A stretch of DNA of 48,086 nt from a virus (IMGVR_UViG_3300018891_000003:1-48086), one strand, 5' to 3'. Shown: positions 1 to 48,086, counted from the first letter of the stretch. A program made the numbers and translations. The notes: generated by a model not told the origin, from the letters alone.

Positions 1-127
1 GCTATTGTCCTTTTTAGGATGCTGATTTGTTCCTCAAGTTTCTTAACTTGTTCATCCATCCCTTTTGTCCCCTTTATATTGTTAATAAAGCCCCCTTGCT
101 AGGATTTGAACCTAGTCTAAAGGATTA
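1..127. repeat. terminal direct repeat (contig circularisation overlap)
   Basis: Identical base for base to positions 47960-48086. It cuts through a tRNA gene and the start of a small coding gene, both of which become complete when the ends are joined. This shows a circular or circularly permuted genome. The length of 127 is typical of an assembler k-mer overlap, so it is probably not a biological terminal redundancy. Confidence 0.95.
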
Positions 128-162
128 GAAGTCCTTTGTGCTATCCATTACACCACAAGGGG
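91..162 (-). tRNA. tRNA-Arg (anticodon UCU)
   Basis: A full cloverleaf can be drawn on the minus strand. The 7-bp acceptor is CCCCTTG/CAAGGGG, the anticodon arm is AAGGA-CTTCTAA-TCCTT with UCU at 34-36, and the T arm carries loop TTCAAAT. CCA is not encoded. The T loop has TTCAAAT where TTCGAAT is usual, consistent with the genome-wide CpG loss. It reads AGA, the main arginine codon of this phage. It lies 5 bp downstream of the second arginine tRNA, and the gene crosses the contig junction (its 3' half is repeated at 48050-48086). Confidence 0.95.
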
Positions 163-167
163 ATGTA

Positions 168-244
168 TGGTCTGCCTAGCAGGACTTGAACCTGCAACCT
201 TCCCATTAGGAGTGGGATGTTCTATCCAATTGAACTATAGGCAG
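168..244 (-). tRNA. tRNA-Arg (anticodon CCU)
   Basis: Cloverleaf on the minus strand: acceptor CTGCCTA/TAGGCAG, D stem GTTC/GAAC, anticodon arm TCCCA-CTCCTAA-TGGGA with CCU at 34-36, T stem GCAGG/CCTGC with loop TTCAAGT, discriminator A, then an encoded CCA at 168-170. It reads AGG. It is the first gene of a transcript from the promoter at 347-375 and is followed at once by tRNA-Arg(UCU). Together the pair covers every arginine codon that lacks CpG. Confidence 0.95.
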
Positions 245-346
245 TTGATTGAGGGAGATAGAGTGAAGGGAAGTGGCTGTTCCATCTGCCCCCCACACAA
301 CCTCACTTCATTGGGAGCATCCCCCTCAAGTTGTCCTTGTGTAATC

Positions 347-375
347 ATTGTATCATGTAAACTTAAAGATGACAA
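347..375 (-). promoter_or_regulatory. sigma-A type promoter for the arginine tRNAs and the dnaE operon
   Basis: Minus strand reads TTGTCA, a 17-bp spacer, then TACAAT. It is followed by about 95 nt of leader and tRNA-Arg(CCU). There is no obvious terminator between the tRNAs and the following 61-codon gene, so the transcript may run on into the split DNA polymerase. Confidence 0.75.
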
Positions 376-391
376 GAAGTTTTTTTTAAAA

Positions 392-568
392 TTATTGATT
401 GATTAGTTTGGGTAAATCTAAAAGGATTTTAATGATACCTGAAGCAATAGTGGCTCCCTTTTCTTCATCATCAAGCATTTCCCTGTCAAAGCCTAAATCC
501 TCTACAGTCAGCCCTCTTTCATACTCCAATTTCTCAATGAATTGTAATTGCTTTTCAGTAGCTTTCAT
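392..568 (-). CDS. small hypothetical protein, 58 aa
   Basis: ATG at 568 with a purine-rich ribosome-binding site (GAAAGGTAGG) just upstream; the stop is TAA at 392-394. The protein starts MKATEKQLQFIEKLEYERGL and continues with an acidic middle (DREMLDDEE) and a hydrophobic C-terminal helix. The opening resembles short phage proteins of the form 'TEKQ..FI.KL..ERG', for which I know no firm function. It is the last gene of the nrdJ transcript and ends just before the tRNA promoter. No CGN codons are used. Confidence 0.6.
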   Translation of the reverse strand: MKATEKQLQFIEKLEYERGLTVEDLGFDREMLDDEEKGATIASGIIKILLDLPKLINQ

Positions 569-653
569 GGTTAATACCTACCTTTCTTTAATTTGTCCTT
601 AAACCCTTCCATCCAAAAGATATAGACAATATACAACTCTAAAATCCTGTCCT

Positions 654-2855
654 TTATAAACTGCATGATTGACTTCCACACCCCTTGCATTGTGGGCATC
701 CTTCTACCAAGACAAATTCCTTGTGACCACAATTTCCACATGTCCAGTTTTCATACTTGCCCTTTTTCTGTGGGGCAGACTGCACTTCAGGTTGCTCTTT
801 TTCCACTTCCTCATTGTTCTCTAGGGACAAAATTTGCTCACTTCTTGAGCCATCCCTATAGATAGTGCCCCCCTTACATCCTGACTTGTAGAGATTTATA
901 TAAACTGCTTCACACTGCTCTACAGTGTAATCTGCAGGAGCATTAACTGTTTTGCTGATGGAAGAATCAATATATTTCTGTGCTACTGCCTGAACTGCCA
1001 CATGTTCTTCAGGGGATAAGTCCATAGCACCCACAAACCATTCAGGCAACTTGTCTAAATGAGGGTTTCTATCCATGAAGGCTTTAGCTACACCTGCATA
1101 CTGGATTGTACTTCCTATCCTAGACAATCTGTGATACTTCATAGCAAAGTGTGGCTCAATACCTGTACTTACAGAACCATGAATATCTAACATAGAAGGT
1201 GTCATACTTCCTGTGGTTCCTGTAGGAGCAAAAGTATTAAGAGTAAGGTTCCTGATACCATACTTTTCAATATCCTCTTTGATTTCTTTAGGGAGCCTTT
1301 GAACAAAGCCTGATTGCAGATACTTTTCTTTATCAAAGAATGGGAAGCATCCCTTTTCTTTAGCTAGTTCAATGGACATTTTATAGCTTTCATCCCTTAA
1401 GAATTTCATTAGTTGCTCAAAGACTTTAAGACCTTCAGGAGAACCATATTTTACTCTTAAGGCAATAAATAGGTCAGCTACACCCATTCCACCTAGACCT
1501 ACCCTTCTTTCACCCTTCTGCCAATCTTCCATAGCCTTATCAAAGTAGAAGGTCAAGTCAATGGCATTGTCTAGGAATCTTACACCTGTTCTAATGGTCT
1601 TTCTTAATAAGTCCCAGTCAATTTCATAAATATCACCCAGTTCATCTTCCCCTACTTTCTTAATCATCCTACCAAAGTTGACTGCAGAAAGATTGCAAGT
1701 AGAGTTGCCCAAAATTGGTTGTTCTCCACATGGGTTAGTAGCCATTACTAGCCCTAAATACCATCCATTGTGATTTCTATTGACTGTATCAATAAAAATG
1801 ACCCCCGGTTCTGCTGAACTCCAATTGGACTTCATTATCTTGTTCCACATATCTTTAGCCCTGATTTTTTTATAAACAATAACAGGTAATCCTGCCTTTT
1901 CCCATTTCTCAATATCTGCATCCCAAAGTTCATCATAAAGAGGGTGTGTAGTGTCAGGGAACTTCAATTCCCATTCTAAATCCTTCTCTACTGCTTCCAT
2001 GAACTTGTTAGAGATTAGGATTGAACTGTTATTGCCTTCCATGAAGCCTTGCTTATTTTTAGCCCCAATAAAGTCCTCAATGTAGTTAGGGTCATTTTCA
2101 TCATTGGTATAGAACACATCAGGATGCCAATCATGGATAGTGAGCATTTGTGCCCCTCTCCTATTGCCTTGATTGACAAAATCAGTGAGTTGGCTAAACT
2201 GGTTCCCAATATAAACTGCCCCTGCAGATTGTCCTTTTGTCTTGCTTAATGGGGAATATCTTGGTCTGAACACTGAAAGGTTAGTTCCTACTCCCCCACC
2301 CCTAGCCATGATTTCAGAAATTCTACCCATATGGTGGAAGATAGCCTGTCTACTATCCCTTCCCTTTTCAGGAGCATATGGGGCAGGTTCAACATTAATG
2401 ACATAGCAGTTAAAAAGTGTAACCTCTGAATCATCCCCTGCACCTGTCAAAATCCTTCCTGAAGGCACTAAATAGAAGTTCTCTAATGCTTCCTTAAACT
2501 CTTTATAAGCCTTCTCTCTAGCTTCAGGTGTTTGCTCTACAGAAGCTAAAGCCTTTGCCACCCTGTCTGCAGTTTCTGCATACCTTACTTCAAGAAGGGC
2601 ATCTATAAGGTTAATGTCCTGCACAAACTCCTGCCCTACCTGATACTCCACACCATCAGCAGTTTGCAGTTCCATAATTACCTTGTCACCCTGAATATCC
2701 TTTACAGTAGCAATTTCCCTGACTGGATACTTACCATCTTTCACTAGGGTTACTACTGTTGCACCCTTCTTGATGAATTTTTTCTTATCCAGTGTTTTCT
2801 TTGCATATCTTGTAAGATGAATTTTTCTGTGAAAGCCCTGTAATTCTACTCCCAT
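654..2855 (-). CDS. nrdJ: class II (adenosylcobalamin-dependent) ribonucleotide reductase
   Basis: Reduces ribonucleotides to deoxyribonucleotides in the cytoplasm, using coenzyme B12 to make the thiyl radical, so it needs no oxygen. Family landmarks visible: FNCYVI (first redox Cys), NPCGEQ (thiyl Cys and Glu) with STCNL ten residues on (second redox Cys), and TGTTGSMTP near residue 560. The C-terminal cysteine-rich tail holds CGNC, CPQCKGC and CGSQSC, a zinc-ribbon-like segment plus the disulfide-shuttling pair. Length is about 733 residues, normal for the monomeric class II enzyme. I chose ATG at 2855, five codons inside the longest frame, because GGAGAGG sits six bases upstream; ATG at 2870 has no usable spacing. 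One of the four CpGs of the genome (1806-1807) lies here, in a CCG proline codon. Confidence 0.93.
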   Translation of the reverse strand: MGVELQGFHRKIHLTRYAKKTLDKKKFIKKGATVVTLVKDGKYPVREIATVKDIQGDKVIMELQTADGVEYQVGQEFVQDINLIDALLEVRYAETADRVAKALASVEQTPEAREKAYKEFKEALENFYLVPSGRILTGAGDDSEVTLFNCYVINVEPAPYAPEKGRDSRQAIFHHMGRISEIMARGGGVGTNLSVFRPRYSPLSKTKGQSAGAVYIGNQFSQLTDFVNQGNRRGAQMLTIHDWHPDVFYTNDENDPNYIEDFIGAKNKQGFMEGNNSSILISNKFMEAVEKDLEWELKFPDTTHPLYDELWDADIEKWEKAGLPVIVYKKIRAKDMWNKIMKSNWSSAEPGVIFIDTVNRNHNGWYLGLVMATNPCGEQPILGNSTCNLSAVNFGRMIKKVGEDELGDIYEIDWDLLRKTIRTGVRFLDNAIDLTFYFDKAMEDWQKGERRVGLGGMGVADLFIALRVKYGSPEGLKVFEQLMKFLRDESYKMSIELAKEKGCFPFFDKEKYLQSGFVQRLPKEIKEDIEKYGIRNLTLNTFAPTGTTGSMTPSMLDIHGSVSTGIEPHFAMKYHRLSRIGSTIQYAGVAKAFMDRNPHLDKLPEWFVGAMDLSPEEHVAVQAVAQKYIDSSISKTVNAPADYTVEQCEAVYINLYKSGCKGGTIYRDGSRSEQILSLENNEEVEKEQPEVQSAPQKKGKYENWTCGNCGHKEFVLVEGCPQCKGCGSQSCSL

Positions 2856-2902
2856 GTCCAACCTCTCCATTCCTCTGTTTTTTTAAAAATCCTTGGATAA
2901 CA

Positions 2903-2921
2903 AATAGTTCAAGTTTGTAGG
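2903..2921 (-). promoter_or_regulatory. putative phage late promoter motif CTAC-N5-TGAACTATT
   Basis: Minus strand reads CCTAC-N5-TGAACTATTTG, about 48 nt before the nrdJ start. The same 13 fixed bases with the same 5-nt gap recur upstream of terS, portal, tRNA-Trp and other units. No sigma-A -35/-10 pair is visible here, so the motif may be a separate promoter class. Confidence 0.55.
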
Positions 2922-2956
2922 CAGAAATGCTTGCAAACAAAGGTGTAAACTAGCCC

Positions 2957-3211
2957 CTATTCTTCAGTTTCTTCATCATCTTCTATCCAACTCTCAAAGT
3001 AAATCATCTTTATATCTTTCTCATTTTGTACTTCATCAGGGAGCCTGTAATACTTTTCAATGCTGACATATTCAGCTTCAGGAACCATCTTTAAAAGGGC
3101 TTCAGCCACTAGCTTTGCTATGTCATAGCTTTCAAACCCATCAGTTTCATTGATGTATTCATCCTCTATGTCCCATAAAACAACCTTCCAAAACTCAACT
3201 AGACTGTCCAT
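2957..3211 (-). CDS. acidic hypothetical protein, 84 aa
   Basis: ATG at 3211 is preceded by GGTAAAGGGGG at good spacing. The protein is strongly acidic, ends in EDDEETEE and has two predicted amphipathic helices; no motif is recognised. It sits between thyX and nrdJ in the same direction, suggesting a role in the nucleotide or replication operon, but this rests on position only. Confidence 0.6.
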   Translation of the reverse strand: MDSLVEFWKVVLWDIEDEYINETDGFESYDIAKLVAEALLKMVPEAEYVSIEKYYRLPDEVQNEKDIKMIYFESWIEDDEETEE

Positions 3212-3232
3212 ATTGACCCCCTTTACCTCTCA

Positions 3233-3940
3233 TTAGCTTCTTCCCTCTTTAAGATGGGGCAGAGTGCAGGTTCCTTCTAGTTTGCATTTAGCACCTGCAT
3301 ATTGGGATAGGTTAGGAGCCACCTTCTTTAAGTGGTTATACATTTTGTTAGCTACCATCCTGACCTCCCACTGGGCATAACAGCACATTCTTTCCTTCAG
3401 GAAGTGAATAAGGTTTCTTGCATCAATGGTCATGTAGAGCCTACATTTGGTTCCTGTAGGAATCACATACCTTGCATCTTCCCTAGGGATGCCCATATCT
3501 ACCAGTTCTGTGTAGGTATCATAAGCCTTCTTTACACTTTCTAAATACTTTTTCTTTGCTTCAGGGTTCTTCTTGATGCTAGGAGGAATCACTGCTTCCA
3601 TCCTTGCTTTTTGGTATCTATAGGACTGCTTGGTATATTTTCCTGTCCTATGCCTTAAAATCTGTTCCCCACATGGGAGGGATATATCTTCAATCAGGAA
3701 GGAGAAAGAACTGTGTTCTGCTACTGACCAGTGCCCCTTCCCAATACTTCTGCTAAACAGACCTGCAATATTTTCTTCATCCTCAAACCTTGTGATAATT
3801 TCCTCAATAGACTTCTTACTGTAGGAAAGATTAGTACCTACTGCAATATTCTGTTCCACATGAGAAACAGGATTTTCCCCCATAACCCTCACTACTTGAG
3901 GGTTCATCTGTGTGTAAGACATAAGAGTAACCTTTGCCAT
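3233..3940 (-). CDS. thyX: FAD-dependent thymidylate synthase
   Basis: Makes dTMP from dUMP using methylenetetrahydrofolate, FAD and NADPH. The ThyX signature is plain at residues 94-107: RHRTGKYTKQSYRY, matching RHR-x7-S-x-R. The N-terminal SVAEHSSFSFLIEDIS is also typical. Length 235 is normal. Together with class II ribonucleotide reductase it gives the phage its own dNTP supply. Its start overlaps the upstream coiled-coil gene by 37 nt, so the two are probably translationally coupled. Confidence 0.95.
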   Translation of the reverse strand: MAKVTLMSYTQMNPQVVRVMGENPVSHVEQNIAVGTNLSYSKKSIEEIITRFEDEENIAGLFSRSIGKGHWSVAEHSSFSFLIEDISLPCGEQILRHRTGKYTKQSYRYQKARMEAVIPPSIKKNPEAKKKYLESVKKAYDTYTELVDMGIPREDARYVIPTGTKCRLYMTIDARNLIHFLKERMCCYAQWEVRMVANKMYNHLKKVAPNLSQYAGAKCKLEGTCTLPHLKEGRS

Positions 3941-4161
3941 AGTGGTTTCTTCCTTTCATTTTCATATTTTTCTAACTGTGCCTGAAGGCTTTTTACCTTC
4001 TGTTCCAAGACCTCTCTTTCTATTTCCAGTTCCTGAATGTGTATTTCTAATTCTTCTTTTTCATGTTGAAGGAAAGAAACATCTTCCCTCATTTCCTCAT
4101 TCTCAATTTCCAACTCATTAACCCTTTCATAAAGTGCTTCTTTGGTATTGTGATACCACAT
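3904..4161 (-). CDS. coiled-coil hypothetical protein, 85 aa
   Basis: Residues 10-70 form one long charged coiled coil with heptad leucines and many Glu (ERVNELEIENEEM, LEIHIQELEIERE). The last 15 residues are basic (ERKKPLWQRLL). ATG at 4161 is preceded by AGGAGGGC. It lies between dnaB and thyX. It could be an oligomerising accessory protein of the replisome, but no family is recognised. Confidence 0.6.
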   Translation of the reverse strand: MWYHNTKEALYERVNELEIENEEMREDVSFLQHEKEELEIHIQELEIEREVLEQKVKSLQAQLEKYENERKKPLWQRLLLCLTHR

Positions 4162-4217
4162 CTTGAAGCCCTCCTGTCCTTGAGTAAACTAGAAGTTTAC
4201 AAAGAGGATTAAAAAAA

Positions 4218-5546
4218 TTAACCCCTTCTACTTTCTAGGTTAGCAAATTTGGTCATATTCTTGATGAAGGCTAACTCTACTGTTCCAGTAGCACCCCTTC
4301 TTTGTTTAGAGATTATGATTTCTGCAATCCCCTTCTTTGGAGAATCAGCATCATAATATTCATCCCTGTAAGTAAAGATGATAACATCTGCATCCTGCTC
4401 TATTGCCCCACTGTCCCTTAAGTCAGACATGATAGGTCTTTTATCTTCCCTCTGTTCCACACTCCTGTTGAGTTGGGCTAATAAGAGGATAGGTACATCC
4501 AGTTCCCTTGCAATCTGTTTAAGTGCCTTGGTCTTTTCAGCAATAGCATCTGCCTTGGAACCTGTCTTGGAATTAGGAGAATCACTGATTAAGCCAAGGT
4601 AATCTATGACAACAAGGTCAATAGGCTTTTCAGAATGAGATTTCCTTAACTTGCTCTTAATATCAGCTATAGTTGTGTTAGGGTTATCATCAATCTGCAG
4701 TTCCCATTCCTTGATTTCCCCTAGCACTTTCTTAACCTTCTTCCATTCATCTTCAGTCAAGTTCCCTAGCTTTAGCTTTTCAGAAGGTATATTGGCTTCA
4801 GCACAAACCATTCTCTCTAATAGCTGTTCTTTACTCATTTCAAGAGAAAAAATATCCACCTTCTTTTGGTTTCTGCAGTTATTTTGGGAGATATTTAAAG
4901 CCAAAGCAGTTTTACCCATAGATGGTCTACCTGCAATAATGATAAGGTCTGATTTCTGAAGTCCACCAGTTATTCTATCTAGGGCACTATAGCCTGTGGA
5001 AAGACCCACTAGGTTGCTCCCCTTCCTGCTTTGCAGGTTATTATAAAAATCATAAATAAATTCCTTGGTTTTAGTCATTCCCTGACTGGATACAGATGAA
5101 CTTAAAACCTGAACCAAGATACTCTCTGCCTTGTCTATGGCTTCCTTGGCATCCACTGCATTGTAGCCCATTTCCTGTAGCCTTTTCCCTGCTTCTATCA
5201 TGGTTCTTAATTGGGCTTTCTCCTTCACAATGCCCATATAATATTCACTGTTGGCAGTGGTAGGTACACTCTCTGCTAGTTGGGCTAGGAAACCAACTCC
5301 CCCAACCCCTTCTAGCTTCTTTTGGGCATCCAAGTATTCAGTGACAGTGACAATATCTACTGGCTTACCCTTGCTATGAACTTCCTTCATGGCATCAAAG
5401 ACAATGCTATGTGAATCTATATAAAAATCCTTACTGTTCAGGGTAAAGACCCCTAATATTAGGCTTTCTTTATCAATCAGCATGGAGCCAAGGGTAGAAA
5501 CCTCTGCTTCCATACTGTAAGGCATCTTTAGGCAGTCCATTTCCAT
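4218..5546 (-). CDS. dnaB: replicative DNA helicase, DnaB family
   Basis: Hexameric 5'-3' helicase of the fork. The N-terminal domain (about 1-110) has the usual EAEVSTLGSMLID and GGVGFLAQLAESVPT. The RecA-like ATPase domain has Walker A GRPSMGKTA near residue 205, IDLVVIDYLGLI as Walker B, and SDLRDSGAIEQDADVI with KQRRGATGT at the C terminus. Length of about 442 is normal. I chose ATG at 5546 because a GTG three codons earlier sits inside the ribosome-binding site. The mRNA leader is one copy of the recurring AACAATAT-RRAAGGG element. Confidence 0.96.
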   Translation of the reverse strand: MEMDCLKMPYSMEAEVSTLGSMLIDKESLILGVFTLNSKDFYIDSHSIVFDAMKEVHSKGKPVDIVTVTEYLDAQKKLEGVGGVGFLAQLAESVPTTANSEYYMGIVKEKAQLRTMIEAGKRLQEMGYNAVDAKEAIDKAESILVQVLSSSVSSQGMTKTKEFIYDFYNNLQSRKGSNLVGLSTGYSALDRITGGLQKSDLIIIAGRPSMGKTALALNISQNNCRNQKKVDIFSLEMSKEQLLERMVCAEANIPSEKLKLGNLTEDEWKKVKKVLGEIKEWELQIDDNPNTTIADIKSKLRKSHSEKPIDLVVIDYLGLISDSPNSKTGSKADAIAEKTKALKQIARELDVPILLLAQLNRSVEQREDKRPIMSDLRDSGAIEQDADVIIFTYRDEYYDADSPKKGIAEIIISKQRRGATGTVELAFIKNMTKFANLESRRG

Positions 5547-5584
5547 GAACTCCACACCCTTCCATATTGTTTTGTGTTTGTGTT

Positions 5585-5884
5585 CTACAGGTCTTTCAAC
5601 ATATCTTTCATCATACTTTGGAATTTCTCTCTACCTTCAGATTGTGGGGCAGGTTTTTCCATTGTGATTTTTCTGCATATGCCCCTCAAATACTCTGCAG
5701 GTCTTTTGATACATTTGGCTTGGCTTGGTCTTGATTTAACAGTATTGATGGCTTCCCTTACTGTGTCCTCACCATATGTTTTATATAGTCTACCAATAAA
5801 ACCAAAAGCAACACTATCCTGCTTGACACCTTCTACCTCAAACCACTCTTTAGTGAGTTGAGTTACTGGATTGGGTTTAGACAA
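5585..5884 (-). CDS. putative replication accessory protein, 99 aa
   Basis: Starts at TTG 5884, overlapping the preceding gene by 8 nt, with GGATGAAGG upstream. It contains FIGRLYKTYGEDTVREAI and KRPAEYLRGICRK, which resemble the 'x-P-x-x-Y-L-x-G-I-C-R' segment found at the C terminus of several Gram-positive replication initiation or helicase-loading proteins. Its place directly before dnaB fits a helicase loader or adaptor, but this is inference. Confidence 0.55.
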   Translation of the reverse strand: MSKPNPVTQLTKEWFEVEGVKQDSVAFGFIGRLYKTYGEDTVREAINTVKSRPSQAKCIKRPAEYLRGICRKITMEKPAPQSEGREKFQSMMKDMLKDL

Positions 5885-6068
5885 CTTCCTTCATCCCTTC
5901 TATGCACTGAACTAGCATCTGCAGTAGTTTATCTGTCTCTACAATGATGCTTAATTCATTTCCTGTATCTGAAGTAATAGTAAGCATTGTTAGTCCTTTT
6001 ACATTTTTGACCTTTAAAGCTCTCTTACCAAACAGACCTTCTAGGAGTAAATCTTGGTTGTTTTTCAT
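5877..6068 (-). CDS. small hypothetical protein, 63 aa
   Basis: ATG at 6068 with GAAAGGATAGG upstream. The sequence predicts beta strands (KVKNVKGLTMLTITSDTGNELSIIV) followed by a helix. No family is recognised. It is embedded in the replication operon between the SSB-like gene and the putative helicase accessory gene, overlapping the latter by 8 nt. Confidence 0.55.
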   Translation of the reverse strand: MKNNQDLLLEGLFGKRALKVKNVKGLTMLTITSDTGNELSIIVETDKLLQMLVQCIEGMKEVV

Positions 6069-6115
6069 GCTATCTAACCTATCCTTTCTCTGATGTGTTA
6101 AAGATAGCCCTTCAT

Positions 6116-6745
6116 TTAGAAGGGCAAATCATCATCCTGAATCTCAACTCCAACTAATCTCTCTACTTCATCAGACATTAGGAATTTAATGATTTCAGAT
6201 GCTTGTACTCTGTTGACTTCAGATAAACCAATATTTATCCCTAGATGGTCTAATACCTGTTCAACTGAAAGCCCTTTGGCTTTAGCATCTTTCTCAATTT
6301 TCCCAATCTGTGCTTTTGTAGCTTTAGGAGCAGAACTTGCTTTTGGCTCTGAATTTTGTTCCCCTTGCTTATGTGAGTTCTTGGCTTCCTGATTGACTTC
6401 ATCCAAGTCCCCTAATTCCTCAAAGACTGTTCCAAAGCCTGTAAGGAACCTTAATGCCCTACCAATGGCTCTTGTTTCTGCCATCCTGATAATATGGGGC
6501 ACAATCATTTTATTTACATTGTTTGGTGAAGCATCACCATAGCCACTGAATGTTTTGCCATCTTTGGTTCTGACTACTGCATGTATAATGGCTTCATGAC
6601 CATTTTCTTTACTAGGAGCCTGAACCATAGTGGTTTCAATCCCTGCTAATTCCCATTCAGCATGAGCAATTTCCAGTAATCCTTCAAAGAGGATATACTC
6701 TTTACCTTGTAGCTTTACTACCTTGTCAGTATTGTACTTTGCCAA
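6116..6745 (-). CDS. ssDNA-binding or annealing-like recombination protein with SSB-type C-terminal tail
   Basis: The N-terminal domain carries HIIRMAETRAIGRALRFLTGFG, a block seen in phage ssDNA-binding/annealing-type proteins. A low-complexity linker (about 130-165) follows, then a helical segment, and the protein ends in DDDLPF, the acidic-hydrophobic tip by which SSB recruits replication and repair partners. It is first in the replication operon, driven by the promoter at 6805-6833. I place the start at TTG 6745, six bases after AAAGGGTGG; the upstream in-frame ATGs lie in, or 5' of, the ribosome-binding site itself. The exact family is uncertain. Confidence 0.65.
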   Translation of the reverse strand: MAKYNTDKVVKLQGKEYILFEGLLEIAHAEWELAGIETTMVQAPSKENGHEAIIHAVVRTKDGKTFSGYGDASPNNVNKMIVPHIIRMAETRAIGRALRFLTGFGTVFEELGDLDEVNQEAKNSHKQGEQNSEPKASSAPKATKAQIGKIEKDAKAKGLSVEQVLDHLGINIGLSEVNRVQASEIIKFLMSDEVERLVGVEIQDDDLPF

Positions 6746-6758
6746 TACAATCCACCCT

Positions 6759-6776
6759 TTCATATTGTTTTGTGTG
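6759..6776 (-). promoter_or_regulatory. recurrent mRNA leader element ACAAAACAATATGAAAGGG
   Basis: A leader of consensus ACAAAAC-AATAT-RAAAGGG is found just before the start codon of many minus-strand genes. Copies lie near 69-83, 5558-5575, here, 9891-9908, 12851-12866, 35068-35086, 36400-36420, 36450-36467, 37690-37712, 38040-38060, 40245-40265 and 44372-44392. The 3' part is the Shine-Dalgarno sequence. The A-rich 5' part is conserved far beyond what a ribosome site needs. Confidence 0.75.
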
Positions 6777-6804
6777 CCCAAGGTTTATTTAACCTTGTGA
6801 TTTA

Positions 6805-6833
6805 ATCTTACCACCACTCTTTCACTTTGTCAA
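6805..6833 (-). promoter_or_regulatory. sigma-A type promoter of the replication operon
   Basis: TTGACA, 17-bp spacer, TAAGAT on the minus strand, leading into the SSB-like/dnaB/thyX/nrdJ block. It is divergent from the plus-strand XRE regulator, and a 20-bp palindromic operator lies about 90 bp away. Confidence 0.75.
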
Positions 6834-6920
6834 CATCCAGTTTACAAACACACAAAACTTTTTGTGGGTAGATATAAATAATAATTATTTTCAGAATTTT
6901 AATCTCTCTAGATGATTTTA

Positions 6921-6940
6921 TTTAATCTGAACAGATTAAA
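6921..6940. promoter_or_regulatory. palindromic operator TTTAATCTG-AA-CAGATTAAA
   Basis: A perfect inverted repeat with 9-bp arms and a 2-bp centre, in the divergent region between the replication operon and the plus-strand XRE gene. Size and symmetry suit binding by a dimer of the adjacent helix-turn-helix protein, probably for autoregulation. No second full copy was noticed. Confidence 0.65.
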
Positions 6941-7023
6941 CAATATGAAATTGCTTCCATGTGACTAGGTTAAGAAAACTAAATATGACCAAAATAGATA
7001 GTAGGAAGGGGGAAGTGTTTTTT

Positions 7024-7395
7024 ATGGCAGGTGCTTTAATAAGAAAGGCTAGAAAAAAGTTAAGATATACCCTAGATGATGTGGCTAAATATGTTGGGGT
7101 TTCAGCCAATTATATCAGTGAACTGGAAAGGGGAATTAAAAATAACCCCACTGATGAAGTGATTGAGAAGATTGCTGAATTTTTACATATAGATGCAACT
7201 GAACTATATGCTCTCTTTGGAAAGGTGCCACCAAGCATAATGGAGGAATTTAGTTTTAATCCCTCTATAGCAAAGGGGATAGATGAAATTAACAAGCTAG
7301 GTCTTTCAGAAGAAGAAAAGAGAGAACTATATGACAGAATAGGGTATTGGACTAGAAAGATTATGGAAGAATATAAACAAAGGAAGAAAATGTAA
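7024..7395 (+). CDS. XRE-family transcriptional regulator, 123 aa
   Basis: One of only two plus-strand genes. Residues 4-60 form a Cro/CI-type helix-turn-helix: RKARKKLRYTLDDVAKYVGV, then SANYISELERGIKN. The C-terminal half is helical, perhaps for dimerisation. I chose ATG at 7024, preceded by AGGAAGGGGG; the upstream in-frame ATG at 6985 has no ribosome site. It is divergent from the replication operon and flanks a palindromic operator, the usual arrangement of a lysogeny repressor. Confidence 0.8.
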   Translation: MAGALIRKARKKLRYTLDDVAKYVGVSANYISELERGIKNNPTDEVIEKIAEFLHIDATELYALFGKVPPSIMEEFSFNPSIAKGIDEINKLGLSEEEKRELYDRIGYWTRKIMEEYKQRKKM

Positions 7396-7421
7396 ATTAG
7401 TGGCAGGAAGGAGGGTGAAGT

Positions 7422-7805
7422 ATGAATGAATATTATGAGTTCATAAATCAGATTAAAAACCTTTTTATCTTTACTTCAGGTTATTTAACTGCCACTATCA
7501 TACAGACAATTATTGTCATGCACTGTAGTGTTAAGTATATAAAAAGGGATGATAAAATGCCCCACAATGTCTATCTCAACATGAGGTGTGGGGATTTAAG
7601 GTGGGTTGTGATGAACCCTAAAACTTGGAGGGATATGCTTGAAGGGTTATTTTTATTGATTGTTTATAGGGCAGGGGAAGGATATGTAAAGCCACATGAT
7701 AAAGTCAGGGTAAAAATAATATTAACAACTTTATTAGTCATTACACTCATTTTAATAATTTCAGGTCTTTGGTACTCCTTTAATATCATTCCACCTACAG
7801 AATAA
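7422..7805 (+). CDS. membrane protein, 127 aa
   Basis: Two hydrophobic segments, at about residues 14-34 (IFTSGYLTATIIQTIIVM) and 98-117 (IILTTLLVITLILIISGLW), are separated by a polar, Arg/Lys-containing loop. ATG at 7422 has AGGAAGGAGGG upstream. It is co-transcribed with the XRE repressor and ends at a bidirectional terminator. Its placement in the lysogenic transcript suggests a prophage-expressed membrane function such as superinfection exclusion, but no homology is recognised. Confidence 0.65.
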   Translation: MNEYYEFINQIKNLFIFTSGYLTATIIQTIIVMHCSVKYIKRDDKMPHNVYLNMRCGDLRWVVMNPKTWRDMLEGLFLLIVYRAGEGYVKPHDKVRVKIILTTLLVITLILIISGLWYSFNIIPPTE

Positions 7806-7832
7806 ATAAAGGGGCATATTGCCCCCTTTGTG
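7806..7832. terminator. bidirectional terminator between convergent genes
   Basis: AAAGGGGCATATTGCCCCCTTT forms a strong hairpin (GGGGCA/TGCCCC) lying exactly between a plus-strand and a minus-strand gene. Confidence 0.75.
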
Positions 7833-7848
7833 TATGTATTAGGCAGAA

Positions 7849-8304
7849 TTATTCTTGTTCTGCCTTATCCTGCTCTTTCTCTGTTTCTTCATCTATTTCT
7901 CCTAGGATTTCCATATAGAGTTCATTAACTTTATTCATAAACCTGTCTCTCTTTTCTTCAGTCAATCTGCTTAAAGCTGATAGTAAAAGTTGAAGTTCTT
8001 CAGCTTGGTCTAGTAACTTTCTTGCCTTTAAAGGTGCCCTTCCAAGTATTTTAAACATTTCATCTTCATCCTGATTAAATAATTGAGCCATTTGTTGGAC
8101 TATAGGGTCTGTAGGAGCCTTTATTCCCCTAATGATTTCAGAAAGATAATTAGCAGACACATTCAATTTTTCACCTAAAGCCCTTAAATTATAGCCTGCT
8201 TTAGTTCTTAAATTATCTAAATGCTCACCAAAGGCAATCATATGTTTAGCCTGTCTTAATTTCTCCTCTGCAGTTAATTGATTTGCCTTTTCCCCTAGTC
8301 TCAT
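7849..8304 (-). CDS. XRE-family transcriptional regulator, 151 aa
   Basis: Residues 25-85 form a helix-turn-helix: LRTKAGYNLRALGEKLNVSANYLSEIIRGI, closely parallel to the plus-strand regulator (SANYISELERGI). A helical acidic C terminus (ETEKEQDKAEQE) follows. I chose ATG at 8304; the ATG four codons upstream overlaps the ribosome site AAAGGATG. It has its own promoter at 8347-8375. Two related XRE genes converging on one terminator look like a switch in which each controls a different direction. Confidence 0.8.
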   Translation of the reverse strand: MRLGEKANQLTAEEKLRQAKHMIAFGEHLDNLRTKAGYNLRALGEKLNVSANYLSEIIRGIKAPTDPIVQQMAQLFNQDEDEMFKILGRAPLKARKLLDQAEELQLLLSALSRLTEEKRDRFMNKVNELYMEILGEIDEETEKEQDKAEQE

Positions 8305-8346
8305 GACACACAACATCCTTTCATAAACTTATTGATTACACTTATT

Positions 8347-8375
8347 ATAATAAACAAGATGTGTCCCTGTGTCAA
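8347..8375 (-). promoter_or_regulatory. sigma-A type promoter of the XRE gene
   Basis: TTGACA, 17-bp spacer, TATTAT on the minus strand, 43 bp before the start codon. Confidence 0.75.
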
Positions 8376-8469
8376 CACTTTGTTTACAGAATCTTTTTCA
8401 AATTCCAATAAAGTGTAGTGGGGCAGAATATTGGATGTGGTGGTAGTAAAAACCAAAGTTATGTTAAGA

Positions 8470-8555
8470 ACCCCTGCAAAGCAGGGGAAGTCTTTCAGAC
8501 TTCTACTAATTCTTTTTTAAAGGCAAAAACATATTACATGTGCCTTCGGCACATC
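8470..8555 (-). ncRNA. candidate structured small RNA with three triloop hairpins
   Basis: Directly downstream of a good promoter (8559-8587), the minus strand encodes three perfect 17-nt hairpins, each with 7-bp stems and a 3-nt loop. They are ATGTGCC-GAA-GGCACAT (8538-8554), GAAGTCT-GAA-AGACTTC (8487-8503) and CCCCTGC-TTT-GCAGGGG (8471-8487); the last two abut. The first begins at the expected transcription start. No credible ORF with a ribosome site exists. One of the four CpGs of the genome is kept in the first hairpin. The 3' end is only weakly terminator-like (GGGGTTCTT). Function unknown. Confidence 0.6.
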
Positions 8556-8558
8556 CCT

Positions 8559-8587
8559 ATTGTATCATGGATTTTAGAGTTTGTCAA
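8559..8587 (-). promoter_or_regulatory. sigma-A type promoter of the small RNA
   Basis: TTGACA, 17-bp spacer, TACAAT on the minus strand. The start of transcription falls at the foot of the first hairpin. Confidence 0.75.
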
Positions 8588-8673
8588 CAAAAAGTTTACT
8601 GAATGACAAAGATTGTTACACTTCCCCTGCCCCACTGAACTATCTTTTTAGGGAAAAGGGCATACTACACCCC

Positions 8674-9567
8674 TTACCCCTCTAGGAAGTTATATAAAGG
8701 CACTCTTACATTGACTTGGAATACTGGTTCTTCTTCCTCCTCATAAGAGTAAACCTCTAAAATATGCTCTTTCTCCATAAGGGCATCTACAGTGTTATGG
8801 AAGTATCCTTCAAGGTTAAAAGGCTTGTCTACTCTTAAGGCAGATTTAAACTTTCTCATAGTGGCTTTAAAGGCTTCTAGGGCACACTCTAAAACATCAG
8901 GGCATAGATAATGCTTCTTCTTAAACTTCTTCACCATAGCCCATAATTTATGTATCAGTTTAGCATCATCAAAGTAGCAGGAAACTAGGTCAACAAACTC
9001 TTTTGGGATGTCCTTGCTGACCATTTCCTTACCTAAAATGATTTCTTTAGCCTTTTTAACCACTTTACTGTATATATTATTATTATTTTTATTAATATTA
9101 GCTTTTTTATCATTTGTTTCAGGTTGAGAATTTTGGGCTTCAGCCTTACTCTCACAAGGGCTTTGAGGTTCTGCAGGGTACTTCAAAATTCTCTCTGCTG
9201 GTACTTCATTTGTGTATCTTTTAAAGACATATACACTATGACCCTGCCCACCCTTTTTATGAATAGTGTGGATAACCTCAATGATACCTAGCTTCTTGGC
9301 TTTTCTTAACATTCTCTCAAAAGTGCTTCTTGAGATACCATAGCCATTAAATTTCTCATGGATAGCCTTTAACATAGTTGCAATTTTGGCAAATGCAATC
9401 CCAAAGTATTTAGCACTATATTGTGTTAGCTTTTTAAAGGCAATAAGTTCACCTTTAGTAAATTTATCTTTATGGTCTGCCAAGAACCTTCTATTGCTTG
9501 CATTAAACTCCTGTAAATTTTCAAACTGGCTCAATTTTCTATACTCTTTAGCTTGCCCAGAAAGCAT
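8674..9567 (-). CDS. winged-helix replication/plasmid-type protein, 297 aa
   Basis: The N-terminal third has KGELIAFKKLTQYSAK, then a helix-turn-helix with ISRSTFERMLRKAKKLGIIE and a wing with GGQGHSVYVF. This pattern is familiar from a family of Bacillus chromosomal, plasmid and phage proteins annotated only as helix-turn-helix. A Ser/Asn-rich linker (about 135-170) and a helical C-terminal domain follow. The mRNA leader can sequester its ribosome site: AACTCCTTTC pairs with GAAAGGAGTT across an 11-nt loop. A repeat-rich region lies just upstream. I infer a replication initiator for the plasmid state, with moderate confidence. Confidence 0.6.
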   Translation of the reverse strand: MLSGQAKEYRKLSQFENLQEFNASNRRFLADHKDKFTKGELIAFKKLTQYSAKYFGIAFAKIATMLKAIHEKFNGYGISRSTFERMLRKAKKLGIIEVIHTIHKKGGQGHSVYVFKRYTNEVPAERILKYPAEPQSPCESKAEAQNSQPETNDKKANINKNNNNIYSKVVKKAKEIILGKEMVSKDIPKEFVDLVSCYFDDAKLIHKLWAMVKKFKKKHYLCPDVLECALEAFKATMRKFKSALRVDKPFNLEGYFHNTVDALMEKEHILEVYSYEEEEEPVFQVNVRVPLYNFLEG

Positions 9568-9773
9568 AAAAATAACTCCTTTCTATATTCTACTGAAAGG
9601 AGTTCCCTACCACACAACTTAAAAAAAATGTAAACACACTTGAATAAGCCTATAGAATTGGTTATACTATAGGTAACTTAATATGTTTTGTGGGTCAAGG
9701 AACCCCTAAAAATTCCTTGCATGCAAAATAACTCCTTTTTAGGGTGTCCTGTGTGGTAGGGAACCCTAATCCA
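9568..9773. other. repeat-rich, origin-like regulatory region
   Basis: Contains a perfect 14-bp inverted repeat (GTTCCCTACCACAC at 9602-9615, its complement at 9751-9764), a direct repeat AAAATAACTCCTTT (near 9569 and 9726), a short hairpin CAAGGAA/TTCCTTG (about 9696-9719), two CTATAG boxes around an AT-rich stretch (near 9650-9672), and the SD-sequestering stem-loop of the downstream gene (about 9581-9603). It sits between two transcription units next to the Rep-like gene, which suits an origin or copy-control locus. Confidence 0.45.
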
Positions 9774-9806
9774 AAACCTAGTGATTGCCAGTCACTAGGT
9801 TTTTTC
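9774..9806 (+). terminator. strong intrinsic terminator
   Basis: AAAACCTAGTGA, 7-nt loop, TCACTAGGTTTT followed by further T: a perfect 12-bp stem with a T tract on the plus strand. It also works as the end of the small minus-strand gene whose stop codon lies in the stem. Confidence 0.8.
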
Positions 9807-9881
9807 CTTTAGCCATAATTCTACAATATTTTTGGAATGTTTGTCCATATCTTGCATATATCTAATATCTTGTGCTACAAT
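9795..9881 (-). CDS. possible 28-aa peptide gene with ATT start
   Basis: A promoter at 9961-9989, a 5' hairpin (GGGGG-ATTACT-CCCCC) and the conserved leader AACAATATAAAAGGG all point to an expressed gene. At the proper spacing, however, the first codon in the open frame is ATT (9881). The frame continues to TAG within the terminator stem. The peptide ends KNIVELWLKEKT and is charged. If ATT is not used, the transcript may be non-coding. The longer frame from ATG 9995 starts upstream of the leader and overlaps the promoter. Confidence 0.35.
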   Translation of the reverse strand: MVAQDIRYMQDMDKHSKNIVELWLKEKT

Positions 9882-9960
9882 ATTGGTATCCCTTTTATAT
9901 TGTTTTGTTTTTGTGTTCTTTATCAGGGGGAGTAATCCCCCAAAAATTTTGCCTATAATT

Positions 9961-9989
9961 ATAATAACATCACTGTAGTTTTGTGTCAA
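9961..9989 (-). promoter_or_regulatory. sigma-A type promoter
   Basis: TTGACA, 17-bp spacer, TATTAT on the minus strand; it drives the small unit ending at 9795. Confidence 0.7.
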
Positions 9990-9998
9990 TTTCATATT

Positions 9999-10028
9999 AA
10001 AAAAGAAGGGGATTATTTCTGCCCCTTC
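9999..10028 (-). terminator. terminator of the parA operon
   Basis: GAAGGGG, 10-nt loop, CCCCTTC followed by TTTTTT on the minus strand. The stop codon of the last small gene lies in the loop. Confidence 0.75.
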
Positions 10029-10111
10029 CTGTAGTTCTCTATTCTTCTTTTTAGTTCTTCTTCATATCTCTCAATGATTGTTTTAATTTTATACCTTATT
10101 TCTTTTCCCAT
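10013..10111 (-). CDS. possible 32-aa basic/charged peptide
   Basis: ATG at 10111 overlaps the end of the parB-like gene, and the stop lies in the loop of the operon terminator, a layout seen for other genes here. The peptide (MGKEIRYKIKTIIERYEEE, then LKRRIENYRKGQK) would be a single charged helix. The ribosome site is weak, so expression would rely on coupling. Confidence 0.4.
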   Translation of the reverse strand: MGKEIRYKIKTIIERYEEELKRRIENYRKGQK

Positions 10112-10530
10112 TCATTCAAAAGTGCTTCTATAGCTTCATTGATAAACATGGTTTTAAACCCTCTTTTACCTTTTGTAAGTTTATCCAATCTTCTAAGCAG
10201 GTCTTTTCTGAACAGGAAAGTGGTTCTTTGGTGAGTATCTTCTACAGTCTGTCTTTTTGTTTTTTCTTCATACTTATCAAGTATTGTATTCCTTACATGT
10301 TGTAATGTAACAGTTTCAGTATTACTTGTTTGTGCTACATCTTCCTGATTAGTATTACTTGTTTGTGCTACATCTTCCTGATTAGTATTACTTGTTTGTG
10401 CTACATGTTTCTGTTCAGTATTACTTAAACCTGTTACATCATCATTTTTAGTGTTATGTCCTACTGATACATTTTCCTTGTGAGAAAACTTATTAAATAC
10501 ATTGGAAAGGTTTTTATTTGCTCTTGCCAT
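10096..10530 (-). CDS. ParB-type partner with ribbon-helix-helix C terminus, 144 aa
   Basis: The C-terminal 45 residues (HQRTTFLFRKDLLRRLDKL, then KTMFINEAIEALLNEW) have the strand-helix-helix pattern of CopG/omega-type DNA-binding proteins. The N-terminal 95 residues are a polar, unstructured region with three 11-residue repeats (NTNQEDVAQTS). It starts 4 bp after the parA stop. In type Ib partition systems a small RHH protein of this kind binds the centromere and regulates the operon. The repeat-bearing N-terminal arm is unusual. Confidence 0.7.
   Translation of the reverse strand: MARANKNLSNVFNKFSHKENVSVGHNTKNDDVTGLSNTEQKHVAQTSNTNQEDVAQTSNTNQEDVAQTSNTETVTLQHVRNTILDKYEEKTKRQTVEDTHQRTTFLFRKDLLRRLDKLTKGKRGFKTMFINEAIEALLNEWEKK
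10319..10417. repeat. 33-bp tandem repeat inside the parB-like gene
   Basis: Two identical 33-bp units (10319-10351 and 10352-10384) and a third diverged one (10385-10417), followed by a partial unit. The reading frame is kept, giving 11-residue protein repeats. Confidence 0.9.
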
Positions 10531-10534
10531 AGGA

Positions 10535-11329
10535 TTACACCCTTTCTTTAGTTTCTAATACTTCTTTGATTAACTCATAATAAGCATAAACTATAGGATT
10601 TTTAGCATCTGTCCATACTGCAGGTTTACCTTCATAAGCAGTAGAGTTAGCAAATCTGATTGACTTTGGTATAATGGTTTCATACATGGTAATATCTTGT
10701 TCTAAACAATACTTTCTAGCTTGTTGAAGCATTTCACTATGCAGATGGGTTCTACTATCTACCATCATGCCCACAACTCCTGCCACTTCTAGTTGTGGGT
10801 TTAAATTTTTTCTGAAGTCCTCAATAGCTTCTAAAACCCTGACTAAACCCTTCACTCCAAACATTTCAGGTACAAATGGAATAATGACCTTATCAGCCAC
10901 TGCTAAAGCATTTCCAGTAGGTAGTCCCATGCTTGGGGGAGTATCAATCAGTATGTAGTCATAGTGGTGTCTGATACTCTCAATGCCCTGTTTTAAAAGT
11001 TGGAATGGTAGTGGGTATTTATCCTGATGGGGCAGAACATCAAACTCCAAGAAACTCATATCTTCATTAGCAGGTAATAAGTCTAGGTTTTCATCTACTG
11101 AAATGATTACTTCATCTGTCCTTGCCCCACCCATAAGAACATCATAGATGGTGTTCATAATCTCACTGGGGTTCAATCCAAAGGCAATAGAACTGTTTCC
11201 CTGACCATCAGTATCAATGATAAGCACCTTCTTGTTATATTCCCTAGAAAGAACTCCTGCAAGGTTGGAAACAAGGCTTGTCTTACCTACACCACCTTTA
11301 TTCATAGCAATAGCATATGTAACAGTCAT
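10535..11329 (-). CDS. parA: ParA-type partition ATPase
   Basis: The deviant Walker A motif KGGVGKTS lies at residues 11-18. Then come LIIDTDGQGN (A' motif), IDTPPSMG (Walker B) and a C-terminal helix. Length 264 and lack of an N-terminal helix-turn-helix fit the small type Ib ParA, paired with an RHH protein as here. It moves low-copy plasmids over the nucleoid, so its presence suggests the prophage is maintained as a plasmid. Ribosome site GAAAGGGTGT precedes ATG 11329. Confidence 0.93.
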   Translation of the reverse strand: MTVTYAIAMNKGGVGKTSLVSNLAGVLSREYNKKVLIIDTDGQGNSSIAFGLNPSEIMNTIYDVLMGGARTDEVIISVDENLDLLPANEDMSFLEFDVLPHQDKYPLPFQLLKQGIESIRHHYDYILIDTPPSMGLPTGNALAVADKVIIPFVPEMFGVKGLVRVLEAIEDFRKNLNPQLEVAGVVGMMVDSRTHLHSEMLQQARKYCLEQDITMYETIIPKSIRFANSTAYEGKPAVWTDAKNPIVYAYYELIKEVLETKERV

Positions 11330-11334
11330 ATGAA

Positions 11335-11402
11335 CACCCTTTCATATTTAGTAATATTTATTAATATTATATATTATGTAATAATAAAATGTAAACATTT
11401 TA
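11335..11402 (-). promoter_or_regulatory. AT-rich parA promoter/operator region
   Basis: The minus strand carries TTTACA, an 18-bp spacer and TATAAT, overlaid with repeated AATATT and TTACATAATA boxes. These are plausible binding sites for the RHH partner, as in autoregulated type Ib partition loci. Similar TTACATAA boxes occur near 19.0, 27.4, 39.5 and 42.9 kb. Confidence 0.5.
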
Positions 11403-11426
11403 ATATTAAGTAAAAAAGAACTCTTT

Positions 11427-12041
11427 TCAGAGTTCTTCAGGCTCAATTTCCATAGTATCTAGCTTGTCTGAACCACAATAATGACACTTCCCTGCCTTCA
11501 TATCTACACTTTCTCCACATTCCAAACAGTATCTATCTAATGTTGCCTTGGGCTTCCCCATCAATTCATCCAGTGTAGTTCCTAGGATTCCAGCATATCC
11601 TTCAAACTTATCTTCTGCCCCATTTCCTCTTTCCATTTGGTAGACATATGGAGTAGAAACCTCAAGCCATTCTGCCACTTCTTGTGCAGTCTTGTTCTTT
11701 TTCTTTCTTAACTCTTTTAAAGCCTTGCCCCACTTTTTCTTGTTATCTTTCAGTTCCTGTTGAGCATCCAGTCTATCTGCAGATGTTTCAATCTTAATAT
11801 CCTGTACTTCAGGGATGTATTGGAACAAATTCTCTACTGTTGTTTCATAGATATGTGCAATAGCAAAAGCAGTTTCTAACTGGATGTTGGTATATCCCTC
11901 TACCCCTCTTTCAATTCTGCTGTAATGATTGTCAGAGATACCTAACCCTAACTGTCTTAATCTTAATGCCACATCCTTTTGTGTCCATCTTCTTTCATTT
12001 CTCAATCTTGTTAATTCCCATGTATTAGGTCTGATAGCCAT
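11427..12041 (-). CDS. double XRE regulator with C-terminal zinc ribbon, 204 aa
   Basis: Two helix-turn-helix domains: residues 8-65 (LRNERRWTQKDVALRLRQLG, then ISDNHYSRIERG) and 105-160 (LRKKKNKTAQEVAEWLEVST, then PYVYQMERG). A zinc ribbon follows (CLECGES, CHYCGS; Cys-x2-Cys twice). It starts at the base next to the stop of the serine recombinase gene, so the pair is one operon. It may regulate the recombinase or the parA unit downstream. No close family is recognised for the triple-domain arrangement. Confidence 0.75.
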   Translation of the reverse strand: MAIRPNTWELTRLRNERRWTQKDVALRLRQLGLGISDNHYSRIERGVEGYTNIQLETAFAIAHIYETTVENLFQYIPEVQDIKIETSADRLDAQQELKDNKKKWGKALKELRKKKNKTAQEVAEWLEVSTPYVYQMERGNGAEDKFEGYAGILGTTLDELMGKPKATLDRYCLECGESVDMKAGKCHYCGSDKLDTMEIEPEEL

Positions 12042-12842
12042 TTAAGACACCTTCCTTTTTAAATTGTTATTTGCTCTGCCCCAAACTTGTTTGGATACTA
12101 TTGGTTCAAAGTTAAGATTGATAAGTTCACCATTGTAGATATATCTGCCACAGTAAAGTTCATTCTTCAGGATTTTATTTACACTGTTATGTGTCCATTC
12201 CTCACCTTTACTGTTTCTGTATCCTTCCTGATTGAGCCTGTCAGCAACCTTTCTGATGGATAGACCATCAAAGGCTACCCAGTGGAATATTTTCTTTACC
12301 ACCTTGGCTTCTTCAGGGATGATTTCTAGTTGGTTTTCTTCAGTCACCTTGTATCCATAAGGTTTTCTGCTAATGTAGTGACCTTCCCTTAATTTAGCCA
12401 TCTTTGCAGGCTGTACCCTATTCTTGATGTTGTCCCTTTCTTGTTCTGCAAATATCCCTAGGAGTTGAAAGGCTAGTTTTCCCACTGGTGTATCTGTATC
12501 CAAATCCAAATCACCAATATAGATGGATGCTCCTAGCTGATTGATTTCATGCTTGGTATTAAGGGCAATCCTTAAATCCCTTGAAAATCTGTCTGCCTTG
12601 TAAACATAAACAGTGTCTACTGGGTTTTCCTTTATAAACTCCATCATTCTCTTGAGTTCAGTTCTATCTTCCTTTGCCCCACTCTCACCTTTTTCAATGA
12701 AGTGTTCAATAATTTCATAACCTTTGTAGACTGCCCATCTATGAGCCTGATTTACTTGGTCATCTAAAGAAATTCCCTTCACTTGGTCTTGAGTGGATAC
12801 CCTTGCATAGACAACTGCTCTTTTTAACTCTTGTTCTAGCAT
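12042..12842 (-). CDS. short serine recombinase, 266 aa
   Basis: N-terminal resolvase domain with YARVSTQDQ (catalytic Ser near residue 17) and YKADRFSRD (catalytic arginines), then helix E, then a 'recombinase' domain (GYKVTEENQLEIIPEEAKVV, GLSIRKVADRLN). The zinc-ribbon and coiled-coil parts of large serine integrases are missing, so it ends where those proteins would continue at about residue 270. It may act as a multimer resolvase for the circular prophage or be a reduced integrase. No att core could be identified. Confidence 0.8.
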   Translation of the reverse strand: MLEQELKRAVVYARVSTQDQVKGISLDDQVNQAHRWAVYKGYEIIEHFIEKGESGAKEDRTELKRMMEFIKENPVDTVYVYKADRFSRDLRIALNTKHEINQLGASIYIGDLDLDTDTPVGKLAFQLLGIFAEQERDNIKNRVQPAKMAKLREGHYISRKPYGYKVTEENQLEIIPEEAKVVKKIFHWVAFDGLSIRKVADRLNQEGYRNSKGEEWTHNSVNKILKNELYCGRYIYNGELINLNFEPIVSKQVWGRANNNLKRKVS

Positions 12843-12875
12843 TGTTATCCCCCTCTATATTGTTTTGCTACTTTT

Positions 12876-12904
12876 ATAATAATATTATTATAGTCTAATG
12901 TCAA
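12876..12904 (-). promoter_or_regulatory. sigma-A type promoter of the recombinase operon
   Basis: TTGACA, 17-bp spacer, TATTAT on the minus strand, followed by the conserved AACAATATAGAGGGGG leader. Confidence 0.75.
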
Positions 12905-12910
12905 CAAAAA

Positions 12911-12951
12911 AATTAAAAAAGAAAGGGCTAGGGATTATTGTTCCCTGCCCT
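12911..12951 (-). terminator. terminator ending the late (lysis) transcript
   Basis: AGGGCAGGGA, 7-nt loop, TCCCT-A-GCCCT, then TTCTTTTTT on the minus strand. The stem begins at the stop codon of the LLH holin gene. Confidence 0.75.
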
Positions 12952-13297
12952 ATTGTTTTGCCTTTTCTTCTCTGATAATTTTTTCTACCTGCATTTTAAA
13001 ATCTACTGCAGTGTAAGGGAGATTGTGCTTCTTCATTTGAGCATCAAATACCTCCATAGCCCTTTGTAGCTTTAAAGCACCATGCTCCTTAAGTTTGTCC
13101 CCAAACTCCCTTTCCACATATTCATAGACATCCCTGCTGACCTTTTCTAGCATCATATATTGCTCATTAGTGGTCTTTGCCTTAATGTATGCCTTAACTT
13201 TAGCTACTGCCATGCCCATTAAAGACATAACAGTGAGGGTAATGATTTCAACAAGGTTATCTATAATGACCTTAATGATTTCTTCCATTTCTGTCAC
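12950..13297 (-). CDS. phage holin, LLH family
   Basis: One N-terminal hydrophobic segment (about residues 7-33, DNLVEIITLTVMSLMGMAVA), then a long helical charged region ending VEKIIREEKAKQ. Length 115, the single membrane span and the position just after the amidase fit the Gram-positive LLH holin family. It would form lesions in the inner membrane at lysis. It is the last gene of the late transcript. Confidence 0.75.
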   Translation of the reverse strand: MTEMEEIIKVIIDNLVEIITLTVMSLMGMAVAKVKAYIKAKTTNEQYMMLEKVSRDVYEYVEREFGDKLKEHGALKLQRAMEVFDAQMKKHNLPYTAVDFKMQVEKIIREEKAKQ

Positions 13298-13321
13298 CTC
13301 TACAATGAATAAACTGTAAGT

Positions 13322-14161
13322 TTACTTTACCCTGATTTTCTGCCCTATCTGTAGTGCAGTGGCTTTGATGTTAGGGTTTAGTGCTTCTAGCTTTGCTACA
13401 GTAGTTTTGAATCTTTCAGCTATAGACCAAAGGGTATCCCCTTTTTGAATCACATAGTATTTCTGTGGCTTCAGGTAAACTTTATCACCTATCTGTAGAG
13501 CCTTTGCCTTCAAATGAGGGTTTAATTCCTCAAGTTGGGTTACAGAAATATTGTATTTTTGTGAAATGCCCCAAAGTGTATCTCCTTTTTGGATAATATG
13601 ATAGTCCTTGGATGGGGCAGGTTTAGGCTCCACCTTTTTAGGTGGATTTAGCTTTTCCTGAACCGTTTTCTTAAATCTTTCAAATTCTTTAGGGTTCTTC
13701 ACCCACCCTGCAGGGCAATTTTTCCCTGTAATGTCAAAATGCCTGTAAAGATTTTTAGCACTCAAGCCAAATAGCTTGCATAGCTGAACTACAATATCCA
13801 CTGTATTTTGGAATGTTTTTTCAGTGATATTCATGTTAGCATCTACACACATTTCTACCCCAATGGTTGTGAAGTTGGCATTATCACCAAGTTCCTTAGG
13901 GTAGCACCTGCCCCCATCATTTGCATGATAGGCTACTTCATCAAAAGGAATAAGCTGAATGGCTTCCTTTTCATCCACTGCAATATGTGCAGAAGCATAC
14001 CTTTCCTGTCTAATACAAGTCCCATCAAAGTAGTCTCTAATATTTTTAGCAGAAGCCCTAGGAGATGCAGTATAATGAAGAACAATTCCCTTTACTCCCT
14101 TTAGCTTCCTAGCAGGTCTAGTGTATTTATTTACCCTGATAAAGTCCTTTTTAATTATCAT
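13322..14161 (-). CDS. endolysin: N-acetylmuramoyl-L-alanine amidase with two LysM domains
   Basis: Amidase_2 domain at residues 20-160: VLHYTA and SAHIAV supply histidines, and RHFDITGKNCP supplies the third zinc ligand region. It cleaves the amide bond between muramic acid and the stem peptide. After a Pro/Lys linker come two LysM repeats, at about 188-232 (YHIIQKGDTLWGISQKYNI) and 235-279 (YYVIQKGDTLWSIAERF), for wall binding. No signal peptide is seen, so release depends on the holin. It overlaps the upstream holin-like gene by 11 nt. It contains a rare CpG (13664) in an ACG codon. Confidence 0.95.
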   Translation of the reverse strand: MIIKKDFIRVNKYTRPARKLKGVKGIVLHYTASPRASAKNIRDYFDGTCIRQERYASAHIAVDEKEAIQLIPFDEVAYHANDGGRCYPKELGDNANFTTIGVEMCVDANMNITEKTFQNTVDIVVQLCKLFGLSAKNLYRHFDITGKNCPAGWVKNPKEFERFKKTVQEKLNPPKKVEPKPAPSKDYHIIQKGDTLWGISQKYNISVTQLEELNPHLKAKALQIGDKVYLKPQKYYVIQKGDTLWSIAERFKTTVAKLEALNPNIKATALQIGQKIRVK

Positions 14162-14450
14162 CTTTTATCCCTCCCTGACCTTCAGGAAAGACATTTTTCT
14201 TAATATTTTTGACCTCATGCCACAATCTTGTCTGCCCTTCCTGTAGTTCTTTAAGTTGTTCTTTAATGCCAACAAGGGTAGTGGCTACTTCCCTCAAGGT
14301 GTTGGCTTGGTTTTCAATCATTTTGGACTGATTATTAACCAATGTGTGCATCATTCTTAATATGAAAATGGCAAATACAACTGTTAAGGCAGTACCTAGA
14401 CCATAGTTAAGCAATTCTGTAAGTGGCAAACCTGCCAAAACATCTAACAT
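14151..14450 (-). CDS. holin-like membrane protein with coiled coil, 99 aa
   Basis: One membrane span at about residues 14-34 (LGTALTVVFAIFILRMM), then a coiled coil (QSKMIENQANTLREVATTLV). This resembles BhlA/UviB-type holin-like peptides. ATG at 14450 is set by AGGGGGGTG; the longer upstream frame passes through a terminator. The preceding motif (14470-14487) resembles the phage late promoter. With the LLH holin downstream, the lysis cassette has two membrane proteins around the amidase. Confidence 0.65.
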   Translation of the reverse strand: MLDVLAGLPLTELLNYGLGTALTVVFAIFILRMMHTLVNNQSKMIENQANTLREVATTLVGIKEQLKELQEGQTRLWHEVKNIKKNVFPEGQGGIKDDN

Positions 14451-14469
14451 TTTCATCACCCCCCTATTA

Positions 14470-14487
14470 AATAGTTCCTGTTTGTAT
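14470..14487 (-). promoter_or_regulatory. late promoter-like motif before the lysis genes
   Basis: Minus strand ATAC-N5-GGAACTATTTAA, two mismatches from the CTAC-N5-TGAACTATT consensus, placed 20 bp before the holin-like start and next to the GGGGGG ribosome site, as at terS. Confidence 0.45.
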
Positions 14488-14497
14488 GAGTTAGGGC

Positions 14498-14522
14498 AAA
14501 AAAAAGAAGGGCTATTGCCCTT
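14498..14522 (-). terminator. intrinsic terminator after the tail genes
   Basis: AAGGGC-AATA-GCCCTT followed by CTTTTTTTT on the minus strand. The stop codon of the small coiled-coil gene lies in the loop. Confidence 0.7.
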
Positions 14523-14688
14523 TGCTGTTGAGTTTTTGCTCAAGTTTTACAACCCTTTCCTCTAGCCTTTCAATGTATTCCATCAAGTTTGTAAGGTTCT
14601 TAAACTTTTTCTTCAAGCTGTGCTTCTTAAGTTCTTCTTCCCTTTTTCCTCTAGGGATTGGTTTATTGTTGACTTGTATTTTCTGCAC
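14512..14688 (-). CDS. small basic coiled-coil protein, 58 aa
   Basis: GTG at 14688 follows directly on an in-frame stop, with AAGAAGG just upstream, and overlaps the end of the preceding gene by 26 nt. The protein is Lys/Glu-rich (GKREEELKKHSLKKKFKN) and ends in a heptad helix (MEYIERLEERVVKLEQKL). The TAG stop is in the terminator loop, consistent with a real last gene. Function unknown; its position suggests a tail or lysis accessory. Confidence 0.5.
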   Translation of the reverse strand: MQKIQVNNKPIPRGKREEELKKHSLKKKFKNLTNLMEYIERLEERVVKLEQKLNSKGQ

Positions 14689-15106
14689 CCTTCTTCACCA
14701 CCCTATAAACCTTAATTTCTGCCTGCTCTAGACTATTTGAGCCTTTAGGGATAAGAATGGATGCTAACATGTATTTTAATTTATCTACTCCCTCATAACA
14801 GGCAACTACCTCTGAACCTACCTCTGTCCTGTCTACATGAACTGCCTGTCCACTATCAGAAGGTAGGTCTAGTAAGTAAACATCATAAATAACATCAAAA
14901 TCAGGGTCAGGCACTATATCAAAAGAGAAGGCAGGGTATTCATCAGTTTCTATGTGTTTTTCCATCTTATCTGTATCATAATTATATACCCCATACTCCA
15001 TATAAAACTTTCCTTCTGTAAAGGTTATTTCTGATAAAGAAGGGGTGGAGATTTCCAACCCCTCTATCCAGTAATTATCTGTTTCTGTTGTAATTGTATT
15101 TATCAT
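14663..15106 (-). CDS. tail-associated hypothetical protein, 147 aa
   Basis: An acidic, beta-rich protein with no recognised motif (SFDIVPDPDFDVIYDVYLLD). ATG at 15106 has GGAGGGAG upstream. It lies between the tail fibre and the lysis cassette, where many siphophages carry small baseplate or receptor-binding accessories. Confidence 0.5.
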   Translation of the reverse strand: MINTITTETDNYWIEGLEISTPSLSEITFTEGKFYMEYGVYNYDTDKMEKHIETDEYPAFSFDIVPDPDFDVIYDVYLLDLPSDSGQAVHVDRTEVGSEVVACYEGVDKLKYMLASILIPKGSNSLEQAEIKVYRVVKKGAENTSQQ

Positions 15107-15121
15107 CTTCTACTCCCTCCA

Positions 15122-18100
15122 TTAAATCCTCTTGCCACAAGCCACAACCTGAACCTGAATGGAATGGGTAAATGCCCCACCATCAACATCATGCAGATAC
15201 ACCCTTGCCCCTGTTGATGAAAGATTGTAGATAGAAGCAGTATATCTGTAGGAATTAACATTCACTGCAGTAGCTAGACACCATATTGGAGTTGCACTAA
15301 AAGCAACTGGGAAGTTAAAATCTGCAAAGGAGTATTTAGCATTACTGAAATTTACTGTTACTATGATGTTTTGTATCATCATCAAATCATCATGATTAGA
15401 ACCATCCCTGACAGAAAGCATGTTGTAGCCATTTGGATACTTATATCTTGGCATTTGCAGGTATCTAGTAGTTGCATCAAAAATCCACTTATCCCCTATA
15501 CTATTGTTGATAGTGACATTCCCACCATCAGGGTTTAAATGAAGGGTTCCTACCCCTCCACTACTGAAGGCTGAAAGTTCATTGGTATCCATTTTTAAAC
15601 TGTTGCCTGTTGTGGCATTACCAATAACAAACCCTACCCCCTGTGATGTCCCTGAAACATCATCTGTTGTAGGGATAAGGAGGTTGATATGGCTGGCTTC
15701 AATGGTTCCTGCTTTAACTTTTCCCCAAGTATTGATGGAAGGGTACTTATCCAACCCCCTTCTCATAATCCAAATATTATCTTCTGAATCATATACATGG
15801 GCTTGCTCACTCTCTACCACTTGGACACCATCAATTTCCACCCAGTTTGAGTTGGTTGTTTTAATTTCAATTTCTGCCCAGTATTCCATATAGTTGGAAA
15901 GAGCATTTGGAGCCATAACCCCTTCATATACAAACCTTCTAACTGCTCCATCCTGCCATAGTGGGGCAGAAAAGTTTTGAGTGTAGGATTGAACTAAAAA
16001 CCCTTCTCCATAGAAGGAAACCTTTAATTGTGGGATACCTACATTGGATTGAGAAGTATTGTAGTTAGAAAACTTGGCATGGAAAGAGATAGAATACTTT
16101 CTGTTAGGTCTTACTTGAAAGGCTTGTTTAACATAGTTGGCACTATTTACTGCAACTGCCTGATTTCCAAATGGGGCAGTGGAAGCCACATCAGTTTGAA
16201 GATTACTGTTTAATCTTGGATTTCCTACTGTTGCCCATTGATACCATAGGTCTGATTGTGCAGGAATAGCAAAATACCCATTAGAATCTACTGAACCTGT
16301 CCCCTCAATCATTTCAAAGGAGTGGTCAACAATCAGATTAGTTTTAGGACTTAACCTATACTTATGACCTGCTGAATTGCTATCCTCAAGAGTAAAGCTA
16401 CCATCCTTAACATTCACACCATTTTTATTAATGGTTGTAACTGCCCCATTAGTTCCCACTGTTATACCATTAGAGTTAATGGTAATTTCAGATGTGTTAG
16501 ACTGGACAGATACTAGGTCAGCATTAAGTGTCCCTGCCTTAATAACTTGGGCATTTAACCCTGCAGTAGCAATATGAGAAGTCTGAATGGCACCTGCTAC
16601 AATCTTATCTGCAGTAACAGAGTTGGAAGCTAATTCATTGGCAGTCAGGGTTCCTGAAGCTATCTTATTGGCAGTAATAGTCCTTGAAGCTATTTGGTTA
16701 GCAGTGACAGTACCAGTGTAAATATCCCCACCATCAATATAAGTGGTATTAGAATATTTCCACCCATCCACTAAACTCTTTGTGTCACTGTATTGAGTGT
16801 CTGCATAGCTTTTTGCATTATTTTCTGCAGTATCAATCATCCCTTTTGTTTCAGAAGGCATTTCCACTACTTTAGGGTTAGCTACCCATACATTTTTAGC
16901 TACTCCATTATTATAGAAGTTAAGCCATCTAACCCTAATGTATTTGGTATTAGGGAGCATCCTAGCAGAGTGGGTAATATTCTCACCCAATCCCTTGAAT
17001 TTAGATAGGTCTGTGCCTGCAGGCATTATATAGGCAGTCCTCTTAATCCAAGTGTTGATAGGGTCATTATCACCACTCCAAAAGTAAGGGTTAGTGTTTT
17101 TTGTAGCTAATGTAGTGTCACTGATATTGACCATATCAATACCAATATTTTCTTGTGAAGCATCATAGCCATACAGACCAAAATAATCTGTTCCTCCCAA
17201 TCCATCAGCCATAAACCAAAATGTAACCTCATAGGCTTTGGATGGGTCTACTTCAATAAAATCAGATATGACCATAGTATTTCCACTGGTATATACCTGC
17301 TGAACAGGTACTGTTGCACCAAAAAAGTCCTTATTCACCACTGATAATGGTGAGCCTGTCCATTTGTCTAATGTTCCTGTCTTTGTAGTATTGTTGATAA
17401 GGTTGCCATATTTGCTGTCAGCATAGGTTTTAGCATTATTTTCTGCAGTACTAATCTTGCTATCAGTAGTAGCAGTATCATATGCCCCTATATCAATAGC
17501 TTGTGTAGGAGTGGCATATACCCAAGTGGAACCATCCCATCTTCTCAATCTGTTAGGGTTTACAGAAGTGTCAAGCCAAAAATCATCCACTTGAGGGTTA
17601 GATGGGGCAGTAGATTGTCTTGGTATTCCTTTTTCTCTGCTTTCTGCAATAGCTTGTGCATTGTTTGCAGTAGTTTCTGCCTGTTGTGCAGTGGCTTCAG
17701 CATTTTGAGCAGTATTCAGGGCATTGGAAGCATCATTTTGTGCCTGTGTTGCTTTATTCTCTGCATTAGTGGCAGTGGTTTCAGCATTAGCTGCTTTATT
17801 CTCAATTGCCCCAATTGTGGAGCCTGTTGTAGTATTAATCAATTCTCCACTAGCTACTTGAATTTGGATAGGGTTGTATTCATCATCTACCACAACCATT
17901 GAACCTGCCTGAACTGCAGAACTATGATGGACATTATTCAAGGTATTCTGACCTTTTTCTAGCCTCTTAAAGAAGTCAAATAAATCTTTCTTCCTGTTAG
18001 CTAATGTGACCTTAATTTGCTCTGTTTGATTGTAAGTAACAGAGTAAGAAAGAACCCTCATGGCTTCAGAAATATTATTCTTGAAGTCCTCTACCCAAAC

Positions 18101-18916
18101 CTTATCTCCTACATCAAACATAAATAAGCCACTATCAATTTCTGCTTCATAAGAGATAATTTCAGGCTGATTACATTCTTTCCATAATTCATCTGCCCAT
18201 TTTTCTAGGTCAGCCTGTTTCTTGATGCCTTTATCTGTGTAAACATTGACTTTCCTACCCACTCCCCTTGTGGTCTTTAATTGCTTACTTCCATCCCCTG
18301 AACCCAAGACAATGATTTTGTCATATCTTTGGGCATCAGATTTTTTTACACTCAAGGCAACTAGATTTATCCCTCTCTGAAACCTTACAGTAGAAGTGAG
18401 GTCATTACCCACTTCTTTTAGGAAGTCCACCTTCTTTGTTTCAGGATATAATTTCCACTCCTTGCCCTGCCTGATGGCTAATGTAGTTAGTAGGTCAATG
18501 GTCTTTTCAAAATTCTTTTCAAATTGTGTTACAGGGTCATTAGTTGTGTTCCCTAGAGAATAACCCACATCATTACAAAGGTCAGTAAGGATTGTTCTTT
18601 CAGTGGTGTTTTTCCATACCACTCTATTTTCATCAATGTATTCTTCCCAGTCCTCTCCATAGCCTGTTCCCTCAAAGTAAAGGGTATCTTCTCTAATATC
18701 CATATCTCTAATGATGCCTAAAAACACATCACTGTAGTTCCTGACAATTCTTAAGGTATCACCAATTTTTGGGGCAGATAATTCACTCTCTGCATCCCTT
18801 GGAATAGTAAAATAAAAAGTCCCAAACTTCATTAACTCTCTTTTATAACTCAATTCAATGAATGGAACCATTTGTGAATTGCTATTTATCCAAATCTCAT
18901 AGTGTGGTCTAACCAT
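15122..18916 (-). CDS. tail hub/endopeptidase-like protein with fibre, 1264 aa
   Basis: The N-terminal 330 residues (YEIWINSNSQMVPFIEL, GTLRIV-like loops, VWVEDFKNNISEAM) match the architecture of Gram-positive siphophage tail-hub (Tal/gp37-like) proteins. Then come an Ala/Asn/Thr coiled coil (about 370-430), a small module (DDFWLDTSVNPNRLRRWDG) and a central domain. Repeats of ITANKIASGTLTANELASN type typical of tail fibres follow, then a carbohydrate-binding-like region and a C-terminal beta domain. It probably contacts the cell surface. ATG at 18916 is chosen over a GTG six codons upstream because GGGGGTG lies nine bases before it. Confidence 0.75.
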   Translation of the reverse strand: MVRPHYEIWINSNSQMVPFIELSYKRELMKFGTFYFTIPRDAESELSAPKIGDTLRIVRNYSDVFLGIIRDMDIREDTLYFEGTGYGEDWEEYIDENRVVWKNTTERTILTDLCNDVGYSLGNTTNDPVTQFEKNFEKTIDLLTTLAIRQGKEWKLYPETKKVDFLKEVGNDLTSTVRFQRGINLVALSVKKSDAQRYDKIIVLGSGDGSKQLKTTRGVGRKVNVYTDKGIKKQADLEKWADELWKECNQPEIISYEAEIDSGLFMFDVGDKVWVEDFKNNISEAMRVLSYSVTYNQTEQIKVTLANRKKDLFDFFKRLEKGQNTLNNVHHSSAVQAGSMVVVDDEYNPIQIQVASGELINTTTGSTIGAIENKAANAETTATNAENKATQAQNDASNALNTAQNAEATAQQAETTANNAQAIAESREKGIPRQSTAPSNPQVDDFWLDTSVNPNRLRRWDGSTWVYATPTQAIDIGAYDTATTDSKISTAENNAKTYADSKYGNLINNTTKTGTLDKWTGSPLSVVNKDFFGATVPVQQVYTSGNTMVISDFIEVDPSKAYEVTFWFMADGLGGTDYFGLYGYDASQENIGIDMVNISDTTLATKNTNPYFWSGDNDPINTWIKRTAYIMPAGTDLSKFKGLGENITHSARMLPNTKYIRVRWLNFYNNGVAKNVWVANPKVVEMPSETKGMIDTAENNAKSYADTQYSDTKSLVDGWKYSNTTYIDGGDIYTGTVTANQIASRTITANKIASGTLTANELASNSVTADKIVAGAIQTSHIATAGLNAQVIKAGTLNADLVSVQSNTSEITINSNGITVGTNGAVTTINKNGVNVKDGSFTLEDSNSAGHKYRLSPKTNLIVDHSFEMIEGTGSVDSNGYFAIPAQSDLWYQWATVGNPRLNSNLQTDVASTAPFGNQAVAVNSANYVKQAFQVRPNRKYSISFHAKFSNYNTSQSNVGIPQLKVSFYGEGFLVQSYTQNFSAPLWQDGAVRRFVYEGVMAPNALSNYMEYWAEIEIKTTNSNWVEIDGVQVVESEQAHVYDSEDNIWIMRRGLDKYPSINTWGKVKAGTIEASHINLLIPTTDDVSGTSQGVGFVIGNATTGNSLKMDTNELSAFSSGGVGTLHLNPDGGNVTINNSIGDKWIFDATTRYLQMPRYKYPNGYNMLSVRDGSNHDDLMMIQNIIVTVNFSNAKYSFADFNFPVAFSATPIWCLATAVNVNSYRYTASIYNLSSTGARVYLHDVDGGAFTHSIQVQVVACGKRI

Positions 18917-18937
18917 ACTCCATAACACCCCCACATA

Positions 18938-18955
18938 AATAGTTCAGTATTGTAT
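18938..18955 (-). promoter_or_regulatory. late promoter-like motif before the tail fibre gene
   Basis: Minus strand ATAC-N5-TGAACTATTTA, one mismatch from consensus, 22 bp before the start and next to the GGGGG ribosome site. Confidence 0.5.
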
Positions 18956-19154
18956 ATTGTGGGTTAATGTTATGTAATAATATTATGTAATTGTAATATT
19001 GTTACATCATATGTAATACTTAATCAAAATAAAAATAAGAAAAACTATTCATTAAACCTGTTAAATTTAAAATTAAATGATACATAATACATAAATGTTT
19101 ACCTCATTTTGTTCATTTTATAATAATAGTGTTATGTTTCAGTGCCATGTGAAA
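18956..19154. other. AT-rich intergenic region with TTATGTAATA boxes
   Basis: About 200 bp without a gene. It contains several copies of ATGTAATA/TATTACAT (about 18970-19020), the same box seen in the parA promoter region. Nothing else is recognised. Confidence 0.5.
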
Positions 19155-19184
19155 CAAAAAAAACAAGGGCTTTATTCAAGCCCC
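19155..19184 (-). terminator. terminator of the 86-aa coiled-coil gene
   Basis: GGGCTT-GAATA-AAGCCC followed by TTGTTTTTTTT on the minus strand; the stop codon is in the hairpin. Confidence 0.75.
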
Positions 19185-19432
19185 ATAGTTTTCTTTACTC
19201 TGTGAACATCAACTTCCATTCTCCACTGCTTCATAGCTAGAAGTTCTACATTGTCATTTACTTTGTCTACTTTATCATCAAATCTTGCCATTTCTACTCT
19301 TAAGTCTGCTATTTCCCTTCTAGTTTCTGTTATCTCTCTATTCATTTCTTCCATCTGTTCTTTGATTTCTCTCATTTCTTTTTTAAATTCATCCTGTAAT
19401 TCCTTAATTGCCTGTAGGATTTCATTTACCAT
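19172..19432 (-). CDS. coiled-coil protein, 86 aa (moron-like)
   Basis: Nearly the whole length is a charged heptad helix (ELQDEFKKEMREIKEQMEEM, then ETRREIADLRVEM). It has its own sigma-A promoter (19490-19518) and its own terminator, although it lies inside the tail gene block. Such an autonomous unit is typical of a moron expressed outside the lytic cycle. No function is recognised. Confidence 0.65.
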   Translation of the reverse strand: MVNEILQAIKELQDEFKKEMREIKEQMEEMNREITETRREIADLRVEMARFDDKVDKVNDNVELLAMKQWRMEVDVHRVKKTMGLE

Positions 19433-19489
19433 ATTCCTATTTCTCCCTTCAATTTTATTATAATAAGTTTTTAAAAACCTTACAATAAT

Positions 19490-19518
19490 ATAATAATATT
19501 TATGTATTGTAATGTCAA
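19490..19518 (-). promoter_or_regulatory. sigma-A type promoter of the moron-like gene
   Basis: TTGAC-A, 17-bp spacer, TATTAT on the minus strand. Confidence 0.7.
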
Positions 19519-19546
19519 CATAAAATTATAAAAAATAAGGTGTTCA

Positions 19547-20941
19547 TTAGAACACCCTAGACCTATGGACAACCTGTGAGCCTGCTTCAATAATATATCC
19601 TGCTTGTGACCTTTTGGAAGTAGGGGATGTTGTGCCCTGAAAGTACATTATAGGTTCACTCCAAATTTTTGGAGATGAATTATAGCTATGTCTTGTGGCT
19701 ATTTCTACCCATCCATTAACCACATTGGTTCTAACTATTCCACTTACATTTATATCAGGATTTACATACCCAACATACCCTCCACCTGCAGATGGTGTGA
19801 AATGTAAATAAATCAATGGACTTGCAGTTAATGTTGCTTCCACATTTGTTGAATCAGTAATAGCAGAAGTACTGTTATTGATGGTGTAGTTATCCACTAA
19901 AGTTTTATCTACATAGTGATAGGTATAGAACCAGTCCATATAGTCATTAATTACCCTAGTCTTTAACTGGATACTATTTTTACCCCTATTCATATGAATC
20001 ATCAAGGCAGTAATAGTACCATCAGAAAACTGATATTCCATTTCAATTTCAACAAATTCAGTAGTGAACCTTTTGAGTTGTATTTTCCTTCTAATGGCAT
20101 TTTCACTGTAGAGGGTTCTTGGGTTCTCCACATTTCCATTTATATAGGAATATGCTCTCCAAGCTACTCTTATTGGGGCTTTATGGAAGTTCTGATACTG
20201 TGTTCCATTCCATCTGTAGTACCAAATCTCCCCATTACTATCAATCTCCATCTTGAAGTAACCATTGGTCACACTAAACCCTGCCCCAATCTGTGCATGT
20301 GGACTAAAAAGTTGAATATTTCCTTGTTTAGCCACTATCCCTACTCTTTCAGTCCCTAAACATTCCTGATAAGAAATAGTGTTTTGAGAAGGATTTACTC
20401 TATAGTCCATTCCACCCCATTCCCCATATAAAGTACCTGTAGGGGAATCAGAATGGAACATAGCACCAACTGGGTAGGAAACATCAACATGTCTCCAAGT
20501 ATTCCAAGAAGCCCAACCTGATTGAACATTTTTAGCCCTATATTGAGTAAAACCATAAAACTCTGATTTATGACCTAAATCAACAAAGTTAATGTAATAA
20601 ACTACCCACCCCACCTTTCCACCTTCTCTGTCTATGCCAAAACTCTCCATCAGGACTAAATGATTGTGCAACTCATTGGTATGGGCATTGGTTTCTAAAA
20701 GGTAGGGCATAAACCCTATTCCTAACTGTAATTGCTCTAACTGTTGTCTAAATTGATAGGCTTCAGTCTCATTATTAAATGACTTATATAGTTCTACTTT
20801 GAATCTAATGGGTTCTGTATGATTAAGGATTGCTTGTGCCTTTGTTCCTGTAACTTTAGAGGAAGAAATATCACCACTTCCACCCCAGTTAATATTAAGG
20901 GGTAGACCAATATCAATCCCATGCAATCTCCATGTACTCAT
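19547..20941 (-). CDS. distal tail protein-like, 464 aa
   Basis: Lies between tape measure and tail hub, the conserved position of Dit. The N-terminal 140 residues (WRLHGIDIGLPLNINWGGSG, QFRQQLEQLQLGIGFMPYL) fit a tail-tip ring domain. The rest is a beta-rich region full of Trp/Tyr (WYYRWNGTQYQNFHKAP), suggesting an inserted carbohydrate-binding module. This is longer than simple Dit proteins (about 250), as in evolved Dits. ATG at 20941 has AAAGGGGG upstream. Confidence 0.6.
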   Translation of the reverse strand: MSTWRLHGIDIGLPLNINWGGSGDISSSKVTGTKAQAILNHTEPIRFKVELYKSFNNETEAYQFRQQLEQLQLGIGFMPYLLETNAHTNELHNHLVLMESFGIDREGGKVGWVVYYINFVDLGHKSEFYGFTQYRAKNVQSGWASWNTWRHVDVSYPVGAMFHSDSPTGTLYGEWGGMDYRVNPSQNTISYQECLGTERVGIVAKQGNIQLFSPHAQIGAGFSVTNGYFKMEIDSNGEIWYYRWNGTQYQNFHKAPIRVAWRAYSYINGNVENPRTLYSENAIRRKIQLKRFTTEFVEIEMEYQFSDGTITALMIHMNRGKNSIQLKTRVINDYMDWFYTYHYVDKTLVDNYTINNSTSAITDSTNVEATLTASPLIYLHFTPSAGGGYVGYVNPDINVSGIVRTNVVNGWVEIATRHSYNSSPKIWSEPIMYFQGTTSPTSKRSQAGYIIEAGSQVVHRSRVF

Positions 20942-20977
20942 AAAAATCCCCCTTTATATAAAGAGAAGTGGGGCAGA

Positions 20978-23788
20978 TTAGCCCCTCATTCTCCTTTCAA
21001 TTTCTCTAATAATCCTGTCCACTAATACTTCAGGGTTTTTCAAATCATCAGAAGAAGCATTAATAGTGATATTAAACTCATTTTTGGAGGTGTCACTTGT
21101 CTCAAATCTTCTAGGATTTAGAGAACCTGCAAGCCCCCTACTATTCATGCCATTGATGGCATAGTTCCCTGCTAATCCACCACTCATGGCACTACTCAAT
21201 GTTCCACCAATGCTTCTAGCTAGAAGGCTTTTTGCCTTTGTAGCACCTTCTGCAAATGCACTCATGGTTGCATAACCTGAATAAGTGATATTAGAGAAAG
21301 CACCTTCTTTTGCATCAGAGAAACCAAAGAATCTCCTTGCTTTTGTTACAACTGAAGAAACTGCAGAAGTCACTTTTCCTACTGCATCCCTGATACCTCT
21401 TGCAAAGGCATCCATTAATGACTTGCCACTCTTATAAACAGTGGAGCCAAAAGATTTAATAGCAGATGAAATAGCACTTAAAATCCCCCTTACAGTGCTA
21501 GGAAGGATACTTCTGTAGGAGTTTAGGATATTCTTCAGGTTGTTCCATGCTTGTCTCCAATTCCCTGCAATCAGGTTAATCCAAAAGGCTATGGTATTCT
21601 TAATGGCAGTCATGAAAATAGCTACTATTTGCTTCAGGGTATTTCCTATCCCCCTAAAGAAAGCAACAATACCATTCCATACTCCCTTCCAAAAGGAAGC
21701 AACCAAGCCAAAGTAGGTTTTAATAGTAGTCCACACCATCATGACAAATGAAGTTGCTACTGCATGAATAATAGTCCATACTGACCTGAAAAATGTAACA
21801 ATACCATTCCAAACAGACCTAAAGAAGTTACCAATGGCAACTAGATATGGTCTGATGGCTTCATAAAATGACCTGAAGGCATTGACAATAACAGTCCACA
21901 TATCCCTGCCCCATGCAGAAATATCAGCCACTAGGTCATTGAAACCAATAATGGTGGTTTCAACAATATAATTGACTTGAGATAACATTTCACTACCAAT
22001 CTGTACCCATCTGTCCCAAAAGATGAATCTAATAAACTCCCATAATCCACTAAAGAAGGAAGTAATATTAGACCAAGCATTTTGTAGTGTTTGGACTGCT
22101 TCAGATTGAGTTTGCCCAGTATCCATCAGGATGTTTATTAGCCCTTGGTATATAGCATTTCTGATGTTTTGGATGGTAGTGGATACCCATTCTACTGCAC
22201 TTTCCCAAGCACCAATAAAAAATGCCCTAATGACACTAGGGAGTTCACTAAACCACCTAGTTATGCCTGTAATCAGGTTTTCTGCCCCTGAAACTATGTT
22301 GTTCCATGTTTGTTTCATCCAAGACCATACTGCCTGTGTCTTTTCCTGTATGCCACCCCAGTTCTTTGTCCAAGCAAAATATAGGAGTGTTACAAGGGCA
22401 ACAATAGCAGTGATAGCCAATCCAATAGGGTTCATTAACATAATTCTTCCTAGCCAAAGGACTGCAGTTCCAAGCCCCCTAAAAGCCTTTGCAATCAGAC
22501 CTATTACTTTACCTACCCCAGTGGAGTTCTTCATATACTTGAAGGTAGTGCCTATCAGCATCCCAAACTCCCTTACAGTTCTAATGGCTAGTACCCATGT
22601 TCCTACAGTTAGCAGGATTACACCTGAAAGTAGTGAGAAAGCACCTACACCAAGGATAATGTAGCCAATAGTCTTTTTGGTTTCAGTGGAAAGACCATTA
22701 AACCAGTCTACTGCCACCTTTAGCATTTTGACAAAGTCAGTTAAGGCAGGGAGCATCATCATACCAAATCCAATAGCCACATCCTCCACTGCAGATTTTA
22801 ATAATTTCATCTGTCCATTAAATGTAGCTAACTGGGTTTCTTTCATCTGCTCTAAAACTCCACCACTTTCCTTTAACTGCTTCTGATATTCCCTTAACTT
22901 CCCTGACCCCTTATCAATCAAGGCAGACATAGCAGAAGTAGCTTCATCACCAAAAACAGTAAAGAGTTCTGCAGTATCTAAATTAGCCTTCCCAAGCCTA
23001 TCTAGGATAGTTGCAAAGTCATTATACATAGGGTTAATTTCCTTAAGTGTAAGTCCATTTGCCTGTAGAACTTTTGATGCTTCCTTTGTTGGGTCTACAA
23101 GCCTTGATAGTGCTTGTCTTAAGGAAGTACCTGCAGTTTCTGCAGGAATACCTGCATCATAAAGCATAGAAAGGATACCTACAGTGTCCTCCAAGCTATA
23201 ATTTAGCTGGTTAGCAATAGGGGCAACATATTTTAATGTGTACCTAAACTTCTCCATAGAAGCAGAGGAAATATTAGTGGCTTTAGCAAAGATTTCTGCT
23301 ACCCTTGAAGATGAATAACCTTGCTTCTCAAAGTTTTTCATTGTAGATACCACAATTTCAGTAGCCATTTCTAGGTCATAGTTAAGGGCAGTGGATAAGT
23401 TAATAGTTGACTTAAGCATATCCTCCATTTGGTCTACCCCATAACCAAACTGTGCCAACAACTTCATAGCATTAGCACTTTCTGTAGCAGTAAAGGAAGT
23501 AGTTCTTCCAAATTCCCTTGCAATAGCCTCAAGGTCTTTCCAATCCCCTGCAGTTCTCCCCATTACTGATGCAGTATCAGCTAATGCCTGTTCAAAGTCT
23601 GCAGTAGTTTTCACTGCATAGCCTAAACCTGCAGTAACTGCCCCACCCAATGCCAAGAAGCCATATGACATGTCTTGAAGTGTCCCTGCATTTTGTTGAA
23701 GGGTTTCCATGTCACTCCTAAATCTTTTTAGTTCCCTACTGGCATTGTTTTGGGCTTCAATGATTATATCAATAACACTTTTAGCCAA
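20978..23788 (-). CDS. tail tape measure protein, TP901 type
   Basis: Determines tail length and is ejected with the DNA. The N terminus has the characteristic ADFEQALADTASVMGRTAGD and later AGIPAETAGTSLRQALSRLV. The middle holds hydrophobic spans (about 375-470, GYIILGVGAFSLLSGVILL) and Trp-rich repeated helices (WNGIVTFFRSVW, WNGIVAFFRG). Length is about 936 residues. I chose TTG 23788, six bases after AAGGGTGG; the upstream ATG lies before the ribosome site. It is transcribed after a terminator and a weak promoter-like TTGACA. Confidence 0.93.
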   Translation of the reverse strand: MAKSVIDIIIEAQNNASRELKRFRSDMETLQQNAGTLQDMSYGFLALGGAVTAGLGYAVKTTADFEQALADTASVMGRTAGDWKDLEAIAREFGRTTSFTATESANAMKLLAQFGYGVDQMEDMLKSTINLSTALNYDLEMATEIVVSTMKNFEKQGYSSSRVAEIFAKATNISSASMEKFRYTLKYVAPIANQLNYSLEDTVGILSMLYDAGIPAETAGTSLRQALSRLVDPTKEASKVLQANGLTLKEINPMYNDFATILDRLGKANLDTAELFTVFGDEATSAMSALIDKGSGKLREYQKQLKESGGVLEQMKETQLATFNGQMKLLKSAVEDVAIGFGMMMLPALTDFVKMLKVAVDWFNGLSTETKKTIGYIILGVGAFSLLSGVILLTVGTWVLAIRTVREFGMLIGTTFKYMKNSTGVGKVIGLIAKAFRGLGTAVLWLGRIMLMNPIGLAITAIVALVTLLYFAWTKNWGGIQEKTQAVWSWMKQTWNNIVSGAENLITGITRWFSELPSVIRAFFIGAWESAVEWVSTTIQNIRNAIYQGLINILMDTGQTQSEAVQTLQNAWSNITSFFSGLWEFIRFIFWDRWVQIGSEMLSQVNYIVETTIIGFNDLVADISAWGRDMWTVIVNAFRSFYEAIRPYLVAIGNFFRSVWNGIVTFFRSVWTIIHAVATSFVMMVWTTIKTYFGLVASFWKGVWNGIVAFFRGIGNTLKQIVAIFMTAIKNTIAFWINLIAGNWRQAWNNLKNILNSYRSILPSTVRGILSAISSAIKSFGSTVYKSGKSLMDAFARGIRDAVGKVTSAVSSVVTKARRFFGFSDAKEGAFSNITYSGYATMSAFAEGATKAKSLLARSIGGTLSSAMSGGLAGNYAINGMNSRGLAGSLNPRRFETSDTSKNEFNITINASSDDLKNPEVLVDRIIREIERRMRG

Positions 23789-23854
23789 TGTCACCCACCC
23801 TTGAAGGATTACCCCCATTAAGAATATTGTTGTGTTACTGTGTCAAATTATAAT

Positions 23855-23889
23855 TAAAAAAGGAAGGCAACTTGGATAAGCTACCTTCC
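23855..23889 (-). terminator. terminator between tail chaperones and tape measure
   Basis: GGAAGG...CCTTCC followed by TTTTTTAATT on the minus strand, overlapping the end of the chaperone reading frame. It may attenuate tape-measure expression. Confidence 0.65.
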
Positions 23890-24111
23890 CTTGCCCTTTT
23901 TGTTCTGCTTTTTATATTCCTTTTCTTCTAGTTCTCCTATAGTATTCTCAATAATCATAAATTGTGTAACTATCTTGTATTTCTCCTGATACAAGGTAGG
24001 GGCAGTGGGAAGAACTTTAAACTTCTTGCATAGCATGTACTCCTGAACAATTGGAGGAACATCATGCACCTTTTGCCCCTTGTATAGCTTTTTAACAACA
24101 TGCTCTATTCT
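23881..24111 (-). CDS. tail assembly chaperone, -1 frameshift extension (gpT-like)
   Basis: This reading frame has no convincing start of its own: a GTG at 24069 lacks a ribosome site. It is open from the A8 run at 24111-24118 and lies -1 to the upstream chaperone. Frameshifting gives a fusion of about 185 residues (109 + 76), the gpG-gpGT arrangement found next to the tape measure gene in most siphophages. The extension is Lys/Glu-rich (ENTIGELEEKEYKKQNKK). Confidence 0.75.
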   Translation of the reverse strand, partial: RIEHVVKKLYKGQKVHDVPPIVQEYMLCKKFKVLPTAPTLYQEKYKIVTQFMIIENTIGELEEKEYKKQNKKGKGR

Positions 24112-24437
24112 TTTTTTTCTTCTGCTGGTGTTTCATTGTAGGCATCAATTTCTTGGAGAATCTTTTGGGCAACATCCTCTTTAAGCCTTCTGATATTCTC
24201 TATTGTGATAGGAACTAGATTGCCCTGTTTATCCTTTAAAGTCCAAGAAACAAGTGAAGCCTTCATTTTTTCCTCTTGGAGAACAGCTAAATCCATTTCA
24301 GGCTGTTTGGTAACAAAGTTGATTTTTAAAGCCTTTTTGTTAATTTGGTTAACCTCACCATAACCCAATTCTTTAATTTCAAATTCTTCTCCCTTGTAAA
24401 AGAATTTTTTAGTGCTATCATCAACAAAGAAACTCAT
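24105..24437 (-). CDS. tail assembly chaperone (gpG-like), 110 aa
   Basis: Lies just before the tape measure gene and after the tail tube, as gpG-type chaperones do. The beta-rich N terminus (KKFFYKGEEFEIKELGYGE) is typical of the Gram-positive group. It ends EEKKE, encoded by GAA GAA AAA AAA GAA TAG. The A8 run is a slippery site for the -1 shift into the following frame. Confidence 0.75.
   Translation of the reverse strand: MSFFVDDSTKKFFYKGEEFEIKELGYGEVNQINKKALKINFVTKQPEMDLAVLQEEKMKASLVSWTLKDKQGNLVPITIENIRRLKEDVAQKILQEIDAYNETPAEEKKE
24111..24118 (-). other. A8 slippery site for -1 frameshift
   Basis: Eight consecutive A on the minus strand, two codons before the TAG stop of the chaperone, with an open -1 frame beyond. 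No strong downstream stem was found by eye. Confidence 0.7.
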
Positions 24438-24471
24438 GCTTATCTATCTCCTTTACTGTTATTTTTTTATT

Positions 24472-24545
24472 TGGCATGGACTAGAGGAATTGAACCCCTA
24501 CCTGTGGAGTTGGAAACCACAATGCTACCCTTACACCAAGTCCAC
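24472..24545 (-). tRNA. tRNA-Trp (anticodon CCA)
   Basis: Minus-strand cloverleaf: acceptor GTGGACT/AGTCCAT, short D arm, anticodon arm GTGGT-TTCCAAC-TCCAC with CCA at 34-36, T arm AGGGG-TTCAATT-CCTCT, G73 and an encoded CCA (24472-24474). G73 agrees with bacterial tRNA-Trp. The 31-39 pair is a T-T mismatch, which is unusual. It lies alone inside the tail operon, between tail tube and chaperone, 40 bp after a late promoter motif. Confidence 0.85.
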
Positions 24546-24584
24546 ACAAAATTAGGTGAAAGGGTTGTTAGCCCTTCCACCTTT

Positions 24585-24603
24585 AATAGTTCATGCTTGT
24601 AGG
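24585..24603 (-). promoter_or_regulatory. late promoter motif before tRNA-Trp
   Basis: Minus strand CCTAC-N5-TGAACTATTAA, an exact match to the consensus, between the tail tube gene and tRNA-Trp. Confidence 0.55.
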
Positions 24604-24637
24604 ATTGTGAAAGACAAAACTGAAAGGTTACAGAAAA

Positions 24638-25546
24638 TTAAAGAGTAGCTTCTGTAGTCTTGTAAGTGGCAGTTACAGATTGCACAACTGCTTCCAACTC
24701 TTGAACTAGGTAATCATCAGAACCTAACTCAAGTTCATTGGAATCATATTTGCAGTTATTGCAGGTAATTACTAACTCCCTACCATTCTGCCCCACAAAC
24801 TTCAATTCAACATCAAACTCTGTTCCATTCTTCCAAAGGTCATATTGTGCAGAATTTGCAAACATAAAACTCATAGAAAGAGCATATTCCCTGTTGCCTT
24901 CTTGAATAACTGCAGGTCTGTTTTCTCCATTCACTGCAAATAATGCAGTAAGACCATTAGTGATTTCCAACTCAAATTCTTCTACATGTGCTTGTTGGAC
25001 ACCATTCACTGTAACAGTACCCTCATAGAACATAAAGTAGCTTGATGTGTCTGCTACAGGGGCAGTACCTGTAGTACCATCCTCAACAAATTTAGCTAGG
25101 TAGTCAACTTCAGCCACCAATGCTTCTTCCTTTTCAGCAGTGATAGCTAATTTATCAACTTTACAACCTACATAGTCCCTTACAAAGTTAGGGCTACCTA
25201 AAACCCCTGCTTGCAAAGTCATAGAAGGCAGGTCATTAGCTTCAGTGAATGTGTGAGTATATGTTCCATCACCATTGTCAGTAGTGGAAACACTACCTAA
25301 AGCAAATTCAAGCATTTTTAGGTCTTGCACTAGGTATTCAAAGGAGCCTGATACTGTTCTAGCCCCTACTCTAGCTTGTTGGAAGTTCCTAGAACCCAGT
25401 CCATACTGCTTCTGAATGTTGTTTGTTTCTTCAGGAGAAAAAGATTGCACAATACCAATCCATTTAGTAGGAGAACTTGCCTTTACACCAAAAGAACTTT
25501 CTTTTCCATAAGTCAAATAACTGTCATGACCATGATAAACACCCAT
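24638..25546 (-). CDS. major tail (tube) protein, 302 aa
   Basis: Beta-rich protein of the Gram-positive tail tube type: MGVYHGHDSYLTYGKESSFG at the start, GSFEYLVQDLKMLEFALGSV and SMSFMFANSAQYDLWKNG further on. It lies between the tail terminator-like genes and the chaperones. ATG at 25546 has AAGGAAGG upstream. Confidence 0.8.
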   Translation of the reverse strand: MGVYHGHDSYLTYGKESSFGVKASSPTKWIGIVQSFSPEETNNIQKQYGLGSRNFQQARVGARTVSGSFEYLVQDLKMLEFALGSVSTTDNGDGTYTHTFTEANDLPSMTLQAGVLGSPNFVRDYVGCKVDKLAITAEKEEALVAEVDYLAKFVEDGTTGTAPVADTSSYFMFYEGTVTVNGVQQAHVEEFELEITNGLTALFAVNGENRPAVIQEGNREYALSMSFMFANSAQYDLWKNGTEFDVELKFVGQNGRELVITCNNCKYDSNELELGSDDYLVQELEAVVQSVTATYKTTEATL

Positions 25547-25600
25547 TATTAAGCACCTTCCTTGTAGGTTTTATATTTTCTGTTTAAGAATAAAAAGGAA

Positions 25601-25786
25601 CTAATTTTTTAAAGTCTTTTCCCCTTGTTTTTGAGTTTCTTTAACTCTTTCAAAATCAGGATGCTTTTTTAAAGCCTGATATTCCTGTTCAGTCACCATA
25701 GTAGGCTCACCTTTCCTAAAGATTTTACCTGTCTGAAGGAATACCACTTCTAATAGTTCACCTTTGTAGACCATCTTTCTAACCAT
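25601..25786 (-). CDS. small structural-region protein, 61 aa
   Basis: A short basic protein (VYKGELLEVVFLQTGKIFRK, then EQEYQALKKHPDFERVKE). The C-terminal 'EYQALKKHPDFE' looks like small head-tail proteins that carry a residual FluMu-type or SH3-like fold, but the match is weak. It starts 3 bp after the upstream gene ends. Confidence 0.5.
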   Translation of the reverse strand: MVRKMVYKGELLEVVFLQTGKIFRKGEPTMVTEQEYQALKKHPDFERVKETQKQGEKTLKN

Positions 25787-25789
25787 CTA

Positions 25790-26206
25790 TCACACCCCCA
25801 ACTTTCTAGTAGTAAGGGTTAATCTAGCAGTTTGGAGAAAGACACCATCCCTATTAGCCACACCAAATTCAGCTTCCTCACCTACACTGGAATGATTAAC
25901 CTCTCCCCCCAGTTTTTTATCATTAACAAACACCATTTCCACCCTGTTAGTTAAATCTTCAAGGTCTTTCAGGGCTTGTTGGTAGTTTGGTTTATTCACA
26001 TATACCCAAATACTGAAGGTACATTCAGTGTCAAAGATGCCACCCATACCCCTAATAACCCTTCTTCTATTGGTTAGTTCCACTGATATTGCAGGGAAAA
26101 CAGGAATTGGTTCAAAATCCCCTTCATATACCCTTTTTACATCAGATAATGATGGGGCAGTCTGCAGTATCTCAACTATTTTAGATACCTGTTGTGAGTA
26201 CATCAT
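25790..26206 (-). CDS. tail terminator-like protein, 138 aa
   Basis: Position between the gpG-type morphogenesis protein and the tail tube, length, and an alternating helix-strand pattern (IVEILQTAPSLSDVKRVYEG, then ECTFSIWVYVNKPNYQQAL) suit a tail terminator/completion protein. There is no single diagnostic motif. ATG at 26206 with AAGGGGGC upstream. Confidence 0.55.
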   Translation of the reverse strand: MMYSQQVSKIVEILQTAPSLSDVKRVYEGDFEPIPVFPAISVELTNRRRVIRGMGGIFDTECTFSIWVYVNKPNYQQALKDLEDLTNRVEMVFVNDKKLGGEVNHSSVGEEAEFGVANRDGVFLQTARLTLTTRKLGV

Positions 26207-26216
26207 CTAGCCCCCT

Positions 26217-26720
26217 TTATCTTGTCAGTTTGTTTACATAGTCCTCAAAAATCTTTTGGATTATCCTTTCATCTTCATTTTGGAACATTAGGAAAGGTCT
26301 TGGTGGGATACCTTTGCCTATTGGTTTACCAAAGATGAAATGCTTACTAGCAGGTAGTCCTAACTGCTGAATTTCCCCTAGGAGTTTATTGGACCCCCTA
26401 GCCTTTACATTGGAGCCAATCACTAGCTTTGTTTTGGACAGTTCATATTTGGAACCTGAACCCTTGGAAGTCACACTGTTCCTTAACTGTCCACTATCCT
26501 GTAATATCCTTGCATCTGAACCCCTTAACTTTTGGGTCAAAGCAGAGTGTTTTACCCATTTGGTGGGTCTACCTTCATTCTCAAAGTTCCTTCCAATAGA
26601 CTTGTGCATATAGATACCTGCATCATCTAATGGCTCTCTAAAATCCTCAAGCCCTCTTTCAATGTTGAGAATTAATTTTTGGGCTTTATCTACCCCTTTG
26701 ACAGTGACTTTCCATTTCAT
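26217..26720 (-). CDS. Mu gpG-like virion morphogenesis protein, 167 aa
   Basis: Residues 40-75 (NFENEGRPTKWVKHSALTQK, then ILQDSGQLRNSVTS) and IPPRPFLMFQNEDERII near the C terminus match the phage virion morphogenesis family of Mu gpG and P2 gpS relatives, which act in tail completion. Context is Mu-like head genes upstream. Confidence 0.78.
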   Translation of the reverse strand: MKWKVTVKGVDKAQKLILNIERGLEDFREPLDDAGIYMHKSIGRNFENEGRPTKWVKHSALTQKLRGSDARILQDSGQLRNSVTSKGSGSKYELSKTKLVIGSNVKARGSNKLLGEIQQLGLPASKHFIFGKPIGKGIPPRPFLMFQNEDERIIQKIFEDYVNKLTR

Positions 26721-26725
26721 TTCAA

Positions 26726-27130
26726 TCAGTCCTTGTAAGGTGTTATATCATCAAGGGTAAATATCTTTACTGCATCCTCTGTAGTGGATGCTATGCCTGA
26801 AACCTTCTCTGCATCTAAAACCATCTTCCCTAGAGCAATTTGCTCCAAAGCCTTTTCTGCATTTTCCTTTAACTCCTGCCCCAAGTTAGAGTTATTAGGA
26901 CTGTTAGCATTAAAGATTGTCCTGAACACCAAGTAGGCAGTGTACTCTGCAGAAATATCAGTAATTAATGTTGGTACTGGGGAAAATGGAGTAACATAAA
27001 TATCACCCAGTTTGGCATCAATGTAGGCATCTGCCTTGCTGATGAACCTTTCCATATCTTCATCAGACATAGTGGAAGCATCAATTAAAGGAATGATTAA
27101 TCTAACATCTGCAGGTGTGCAATAAGCCAT
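26726..27130 (-). CDS. head-tail connector, DUF1320 (Mu gp36-like), 134 aa
   Basis: Starts MAYCTPADVRLIIPLIDAS and continues with SKADAYIDAKLGDIYVTPF, the pattern of the DUF1320/Mu gp36 family of head-completion proteins. The start is defined by GGGGGGTG. Follows the capsid genes as expected. Confidence 0.78.
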   Translation of the reverse strand: MAYCTPADVRLIIPLIDASTMSDEDMERFISKADAYIDAKLGDIYVTPFSPVPTLITDISAEYTAYLVFRTIFNANSPNNSNLGQELKENAEKALEQIALGKMVLDAEKVSGIASTTEDAVKIFTLDDITPYKD

Positions 27131-27155
27131 CCATCACACCCCCCTACTTGAAATT

Positions 27156-27368
27156 TCAATCATCTTTCTTTGCTTTACCTTTAGTTGAAGCCCTCTTTGG
27201 CTTAACTTCTTCCTTTTCTTTTTCTTCTGTATTCTCTTTTACTTTTTCAACATCCTTAATATAAGTTTGTAATCTGTTTACTTCATCCTCTGTAAGTAAA
27301 ACTTGTGTGTTTGTGTGATAAGTTTTACCATTAAGGATTAACCTTACTTTTGTAGTAGCCTTAAACAA
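27156..27368 (-). CDS. small hypothetical protein of the head-tail region, about 70 aa
   Basis: A beta-rich N terminus (KVRLILNGKTYHTNTQVLLT) is followed by a Lys/Glu-rich tail (EKEKEEVKPKRASTKGKAKK). The start is probably TTG 27368, nine bases after AAAGGGG; two earlier TTGs are too close to the ribosome site. Function unknown. The 100 bp upstream hold TTACATAA boxes but no gene. Confidence 0.5.
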   Translation of the reverse strand: MFKATTKVRLILNGKTYHTNTQVLLTEDEVNRLQTYIKDVEKVKENTEEKEKEEVKPKRASTKGKAKKDD

Positions 27369-27474
27369 GTTCAACAACCCCTTTACATAAATTTATTACA
27401 TAACATGTAATAGTAATATGTTTACATAATAAGTAATAGGGTAGGGGCAAAGTACACCCCTACCCCTTTAGGCT

Positions 27475-28341
27475 TTAAGCATGATTGATGATAGCAATAT
27501 TTTGTGGTCTTTGGATTACAGGGAACAATGTTTTGAATACCTGTAACCTAATAGCCCTCTTACCATTGTCAGCAAACCTTCTTACTGTTAAGTCCTCTCT
27601 GACTGCAGTAAATCCAGTTTGGGAACCTGCTTTCATTAAAATTGTTTTACCTGAAAGAATTTGGTTAGTTCCAGTGTCAGCATCATAAACTGCATTGGCA
27701 ACATAAACATTCATGCCCCTGATAGAGCCAATACCCTTAATGTTAGCACCTGAAATTAGCTGTTTAGGGTCAGCTTGCAACAAGATTTCCTTGAAGTCAG
27801 GATGTTTTAGCAACTCTAATTCCCTTGTAGGGTCAATAATCATAGTATCAGGTTGCACAAAGTCATTGTTTTTCATTGTTGCCACTGCATCAAGAATATC
27901 TTCTAATGGCTTTGAAGTGCCTTGTGACCAGTCCACTGTAGAACCAAACACTGTACCTGCATTAGCAATAATTTGGCTAATAATCATATATTCTTGCTTC
28001 AATACATTCCTTTCTACAAGATGCTCAAGATTGTCAGCCACTAAATCTCTTAAGTGTGCTTCTTGGATTGCTTGTTCAGTAAGCATAGCACCTTCCCTGA
28101 TTTCTTTCACTAATGCAGTCTTTTCTTCATAACCAATGTTAGTTAAGAGTTCTTCAGCACCCTCTCTGATTTCTTCAGCTAATCCTCTAGTGTTCTTGAT
28201 AATTTTATAATCAATAGCCCTAGAGTTTACTTTTCTTTCAGGAAGTAAGTTAGTAGCAAATAACATTCCTTGTTCCTTCTCTTTAGCAAAACCTAACATT
28301 ACTTTTTCTTGAAGTAATGGGTTGTTTAGATAGTTAATCAT
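27475..28341 (-). CDS. major capsid protein, 288 aa
   Basis: HK97-fold type by sequence pattern: an N-terminal helical arm, AIDYKIIKNTRGLAEEIREG, an E-loop-like segment, and the P-domain with QPDTMIIDPTRELELLKHPD and SIRGMNVYVANAVYD. It ends VFPVIQRP-like. It lies after protease/scaffold and cement genes, as in Mu-like heads. ATG at 28341 follows AAGGGGG. Confidence 0.8.
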   Translation of the reverse strand: MINYLNNPLLQEKVMLGFAKEKEQGMLFATNLLPERKVNSRAIDYKIIKNTRGLAEEIREGAEELLTNIGYEEKTALVKEIREGAMLTEQAIQEAHLRDLVADNLEHLVERNVLKQEYMIISQIIANAGTVFGSTVDWSQGTSKPLEDILDAVATMKNNDFVQPDTMIIDPTRELELLKHPDFKEILLQADPKQLISGANIKGIGSIRGMNVYVANAVYDADTGTNQILSGKTILMKAGSQTGFTAVREDLTVRRFADNGKRAIRLQVFKTLFPVIQRPQNIAIINHA

Positions 28342-28391
28342 CTATGTTTCCCCCTTATCCCTCTGTAATTACATCAACTGAAAGTTGACAA

Positions 28392-28742
28392 TTAAGCATA
28401 AAAAGCAACATATGCTTTGTTTCCTGCAGTAGCACCTTTGAATACTTTTCCTACTGCTTCACCTGTGCTTTTTGGAGCCACTTTGCCAGTAGCATCAATT
28501 TCAACTTCTTGACCTGCAGTAACTGCAGAGCCTGCTACAAGTTCTAAAACTGGCTTGTTGATTAAGATTGTTACTAATCCCATTTCAGGAGCCACAACAA
28601 CCACACCATCAGCCTTAACTCCTGCACCTGCTTTAGAAACAGTCATATCACCACTAACTACAACAAAGTCACCTTCTACCATTGAGTTGTCAGAAGTTTT
28701 AAAAGTCAAAGTTTGAGCAGGAATAGCCTTAATAACTGCCAT
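28392..28742 (-). CDS. capsid cement/decoration protein, DUF2190-like, 116 aa
   Basis: A small all-beta protein rich in Val/Ala/Gly (AGAGVKADGVVVVAPEMGLV, SAVTAGQEVEIDATGKVAP). The GxxV pattern and its position between scaffold and major capsid are those of DUF2190-type cement proteins that stabilise the shell. Confidence 0.7.
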   Translation of the reverse strand: MAVIKAIPAQTLTFKTSDNSMVEGDFVVVSGDMTVSKAGAGVKADGVVVVAPEMGLVTILINKPVLELVAGSAVTAGQEVEIDATGKVAPKSTGEAVGKVFKGATAGNKAYVAFYA

Positions 28743-28760
28743 TATTCTTCACTCCTTTTA

Positions 28761-29690
28761 TTAACCAAAGTATTTTTTAGCTAGTTCTTCAGGAGATAAA
28801 TCTTCATCTGACTTATCTTCACTAAAGTTGCCTTGTTCTTCTTCAATCTTCACTTCCACTGCATTTTCCATGAACTGCTTAAATAACTCTGCTTGTTCAT
28901 CAGTGAAAGAAGCTAGTAATTTTTCAGCAATTTCAACTTGTGCAGGAACCATTTTCCCTGCTTCAGCATAAGAATTAACTTCTGCCTTAATTTTTGAAGT
29001 CTTGATTTCAGTTTCTAACTCTGCAACCTTCTCATTTGCTTTTTTAGCTTCCTCTTTGTATGCTTCTACTTCTTCTTTATAGAAAGTTTTTAAGCCCTCT
29101 ACCAATTTAGTAGAAACTTCAGAGAAGTCAGCCCTGCCATCTTTCAAAGAAGCCAATTTAGCATCAAGTAACTGCTCAAGTTGTTTAATATCCATTCCAG
29201 TGTCACTCTCCTTCAGTTCTTCTATGTCCTCTGAATTAAGGACAATGCCTTTTATATTCTTAAGGTGTGGGATACTAACCACACTTAAGGCTCTAAAAAC
29301 CATTCCATAGACCTTTCCATTACTTTCTTCCCTGTAGTTCTTATAGATTTCAGCAGAAACCTTTTTCCATGTGCCCCTCTGAATCTTTTCATAGGCTTCT
29401 TTCTCTGTGATAAGAGCATCAGCATAAAGGGCATCATCCTTTACATAAAGGTCTACAATCCACCCAATGGTATCCCTAGCACTCTCTGAATGGTCTACTT
29501 TCATTGGTGGCTCAAGTAAGCCTTCTTCCTTGAGTTTCTTAAAGTTTTCTTCCATCATCTTCAGGTGTTCTACAGTGTAGGTTTCCCCTCTCCAAACACC
29601 TGCCTTAAATGCTTCAATACCTCTAATCAGGTATCCATTCTCACCTTCTTGAAACTCAATAACAGGAAGGTTAGCAACATATACTTCCAA
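28761..29690 (-). CDS. Mu gpI-like prohead protease fused to scaffold
   Basis: The N-terminal half (residues 1-150) has FKAGVWRGETYTVEHLKMME, PPMKVDHSESARDTIGWIVD and RALSVVSIPH, the order of blocks in Mu-I type head proteases. The C-terminal half is a coiled coil (KEEVEAYKEEAKKANEKVAE) of scaffold type. TTG 29690 is the likely start, following GGGGGTG; the frame upstream is only leader. Confidence 0.78.
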   Translation of the reverse strand: MEVYVANLPVIEFQEGENGYLIRGIEAFKAGVWRGETYTVEHLKMMEENFKKLKEEGLLEPPMKVDHSESARDTIGWIVDLYVKDDALYADALITEKEAYEKIQRGTWKKVSAEIYKNYREESNGKVYGMVFRALSVVSIPHLKNIKGIVLNSEDIEELKESDTGMDIKQLEQLLDAKLASLKDGRADFSEVSTKLVEGLKTFYKEEVEAYKEEAKKANEKVAELETEIKTSKIKAEVNSYAEAGKMVPAQVEIAEKLLASFTDEQAELFKQFMENAVEVKIEEEQGNFSEDKSDEDLSPEELAKKYFG

Positions 29691-29745
29691 AAGGTTCACC
29701 CCCTTCCCAAAAATAAGGAAAGAGAAGTAGGTAAAACCCACTTCC

Positions 29746-30645
29746 CTAATGCTTTAGCTTATTTACAGGTGTCCATTGTGGATTATCAAAGCCATCCTGT
29801 GGCTTTTCTACTTTACTAAAATCATCTTCTGTCCAATCCTCATATCTTGTGATTGGAAGAAGGATGCTTCTGCAGTTAAAGTGGTTAGGTGGCAAATACA
29901 CACTAATCAGTGGACTATCTATAGCCATTATCTTGCCATGTAGTCCTCTACATAATGGAGTAGTCCTTTTATCAAGGATAGCAGAGTATTGCAAGGCTTC
30001 TACAAACCCTCTCCTAGACTTGTATTGCTCTAGCCTTCCACTGTTATAGGCTTTTGTGCTTTCAGTCCTTGCTATTGTGTGGAGCCTGTTTGTAGTAAAC
30101 CCATCATAACTAGCATCATTCTGCAACTTCTTCACAATATCCTGAATGTGCAAGCCTTCTTCAATAGATGTTTTTACAGTGCCCTGAATGTTGTCTAAAA
30201 TTGCCTGTTCAAACACCCCTGCAAGGTAAATTGCATAGGCAGAATACCAATTTAATGATTGTTCAGGTACAACCTCTACTGAAGGTAAGGTTTCAATACT
30301 AGGTGGTTCTTCAGGATGTTCTGAAAATGCCCTTTGCTTCTTCTTGAAATAGGCATCAATCATCTGCAGTTCTTTTTCTGACTGCTTGAAACCCTCTAGG
30401 AAGGTCTTTACAAAGAAATACTCCATTGTAGCAATCAAGTATTTATCCTTCCCTTTAGAATAGTTCACTTTAGTAGGGGTTTTTACCTCATTTACCATCA
30501 TTTGTAAAAAATCTTTTGACTTCACATATTCCTTTACCCTAGTGATAAAATCATCCTCAAGCCCATTCAGAATATCTAGGGTCTTTTTTACATCAATAAA
30601 ACTCTCTCTAAAAGCTAGGGTAACTTCTTCTGAATGGGTATCTAC
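29746..30645 (-). CDS. Mu gpF-like minor head protein, made as a -1 frameshift fusion to portal
   Basis: MuF signature at the C terminus: ARTESTKAYNSGRLEQYKSR, ILDKRTTPLCRGLHGKI and PPNHFNCRSILLPI. The open frame extends 40 codons upstream of the first possible start (GTG 30525) right up to the portal stop, with no ATG, GTG or TTG in that stretch and no ribosome site at the GTG. It is in the -1 frame to portal across the slippery GGGAAAG at 30645-30651. I therefore read it as the C-terminal part of a portal-MuF fusion of about 774 residues; 30645 is the first base of the extension. Confidence 0.8.
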   Translation of the reverse strand, partial: VDTHSEEVTLAFRESFIDVKKTLDILNGLEDDFITRVKEYVKSKDFLQMMVNEVKTPTKVNYSKGKDKYLIATMEYFFVKTFLEGFKQSEKELQMIDAYFKKKQRAFSEHPEEPPSIETLPSVEVVPEQSLNWYSAYAIYLAGVFEQAILDNIQGTVKTSIEEGLHIQDIVKKLQNDASYDGFTTNRLHTIARTESTKAYNSGRLEQYKSRRGFVEALQYSAILDKRTTPLCRGLHGKIMAIDSPLISVYLPPNHFNCRSILLPITRYEDWTEDDFSKVEKPQDGFDNPQWTPVNKLKH

Positions 30646-30651
30646 TTTCCC
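30562..30651 (-). other. programmed -1 frameshift element (slippery site and stem)
   Basis: On the mRNA: G GGA AAG TAG, the canonical heptamer GGGAAAG (30651-30645) overlapping the portal stop. Then a 6-nt spacer TAGATA, then CCCATTCAGAA (30638-30628), which pairs perfectly over 11 bp with TTCTGAATGGG (30572-30562), closing a 55-nt loop. Heptamer, spacer length and stem are all as in known -1 frameshift signals; the same heptamer is used in lambda G-T. Confidence 0.82.
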
Positions 30652-32069
30652 TCTGTCTTGTCTAAATTGCCCCTACCTTTAGAGTTAAGTGGATGTGAGC
30701 CTGAATCTTTAGTGCCCTTGGAAGTTGGATTTCCTCTTGCCCCTTCTTCATCATCAGATGGGGCAGGGTTCTTGGAGTTTTCAACATCATGCTCCAATCT
30801 CTGCAACTTCAATTCAGCTTCTTTCTTAACCCTATCCTTGTGTTCCTTGTCCATGACAGGGAAGCCTAATTCATCCCTAATCCAATCTTCTGTAGGCTCA
30901 AGAATTTGGGCATTAACAAGTTTAAAGAATATGTCTGATAGTTTGTCCCTATCCTTATCTTGTAATGGAGCAAATTTCATTTCAGGATAAACCTCTTGCT
31001 TGCCAAAGTTAATATCAATGAGTTTTTTGATAATCTTCTCATTGATTACTTTCTCTAACTGTCTTTGGATGCTTTGAAGTCTGAATAAGTACATATCAAA
31101 ATGTGACTGCCCCAAAGCATATGAGCCTGTTCCTGAACCCTCATTACCAAACAACAAGGAAGGAATCATTAGCCCCCTCAAAATCATCATGTTATGATGG
31201 TTAATGTATGCCACAAAATCCATACTTTTTGTTGTGTCCAGTACCTTAATATCTTCAGTTCCTGAAATAGCTACCCCTGTTCTGCCTAAAATATTGTCCA
31301 AAACAGCCCTCATTTTACTAACCTCATTCTTGTTAGTAACCTTGCCTACCAAAAGTGGGCTACCATTTCTCTCATAAGCCATGTTTGCAAACTTATAAAT
31401 GTAGTTCTTAATGTACCAGTGGTTATGAACTGCATGTAGGGCAGAGCTTCCATATGGGTTCCCAAACTCTGCATCAAAAGAGTAAATAATAACCTTATCC
31501 TTTGGTATTCTGATGGTCTTGGAGCCAATCTCTTGAATAACCTCAACTACATCCCCATAGTCATTCTGCCTAAATTTGATGGAAACTGGATTTAAGACTT
31601 TAGCCTTTTTTAAGCCAATTTTGCCTTTCCATTTCCCCTCTTTATACCTGATGAAAACTGGTTCAGTAACAGAAAAACCTGCCCAAATAGCAGAAAGCAT
31701 TTGGTCTAGTGTTTCATCAAAAGAGTGTTCCATATTTTTGAAAGCATAGTTTAAAAACTCAATCTGCTTATCATATTCATCCATCTTTTCTACATCCAAA
31801 TCCTGCAGTGGTCTTTTAAAAACATATCCCTTTGCTAAAATTGGAAGCCTTAAAGCCAAAAGACCTGCCCTGCACTGTGCATCTGTCTTTCTCATTTTGT
31901 TATATGTTTCAATGCCTACAGGGTCAGGGTTGTCATCAATACCATGATTGTATCTTGAAACATAACTATCCCTGTAAAGAGATAATTCTTCCAACAAATC
32001 CTCTACAGATAGTTCTGCAGGTTGTGTCTTGTCAATCCTGCCCTCCCTAAATCTATCAAAGAACCCCAT
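30642..32069 (-). CDS. portal protein, DUF935/Mu gp29-like, 475 aa
   Basis: Forms the ring at the portal vertex. Blocks typical of the Mu-like portal family: YNKMRKTDAQCRAGLLALRL, AIWAGFSVTEPVF, DKVIIYSFDAEFGNPYGSSA and MIPSLLFGNEGSGTGSYAL. The C-terminal 50 residues are a polar, Gly/Ser/Lys-rich tail (DDEEGARGNPTSKGTKDSGS) ending at a slippery site, so this tail would be the linker in the fusion with MuF. Confidence 0.88.
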   Translation of the reverse strand: MGFFDRFREGRIDKTQPAELSVEDLLEELSLYRDSYVSRYNHGIDDNPDPVGIETYNKMRKTDAQCRAGLLALRLPILAKGYVFKRPLQDLDVEKMDEYDKQIEFLNYAFKNMEHSFDETLDQMLSAIWAGFSVTEPVFIRYKEGKWKGKIGLKKAKVLNPVSIKFRQNDYGDVVEVIQEIGSKTIRIPKDKVIIYSFDAEFGNPYGSSALHAVHNHWYIKNYIYKFANMAYERNGSPLLVGKVTNKNEVSKMRAVLDNILGRTGVAISGTEDIKVLDTTKSMDFVAYINHHNMMILRGLMIPSLLFGNEGSGTGSYALGQSHFDMYLFRLQSIQRQLEKVINEKIIKKLIDINFGKQEVYPEMKFAPLQDKDRDKLSDIFFKLVNAQILEPTEDWIRDELGFPVMDKEHKDRVKKEAELKLQRLEHDVENSKNPAPSDDEEGARGNPTSKGTKDSGSHPLNSKGRGNLDKTEGK

Positions 32070-32123
32070 AATTTCACCTTCCTTTATCTATGTGCAACCT
32101 TAAAGATTACATCAGCTATAAAA

Positions 32124-32142
32124 AATAGTTCAATAAAGTAGG
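32124..32142 (-). promoter_or_regulatory. late promoter motif before portal
   Basis: Minus strand CCTAC-N5-TGAACTATTTT, an exact consensus match, 55 bp upstream of the portal start. An 8-bp inverted repeat (GGTGTACC/GGTACACC, about 32140-32162) just upstream may end terL transcription. Confidence 0.55.
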
Positions 32143-32199
32143 TGTACCAATTAGGTACACCATTAATCAACTTTAAAACTTTTTGATTACAACAAGGTA

Positions 32200-33780
32200 T
32201 TAAAATAACCTACTTTCAATATCCAGTAGATAATCTAAATCAAATTCTCTCCTATCTCCAAGTTCATAATCCAACTGCCTTGTACCATATTCTAGTGCTA
32301 TCCTTGCATAATTCAATGAGTGCAAAGCATCATCATTAGCACCTGAAGGCTTTATGAGACTGATATATCCTGTTTTCCCACTTGTTGGAGTTACAGGTTT
32401 AGCTTCTACACAAGTGTAGTGTTTGAAAACCACATCATCAAGTAGGGCAGGATAGGCATAAGGGATTTCAATTTTTCTTTCTTTGAACAGGTCAATGGTT
32501 TCAAATAGCTGATAGTTCCTGTCTATCACTAATTGAGTACCATCATCATTTTCCCTAATTAGTTCAGGTTCCCTTGAGCCAACTACATAAAATGCAGATT
32601 TCACCATATTGCCCCAGTAATCCTGAAGCATCTGAATTTGCATAGCACCAAACCCACTATCAGCCACTACCCCTTTTACATTGAACCTTTCAATTAGCTT
32701 ATGAATCATTTCAACTTGGGTAGGAATATGCATTTCTTGGAACCTGTCAACATAGACCAATTCAATCTTATCTGTAATTGGGTTCTGTGATAGGATTGTA
32801 ACTACTGTGTAAGCAGAAGTTCCCCCTCCCCAGTCAATTCCCAAAAAGCACTCTCTACCTGCAGGAGCCTTGCTCCAAAAGGCTTTAGAAGGGTCTAAAC
32901 AAGGCTTAATCATTTCAATGGTTAGTGGCTTGAGAAGTCCTGAATAGAACTCTCCTAGAACCTCATTGGCAAATTTCATTTCATCATAGGTTCTTCTTTT
33001 ATACTCAATTTCTTCCTCTGTAATCCAAGGCATCATTGTTTGGCTTAATAAATACCCTCTAAACAGACATTTTTCAGGGTCTTGTGTAGGTATCCATTTT
33101 TGTTGCTTTCTATCCCAAACCCTCTTGTCAGATAACTCCCAAAACCTCTCATAAAGTGTTCCAGTTTGCTTTGGTGTTCCTGCCATCAGCACCTTGCCCC
33201 TTAACCTTGTATCCTTCCCATTAATTTTAACAGTGGTAACAACCTCACTGTGGGAAAGAGTTTCTACTAGGGTACTGTAAGAGCCTTCTTCAATATCCTG
33301 CATTTCATCAAAGAGGATAAAATCACCTGAAATACCCCTCAAGCTATCTCCATCATTCCAAGCAGAACCTATATAGAGTTGATGATGGTTTTTAAACTTG
33401 TAATGGGTAACAGTCTGTTTATCAATGGATTGCATTAAGATACCACCTTTAGACTGTTTCAGGGCATTTAAGAACCTGTCAGAAGAAAACCTTGTGGCTT
33501 GCTCATACCTTGGGGCAACATAAGTAGATGTTCTATAGGGTTGTGTGAAGGCATTGTGTATAATTTTCCTTGTGATGGTTTCAGATTTCTCTACCTGCCT
33601 TCCTGCAACAAGGATAATCCTTGGGTGGTCATCCCTGTAAATCTCATAAAGATGCCTTCTATCTTGTGTAGGGTCATTTGGGTCATAGAACTTAAAGTCA
33701 TGCCCCTTTACTGTTCCAAATGTTTCTGTAAAGAAAACAGGGTCTTTTAGCTTTTCAATTACTTCAGGGGATAATTTCAT
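32200..33780 (-). CDS. terL: terminase large subunit, 526 aa
   Basis: DNA-packaging motor. The ATPase half has the deviant Walker A VAGRQVEKSE (near residue 57) and Walker B FILFDEMQDIEEG. The coupling motif follows around MAGTPKQTGT. The nuclease half begins CFLGIDWGGGTSAYTVV and has GVVADSGFGAMQ, giving the RNase H-fold acidic residues. Its ATG overlaps the stop of the small subunit gene by 4 nt. Confidence 0.93.
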   Translation of the reverse strand: MKLSPEVIEKLKDPVFFTETFGTVKGHDFKFYDPNDPTQDRRHLYEIYRDDHPRIILVAGRQVEKSETITRKIIHNAFTQPYRTSTYVAPRYEQATRFSSDRFLNALKQSKGGILMQSIDKQTVTHYKFKNHHQLYIGSAWNDGDSLRGISGDFILFDEMQDIEEGSYSTLVETLSHSEVVTTVKINGKDTRLRGKVLMAGTPKQTGTLYERFWELSDKRVWDRKQQKWIPTQDPEKCLFRGYLLSQTMMPWITEEEIEYKRRTYDEMKFANEVLGEFYSGLLKPLTIEMIKPCLDPSKAFWSKAPAGRECFLGIDWGGGTSAYTVVTILSQNPITDKIELVYVDRFQEMHIPTQVEMIHKLIERFNVKGVVADSGFGAMQIQMLQDYWGNMVKSAFYVVGSREPELIRENDDGTQLVIDRNYQLFETIDLFKERKIEIPYAYPALLDDVVFKHYTCVEAKPVTPTSGKTGYISLIKPSGANDDALHSLNYARIALEYGTRQLDYELGDRREFDLDYLLDIESRLF

Positions 33781-34343
33781 TCTTCATTACCCCCAAGTAA
33801 ACCTGAAAGAAGTGAAGCTAAATCAGCCATCTTCTGTTCTTCTTTCTTCAAAGTCATATTAAATTTCCTATCCAGTCCAAGCATACTAATGTACTTAATG
33901 AACTTGGAATCATTATCAATCAGGATGCCCCTTTCATCCACCATACCATTTTCTGCTTCAAATAGTTCCTTTCTTGCTTGCCTAATGTAGTTTCTTAATG
34001 CTCTATCTAAAAGCAATTGGTTCACTTCATCTAATTGGTATTTTTCAGTCCATGACTTCATAGTCTTTTCATACCAGTCATGTTCTTCAGGGGTTAAGAG
34101 TTTATTGGAGTAAATGCCATGCTTTAAGGCATAAGTATTTCCTTTCATAGCATCTTTTTGCTCTTGTGTCCTTGGTGGAGTTGCCCCACCATGATACTTA
34201 CATTTTGTTTTGCCATCCATAGCCCAGTTTTTGCACTGGAAGCCTGTTTGTTTTGACTTGGCAGTACATCTTTGCCTACCTGTCTTGGCAAATTCTATTT
34301 TAATCTCTAGTTGTTCTGTGGCTTTTTTGGTTTCTTTGTCCAT
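33777..34343 (-). CDS. terminase small subunit-like protein, 188 aa
   Basis: N-terminal Cys-rich segment CTAKSKQTGFQCKNW, then CKYHGGATPP, a pattern shared by many Gram-positive phage proteins encoded directly upstream of TerL. Then comes GNTYALKHGIYSN and a long helical region. It probably recognises packaging sites. ATG at 34343 follows GGGGGG and lies 20 bp after a late promoter motif. Confidence 0.75.
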   Translation of the reverse strand: MDKETKKATEQLEIKIEFAKTGRQRCTAKSKQTGFQCKNWAMDGKTKCKYHGGATPPRTQEQKDAMKGNTYALKHGIYSNKLLTPEEHDWYEKTMKSWTEKYQLDEVNQLLLDRALRNYIRQARKELFEAENGMVDERGILIDNDSKFIKYISMLGLDRKFNMTLKKEEQKMADLASLLSGLLGGNEE

Positions 34344-34362
34344 TTTCTACACCCCCCACTTA

Positions 34363-34381
34363 AATAGTTCAGTTAAGTAGG
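34363..34381 (-). promoter_or_regulatory. late promoter motif before terS
   Basis: Minus strand CCTAC-N5-TGAACTATTTAA, exact consensus, abutting the GGGGGG ribosome site of terS. This is the head of the late operon. Confidence 0.6.
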
Positions 34382-34395
34382 AGTTTTCTTCAGGA

Positions 34396-34723
34396 TGGGG
34401 CAGGTTGTCAGTGTTTTTTAGGGAAAAGAGAAGAATTTTTAGTGGAATATAGCATACATATAATAAGGGAAGGTAATACACATCATTTTACCCCTTCCCT
34501 TGCTAACAATATTTCTTAAATTTTTTTTATTTTTTCTGTAAAAATCCCCTACTTGATTGAACTATTTAAAATGAATTTGTTAGGGGTCAATATTATTATA
34601 TATAAGACAATATATAGAAACTCTTTAGAGTTTCCCTTCCTGAAAGGAAGGGCTAAAATAATCTTTTAATACATAAAAACAGAAAAGGTGGGGCAGATTT
34701 TCCTGTTCCCACCTTAATTTCTT
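34396..34723. other. structured intergenic region at the head of the late operon
   Basis: No gene. It holds two TGGGGCAG motifs (34396, 34689) and a long hairpin (AAGGGAAGG...CCTTCCCTT, about 34464-34502). Two perfect abutting hairpins follow on the plus strand, GAAACTC-TTTA-GAGTTTC (34617-34634) and CCCTTCC-TGAAA-GGAAGGG (34634-34652). A plus-strand copy of the late promoter motif (34548-34566) faces them. A plus-strand structured transcript or a packaging region are both possible. Confidence 0.5.
34548..34566 (+). promoter_or_regulatory. late promoter motif on the plus strand
   Basis: CCTAC-N5-TGAACTATTTAA, exact consensus but on the plus strand, 50 bp before the twin hairpins. No plus-strand gene follows. 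Confidence 0.45.
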
Positions 34724-35053
34724 TTATTTTTCCTTCAGATGAATAGATGCCCCACTTCTTGCCTGTATCACTTTAAACACAAAGTCAACTTCCTTATCAG
34801 TTAGTCCCCTAAATTCAGGAGTATCATTTCCAATAAAGAATATGGTTCCATGTATTCCAAGGCAGTTTAGGGGCAGGTTCTGTAACATCCCTTCTTCATT
34901 ACACACTATTAGGATTTCCCCATCAGGAGTTGCAGGAACCACTTCAATGTATCCCCCAACTATCTTCTGCATTTCCTCCAGTTCTCCCTTGATTTCCTTG
35001 GAGTACACATAATCTGCCCCATCCCCATAAGGCTTTACCACTACAACTTGCAT
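34724..35053 (-). CDS. hypothetical protein, 109 aa
   Basis: Begins MQVVVVKPYGDGADYVYSKE, alternating strands and helices, with an acidic surface. I place the start at ATG 35053, which follows the leader AAAGGATGG; the longer frame starts in the leader, whose AATATG is not a start. It has its own sigma-A promoter and is probably an early protein. No family is recognised. Confidence 0.55.
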   Translation of the reverse strand: MQVVVVKPYGDGADYVYSKEIKGELEEMQKIVGGYIEVVPATPDGEILIVCNEEGMLQNLPLNCLGIHGTIFFIGNDTPEFRGLTDKEVDFVFKVIQARSGASIHLKEK

Positions 35054-35113
35054 CAATTTAGACCATCCTTTCATATTGCTTTGTTTTTGTGTCCCTCTCA
35101 TTGGGACAATTTC

Positions 35114-35142
35114 ATAATAGCATCATTACATACCAATGTCAA
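35114..35142 (-). promoter_or_regulatory. sigma-A type promoter
   Basis: TTGACA, 17-bp spacer, TATTAT on the minus strand, followed by the conserved leader. Confidence 0.75.
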
Positions 35143-35971
35143 CATAATATTAAAATTGAATTTAAAAAATTTCTGACCTGCCCCACTTCTGAAATAAGGG
35201 CATGGGGTTCCAGTCCAAGGGTAGCCCCCTTGTATCTGATACAAAAAATAAAATTACTAGAACCTGAAATGAAATGGAAGGTTGCATCCTGCAGGGAAAG
35301 GGTACACCCTTTCTTGTGAACTTAAGTGAACAAACAGAAAGGGGAATCATCTTTATGTTTTGTAATGCTTTAGTTGGTTAAAGTGTATAGGTTTTTGGAT
35401 AAAATTAGTAGATAGAGTTGACTGCCCAACCCAGTTTGTACCCCCTCCAATTTTTGGAAGGCATACCCCCTATAATCCCCCACAATCTACCATATATGAC
35501 ATTATTTGTCAGTTTATACATTCAATGAATTGTAATTTTATTCCAAGTTATTTTCCTTTATTGTTTCCTATCTTTTAAGAATAGAAACATTATTTTCTTT
35601 CCAGTGCTAGAAACTACTACATTTCCTAGCTTTTACAAATATTTTACAATTGGAGATAATGGACATATGGAAGAAACTTACATGAGGATATTTTGCCTAG
35701 TTGTGGAAGCTCTTTCCAGTAGAGCATGTTGGAGTATCCCAACCACCATTTTCCAGTCAATTTATCCCAAAATACTCCCACATATTCCCTTGTATATTTT
35801 CCTATATTTTTATACATTTTGTTCCAATTTATTTCCATTTTTTTAACAAAAAATGTCATAAATTATTTCTATTTTCTTCCAGAAAGGTCACAGGTGACTG
35901 GTGTTATTTTCCTGTATTTTTCTTCCAGTAGATGGGGCAGTTTTCCAGTCATGAATAACAAAAAAAGGAAG
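35143..35971. other. 830-bp non-coding region with TTCCAGT repeats
   Basis: No ORF here has a convincing ribosome site. The 7-mer TTCCAGT occurs at 35208, 35599, 35714, 35751, 35923 and 35943, and twice more in the next genes (36152, 36200). The stretch 35760-35870 is strongly T-rich with A/T tracts at short regular spacing. Two TGGGGCAG motifs (35178 reverse, 35933) lie near its ends. It may be an iteron-like origin, a centromere or a decayed gene. Confidence 0.4.
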
Positions 35972-36196
35972 CTAATCAGCTTCCAATTCATACCATATAT
36001 ATAACTTTTCTTTAACCTGCTTCAATGTTAAATATTTCCTCTTTTTAGATGTTCTTGGGATTTTATTACATTCTCTAATGTAACTAACCTTTACAGTTTT
36101 TAACACTTCCAATATCTCTGCCTTTTCCTCACTGGTGGAAAAAGATGTATATTCCAGTAAATCCTTTTCCTTATTTATCCATGCTATGAACTTCAT
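35972..36196 (-). CDS. small basic hypothetical protein, 74 aa
   Basis: MKFIAWINKEKDLLEYTSFS at the N terminus, then a Lys-rich region (RTSKKRKYLTLKQVKEKL). It overlaps the upstream gene by 26 nt and has AAAGG upstream at slightly long spacing. Possibly an early DNA-binding or host-takeover peptide; no family recognised. Confidence 0.5.
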   Translation of the reverse strand: MKFIAWINKEKDLLEYTSFSTSEEKAEILEVLKTVKVSYIRECNKIPRTSKKRKYLTLKQVKEKLYIWYELEAD

Positions 36197-36389
36197 TTTT
36201 TCCAGTACCTTTCCCCTTATTGGTAGTACATTTCCAAGACTTCCTTTTTAAACCACCAAATGCATCTTCCCCTGTTACTTCATTGGTAACATGTACTTCA
36301 TAACATCCCTTGAAACTTCCATTTTCTACATATCCCACTACTTTGCCCACATAGTCATTGTGTCTATAAGGTTTCCCAATTAATACCAT
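36171..36389 (-). CDS. small hypothetical protein, 72 aa
   Basis: ATG at 36389 follows the conserved leader (AACAATGTAAAGGGG). The sequence is beta-rich (VGKVVGYVENGSFKGCYEVH) and ends with a basic tail. Long 5' leader with a GGGGGG-ATTTT-CCCCC hairpin and a second leader-like copy. No family recognised. Confidence 0.55.
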   Translation of the reverse strand: MVLIGKPYRHNDYVGKVVGYVENGSFKGCYEVHVTNEVTGEDAFGGLKRKSWKCTTNKGKGTGKNEVHSMDK

Positions 36390-36495
36390 ATCTATTATCC
36401 CCTTTACATTGTTTTGTTTATTATACCAGTATAGCTATTCTTTCTAGTCCCTTCTATATTGCTTTGAAGCAAGGGGGAAAATCCCCCCTATAGTT

Positions 36496-36524
36496 ATAAT
36501 AACATTTCTATGTTCCAATGTCAA
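36496..36524 (-). promoter_or_regulatory. sigma-A type promoter
   Basis: TTGACA, 17-bp spacer, TATTAT on the minus strand; it drives the genes at 36389 and 36196. Confidence 0.75.
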
Positions 36525-36920
36525 TTACCTTGCATAAACCTTTTTATCTTCCAATAATGCCCAGTGATAACCTTGTCCATTAGCATCCTTCATTGTCCCA
36601 AATATTGTAAATTTGTTCTGTTTGTATGGGCTGTAGTAAAGAATGTCATATTGTCTTTTTACATCCCTATCCAGTTCCATAACTCCCAAAAATTCCCCTA
36701 TTACATAGGCATGGACATTTTTTCTATTTTCTTTCAATACTCTTTGCCTGCCTGCTTCACTAACTTGGAATACTGGATTTTTTAGCATGATGTTGTTTCC
36801 ATGTCCCAAGACTTTCCCAGTCTTTGCATCCTTTACAGAAAATACATGCTTGTGTAGGTTGTAGTAAACTTTTACCATCATGCCCTTTTCTACTTGCCTG
36901 CCTTTGTAAGATTGTAACAT
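36525..36920 (-). CDS. conserved-type hypothetical protein, 131 aa
   Basis: Contains VYYNLHKHVFSVKDAKTGKV and AGRQRVLKENRKNVHAYVIG, a pattern I associate with small proteins of unknown function on Gram-positive mobile elements. Three in-frame ATGs follow the ribosome site; 36920 has the best spacing. Transcribed from its own promoter at 37065-37093 with a repeat-bearing leader. Confidence 0.55.
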   Translation of the reverse strand: MLQSYKGRQVEKGMMVKVYYNLHKHVFSVKDAKTGKVLGHGNNIMLKNPVFQVSEAGRQRVLKENRKNVHAYVIGEFLGVMELDRDVKRQYDILYYSPYKQNKFTIFGTMKDANGQGYHWALLEDKKVYAR

Positions 36921-37015
36921 TTCCATCATTCCCCTTTTTCTTGTTTTGTTTTGTGTTCCCTTTTTTTGTTATCCTGCCATGGTTTCAAGGGGGAAACCAC
37001 TGGATAGAGGATTTA

Positions 37016-37056
37016 AGAGGTTTTAAGAGGATTTAAGAGGTTTTTAAGTGGTCTTT
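37016..37056 (-). repeat. tandem CU-rich repeats in an mRNA leader
   Basis: The minus strand reads four spaced units of CTCTTAAAWC (for example CCTCTTAAATCCTCTTAAAA), starting just after the expected transcription start of the promoter at 37065-37093. A similar array lies at 38160-38200. Confidence 0.6.
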
Positions 37057-37064
37057 CTATTATT

Positions 37065-37093
37065 ATAATATCAAACATGTTTTATAATGTCAA
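37065..37093 (-). promoter_or_regulatory. sigma-A type promoter
   Basis: TTGACA, 17-bp spacer, TATTAT on the minus strand, upstream of the 131-aa protein gene. Confidence 0.75.
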
Positions 37094-37140
37094 TCATTAA
37101 TTATAAAAAATGTTTCATATTATAATAACTTTTTTAGATA

Positions 37141-37172
37141 CATGGGAGGGGATTGACCCCCTCCCTTTTTCC
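37141..37172. terminator. strong hairpin after ardA
   Basis: GGGAGGGG-ATTGAC-CCCCTCCC, perfect 8-bp GC stem just beyond the ardA stop. The T tract is on the plus-strand side; on the minus strand the stem alone may act as an mRNA 3' end or barrier. Confidence 0.55.
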
Positions 37173-37174
37173 TA

Positions 37175-37681
37175 TTACTGTAAAACTTCCATATAGATAC
37201 CATTTCCAAGATAGGCAAATGTCCCATTAATTTCCATATCTCTGCCCACTGCATCCCAGTCAATGTAATTAATTAGGTTACTTGGTATATTTTCCATTTG
37301 CCCAGTTTCCTCATACCAAGCATAGGCAACATCTGCCATGTTATAGCAGTCATGAAAGAATGTTACTGCCCCATCTTTTACCAATTGGACTGCATCTTCA
37401 TAGTCTGATACAAATCCAAGTTCTAACAATTCCCCCACTGCCTTAATCTCATATTCTGCCATCCCTTCCAACATTTCTGCTACTTCATTAAGTTTGTCAA
37501 TGGAAGTATATTCCTCAATTTTAAATGGTGCTTCATAGTCATGAATGGCATATTCTTCATATTGGGCATTTAATCCAATTTTTTCTGCAATTTCTTCCAG
37601 TGATGCTGGAAGTGTAAACCATTCCCCTTGTAAAATCCCTTCATTGTATTTTCCCAAGTTAGCTACATAAATGTTAATCAT
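37175..37681 (-). CDS. ardA: ArdA-type antirestriction protein, 168 aa
   Basis: An acidic DNA-mimic that inhibits type I restriction enzymes. Family blocks: YVANLGKYNEGILQGEWFTL at the start, EYAIHDYEAPFKIEEYTSID in the middle and NYIDWDAVGRDMEINGTF at the end. The high Asp/Glu content and length 168 are as in ArdA. It has its own strong promoter and leader, as expected for a protein needed right after DNA entry. Confidence 0.93.
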   Translation of the reverse strand: MINIYVANLGKYNEGILQGEWFTLPASLEEIAEKIGLNAQYEEYAIHDYEAPFKIEEYTSIDKLNEVAEMLEGMAEYEIKAVGELLELGFVSDYEDAVQLVKDGAVTFFHDCYNMADVAYAWYEETGQMENIPSNLINYIDWDAVGRDMEINGTFAYLGNGIYMEVLQ

Positions 37682-37733
37682 TGTAAAATTCCCCTTTCAT
37701 ATTGTTTGTTGTTTTGTGTTCCTTACACTTATT

Positions 37734-37762
37734 ATATTACCATGGATATGTTTTAATGTCAA
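37734..37762 (-). promoter_or_regulatory. sigma-A type promoter of ardA
   Basis: TTGACA, 17-bp spacer, TAATAT on the minus strand. Confidence 0.75.
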
Positions 37763-37769
37763 TCATTTT

Positions 37770-38033
37770 TTATAATAATTCACATCTTCCAAAATCATAC
37801 AATTTATATCTGTAGCCATCCAGTTTAAAATATGGACTGCCTTTTTTAGACACTGGAAAATATATCTTTCTTTTAAACCATATCATCACATCCCCAAACT
37901 GGTGGAAACCTAATACATAATCATCACAAGCATGTAATATGATGATATGGCTATAAATTGATAAGTTATAAATGTAACCTGCCTTAATTTCCCCATTATC
38001 ATACTTTTTCATAACTTCCTTTTTTGTCACCAT
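37770..38033 (-). CDS. hypothetical protein, 87 aa
   Basis: Starts MVTKKEVMKKYDNGEIKAGY; the rest is aromatic-rich and beta-like (IWFKRKIYFPVSKKGSPYFK). ATG at 38033 follows the conserved AACAATATGAAAGGGG leader and a promoter at 38076-38104. Early gene of unknown role. Confidence 0.55.
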   Translation of the reverse strand: MVTKKEVMKKYDNGEIKAGYIYNLSIYSHIIILHACDDYVLGFHQFGDVMIWFKRKIYFPVSKKGSPYFKLDGYRYKLYDFGRCELL

Positions 38034-38075
38034 ATCCTTTCCCCTTTCATATTGTTTTGTTATTAGCTTACTTTA

Positions 38076-38104
38076 ATAATAACATGGCTACATTATAATG
38101 TCAA
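38076..38104 (-). promoter_or_regulatory. sigma-A type promoter
   Basis: TTGACA, 17-bp spacer, TATTAT on the minus strand. Confidence 0.75.
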
Positions 38105-38159
38105 ACATTTATTATAATGTAGTTTTTACCAATTCCCCCAATAGAGGATATTAAGGGAA

Positions 38160-38246
38160 TTAATGAGGATTAAAGAGGATTAAAGAGGATTTTAGAAGAT
38201 TTTCAATGGCTAATATTATAGTAGCATGGCATCATTGTAATGTCAA
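38160..38246 (-). promoter_or_regulatory. second promoter with CU-rich repeats in its transcript
   Basis: TTGACA (38241-38246), 17-bp spacer, TACTAT (38218-38223) on the minus strand. The first 60 nt of the RNA carry three near-identical AATCCTCTTT units (about 38160-38200), then a potential AATTCCC/GGGAATT stem (to about 38137). No start codon follows before the next promoter, so this may be a short untranslated RNA. Confidence 0.5.
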
Positions 38247-38285
38247 TCATCTTTTATAAAAATGTTTCAACTTTTTTCTTCCTTA

Positions 38286-38474
38286 TTATATATAAGAAGG
38301 AACTGGACAAATAAAAAAAATGCAATTGTTTTTTGATTTTCTGCTTGACTTTTCTTTATAATTATAGTAAGGAAACCAATTGTCCTTTTTGTAAATTATT
38401 GTAAAATAGTAATTGTCTATTTCTACCATGTAAGGAAATTCCTTTACAGAAAATGTAATGGTAGAAAATGGCAT
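38286..38474 (-). CDS. doubtful small ORF, 62 aa
   Basis: An open frame with an AAGGG box at long spacing (12 nt). The product is aromatic and basic (IDNYYFTIIYKKDNWFPYY). No promoter with the usual architecture is seen upstream on this strand. It may be a remnant or chance frame in AT-rich DNA. Confidence 0.25.
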   Translation of the reverse strand: MPFSTITFSVKEFPYMVEIDNYYFTIIYKKDNWFPYYNYKEKSSRKSKNNCIFFICPVPSYI

Positions 38475-38507
38475 ACATTTTACATAAATTCCCTTTTTAA
38501 ATTATGG

Positions 38508-38536
38508 TTGACATATTACATGTTTTGTGGTATAAT
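38508..38536 (+). promoter_or_regulatory. perfect consensus promoter on the plus strand
   Basis: TTGACA, 17-bp spacer, TATAAT: the only perfect consensus sigma-A promoter noticed, and one of few on the plus strand. No gene follows. Confidence 0.75.
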
Positions 38537-38540
38537 CCCC

Positions 38541-38640
38541 AGTCTCCCTATCTGCCAAGTTTACAAATGTTCCCAAAATTGGGAATGGGCTTGGTCAGGG
38601 GAAAGGCAGGGGGGAAGTTGTTCTGAAAATTTTTTTTGAA
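38541..38640 (+). ncRNA. candidate plus-strand structured RNA
   Basis: The transcript from the 38508-38536 promoter contains TTCCC-AAAATT-GGGAA (about 38570-38586), flanked by CCAAG/CTTGG and CTGCC/GGCAG pairs that could alternate. It then runs into a T8 stretch (about 38631) and the A-tract array. There is no ORF beyond about 20 codons. It could be an antisense or copy-control RNA. Confidence 0.4.
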
Positions 38641-38675
38641 AATCCATCCACAATTTCATTTTATATATGGTAGGT

Positions 38676-39076
38676 CAGCCACATTTTTGCCCTACTTTTT
38701 TCTATTTCTTTTTTCTCTCACTTTTTAGCCACTTTTTATGAGAAATTCTTCAGCATTTTTCCCACATTTTTCTGTAGATTTTCTCCCATTTTTCCTGCAT
38801 TTTTTACTGGAATTTCCCTAGATTTTTCTAGCATTTTAAAAGTTATTTTCCTTCAGTTTTTTCCTAGATTTTTATTAGAAATTCTGTCAGGCTTTCTCCT
38901 AGTTTTTCTACCTAAAATTCCCCTACATTTTAGTTAATTTTTCAGGGATTTTTCTGTAGTTTTTTCTAGGAATTTTCCCTAAAATTTTGGGAGATTTTCA
39001 GCAGAATTTTGGGGGAATTTCTCTGAATTTTCCCCTGAAATTTTCTAGGATTTTTCCTGAAATTTTTCTTAAAAAA
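38676..39076. repeat. phased A-tract array (predicted curved DNA)
   Basis: For about 400 bp the minus strand is a run of roughly 32 short units, each with 3-6 A followed by a T/C/G-rich filler, repeating every 10-13 bp (mean near 11.5 by hand). Units include AAAAATCCTAG, AAAATCTACAG and AAAAATGTGGG. There is no ORF. A-tracts in helical phase bend DNA; such arrays mark origins, centromeres or nucleoprotein sites. Confidence 0.7.
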
Positions 39077-39184
39077 ATGGGGCAGAAAGTTAGTGTCATC
39101 TTTGATTTTTTGTCAGCTTCAGCAGAAGGGTGGGCTTTAGGGTAGGCTCTAGGGTGGCACTTTGGGTAGGCAGTTCTGACTGAA

Positions 39185-39388
39185 CTATGGGATATACTTT
39201 ACTTGAACTGTTTGCTTCCCTGTTCCAGTCATAAATTCTGCTTCTATCTCAAAAGGCTTGCCTTCTTCCACCATCTTCTTTATCTTCTGTTTAGTTTCTA
39301 TGTCTGTCATGTTCCAAATGGAGTGCTTAAACCATCTATTCCTATCTGCTCCCCTTAACCTGCCCCATCCTGAAATGATTAGTTCCAT
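39185..39388 (-). CDS. small hypothetical protein, 67 aa
   Basis: MELIISGWGRLRGADRNRWF at the start and a short beta C terminus (IEAEFMTGTGKQTVQVKYIP). Ribosome site AAGGATG and a promoter at 39423-39451 support expression. Family unknown. Confidence 0.55.
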   Translation of the reverse strand: MELIISGWGRLRGADRNRWFKHSIWNMTDIETKQKIKKMVEEGKPFEIEAEFMTGTGKQTVQVKYIP

Positions 39389-39422
39389 ACTATCATCCTT
39401 ACACTTCTATTGTTCTACCCAA

Positions 39423-39451
39423 ACTGTACCATTATTGCAGTCTAGTGTCAA
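39423..39451 (-). promoter_or_regulatory. sigma-A type promoter
   Basis: TTGACA, 17-bp spacer, TACAGT on the minus strand. Confidence 0.65.
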
Positions 39452-39589
39452 CAAACCATTATAATTTCATTGAAATGAAAACCTTGTAAGTAATATTGTT
39501 TATCAATCATTTGAAATTTCATTGTTATGTAATAGTATTAAGTAAACATAATATGTAACAATAAAACAAAATAAGGAGCCTTAAGCCCC

Positions 39590-40234
39590 TTAATTAATAG
39601 GTTTACCTTTTCTTTTGTAGTCTGTTCTCAACTTATACATAAAACCAATAAGTGTTTTGTCATCATATAATTCAAAGTCCCCCACCATCTTTCCTTCACC
39701 CTTCTTGAAGGGAAGAAAAACATGTGTGCTAAAGTCTCTACCGTTCCCTCTTTTCTCCTTGTGCTTCAGGTTCTGCCTACTCCAAGGAGTATCTACAAAC
39801 AGATGAACATAATGCTCTCTCATATTGTCTAAATCCTGAATAGTTACATCAATCCCCTTTTGCCAATCATCATCATGGTCATACAAGACTTTAAATCCAT
39901 GTGGCTCATAAAGTTCTTTCATCCTGATAATGGCATGTTCTTCTCTTACCAGTGACTTATAAGCCCTCTTTGCTCTTGCTTCCAAGCCTAATCTATACCT
40001 ATCATAATCAGTCATTAGCCTTTCCATTGGGAATAGTGGGATAGTTTTTTGAAGGAACTTTTCTACAAATTCTTTTTCAGTGGGTACTAAATGAGGGTAT
40101 CTCTCTCTTAATTCACTGTAAGCAGAAATACCTTTATAAACCCCTTTGCCATATTCTACTGGATTGAAAGAGTAGTTTAGATAGAATGTTGGAATGAGTT
40201 TAAGCTGATTTTCAAAGTCCTTTGAAGATAACAT
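39590..40234 (-). CDS. hypothetical protein, 214 aa
   Basis: Helical N-terminal half, then a mixed domain with HDDDWQKGIDVTIQDLDN and YVHLFVDTPWSRQNLKHKEK. The Asp-x-Val/hydrophobic pattern hints at a PD-(D/E)XK-like fold, but the catalytic set is not clear. ATG 40234 follows the conserved AACAATGTAAAGGG leader; the frame continues upstream to 40432 but crosses the promoter and leader. One of the four CpGs lies here (39742), at an AAC-GGT codon junction. Confidence 0.5.
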   Translation of the reverse strand: MLSSKDFENQLKLIPTFYLNYSFNPVEYGKGVYKGISAYSELRERYPHLVPTEKEFVEKFLQKTIPLFPMERLMTDYDRYRLGLEARAKRAYKSLVREEHAIIRMKELYEPHGFKVLYDHDDDWQKGIDVTIQDLDNMREHYVHLFVDTPWSRQNLKHKEKRGNGRDFSTHVFLPFKKGEGKMVGDFELYDDKTLIGFMYKLRTDYKRKGKPIN

Positions 40235-40436
40235 ATAAATCCACCCTTTACATTGTTTTGTCCTTGTGTCAACTTGATGATTACTTGAGCCTAAACAAAA
40301 AGGGTTCACTACCCTGAACCATTGGTTAGGATAGCAAACCCCTTTTGCTTCTCTACATAGTTCCATCTGCCCCACCTGTGTACTATGCAGAACAAAAGAT
40401 GATGAAGAACACCTTTTCTTATCACCCTTCACTATT

Positions 40437-40455
40437 AATAGTTCAGGTTAGTAGG
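40437..40455 (-). promoter_or_regulatory. late promoter motif
   Basis: Minus strand CCTAC-N5-TGAACTATTAAT, exact consensus, just after the sigma factor gene and upstream of the 214-aa protein gene. Confidence 0.5.
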
Positions 40456-40460
40456 GGTTT

Positions 40461-41201
40461 TTAGGCAGTTTCATAAAATTTTTTTAAAACTTTTTTCATT
40501 TTTTCCAATGCAGTGTTCCTGATTTCCCTGACTGTTGTGAAGTGTAAACCCAACTCATAGCCTGCTTCTCTTAAGGTATAATCCCTGTTAATGACCAGTT
40601 CCAAGACATTTCTTTGCTTATCAGATAGGCTATTCCAAGCCACTCTTAAAGCTAGGTCTTTGTTGGTTAGGGTGTTTTCATCAAATAGGTCTGTTTCAAT
40701 CCCTAATACATAAATACCCTCATGCTTAAGAGCATTGAATGGGGCAGTACAATCAGTCCCTTCTGCAAAGAGTACATCAAAACTCTCTGTACTTTGGAGC
40801 ATATCATCAAACTTTTGCCCATTCCTTAAGTAGTTAAAAATCCCATACCCCAGTTTCTTCTCAATATAGTGGGAAAAATATACTTCACTGGATGGGTCAT
40901 AATCACAAAGGGCTTCATAAAATTGTGTCCTGCCCTCCTGTAGCATATCCTCAAAGCCTTCTTTATCCACTGTGTTAGCCCACATGTCATTATGGATATT
41001 GAACTTCCTTAAGCCCCTTCTAGGATTGATAAGGATTTCTTTTATCATTGGCTCATATATACTGTAAAGGTCTTGAGCAATCTTCCAAGCCTGTTCCTTT
41101 TCTTCTTCATTGTGGGAGTGATAGTGTTCAATGAATAGTTCTACTAATTCCTGCTTCTTCTCTTTTGGGAGTGCTTGCAATTCTTCAATAGTGCTATACA
41201 T
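40461..41201 (-). CDS. phage RNA polymerase sigma factor, sigma-70 family, 246 aa
   Basis: The C-terminal region 4 is clear: SLSDKQRNVLELVINRDYTL, then REAGYELGLHFTTVREIRNTAL, a helix-turn-helix for -35 contact. The middle has a region 2-like block (EGFEDMLQEGRTQFYEALCD, YFSHYIEKKLGYGIFNYLR). It would redirect host RNA polymerase, probably to the CTAC-N5-TGAACTATT sites before late genes. ATG 41201 follows AAAGGAAGG; a TTG 15 codons upstream is part of a TTGACA repeat. Last gene of the dnaE block. Confidence 0.82.
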   Translation of the reverse strand: MYSTIEELQALPKEKKQELVELFIEHYHSHNEEEKEQAWKIAQDLYSIYEPMIKEILINPRRGLRKFNIHNDMWANTVDKEGFEDMLQEGRTQFYEALCDYDPSSEVYFSHYIEKKLGYGIFNYLRNGQKFDDMLQSTESFDVLFAEGTDCTAPFNALKHEGIYVLGIETDLFDENTLTNKDLALRVAWNSLSDKQRNVLELVINRDYTLREAGYELGLHFTTVREIRNTALEKMKKVLKKFYETA

Positions 41202-41240
41202 ACCAATCCTTCCTTTGCCATTTGGCAGTTGTTGTCCTTG

Positions 41241-41259
41241 TGTCAACTTGATGTTGACA
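41241..41259. promoter_or_regulatory. dyad operator TGTCAAC-TTGAT-GTTGACA
   Basis: Perfect 7-bp arms with a 5-bp centre upstream of the sigma factor gene. Related dyads with the same 5-bp spacing lie at 44078-44094 and 44415-44429; half sites lie near 40267 and 45869. Confidence 0.55.
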
Positions 41260-41282
41260 AAGGGGCTAAAAATTAAAGCCCC
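41257..41282 (-). terminator. intrinsic terminator
   Basis: GGGGCT, 9-nt loop, AGCCCC then TTTGT on the minus strand; the stop codon of the 57-aa gene is in the loop. Confidence 0.55.
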
Positions 41283-41446
41283 TTCCTTTTAAGTTCCTCC
41301 AAAGAATTTTTTAGCTTAATAATTTCTACAGTCATTCTGTCTGCTTCATCAGCATATTCTTCAGACTGTTTTAATAAATCATCCCTGATATTCTGATATT
41401 CCTTGATTGTTTTCTCCATTAATTGAATCATTTCTTTAGTGTTCAT
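41273..41446 (-). CDS. small coiled-coil protein, 57 aa
   Basis: ATG 41446 overlaps the end of the resolvase-like gene, with AAGGTGG upstream. The product is one charged helix (MIQLMEKTIKEYQNIRDDLL, then EIIKLKNSLEELKRKG). Stop codon in a terminator loop. Function unknown. Confidence 0.6.
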   Translation of the reverse strand: MNTKEMIQLMEKTIKEYQNIRDDLLKQSEEYADEADRMTVEIIKLKNSLEELKRKGL

Positions 41447-41780
41447 TGATGATTTCCACCTTACCTTTTGTAATGTTGTATTTTAACCATCCCTGCCTAT
41501 CAATCCAAACCCATAACTGTACCTTGAGCCACTTGGGATGCTTCTTTAACCCCTTTACCCAATCTTGAATGGACTGGATTTCATCAGCATACATGGATGG
41601 AGTGACCTTCTTTTTCTTGGTTCTTTTGACTTGGATTAAATAAACTCCATCATAACTAATCCCTGTAACATCAAACATTCCTTTAGATGCAGGACTTCTG
41701 ATGCCCCATACCTGACCTTGAAACTCCTTCATGACCTTGTATTCTGCCTGATAGCCCCTTTGGTAATTCTTATTTCCCAT
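41436..41780 (-). CDS. Hjc-like PD-(D/E)XK nuclease (putative Holliday junction resolvase), 114 aa
   Basis: Compact nuclease layout: YQRGYQAEYKVMKEFQ (N-terminal Glu), then IRSPASKGMFDVTGI (Asp near residue 37), then YLIQVKRTKKKK (Q-x-K near residue 51). This order and spacing match archaeal-type Hjc and related phage resolvases, which cut branched DNA before packaging. ATG at 41780 with GTGGGGC upstream. Confidence 0.72.
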   Translation of the reverse strand: MGNKNYQRGYQAEYKVMKEFQGQVWGIRSPASKGMFDVTGISYDGVYLIQVKRTKKKKVTPSMYADEIQSIQDWVKGLKKHPKWLKVQLWVWIDRQGWLKYNITKGKVEIINEH

Positions 41781-41797
41781 CTATCTGCCCCACTGAT

Positions 41798-42172
41798 TTA
41801 TAATTCTTCTTTGGGGATGTAAACATGACCATCTTCAGCAGGCTCCCCATCAGGGTAAAGGTCATTAAACACATCTGACTGGATAGACTTTTCCCTTCTT
41901 AAAGCTATCAAGGTGAGGATGGCATAGCCTGCTAAATCCTTGACTGTATCCTCAATACTTTCCTCTTTCACATGGATGGTTTTTTGTTTAAGAACTAAAT
42001 TATCTAGCCTTTCCATCTTATCTCCCATCCTGATAAGGACAGAAGTCATTCCATATTTTTTAAATTGCTTTTGAAAGCTATCTCCATAATCCCTGTTCTT
42101 TCTTATCAAGGTATCTTCAATGTCTGAAAGGACTGCAATAAGGTGTTCTTGGAATACTATCTTATCAATCAT
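41798..42172 (-). CDS. DUF1599-like (nucleotide modification associated) protein, 124 aa
   Basis: Characteristic block RKNRDYGDSFQKQFKKYG, then IRMGDKMERLDNLV and SIEDTVKDLAGYAIL, as in the DUF1599 group of small helical phage proteins, linked by others to modified-nucleotide pathways and related to MazG-like folds. It overlaps the membrane protein gene by 8 nt. Its true substrate is unknown. Confidence 0.75.
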   Translation of the reverse strand: MIDKIVFQEHLIAVLSDIEDTLIRKNRDYGDSFQKQFKKYGMTSVLIRMGDKMERLDNLVLKQKTIHVKEESIEDTVKDLAGYAILTLIALRREKSIQSDVFNDLYPDGEPAEDGHVYIPKEEL

Positions 42173-42362
42173 GGCTGAATACCCCCTGAATCATCTTTAG
42201 GATGGCATAGGTAAGTACCCACAACCCTATTGCAACTAGGTAAGGCACATGAAAGCCCATCCACTGCAAGACCAACATAAGAAGGTAAGGGAACACAACC
42301 CAGTGTATGAAAAGAGATAGAATTATCAGGGAAGATGCAACAAATGCTACAAATTTATTCAT
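42165..42362 (-). CDS. small two-span membrane protein, 65 aa
   Basis: Two hydrophobic segments (about 5-30, AFVASSLIILSLFIHWVVF; about 40-58, YLVAIGLWVLTYAILKM). ATG 42362 has AAAGGAG eight bases upstream; the GTG three codons earlier is too close. Sits between the MazG-like and DUF1599-like genes. Function unknown. Confidence 0.6.
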   Translation of the reverse strand: MNKFVAFVASSLIILSLFIHWVVFPYLLMLVLQWMGFHVPYLVAIGLWVLTYAILKMIQGVFSHD

Positions 42363-42367
42363 ATTGT

Positions 42368-42691
42368 TCACTCCTTTATGTCCTCATGACCATGTGTGTT
42401 ATATCTGAAAGGTCTTTTCCAGTTCTTATCCATCTTCTTCTGAATGGCTTCCTCTAGGCTAAAGTCAAACATGATAGCAAAGTTAATGGTTCTGATGATA
42501 ATGTCTACTACTTCTTCCTGAATTTCTTCTTGGGCATCCAGTCCTTTTTTCTTCACCACATCCACCAGTTCACTGATTTCTGTATGTGCTAGGGATGCCT
42601 TTTCATAGAAAGTGGCTAAATCCTTCTCATACTTGAAGCCTTTGGAATCTAGCAGGTTTTTAACCTCTCTCTGTAATGTCTGAATCTGCAT
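42368..42691 (-). CDS. MazG-like nucleotide pyrophosphohydrolase, 107 aa
   Basis: All-alpha NTP-PPase pattern: HTEISELVDVVKKKGLDA (E-x2-E), then EEIQEEVVDIIIRTINFA (E-E-x-x-D), the metal-binding helices of the MazG/dUTPase-2 superfamily. It may remove unwanted or alarmone-like nucleotides during infection. Ribosome site AAGGGGGCAGGGG. Confidence 0.78.
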   Translation of the reverse strand: MQIQTLQREVKNLLDSKGFKYEKDLATFYEKASLAHTEISELVDVVKKKGLDAQEEIQEEVVDIIIRTINFAIMFDFSLEEAIQKKMDKNWKRPFRYNTHGHEDIKE

Positions 42692-42704
42692 TACCCCTGC
42701 CCCC

Positions 42705-42923
42705 TTACTTTGTAAATTCCTTCAACTTCTTAAGCAAAGTCTTGTTGATGTTTAAATCATCCATAGCAATTGACATTTCTTCTTCCAGTAGCTTGATTTG
42801 CTCTGTCTTTGATTGAATATCCTTTTCAATGAGTTCATTGGCTTTTTCAATTTGTCTAATTGACTTATGAAACATATTAAGTGCTTTGTTTACCATTTCT
42901 GATGCCTTAACAGTTCTTCTCAT
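42705..42923 (-). CDS. coiled-coil hypothetical protein, 72 aa
   Basis: One long charged helix (KSIRQIEKANELIEKDIQSK, EQIKLLEEEMSIAMDD). The 45 bp upstream hold an AT-rich TTACATAATATG box and an AGGAGG ribosome site. Function unknown. Confidence 0.6.
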   Translation of the reverse strand: MRRTVKASEMVNKALNMFHKSIRQIEKANELIEKDIQSKTEQIKLLEEEMSIAMDDLNINKTLLKKLKEFTK

Positions 42924-42967
42924 ACAGTAAACCTCCTAGTATTACATAATATGTTTAAGTAATATTG

Positions 42968-43714
42968 TTACTTTTTACTTTTAAAGCATAGTGTTCTGTA
43001 CTCACAAAACATACACTTTTCATCCTTTTTGCTTTTGCCTTCTCTTTCAGGTGGCTGTTCCATTTTCCTGACCTCTTGTAAGTATTCAGCTTGGGGCAGG
43101 ATAACAGTTTGCAGTAAATCTTCATCATATTTGACCATAATTTCCTCAAATGGAGAAGTAGCCTTATAGTATCTCTTGCTTTGGGCTTGCATGATTTCAT
43201 CAGGCAGTGGGTTTTTATTTAAGAACAAGACATAAGCAGTATCTAAATCCTTGAATTTTTCAGGGTTCATTTGCTTCAACATATACATGTAGAGATTGAC
43301 CTGCCATAAGTATGCTTCAGGAAGCCCATTCTTCTTTAGTTCCTTAAACTTGGTGGTTCCAATGGTCTTGAAGTCTACTACATACCATTTGCCCTTTACT
43401 TTACAAACCAAGTCTGAATGTCCCCCAAGATTGTAGAGTTCCCTGACCTTCACACTAGCTTCAAGGTCAAATTCCTCTATATCAGGTATCATTTCTGTTA
43501 ATTTCCCTAGGCTTTCATGTAGGGCATGCCCTTGTTCCCATATCAGCATCATAGAAAGGCTAGGAATATCAGATATTTCATAGCCCTTGACCTTGTACCA
43601 AAACTGCCTAGCACATGTGGTCAACTCTGAAGGATGGTTATGTTTTGTGCTTCTTTCCTTTTTGGCTTTCATGGTCTTTTCATATAGGGCTTTTTCATAC
43701 AGTTCCTTAAACAT
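42968..43714 (-). CDS. Cas4/RecB-like PD-(D/E)XK exonuclease with Fe-S cysteines, 248 aa
   Basis: Nuclease core: GGHSDLVCKVKG and YVVDFKTIGT (G-H-x-D...D-x-K), then LWQVNLYMYMLKQ (the Q-x3-Y motif). Four cysteines are placed as in Cas4/AddB: TTCARQFWY at the N terminus and CMFCEYRTLC at the C terminus, fit for a [4Fe-4S] cluster. Probably a recombination or end-processing exonuclease partner of the SSB-like/annealing protein. No CRISPR array is present. Confidence 0.85.
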   Translation of the reverse strand: MFKELYEKALYEKTMKAKKERSTKHNHPSELTTCARQFWYKVKGYEISDIPSLSMMLIWEQGHALHESLGKLTEMIPDIEEFDLEASVKVRELYNLGGHSDLVCKVKGKWYVVDFKTIGTTKFKELKKNGLPEAYLWQVNLYMYMLKQMNPEKFKDLDTAYVLFLNKNPLPDEIMQAQSKRYYKATSPFEEIMVKYDEDLLQTVILPQAEYLQEVRKMEQPPEREGKSKKDEKCMFCEYRTLCFKSKK

Positions 43715-43910
43715 GTTTCTCTCCTTCCTTCACAATCTCTTTTAGGGAAAATCTTTTTATCCTGTGACCTTCTGCATCCCCTTCATCCAGTTCTACCTGT
43801 ATAGGCAGTAGATGGTGGTTGTAAAGGTTTTTAGAATCTATATAAATCACTGTCCCATTCCCTTTATACAGGAAGGAGTTGCAGAAAACCCTGTCACCCT
43901 TCTTCAACAT
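43707..43910 (-). CDS. small SH3/KOW-like protein, 67 aa
   Basis: MLKKGDRVFCNSFLYKGNGT followed by further short strands: the 'GDRV...G.V' pattern of small barrel proteins. It overlaps both neighbours (17 nt and 8 nt), so translation is coupled. Function unknown. Confidence 0.6.
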   Translation of the reverse strand: MLKKGDRVFCNSFLYKGNGTVIYIDSKNLYNHHLLPIQVELDEGDAEGHRIKRFSLKEIVKEGEKHV

Positions 43911-44064
43911 CTATATCTTTCCTTTCCATTGGCACTAGGAGTTCTCCAACCCTTACCAAGTAAACTCCCTGCCCCATCATGACTACTTCACCATGCTCCC
44001 CTAATGGCTTGAAGGCAGGAGATAGGATTTTCACCCTATCCCCAACATAGATAATTTTGTTCAT
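43894..44064 (-). CDS. small SH3/KOW-like protein, 56 aa
   Basis: ATG at 44064 with AAGGAC upstream; the product begins MNKIIYVGDRVKILSPAFKP and contains GEVVMMGQGVYLVRVG, again a small-barrel pattern. It overlaps the next gene by 17 nt. Two adjacent genes with the same predicted fold suggest an old duplication. Confidence 0.6.
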   Translation of the reverse strand: MNKIIYVGDRVKILSPAFKPLGEHGEVVMMGQGVYLVRVGELLVPMERKDIDVEEG

Positions 44065-44073
44065 GCTCTGTCC

Positions 44074-44361
44074 TTAAGTCAACTTCTTGTTGACAAAAGA
44101 GGATTTTTTAACCTTTGCCTTGCCTTTTTTCTTTCCTGCCTTGCCATTAGCCATTTGTAGGGAGATACCTGCAAAGCTATTCCATACCTCTCTAGGGATT
44201 TTCATAGTAAAGTAAGCCACACCACCATGCTCACACAATAGGGTTACTGCATCCTGTTCTACATAGGCAGTCAACATATGCTTGTCATTCTCAATAACTA
44301 GCTTCTCTCCATAAACTGTTCTCTCTTTGGATACCATTTCATTGACTTGCTTTTTCTCCAT
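44074..44361 (-). CDS. hypothetical protein, 95 aa
   Basis: ATG 44361 follows AAAGGG of the conserved leader; a TTG three codons upstream touches the ribosome site. Beta-rich core (LTAYVEQDAVTLLCEHGGVA) with a strongly basic C terminus (KAGKKKGKAKVKKSSF), suggesting nucleic-acid binding. An extended -10 promoter (TGATATAAT) overlaps the dyad operator at 44415-44429. Confidence 0.6.
   Translation of the reverse strand: MEKKQVNEMVSKERTVYGEKLVIENDKHMLTAYVEQDAVTLLCEHGGVAYFTMKIPREVWNSFAGISLQMANGKAGKKKGKAKVKKSSFVNKKLT
44078..44094. promoter_or_regulatory. dyad operator GTCAAC-TTCTT-GTTGAC
   Basis: Same arms and spacing as the dyad at 41241-41259; here it covers the end of the 95-aa gene and the region before the 56-aa gene. 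Confidence 0.5.
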
Positions 44362-44414
44362 TCTAAACAACCCTTTCTATATTGTTTTGTTTTTGTGTTT
44401 CTACTGTAATTATA

Positions 44415-44429
44415 TCAACTTGAAGTTGA
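44415..44429. promoter_or_regulatory. dyad operator TCAAC-TTGAA-GTTGA overlapping a promoter
   Basis: Third dyad of the set. On the minus strand its right end forms TTGATATAAT, an extended -10, so a bound repressor would block transcription of the 95-aa gene and those after it. Confidence 0.55.
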
Positions 44430-44454
44430 CAAAGCACTGCAAAAATCATGGTTG

Positions 44455-45840
44455 CTATACCAACTTTATCCTGTTGGCTAATACATTCTTTACATCCTTT
44501 TGCCCAGTGATAATCAGCATCTTGCCTTCCTTGCATTTATCTTTATGCTTGGCATAGATGGCAGGGAATACTGTTACATCCCTGTTTCCTTCAGGAGTAT
44601 TTAAGACTAGGAAGCACATTAACTGCCCCCTCTTTGTCTTGATTTCTTTTACCCTTGTGACTTCTCCACCAATGGTTGCTTCTGCCCCTTGTGGGACTGA
44701 ATCATAAGGGATAAAGCTATATTTATCTAATGGATGCCCTGACAGATATAGTCCTAGCACTTCCATTTCCCACCTTAATTTAGTGCTATCAGGGTTTAGC
44801 TTATCTTCTTCAGTAATGAGTGGCTTTCCTTCTCTTTCCTTTTTTGGTCTTTTGGACTGGTAATATTCCATAATTTCAAGCCTATCATCTGTTTCATCAA
44901 AGGCTCCTGCCTTGATAAGCCCTACAATGCACCCTTTCTTTACCTCTGAACCCTTAAAGACATTGGAAGAAAGAAAATCTTCAAAGTTGGCATAGGGTCT
45001 ATTCTCAATTATCTGCTTAATGGCTTTTGTCCCAACACCCCTGATGGCATTTAAGGCAAATAGGATTTTTCCATTAACCTCTGTAAACTCATGAGCAGAT
45101 GAATTGATTAGTGGGGCAGTCACTTCAATACCCATTTCCCTAGCTTCTTCTACATACTTGGCTATTTCTTCTAACTTCTTGGATTTGGAATCCTCTTTAT
45201 CTTCATCCTGAAGTTCTGCAGACATAGTGGAAGCCATGAATTTAACAGGATGATTAGCCTTCAGATAGGCAGTCTGATAAGTGACCAAGGCATAGGATGC
45301 AGAATGTGACTTGTTAAAGAGGTATTTTGCCCCTTTCTCTATCCAATTCCAAAGGATAACTGCTAAATCCTTGTTGTAGCCATTCTTTACACAACCTTGA
45401 ATAAACTTATCTTTTAGCTTTGCCATTTCTTCAGGAAGTTTCTTACCCATAGCTTTCCTTAAATAATCCCTTTCTCCTGCAGTAAACCCTGCAAATACAC
45501 CTGCTATCTCCATCATCTGTTCTTGATATATTAGCTGTCCTTTTGTTGGGGCTAAAATTGGCTCTAGGTCAGGATGGATATATTCAGGCTTGATTTCTCC
45601 ATTGGCAACCTTGATATACCTTTCTACCATTGTTAGCCCATCCTCACCCTTAATGGTGAGTGGACTTGGTCTATATAAAGCTATAATGTCTATGACTTCA
45701 TCAAAGGTAGTGGGCTTAATACTCCTTAAAAGCTGTTGCATCCCTACACTTTCTACCTGAAATACCCCTGCAGTGTCACCCTCTTGGAGTAGCTTAAAGG
45801 TTTTTTCATCATCCATAGGGATGTTGAGAATATCAAACAT
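44455..45840 (-). CDS. dnaE: DNA polymerase III alpha, C-terminal part (fingers to OB fold)
   Basis: Begins MFDILNIPMDDEKTFKLLQE and continues GDTAGVFQVESVGMQQLLRS, DIIALYRPSPL, IYQEQMMEIAGVFAGFT, YLFNKSHSASYALVTYQT: the fingers and following domains of DnaE in correct order. Then come a helix-hairpin-helix region (FALNAIRGVGTKAIK) and an OB-like end. The catalytic aspartates are not here; they are in the upstream gene. ATG 45840 is set by GAAAGGAG seven bases before it; two earlier ATGs are on or before that site. With the N-terminal gene it makes a complete polymerase of about 1030 residues. Confidence 0.88.
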   Translation of the reverse strand: MFDILNIPMDDEKTFKLLQEGDTAGVFQVESVGMQQLLRSIKPTTFDEVIDIIALYRPSPLTIKGEDGLTMVERYIKVANGEIKPEYIHPDLEPILAPTKGQLIYQEQMMEIAGVFAGFTAGERDYLRKAMGKKLPEEMAKLKDKFIQGCVKNGYNKDLAVILWNWIEKGAKYLFNKSHSASYALVTYQTAYLKANHPVKFMASTMSAELQDEDKEDSKSKKLEEIAKYVEEAREMGIEVTAPLINSSAHEFTEVNGKILFALNAIRGVGTKAIKQIIENRPYANFEDFLSSNVFKGSEVKKGCIVGLIKAGAFDETDDRLEIMEYYQSKRPKKEREGKPLITEEDKLNPDSTKLRWEMEVLGLYLSGHPLDKYSFIPYDSVPQGAEATIGGEVTRVKEIKTKRGQLMCFLVLNTPEGNRDVTVFPAIYAKHKDKCKEGKMLIITGQKDVKNVLANRIKLV

Positions 45841-45881
45841 TGTCATACTCCTTTCTGTCATTTTGGCAACTTAATGATTAC

Positions 45882-46118
45882 TCAACCCACCAAAATAACC
45901 TCTTTGTCTACATCTAGCACAACCACTTCAAGTCCTAGATAGTACCTATAGTGAAGGGTATCAGTATATTTAGGCTGAATGGTCTTTTGTTCATGGTCAA
46001 AAGCTATGGCAGAATACTTGTCCAACACAATCTTGTTTGCTTCTAATCCTTTTGCTCTTTGCTCATAAATCAGGTCATTAATCAGAGCAGTCACTGTACT
46101 TGACTTTTTGTTTTCCAC
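45882..46118 (-). CDS. 78-aa ORF lying between the two dnaE parts
   Basis: GTG 46118, with the ribosome site GAGGGGG lying in the last codons of the upstream dnaE part. The product starts MENKKSSTVTALINDLIYEQ and ends in a beta-rich segment (YLGLEVVVLDVDKEVILVG). It is not an intein half (no Cys/Ser at the junction, no C-terminal HN) and not a homing endonuclease. It may be a linker subunit joining the polymerase halves or an unrelated insertion. Confidence 0.6.
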   Translation of the reverse strand: MENKKSSTVTALINDLIYEQRAKGLEANKIVLDKYSAIAFDHEQKTIQPKYTDTLHYRYYLGLEVVVLDVDKEVILVG

Positions 46119-46120
46119 TG

Positions 46121-47833
46121 TTATGCCCCCTCTGCATTGATTAAGTCCACTGTCTTGTTAATGACAGACAGAGTTTTAACACCTAACAGGTCAAATTTCA
46201 CTAACCCTAATTCCTCACATACTCCCATATCTACTGCAGACATTGGCTCCCCATACTTATCTTCCATAAGAGGAATCACTTCATCCAGTGGTCTGTCTGC
46301 TATGATGTAAGCACAAGCATGTTGGGAAAAATGCCTTACCCTTCCCTCAATCTGTTTGGCATACTTCCATATAGAGTGTTCATACTGCTTCATGTACTTT
46401 CTAAATTCTTCACTTTCATTGTAGGCTTCTTCTAGTGTAATAGAAGGTCTGTCAGGAATACTTTTAGCTATGGCATCACCAAGGCTATATGGGTAGCCAC
46501 ACACCCTTACAACATCCCTGATTACCCCTTTAGCACCAAAGGTTCCATAAGTAACTACAGAGCAAACTTTGTCATGACCATATTTCTCTTTAAGATACCT
46601 GACCACTGCCCCTCTGTCTGCAAAGTCCACATCAATATCAGGTAGGGAGTTCCTTTCAGGGTTTAAGAATCTTTCAAACAGTAAGCCATATCTGATAGGG
46701 TCTAGTTCCACTATCCCTAGGAGCCATGAAACCAGTGAGCCACCTGCAGAACCCCTTCCATAGCCCACCACTATTCCATTATCCCTTGCCCATTTAATGA
46801 AGTCCTGAACAATCAGGAAGTATCCACTAAAACCTTTATTGATGATAACATCAAACTCATACAAAATTCTGTCTACATACACCTTCTGTTCCTGTTTGGA
46901 AAGTTTATTTAATCCCCTTCTTGTCCATCCTTCTCTGCATAGTTGCTTCAAATATTCTTCTTCAGTCTTAAATGGGGCAGGAACAGGGAATTTAGGTAAC
47001 TTTATGCTTGTATCAATCTCATAACCCTCTACCTGTTCTGCAATCTTTACAGTGGTTTCTACTGCTTCCCTTGCCACTGCTTCAGGAACACCAGTAAACT
47101 CCATCAGTTGCTTTATAACTTCCTCACCTTCTGACCAATAGTTATGCTTATAAACATCACTATCAAAGTCCCCTATCTTGGTAAGAACCCTATGGGTTAG
47201 GTAATCATCTTTCCTTAAGTAGTGAACATCTTGAGTGGCTACAATGCCTACCCCTAAATCTTTATACCATGAAGCATAAGCCTGATTGACTTTCTTCTGC
47301 ATGGTATGTTCATTAGGTTGTATCTCAAGGTAAAAATCATTACCAAAAATCTTTTTAAATCTTTTGATGGTCTTTTTAGCCCCAAGGTAGTCCCCTTCAG
47401 CAATCTGCCTTTGACTTACCCCTGCCAAACATGCTGATAAGCAGATAAGACCATCCTTGTACTGTTCTAATAATTTATAATCTATCCTTGGTCTGTTATA
47501 AAAGCCTTTTAAGTGGGAAATAGTTGTTAGCTTAAGGAGATTTTTTAAGCCTTGAGTGTTCTTTGCTAAAAGAACTAGATGGTAATGTCTTGTGCCTTTT
47601 TCTTTGATAGAAATATCTTCTGTGATATATACCTCATTCCCTACAATAGCTTTCACACCATGTTTTCTTCCTGCCTTGATAAAATCCCAAAAGTCATTCA
47701 TCACACCATGATTAGTTAATGCTACTGCAGGTTGCCCTAATTCCTTGGCTCTTAAGACAATTTCTTCAGCACTTGCCATCCCATCCAATGTACTCATTTG
47801 GGAGTGTAAGTGGAGTTGACAAAAGAAGTCCAT
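46121..47833 (-). CDS. dnaE: DNA polymerase III alpha, N-terminal part (PHP and palm)
   Basis: PHP domain at the start (CQLHLHSQMSTLDG, ALTNHGVM, GNEVYI), then polymerase palm: GYGRGSAGGSLVSWLLGI, LPDIDVDFADRG (two catalytic Asp), HFSQHACAYIIA and GLVKFDLLGVKTLSVIN (third catalytic Asp). It stops 15 codons later, where an ordinary DnaE would go on into the fingers. Thus all three catalytic Asp are in this 570-residue chain. Stop and next GTG are 3 bp apart. Confidence 0.9.
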   Translation of the reverse strand: MDFFCQLHLHSQMSTLDGMASAEEIVLRAKELGQPAVALTNHGVMNDFWDFIKAGRKHGVKAIVGNEVYITEDISIKEKGTRHYHLVLLAKNTQGLKNLLKLTTISHLKGFYNRPRIDYKLLEQYKDGLICLSACLAGVSQRQIAEGDYLGAKKTIKRFKKIFGNDFYLEIQPNEHTMQKKVNQAYASWYKDLGVGIVATQDVHYLRKDDYLTHRVLTKIGDFDSDVYKHNYWSEGEEVIKQLMEFTGVPEAVAREAVETTVKIAEQVEGYEIDTSIKLPKFPVPAPFKTEEEYLKQLCREGWTRRGLNKLSKQEQKVYVDRILYEFDVIINKGFSGYFLIVQDFIKWARDNGIVVGYGRGSAGGSLVSWLLGIVELDPIRYGLLFERFLNPERNSLPDIDVDFADRGAVVRYLKEKYGHDKVCSVVTYGTFGAKGVIRDVVRVCGYPYSLGDAIAKSIPDRPSITLEEAYNESEEFRKYMKQYEHSIWKYAKQIEGRVRHFSQHACAYIIADRPLDEVIPLMEDKYGEPMSAVDMGVCEELGLVKFDLLGVKTLSVINKTVDLINAEGA

Positions 47834-48018
47834 TAGAATCTTCCTTTCTTGTGGGAGTTATTTTTATACTGGGGCTTCTTCTTCTGCCCTATTTCCTTAA
47901 TCTTGTCCTGTAAAAGTCTAATTTGCCTTTTTTGATTTTTATTTTTCCTTCTTAAGTTGGCTATTGTCCTTTTTAGGATGCTGATTTGTTCCTCAAGTTT
48001 CTTAACTTGTTCATCCAT
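47833..48018 (-). CDS. small basic coiled-coil protein, 61 aa
   Basis: Heptad helix (KKLEEQISILKRTIANLRRK) with many Lys/Arg/Gln and a basic tail (KKKPQYKNNSHKKGRF). ATG 48018 follows the leader AACAATATAAAGGGG. It lies between tRNA-Arg(UCU) and dnaE and overlaps dnaE by one base. Possibly a polymerase-associated or DNA-binding peptide. Confidence 0.6.
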   Translation of the reverse strand: MDEQVKKLEEQISILKRTIANLRRKNKNQKRQIRLLQDKIKEIGQKKKPQYKNNSHKKGRF

Positions 48019-48086
48019 CCCTTTTGTCCCCTTTATATTGTTAATAAAGCCCCCTTGCTAGGATTTGAACCTAGTCTAAAGGATTA
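47960..48086. repeat. terminal direct repeat, second copy
   Basis: Identical to 1-127. It includes the start of the 61-aa gene and the 3' part of tRNA-Arg(UCU). Confidence 0.95.

Follow-up and report, generated by a model that had tools for sequence, protein, structure and literature searches.

Phages are known to avoid the recognition sites of restriction enzymes, an effect described mainly for orthodox Type II sites and found to be weaker in temperate phages (PMC6286503). Avoidance has so far been known for words of 4–6 bp. In vertebrates, the classic cause of CpG loss is methylation followed by deamination. Prokaryotic CG methyltransferases have been described as known only from Mollicutes, where the CpG observed-to-expected ratio (O/E) of M. 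agalactiae is about 0.46–0.5 (PMC9465063). Here we describe a viral sequence of 48,086 nt (the window, by which we mean the whole stretch of DNA analysed) from which about 1,600 sites of a single dinucleotide, CG, have been lost. A literature search for a CpG-free phage found no description of one, although this does not prove that none exists.

The genome and its relatives

The window carries a 127-bp direct terminal repeat and therefore is probably a complete phage genome (Table 1). It encodes terminase, Mu-type portal, capsid and tail proteins, DnaB, a split DnaE, ThyX and ribonucleotide reductase, and further a serine recombinase, HTH repressor-like proteins, ParA and ArdA. The structural and replication genes together with the terminal repeat agree with the sequence-only reading, made before this analysis, which had taken the window for a 48-kb phage genome. 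The ParA-type ATPase suggests that the prophage is extrachromosomal (a phage-plasmid), and the lineage looks temperate or plasmid-like. The DnaE-type polymerase alpha at 44455–47833 is divided between two ORFs that flank a third, small one, and phiT1 (see below) is annotated alike. A tRNA-Trp(CCA) gene at 24472–24545 lies between tail genes (Rfam support of 51 bits). A tRNA-Asp predicted by ARAGORN at 17287 was rejected, since its position falls within a tail gene and Rfam did not confirm it.

Synteny links the window to the isolate Rossellomorea phage phiT1 (PV767480.1) and to two circular phage-plasmids, one of Halobacillus litoralis (NZ_CP129017.1; the Halobacillus plasmid) and p_ACL01CRY2 (LC810155.1) from bacterium ACL01CRY2. 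With each of these three relatives it forms 36–37 reciprocal orthologue pairs at 52–55% amino-acid identity. Synteny and reciprocal orthologues, among structural and replication genes, place it in a phiT1-like family of Bacillaceae phage-plasmids. More distant kin are Geobacillus phage GBK1, Bacillus phages PS1, BpsS-36, Finn and 276BB001, and a Staphylococcus phage. Judged from this kinship, the host probably belongs to the Bacillales. When viral contigs were searched with terminase, capsid and portal queries only distant matches were returned, with a CpG O/E of 0.5–1.3 where measured; scans of genome contigs gave no match, and a megablast of half of the window against phages gave none either.

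Table 1. Coordinates of features in the window.
Feature	Position	Strand	Remarks
Probable complete phage genome, 4 CpG	1..48086	.	127-bp direct terminal repeat, 1-127 = 47960-48086
tRNA-Arg(UCU)	90..162	-	reads AGA; CpG-free, T-loop TTCAAAT
tRNA-Arg(CCU)	168..244	-	reads AGG; CpG-free
Residual CpG 1 (CCGG)	1806..1807	.	within ribonucleotide reductase gene
Residual CpG 2 (TCGG)	8547..8548	.	only non-coding CpG; inside 17-bp inverted repeat ATGTGCCTTCGGCACAT
ParA-type partition ATPase	10535..11329	-	
Residual CpG 3 (CCGT)	13664..13665	.	within amidase/LysM endolysin gene
Mu-type portal	30642..32069	-	69% identical to p_ACL01CRY2, 53.5% to Halobacillus plasmid
Terminase large subunit	32200..33780	-	62% identical to phiT1; query for finding relatives
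ArdA antirestriction protein	37175..37681	-	PF07275, E 1.6e-38; annotated in three closest relatives too
Residual CpG 4 (CCGT)	39742..39743	.	within ORF 39590-40432

CG is lost throughout the window

When all 16 dinucleotides were counted, CG occurred in the window four times rather than in hundreds of copies (Table 1), against 1,630.5 expected from base composition, which corresponds to a two-strand O/E of 0.002. The sequence-only reading had named the same four positions and estimated that composition would give well over a thousand copies, and the exact count agrees with it on both points. The GC dinucleotide was ordinary (O/E 0.95), as were the other dinucleotides; CC/GG was raised to 1.42, in part because C is barred from standing before G. 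The second residual CpG forms the centre of its inverted repeat (8539–8555), which is intergenic and lies upstream of a repressor-like gene.

All ten NCGN contexts in the window were at or near zero. Observed and expected counts were 0/329 for ACGA, 0/196 for GCGA, 0/196 for ACGC, 0/117 for CCGC, 1/196 for CCGA, 2/196 for ACGG and 1/59 for CCGG, and GCGC, TCGA and ACGT did not occur. The earlier statement that the loss goes beyond the avoidance of a few palindromes needs the nuance that many restriction sites are avoided in the window as well.

The loss was alike at all codon phases and in the non-coding DNA of the window, where a single CG was observed and 188 were expected. None of the 554 arginine codons was CGN, and NCG codons were almost completely missing. 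At codon junctions, C made up 42.6% of the third bases of pyrimidine-ending codons before a base other than G, versus 0.1% before G. Coding, intergenic and tRNA sequence, including the CpG-free tRNA-Arg genes, as well as the codon junctions, are thus all affected, as had been proposed.

Arginines were retained and written as AGR, whose share of the arginine codons in the window is 100%. Genes for tRNA-Arg reading AGR codons were present in four of four clade members (the window and its three relatives, phiT1 carrying tRNA-Arg(UCU)) versus none of three outgroups (GBK1, PS1 and BpsS-36). The loss of CGN arginine codons was absorbed by AGA and AGG codons along with the phage-encoded tRNA-Arg(UCU) and tRNA-Arg(CCU).

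Relatives avoid complementary sets of CG words

Among the relatives, CpG O/E was 0.012 in p_ACL01CRY2, 0.078 in phiT1 and 0.28 in the Halobacillus plasmid. The distant Bacillus and Geobacillus kin were much less depleted than the window (0.23–0.74), with BpsS-36 at 0.23 and other distant kin at 0.64–0.74. Plasmid DNA associated with related hosts was not depleted, the O/E being 0.83 for R. vietnamensis p6 and 0.74 for the Rossellomorea AcN35-11 plasmid. A compositional bias of the host, which the sequence-only reading had named as a finding that would overturn it, was rejected on these values of 0.74–0.83 for plasmid-borne DNA.

The words that were lost differed between relatives. phiT1 has kept CCGG (86 copies, O/E 1.3) and has mostly lost the remaining CG words. 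In the Halobacillus plasmid CCG occurred 2 times versus approximately 850 expected, and other CG words were kept: CCGG, CCGC and CCGT were absent and CCGA occurred twice, with TCGA, ACGA, GCGA and GCGC tolerated. The forbidden sets of phiT1 (mainly DCG) and the Halobacillus plasmid (CCG) are therefore complementary, and their union equals the set of words avoided by the window and p_ACL01CRY2. In BpsS-36, CCGG, GCGC and GCGG were absent and ACGC was kept. Since syntenic relatives have lost different CG words, a single mutation bias or translational preference cannot be responsible.

In phiT1 the per-strand survival of CpG depended on the 5′ neighbour of C, at 0.015 for A, 0.020 for G, 0.185 for T and 1.13 for C. 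Survival multiplied over the two strands (model deviance 8.2, 6 df). Positions beyond the adjacent base mattered much less, and the residual CpGs of phiT1 showed no comparable preference there.

The four clade members, and they alone, carry a dispersed octamer in strong excess. As TGGGGCAG it occurred 39 times in the window (1.8 expected) and 40 times in the Halobacillus plasmid (1.6 expected), and as AGGGGCAG it occurred 47 times in phiT1 (2.0 expected) and 40 times in p_ACL01CRY2 (1.4 expected). Its core GGGGCA was found in 70–85 copies per genome (85 places in the window), on both strands and with a spacing more even than random. We can only guess that the octamer might be a Chi-like or partition signal. 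The Bacillus Chi word, AGCGG, includes a CG and does not occur in the window.

Type II sites are missing from both strands

Motif expectations were taken from Markov models rather than from codon-exact nulls, and a known Type II recognition site was scored as eliminated at an O/E below 0.1. Sites below this threshold in the window, none with CG in the recognition word, included GATC (0 observed, 135 expected), GGCC (0/91), CCWGG (0/102), GGWCC (1/51), GGSCC (0/49), CTNAG (2/198), GCNGC (1/50), GAGTC (0/33), CTCTTC (0/26), GAAGAC (0/22), GAATTC (0/20) and AAGCTT (0/27). None of these sites was missing from a control Rossellomorea phage-plasmid; overlapping sets were missing from the relatives of the window. 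CTCTTC, GAAGAC and GAGTC were absent from both strands of the window, in which nearly all genes lie on one strand. This disappearance of non-palindromic sites from both strands indicates that double-stranded DNA, and not RNA, is under selection.

The outgroups avoid classic sites as well and are moderate in CpG. CCGG occurred once in GBK1 (102 expected), once in Finn and not at all in BpsS-36, GGCC was at zero, and CCGG, GCGC and CGCG were lost individually. Further short words were purged from BpsS-36, with CAGG found 2 times versus 257 expected and GAAC 23 times versus 204 expected.

Mutation, translation or restriction

The sequence-only reading had offered a CG methyltransferase with deamination as one route to the loss, whereby CpG would be methylated and then converted to TpG/CpA. 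Besides an excess of TpG/CpA, this route predicts C-to-T change at the ends of codons, G-to-A change in NCG codons and a loss of arginines written as CGN. It did not hold up. An excess of TpG/CpA was absent, the ratio of TG/CA in the window to a null without CG but with equal margins being 0.95. The C and G lost at degenerate sites had spread to all bases, not just to T or A; four-fold sites before G were shifted to A by +0.13 and to T by +0.05, and NCG codons of phiT1 corresponded in the window to NCT 21 times and to NCA 8 times. Consistent with deamination, CpGs of phiT1 were most often matched by TG/CA in p_ACL01CRY2 (42 of 89), though transitions are generally frequent. With GBK1 as the reference, arginines written as CGN were kept as often as those written as AGR (39.0% versus 39.7%) and were replaced by His, Gln, Cys or Trp as often (5.8% versus 5.9%). 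With PS1 the corresponding values were 40.5% versus 29.8% and, from small counts, 10.7% versus 3.2%; the substitution test is clear with the former reference and mixed with the latter. Residual CpGs of phiT1 were rarest in arginine codons (7 of 145), where purifying selection should keep them if deamination were the cause. No C5-cytosine methyltransferase (PF00145) was found in the window or in six related phage and plasmid genomes, and the word sets of the relatives are opposite. The missing TpG/CpA footprint, the lack of a phage cytosine methyltransferase and the restriction context together make host composition unlikely and deamination, which we rejected, highly improbable. Selection on RNA or translation, by a CpG-reading RNase or in hosts short of tRNA decoding CGN, would fit the phage tRNA-Arg(UCU) and tRNA-Arg(CCU) and the exclusive use of AGR. 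Yet the purge was equal in NCG codons, at codon junctions and in non-coding DNA, and non-palindromic restriction sites were lost from both strands. The junctions and the non-coding DNA contradict this explanation, and we give it very little credence. Complementary word sets, arginine recoding, uniform loss and the purge of Type II sites instead bear out the original suggestion of selection against CG at the level of DNA.

CG has very likely been purged through counter-selection by restriction of double-stranded DNA in the host. We infer that nucleases caused the purge, and likewise which nucleases these may have been. The phage-plasmid lineage would then escape restriction mainly by shedding recognition words and not by modifying its DNA: it has lost most classic Type II sites plus every CG, and ArdA may cover Type I enzymes. 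Against host restriction, published avoidance is weaker in temperate phages (PMC6286503), to which this lineage appears to belong.

Of the ten NCGN contexts, the six asymmetric ones were emptied as fully as the palindromes. Palindromic 4-bp enzymes therefore cannot account for the loss of CG, which leads us to infer one or more agents recognizing CG itself, or NCG on a single strand. A classical restriction–modification system of the host, of CG or DCG/CCG specificity and cutting unmethylated CG, is a tentative candidate: all ten contexts were evenly purged in the window, other Type II sites were purged in parallel, and the loss in p_ACL01CRY2 is nearly as total. However, such a host would have to methylate every CG, the 5′-neighbour specificity seen in phiT1 and the Halobacillus plasmid is not expected of a plain CG enzyme, and we know of no 2-bp restriction endonuclease. 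As CG methyltransferases have been described only from Mollicutes (PMC9465063), either a CG restriction–modification system or CpG methylation in Bacillales would be new. It is conceivable, if rather doubtful, that some hosts methylate CpG in the phage DNA and that others then attack it with Type IV nucleases specific for the 5′ neighbour (McrBC-like, RmC; FspEI-like, CmC), the union of which would remove every CG. The Halobacillus plasmid, which forbids only CCG (0.004), resembles the product of a CmC reader, CmC being the specificity of FspEI. The 5′-neighbour rule in phiT1, multiplied over strands, is what an RmC reader such as McrBC would give (PMC12707154), and the weak influence of more distant positions is in keeping with it. 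In contrast, the approximately fivefold reduction of TCG in phiT1 is not predicted by RmC, and a large survey saw no notable avoidance of Type IV sites (PMC6286503). There may also be no CG reader, CG having been lost as the sum of many ordinary CG-containing Type II specificities in a rich host pool over time. The lineage does purge very many Type II sites, and the outgroups lose CCGG, GCGC and CGCG singly. But among the NCGN contexts only CCGG, GCGC, TCGA and ACGT are palindromic 4-mers, ACGA, GCGA and ACGC are equally empty, and the Halobacillus plasmid has lost the whole trinucleotide CCG evenly, which makes this summation unlikely.

Given host restriction as the preferred cause, Bacillales hosts could well carry an undescribed defence that reads CG, or the NCG flavours DCG and CCG, and is able to drive genomes to near-zero CpG; we regard this proposal as evenly poised. 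The defence might take the form of 2–3 bp restriction–modification or of CpG methylation combined with Type IV nucleases. The window would then show the reach of selection by DNA-reading defences, in that a genome was rewritten and its arginine fully recoded, with phage tRNAs to match. Through their complementary word sets, cultured relatives would make phage genomes a readout of the specificity of a defence, and would bring the idea of a bacterial defence that reads CG within reach of direct tests in culturable hosts.

Comparison with known systems

The closest isolate, phiT1, resembles the window in synteny, in a mean amino-acid identity of approximately 55% over 37 genes, in CpG depletion and in carrying tRNA-Arg(UCU) and ArdA; it differs in tolerating CCGG fully and CCGA partly, and in having ParM in place of ParA. 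The Halobacillus plasmid and p_ACL01CRY2 share the gene set of the window, ArdA, depletion of CG words and tRNA-Arg for AGR. In contrast to the window, the former loses CCG only and the latter keeps 19 CG, six of which are CCGG.

Restriction-site avoidance taken to the scale of a dinucleotide is a known phenomenon at a new extreme. As in the survey of Rusinov et al. 2018 (PMC6286503), where double-stranded DNA phages lose Type II words up to full elimination, more than 10 sites have been lost from the window. Its lost unit, however, is a dinucleotide (or NCG) with more than 1,600 expected copies, and the lineage is apparently one of temperate phage-plasmids. Mollicutes with CG methyltransferases (M.SssI, M.MpeI) provide the other likeness, CG being the affected unit in prokaryotic DNA there too. 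In contrast to the O/E of 0.46–0.5 in M. agalactiae, that of the window is 0.002, and it is reached in a phage without a methyltransferase.
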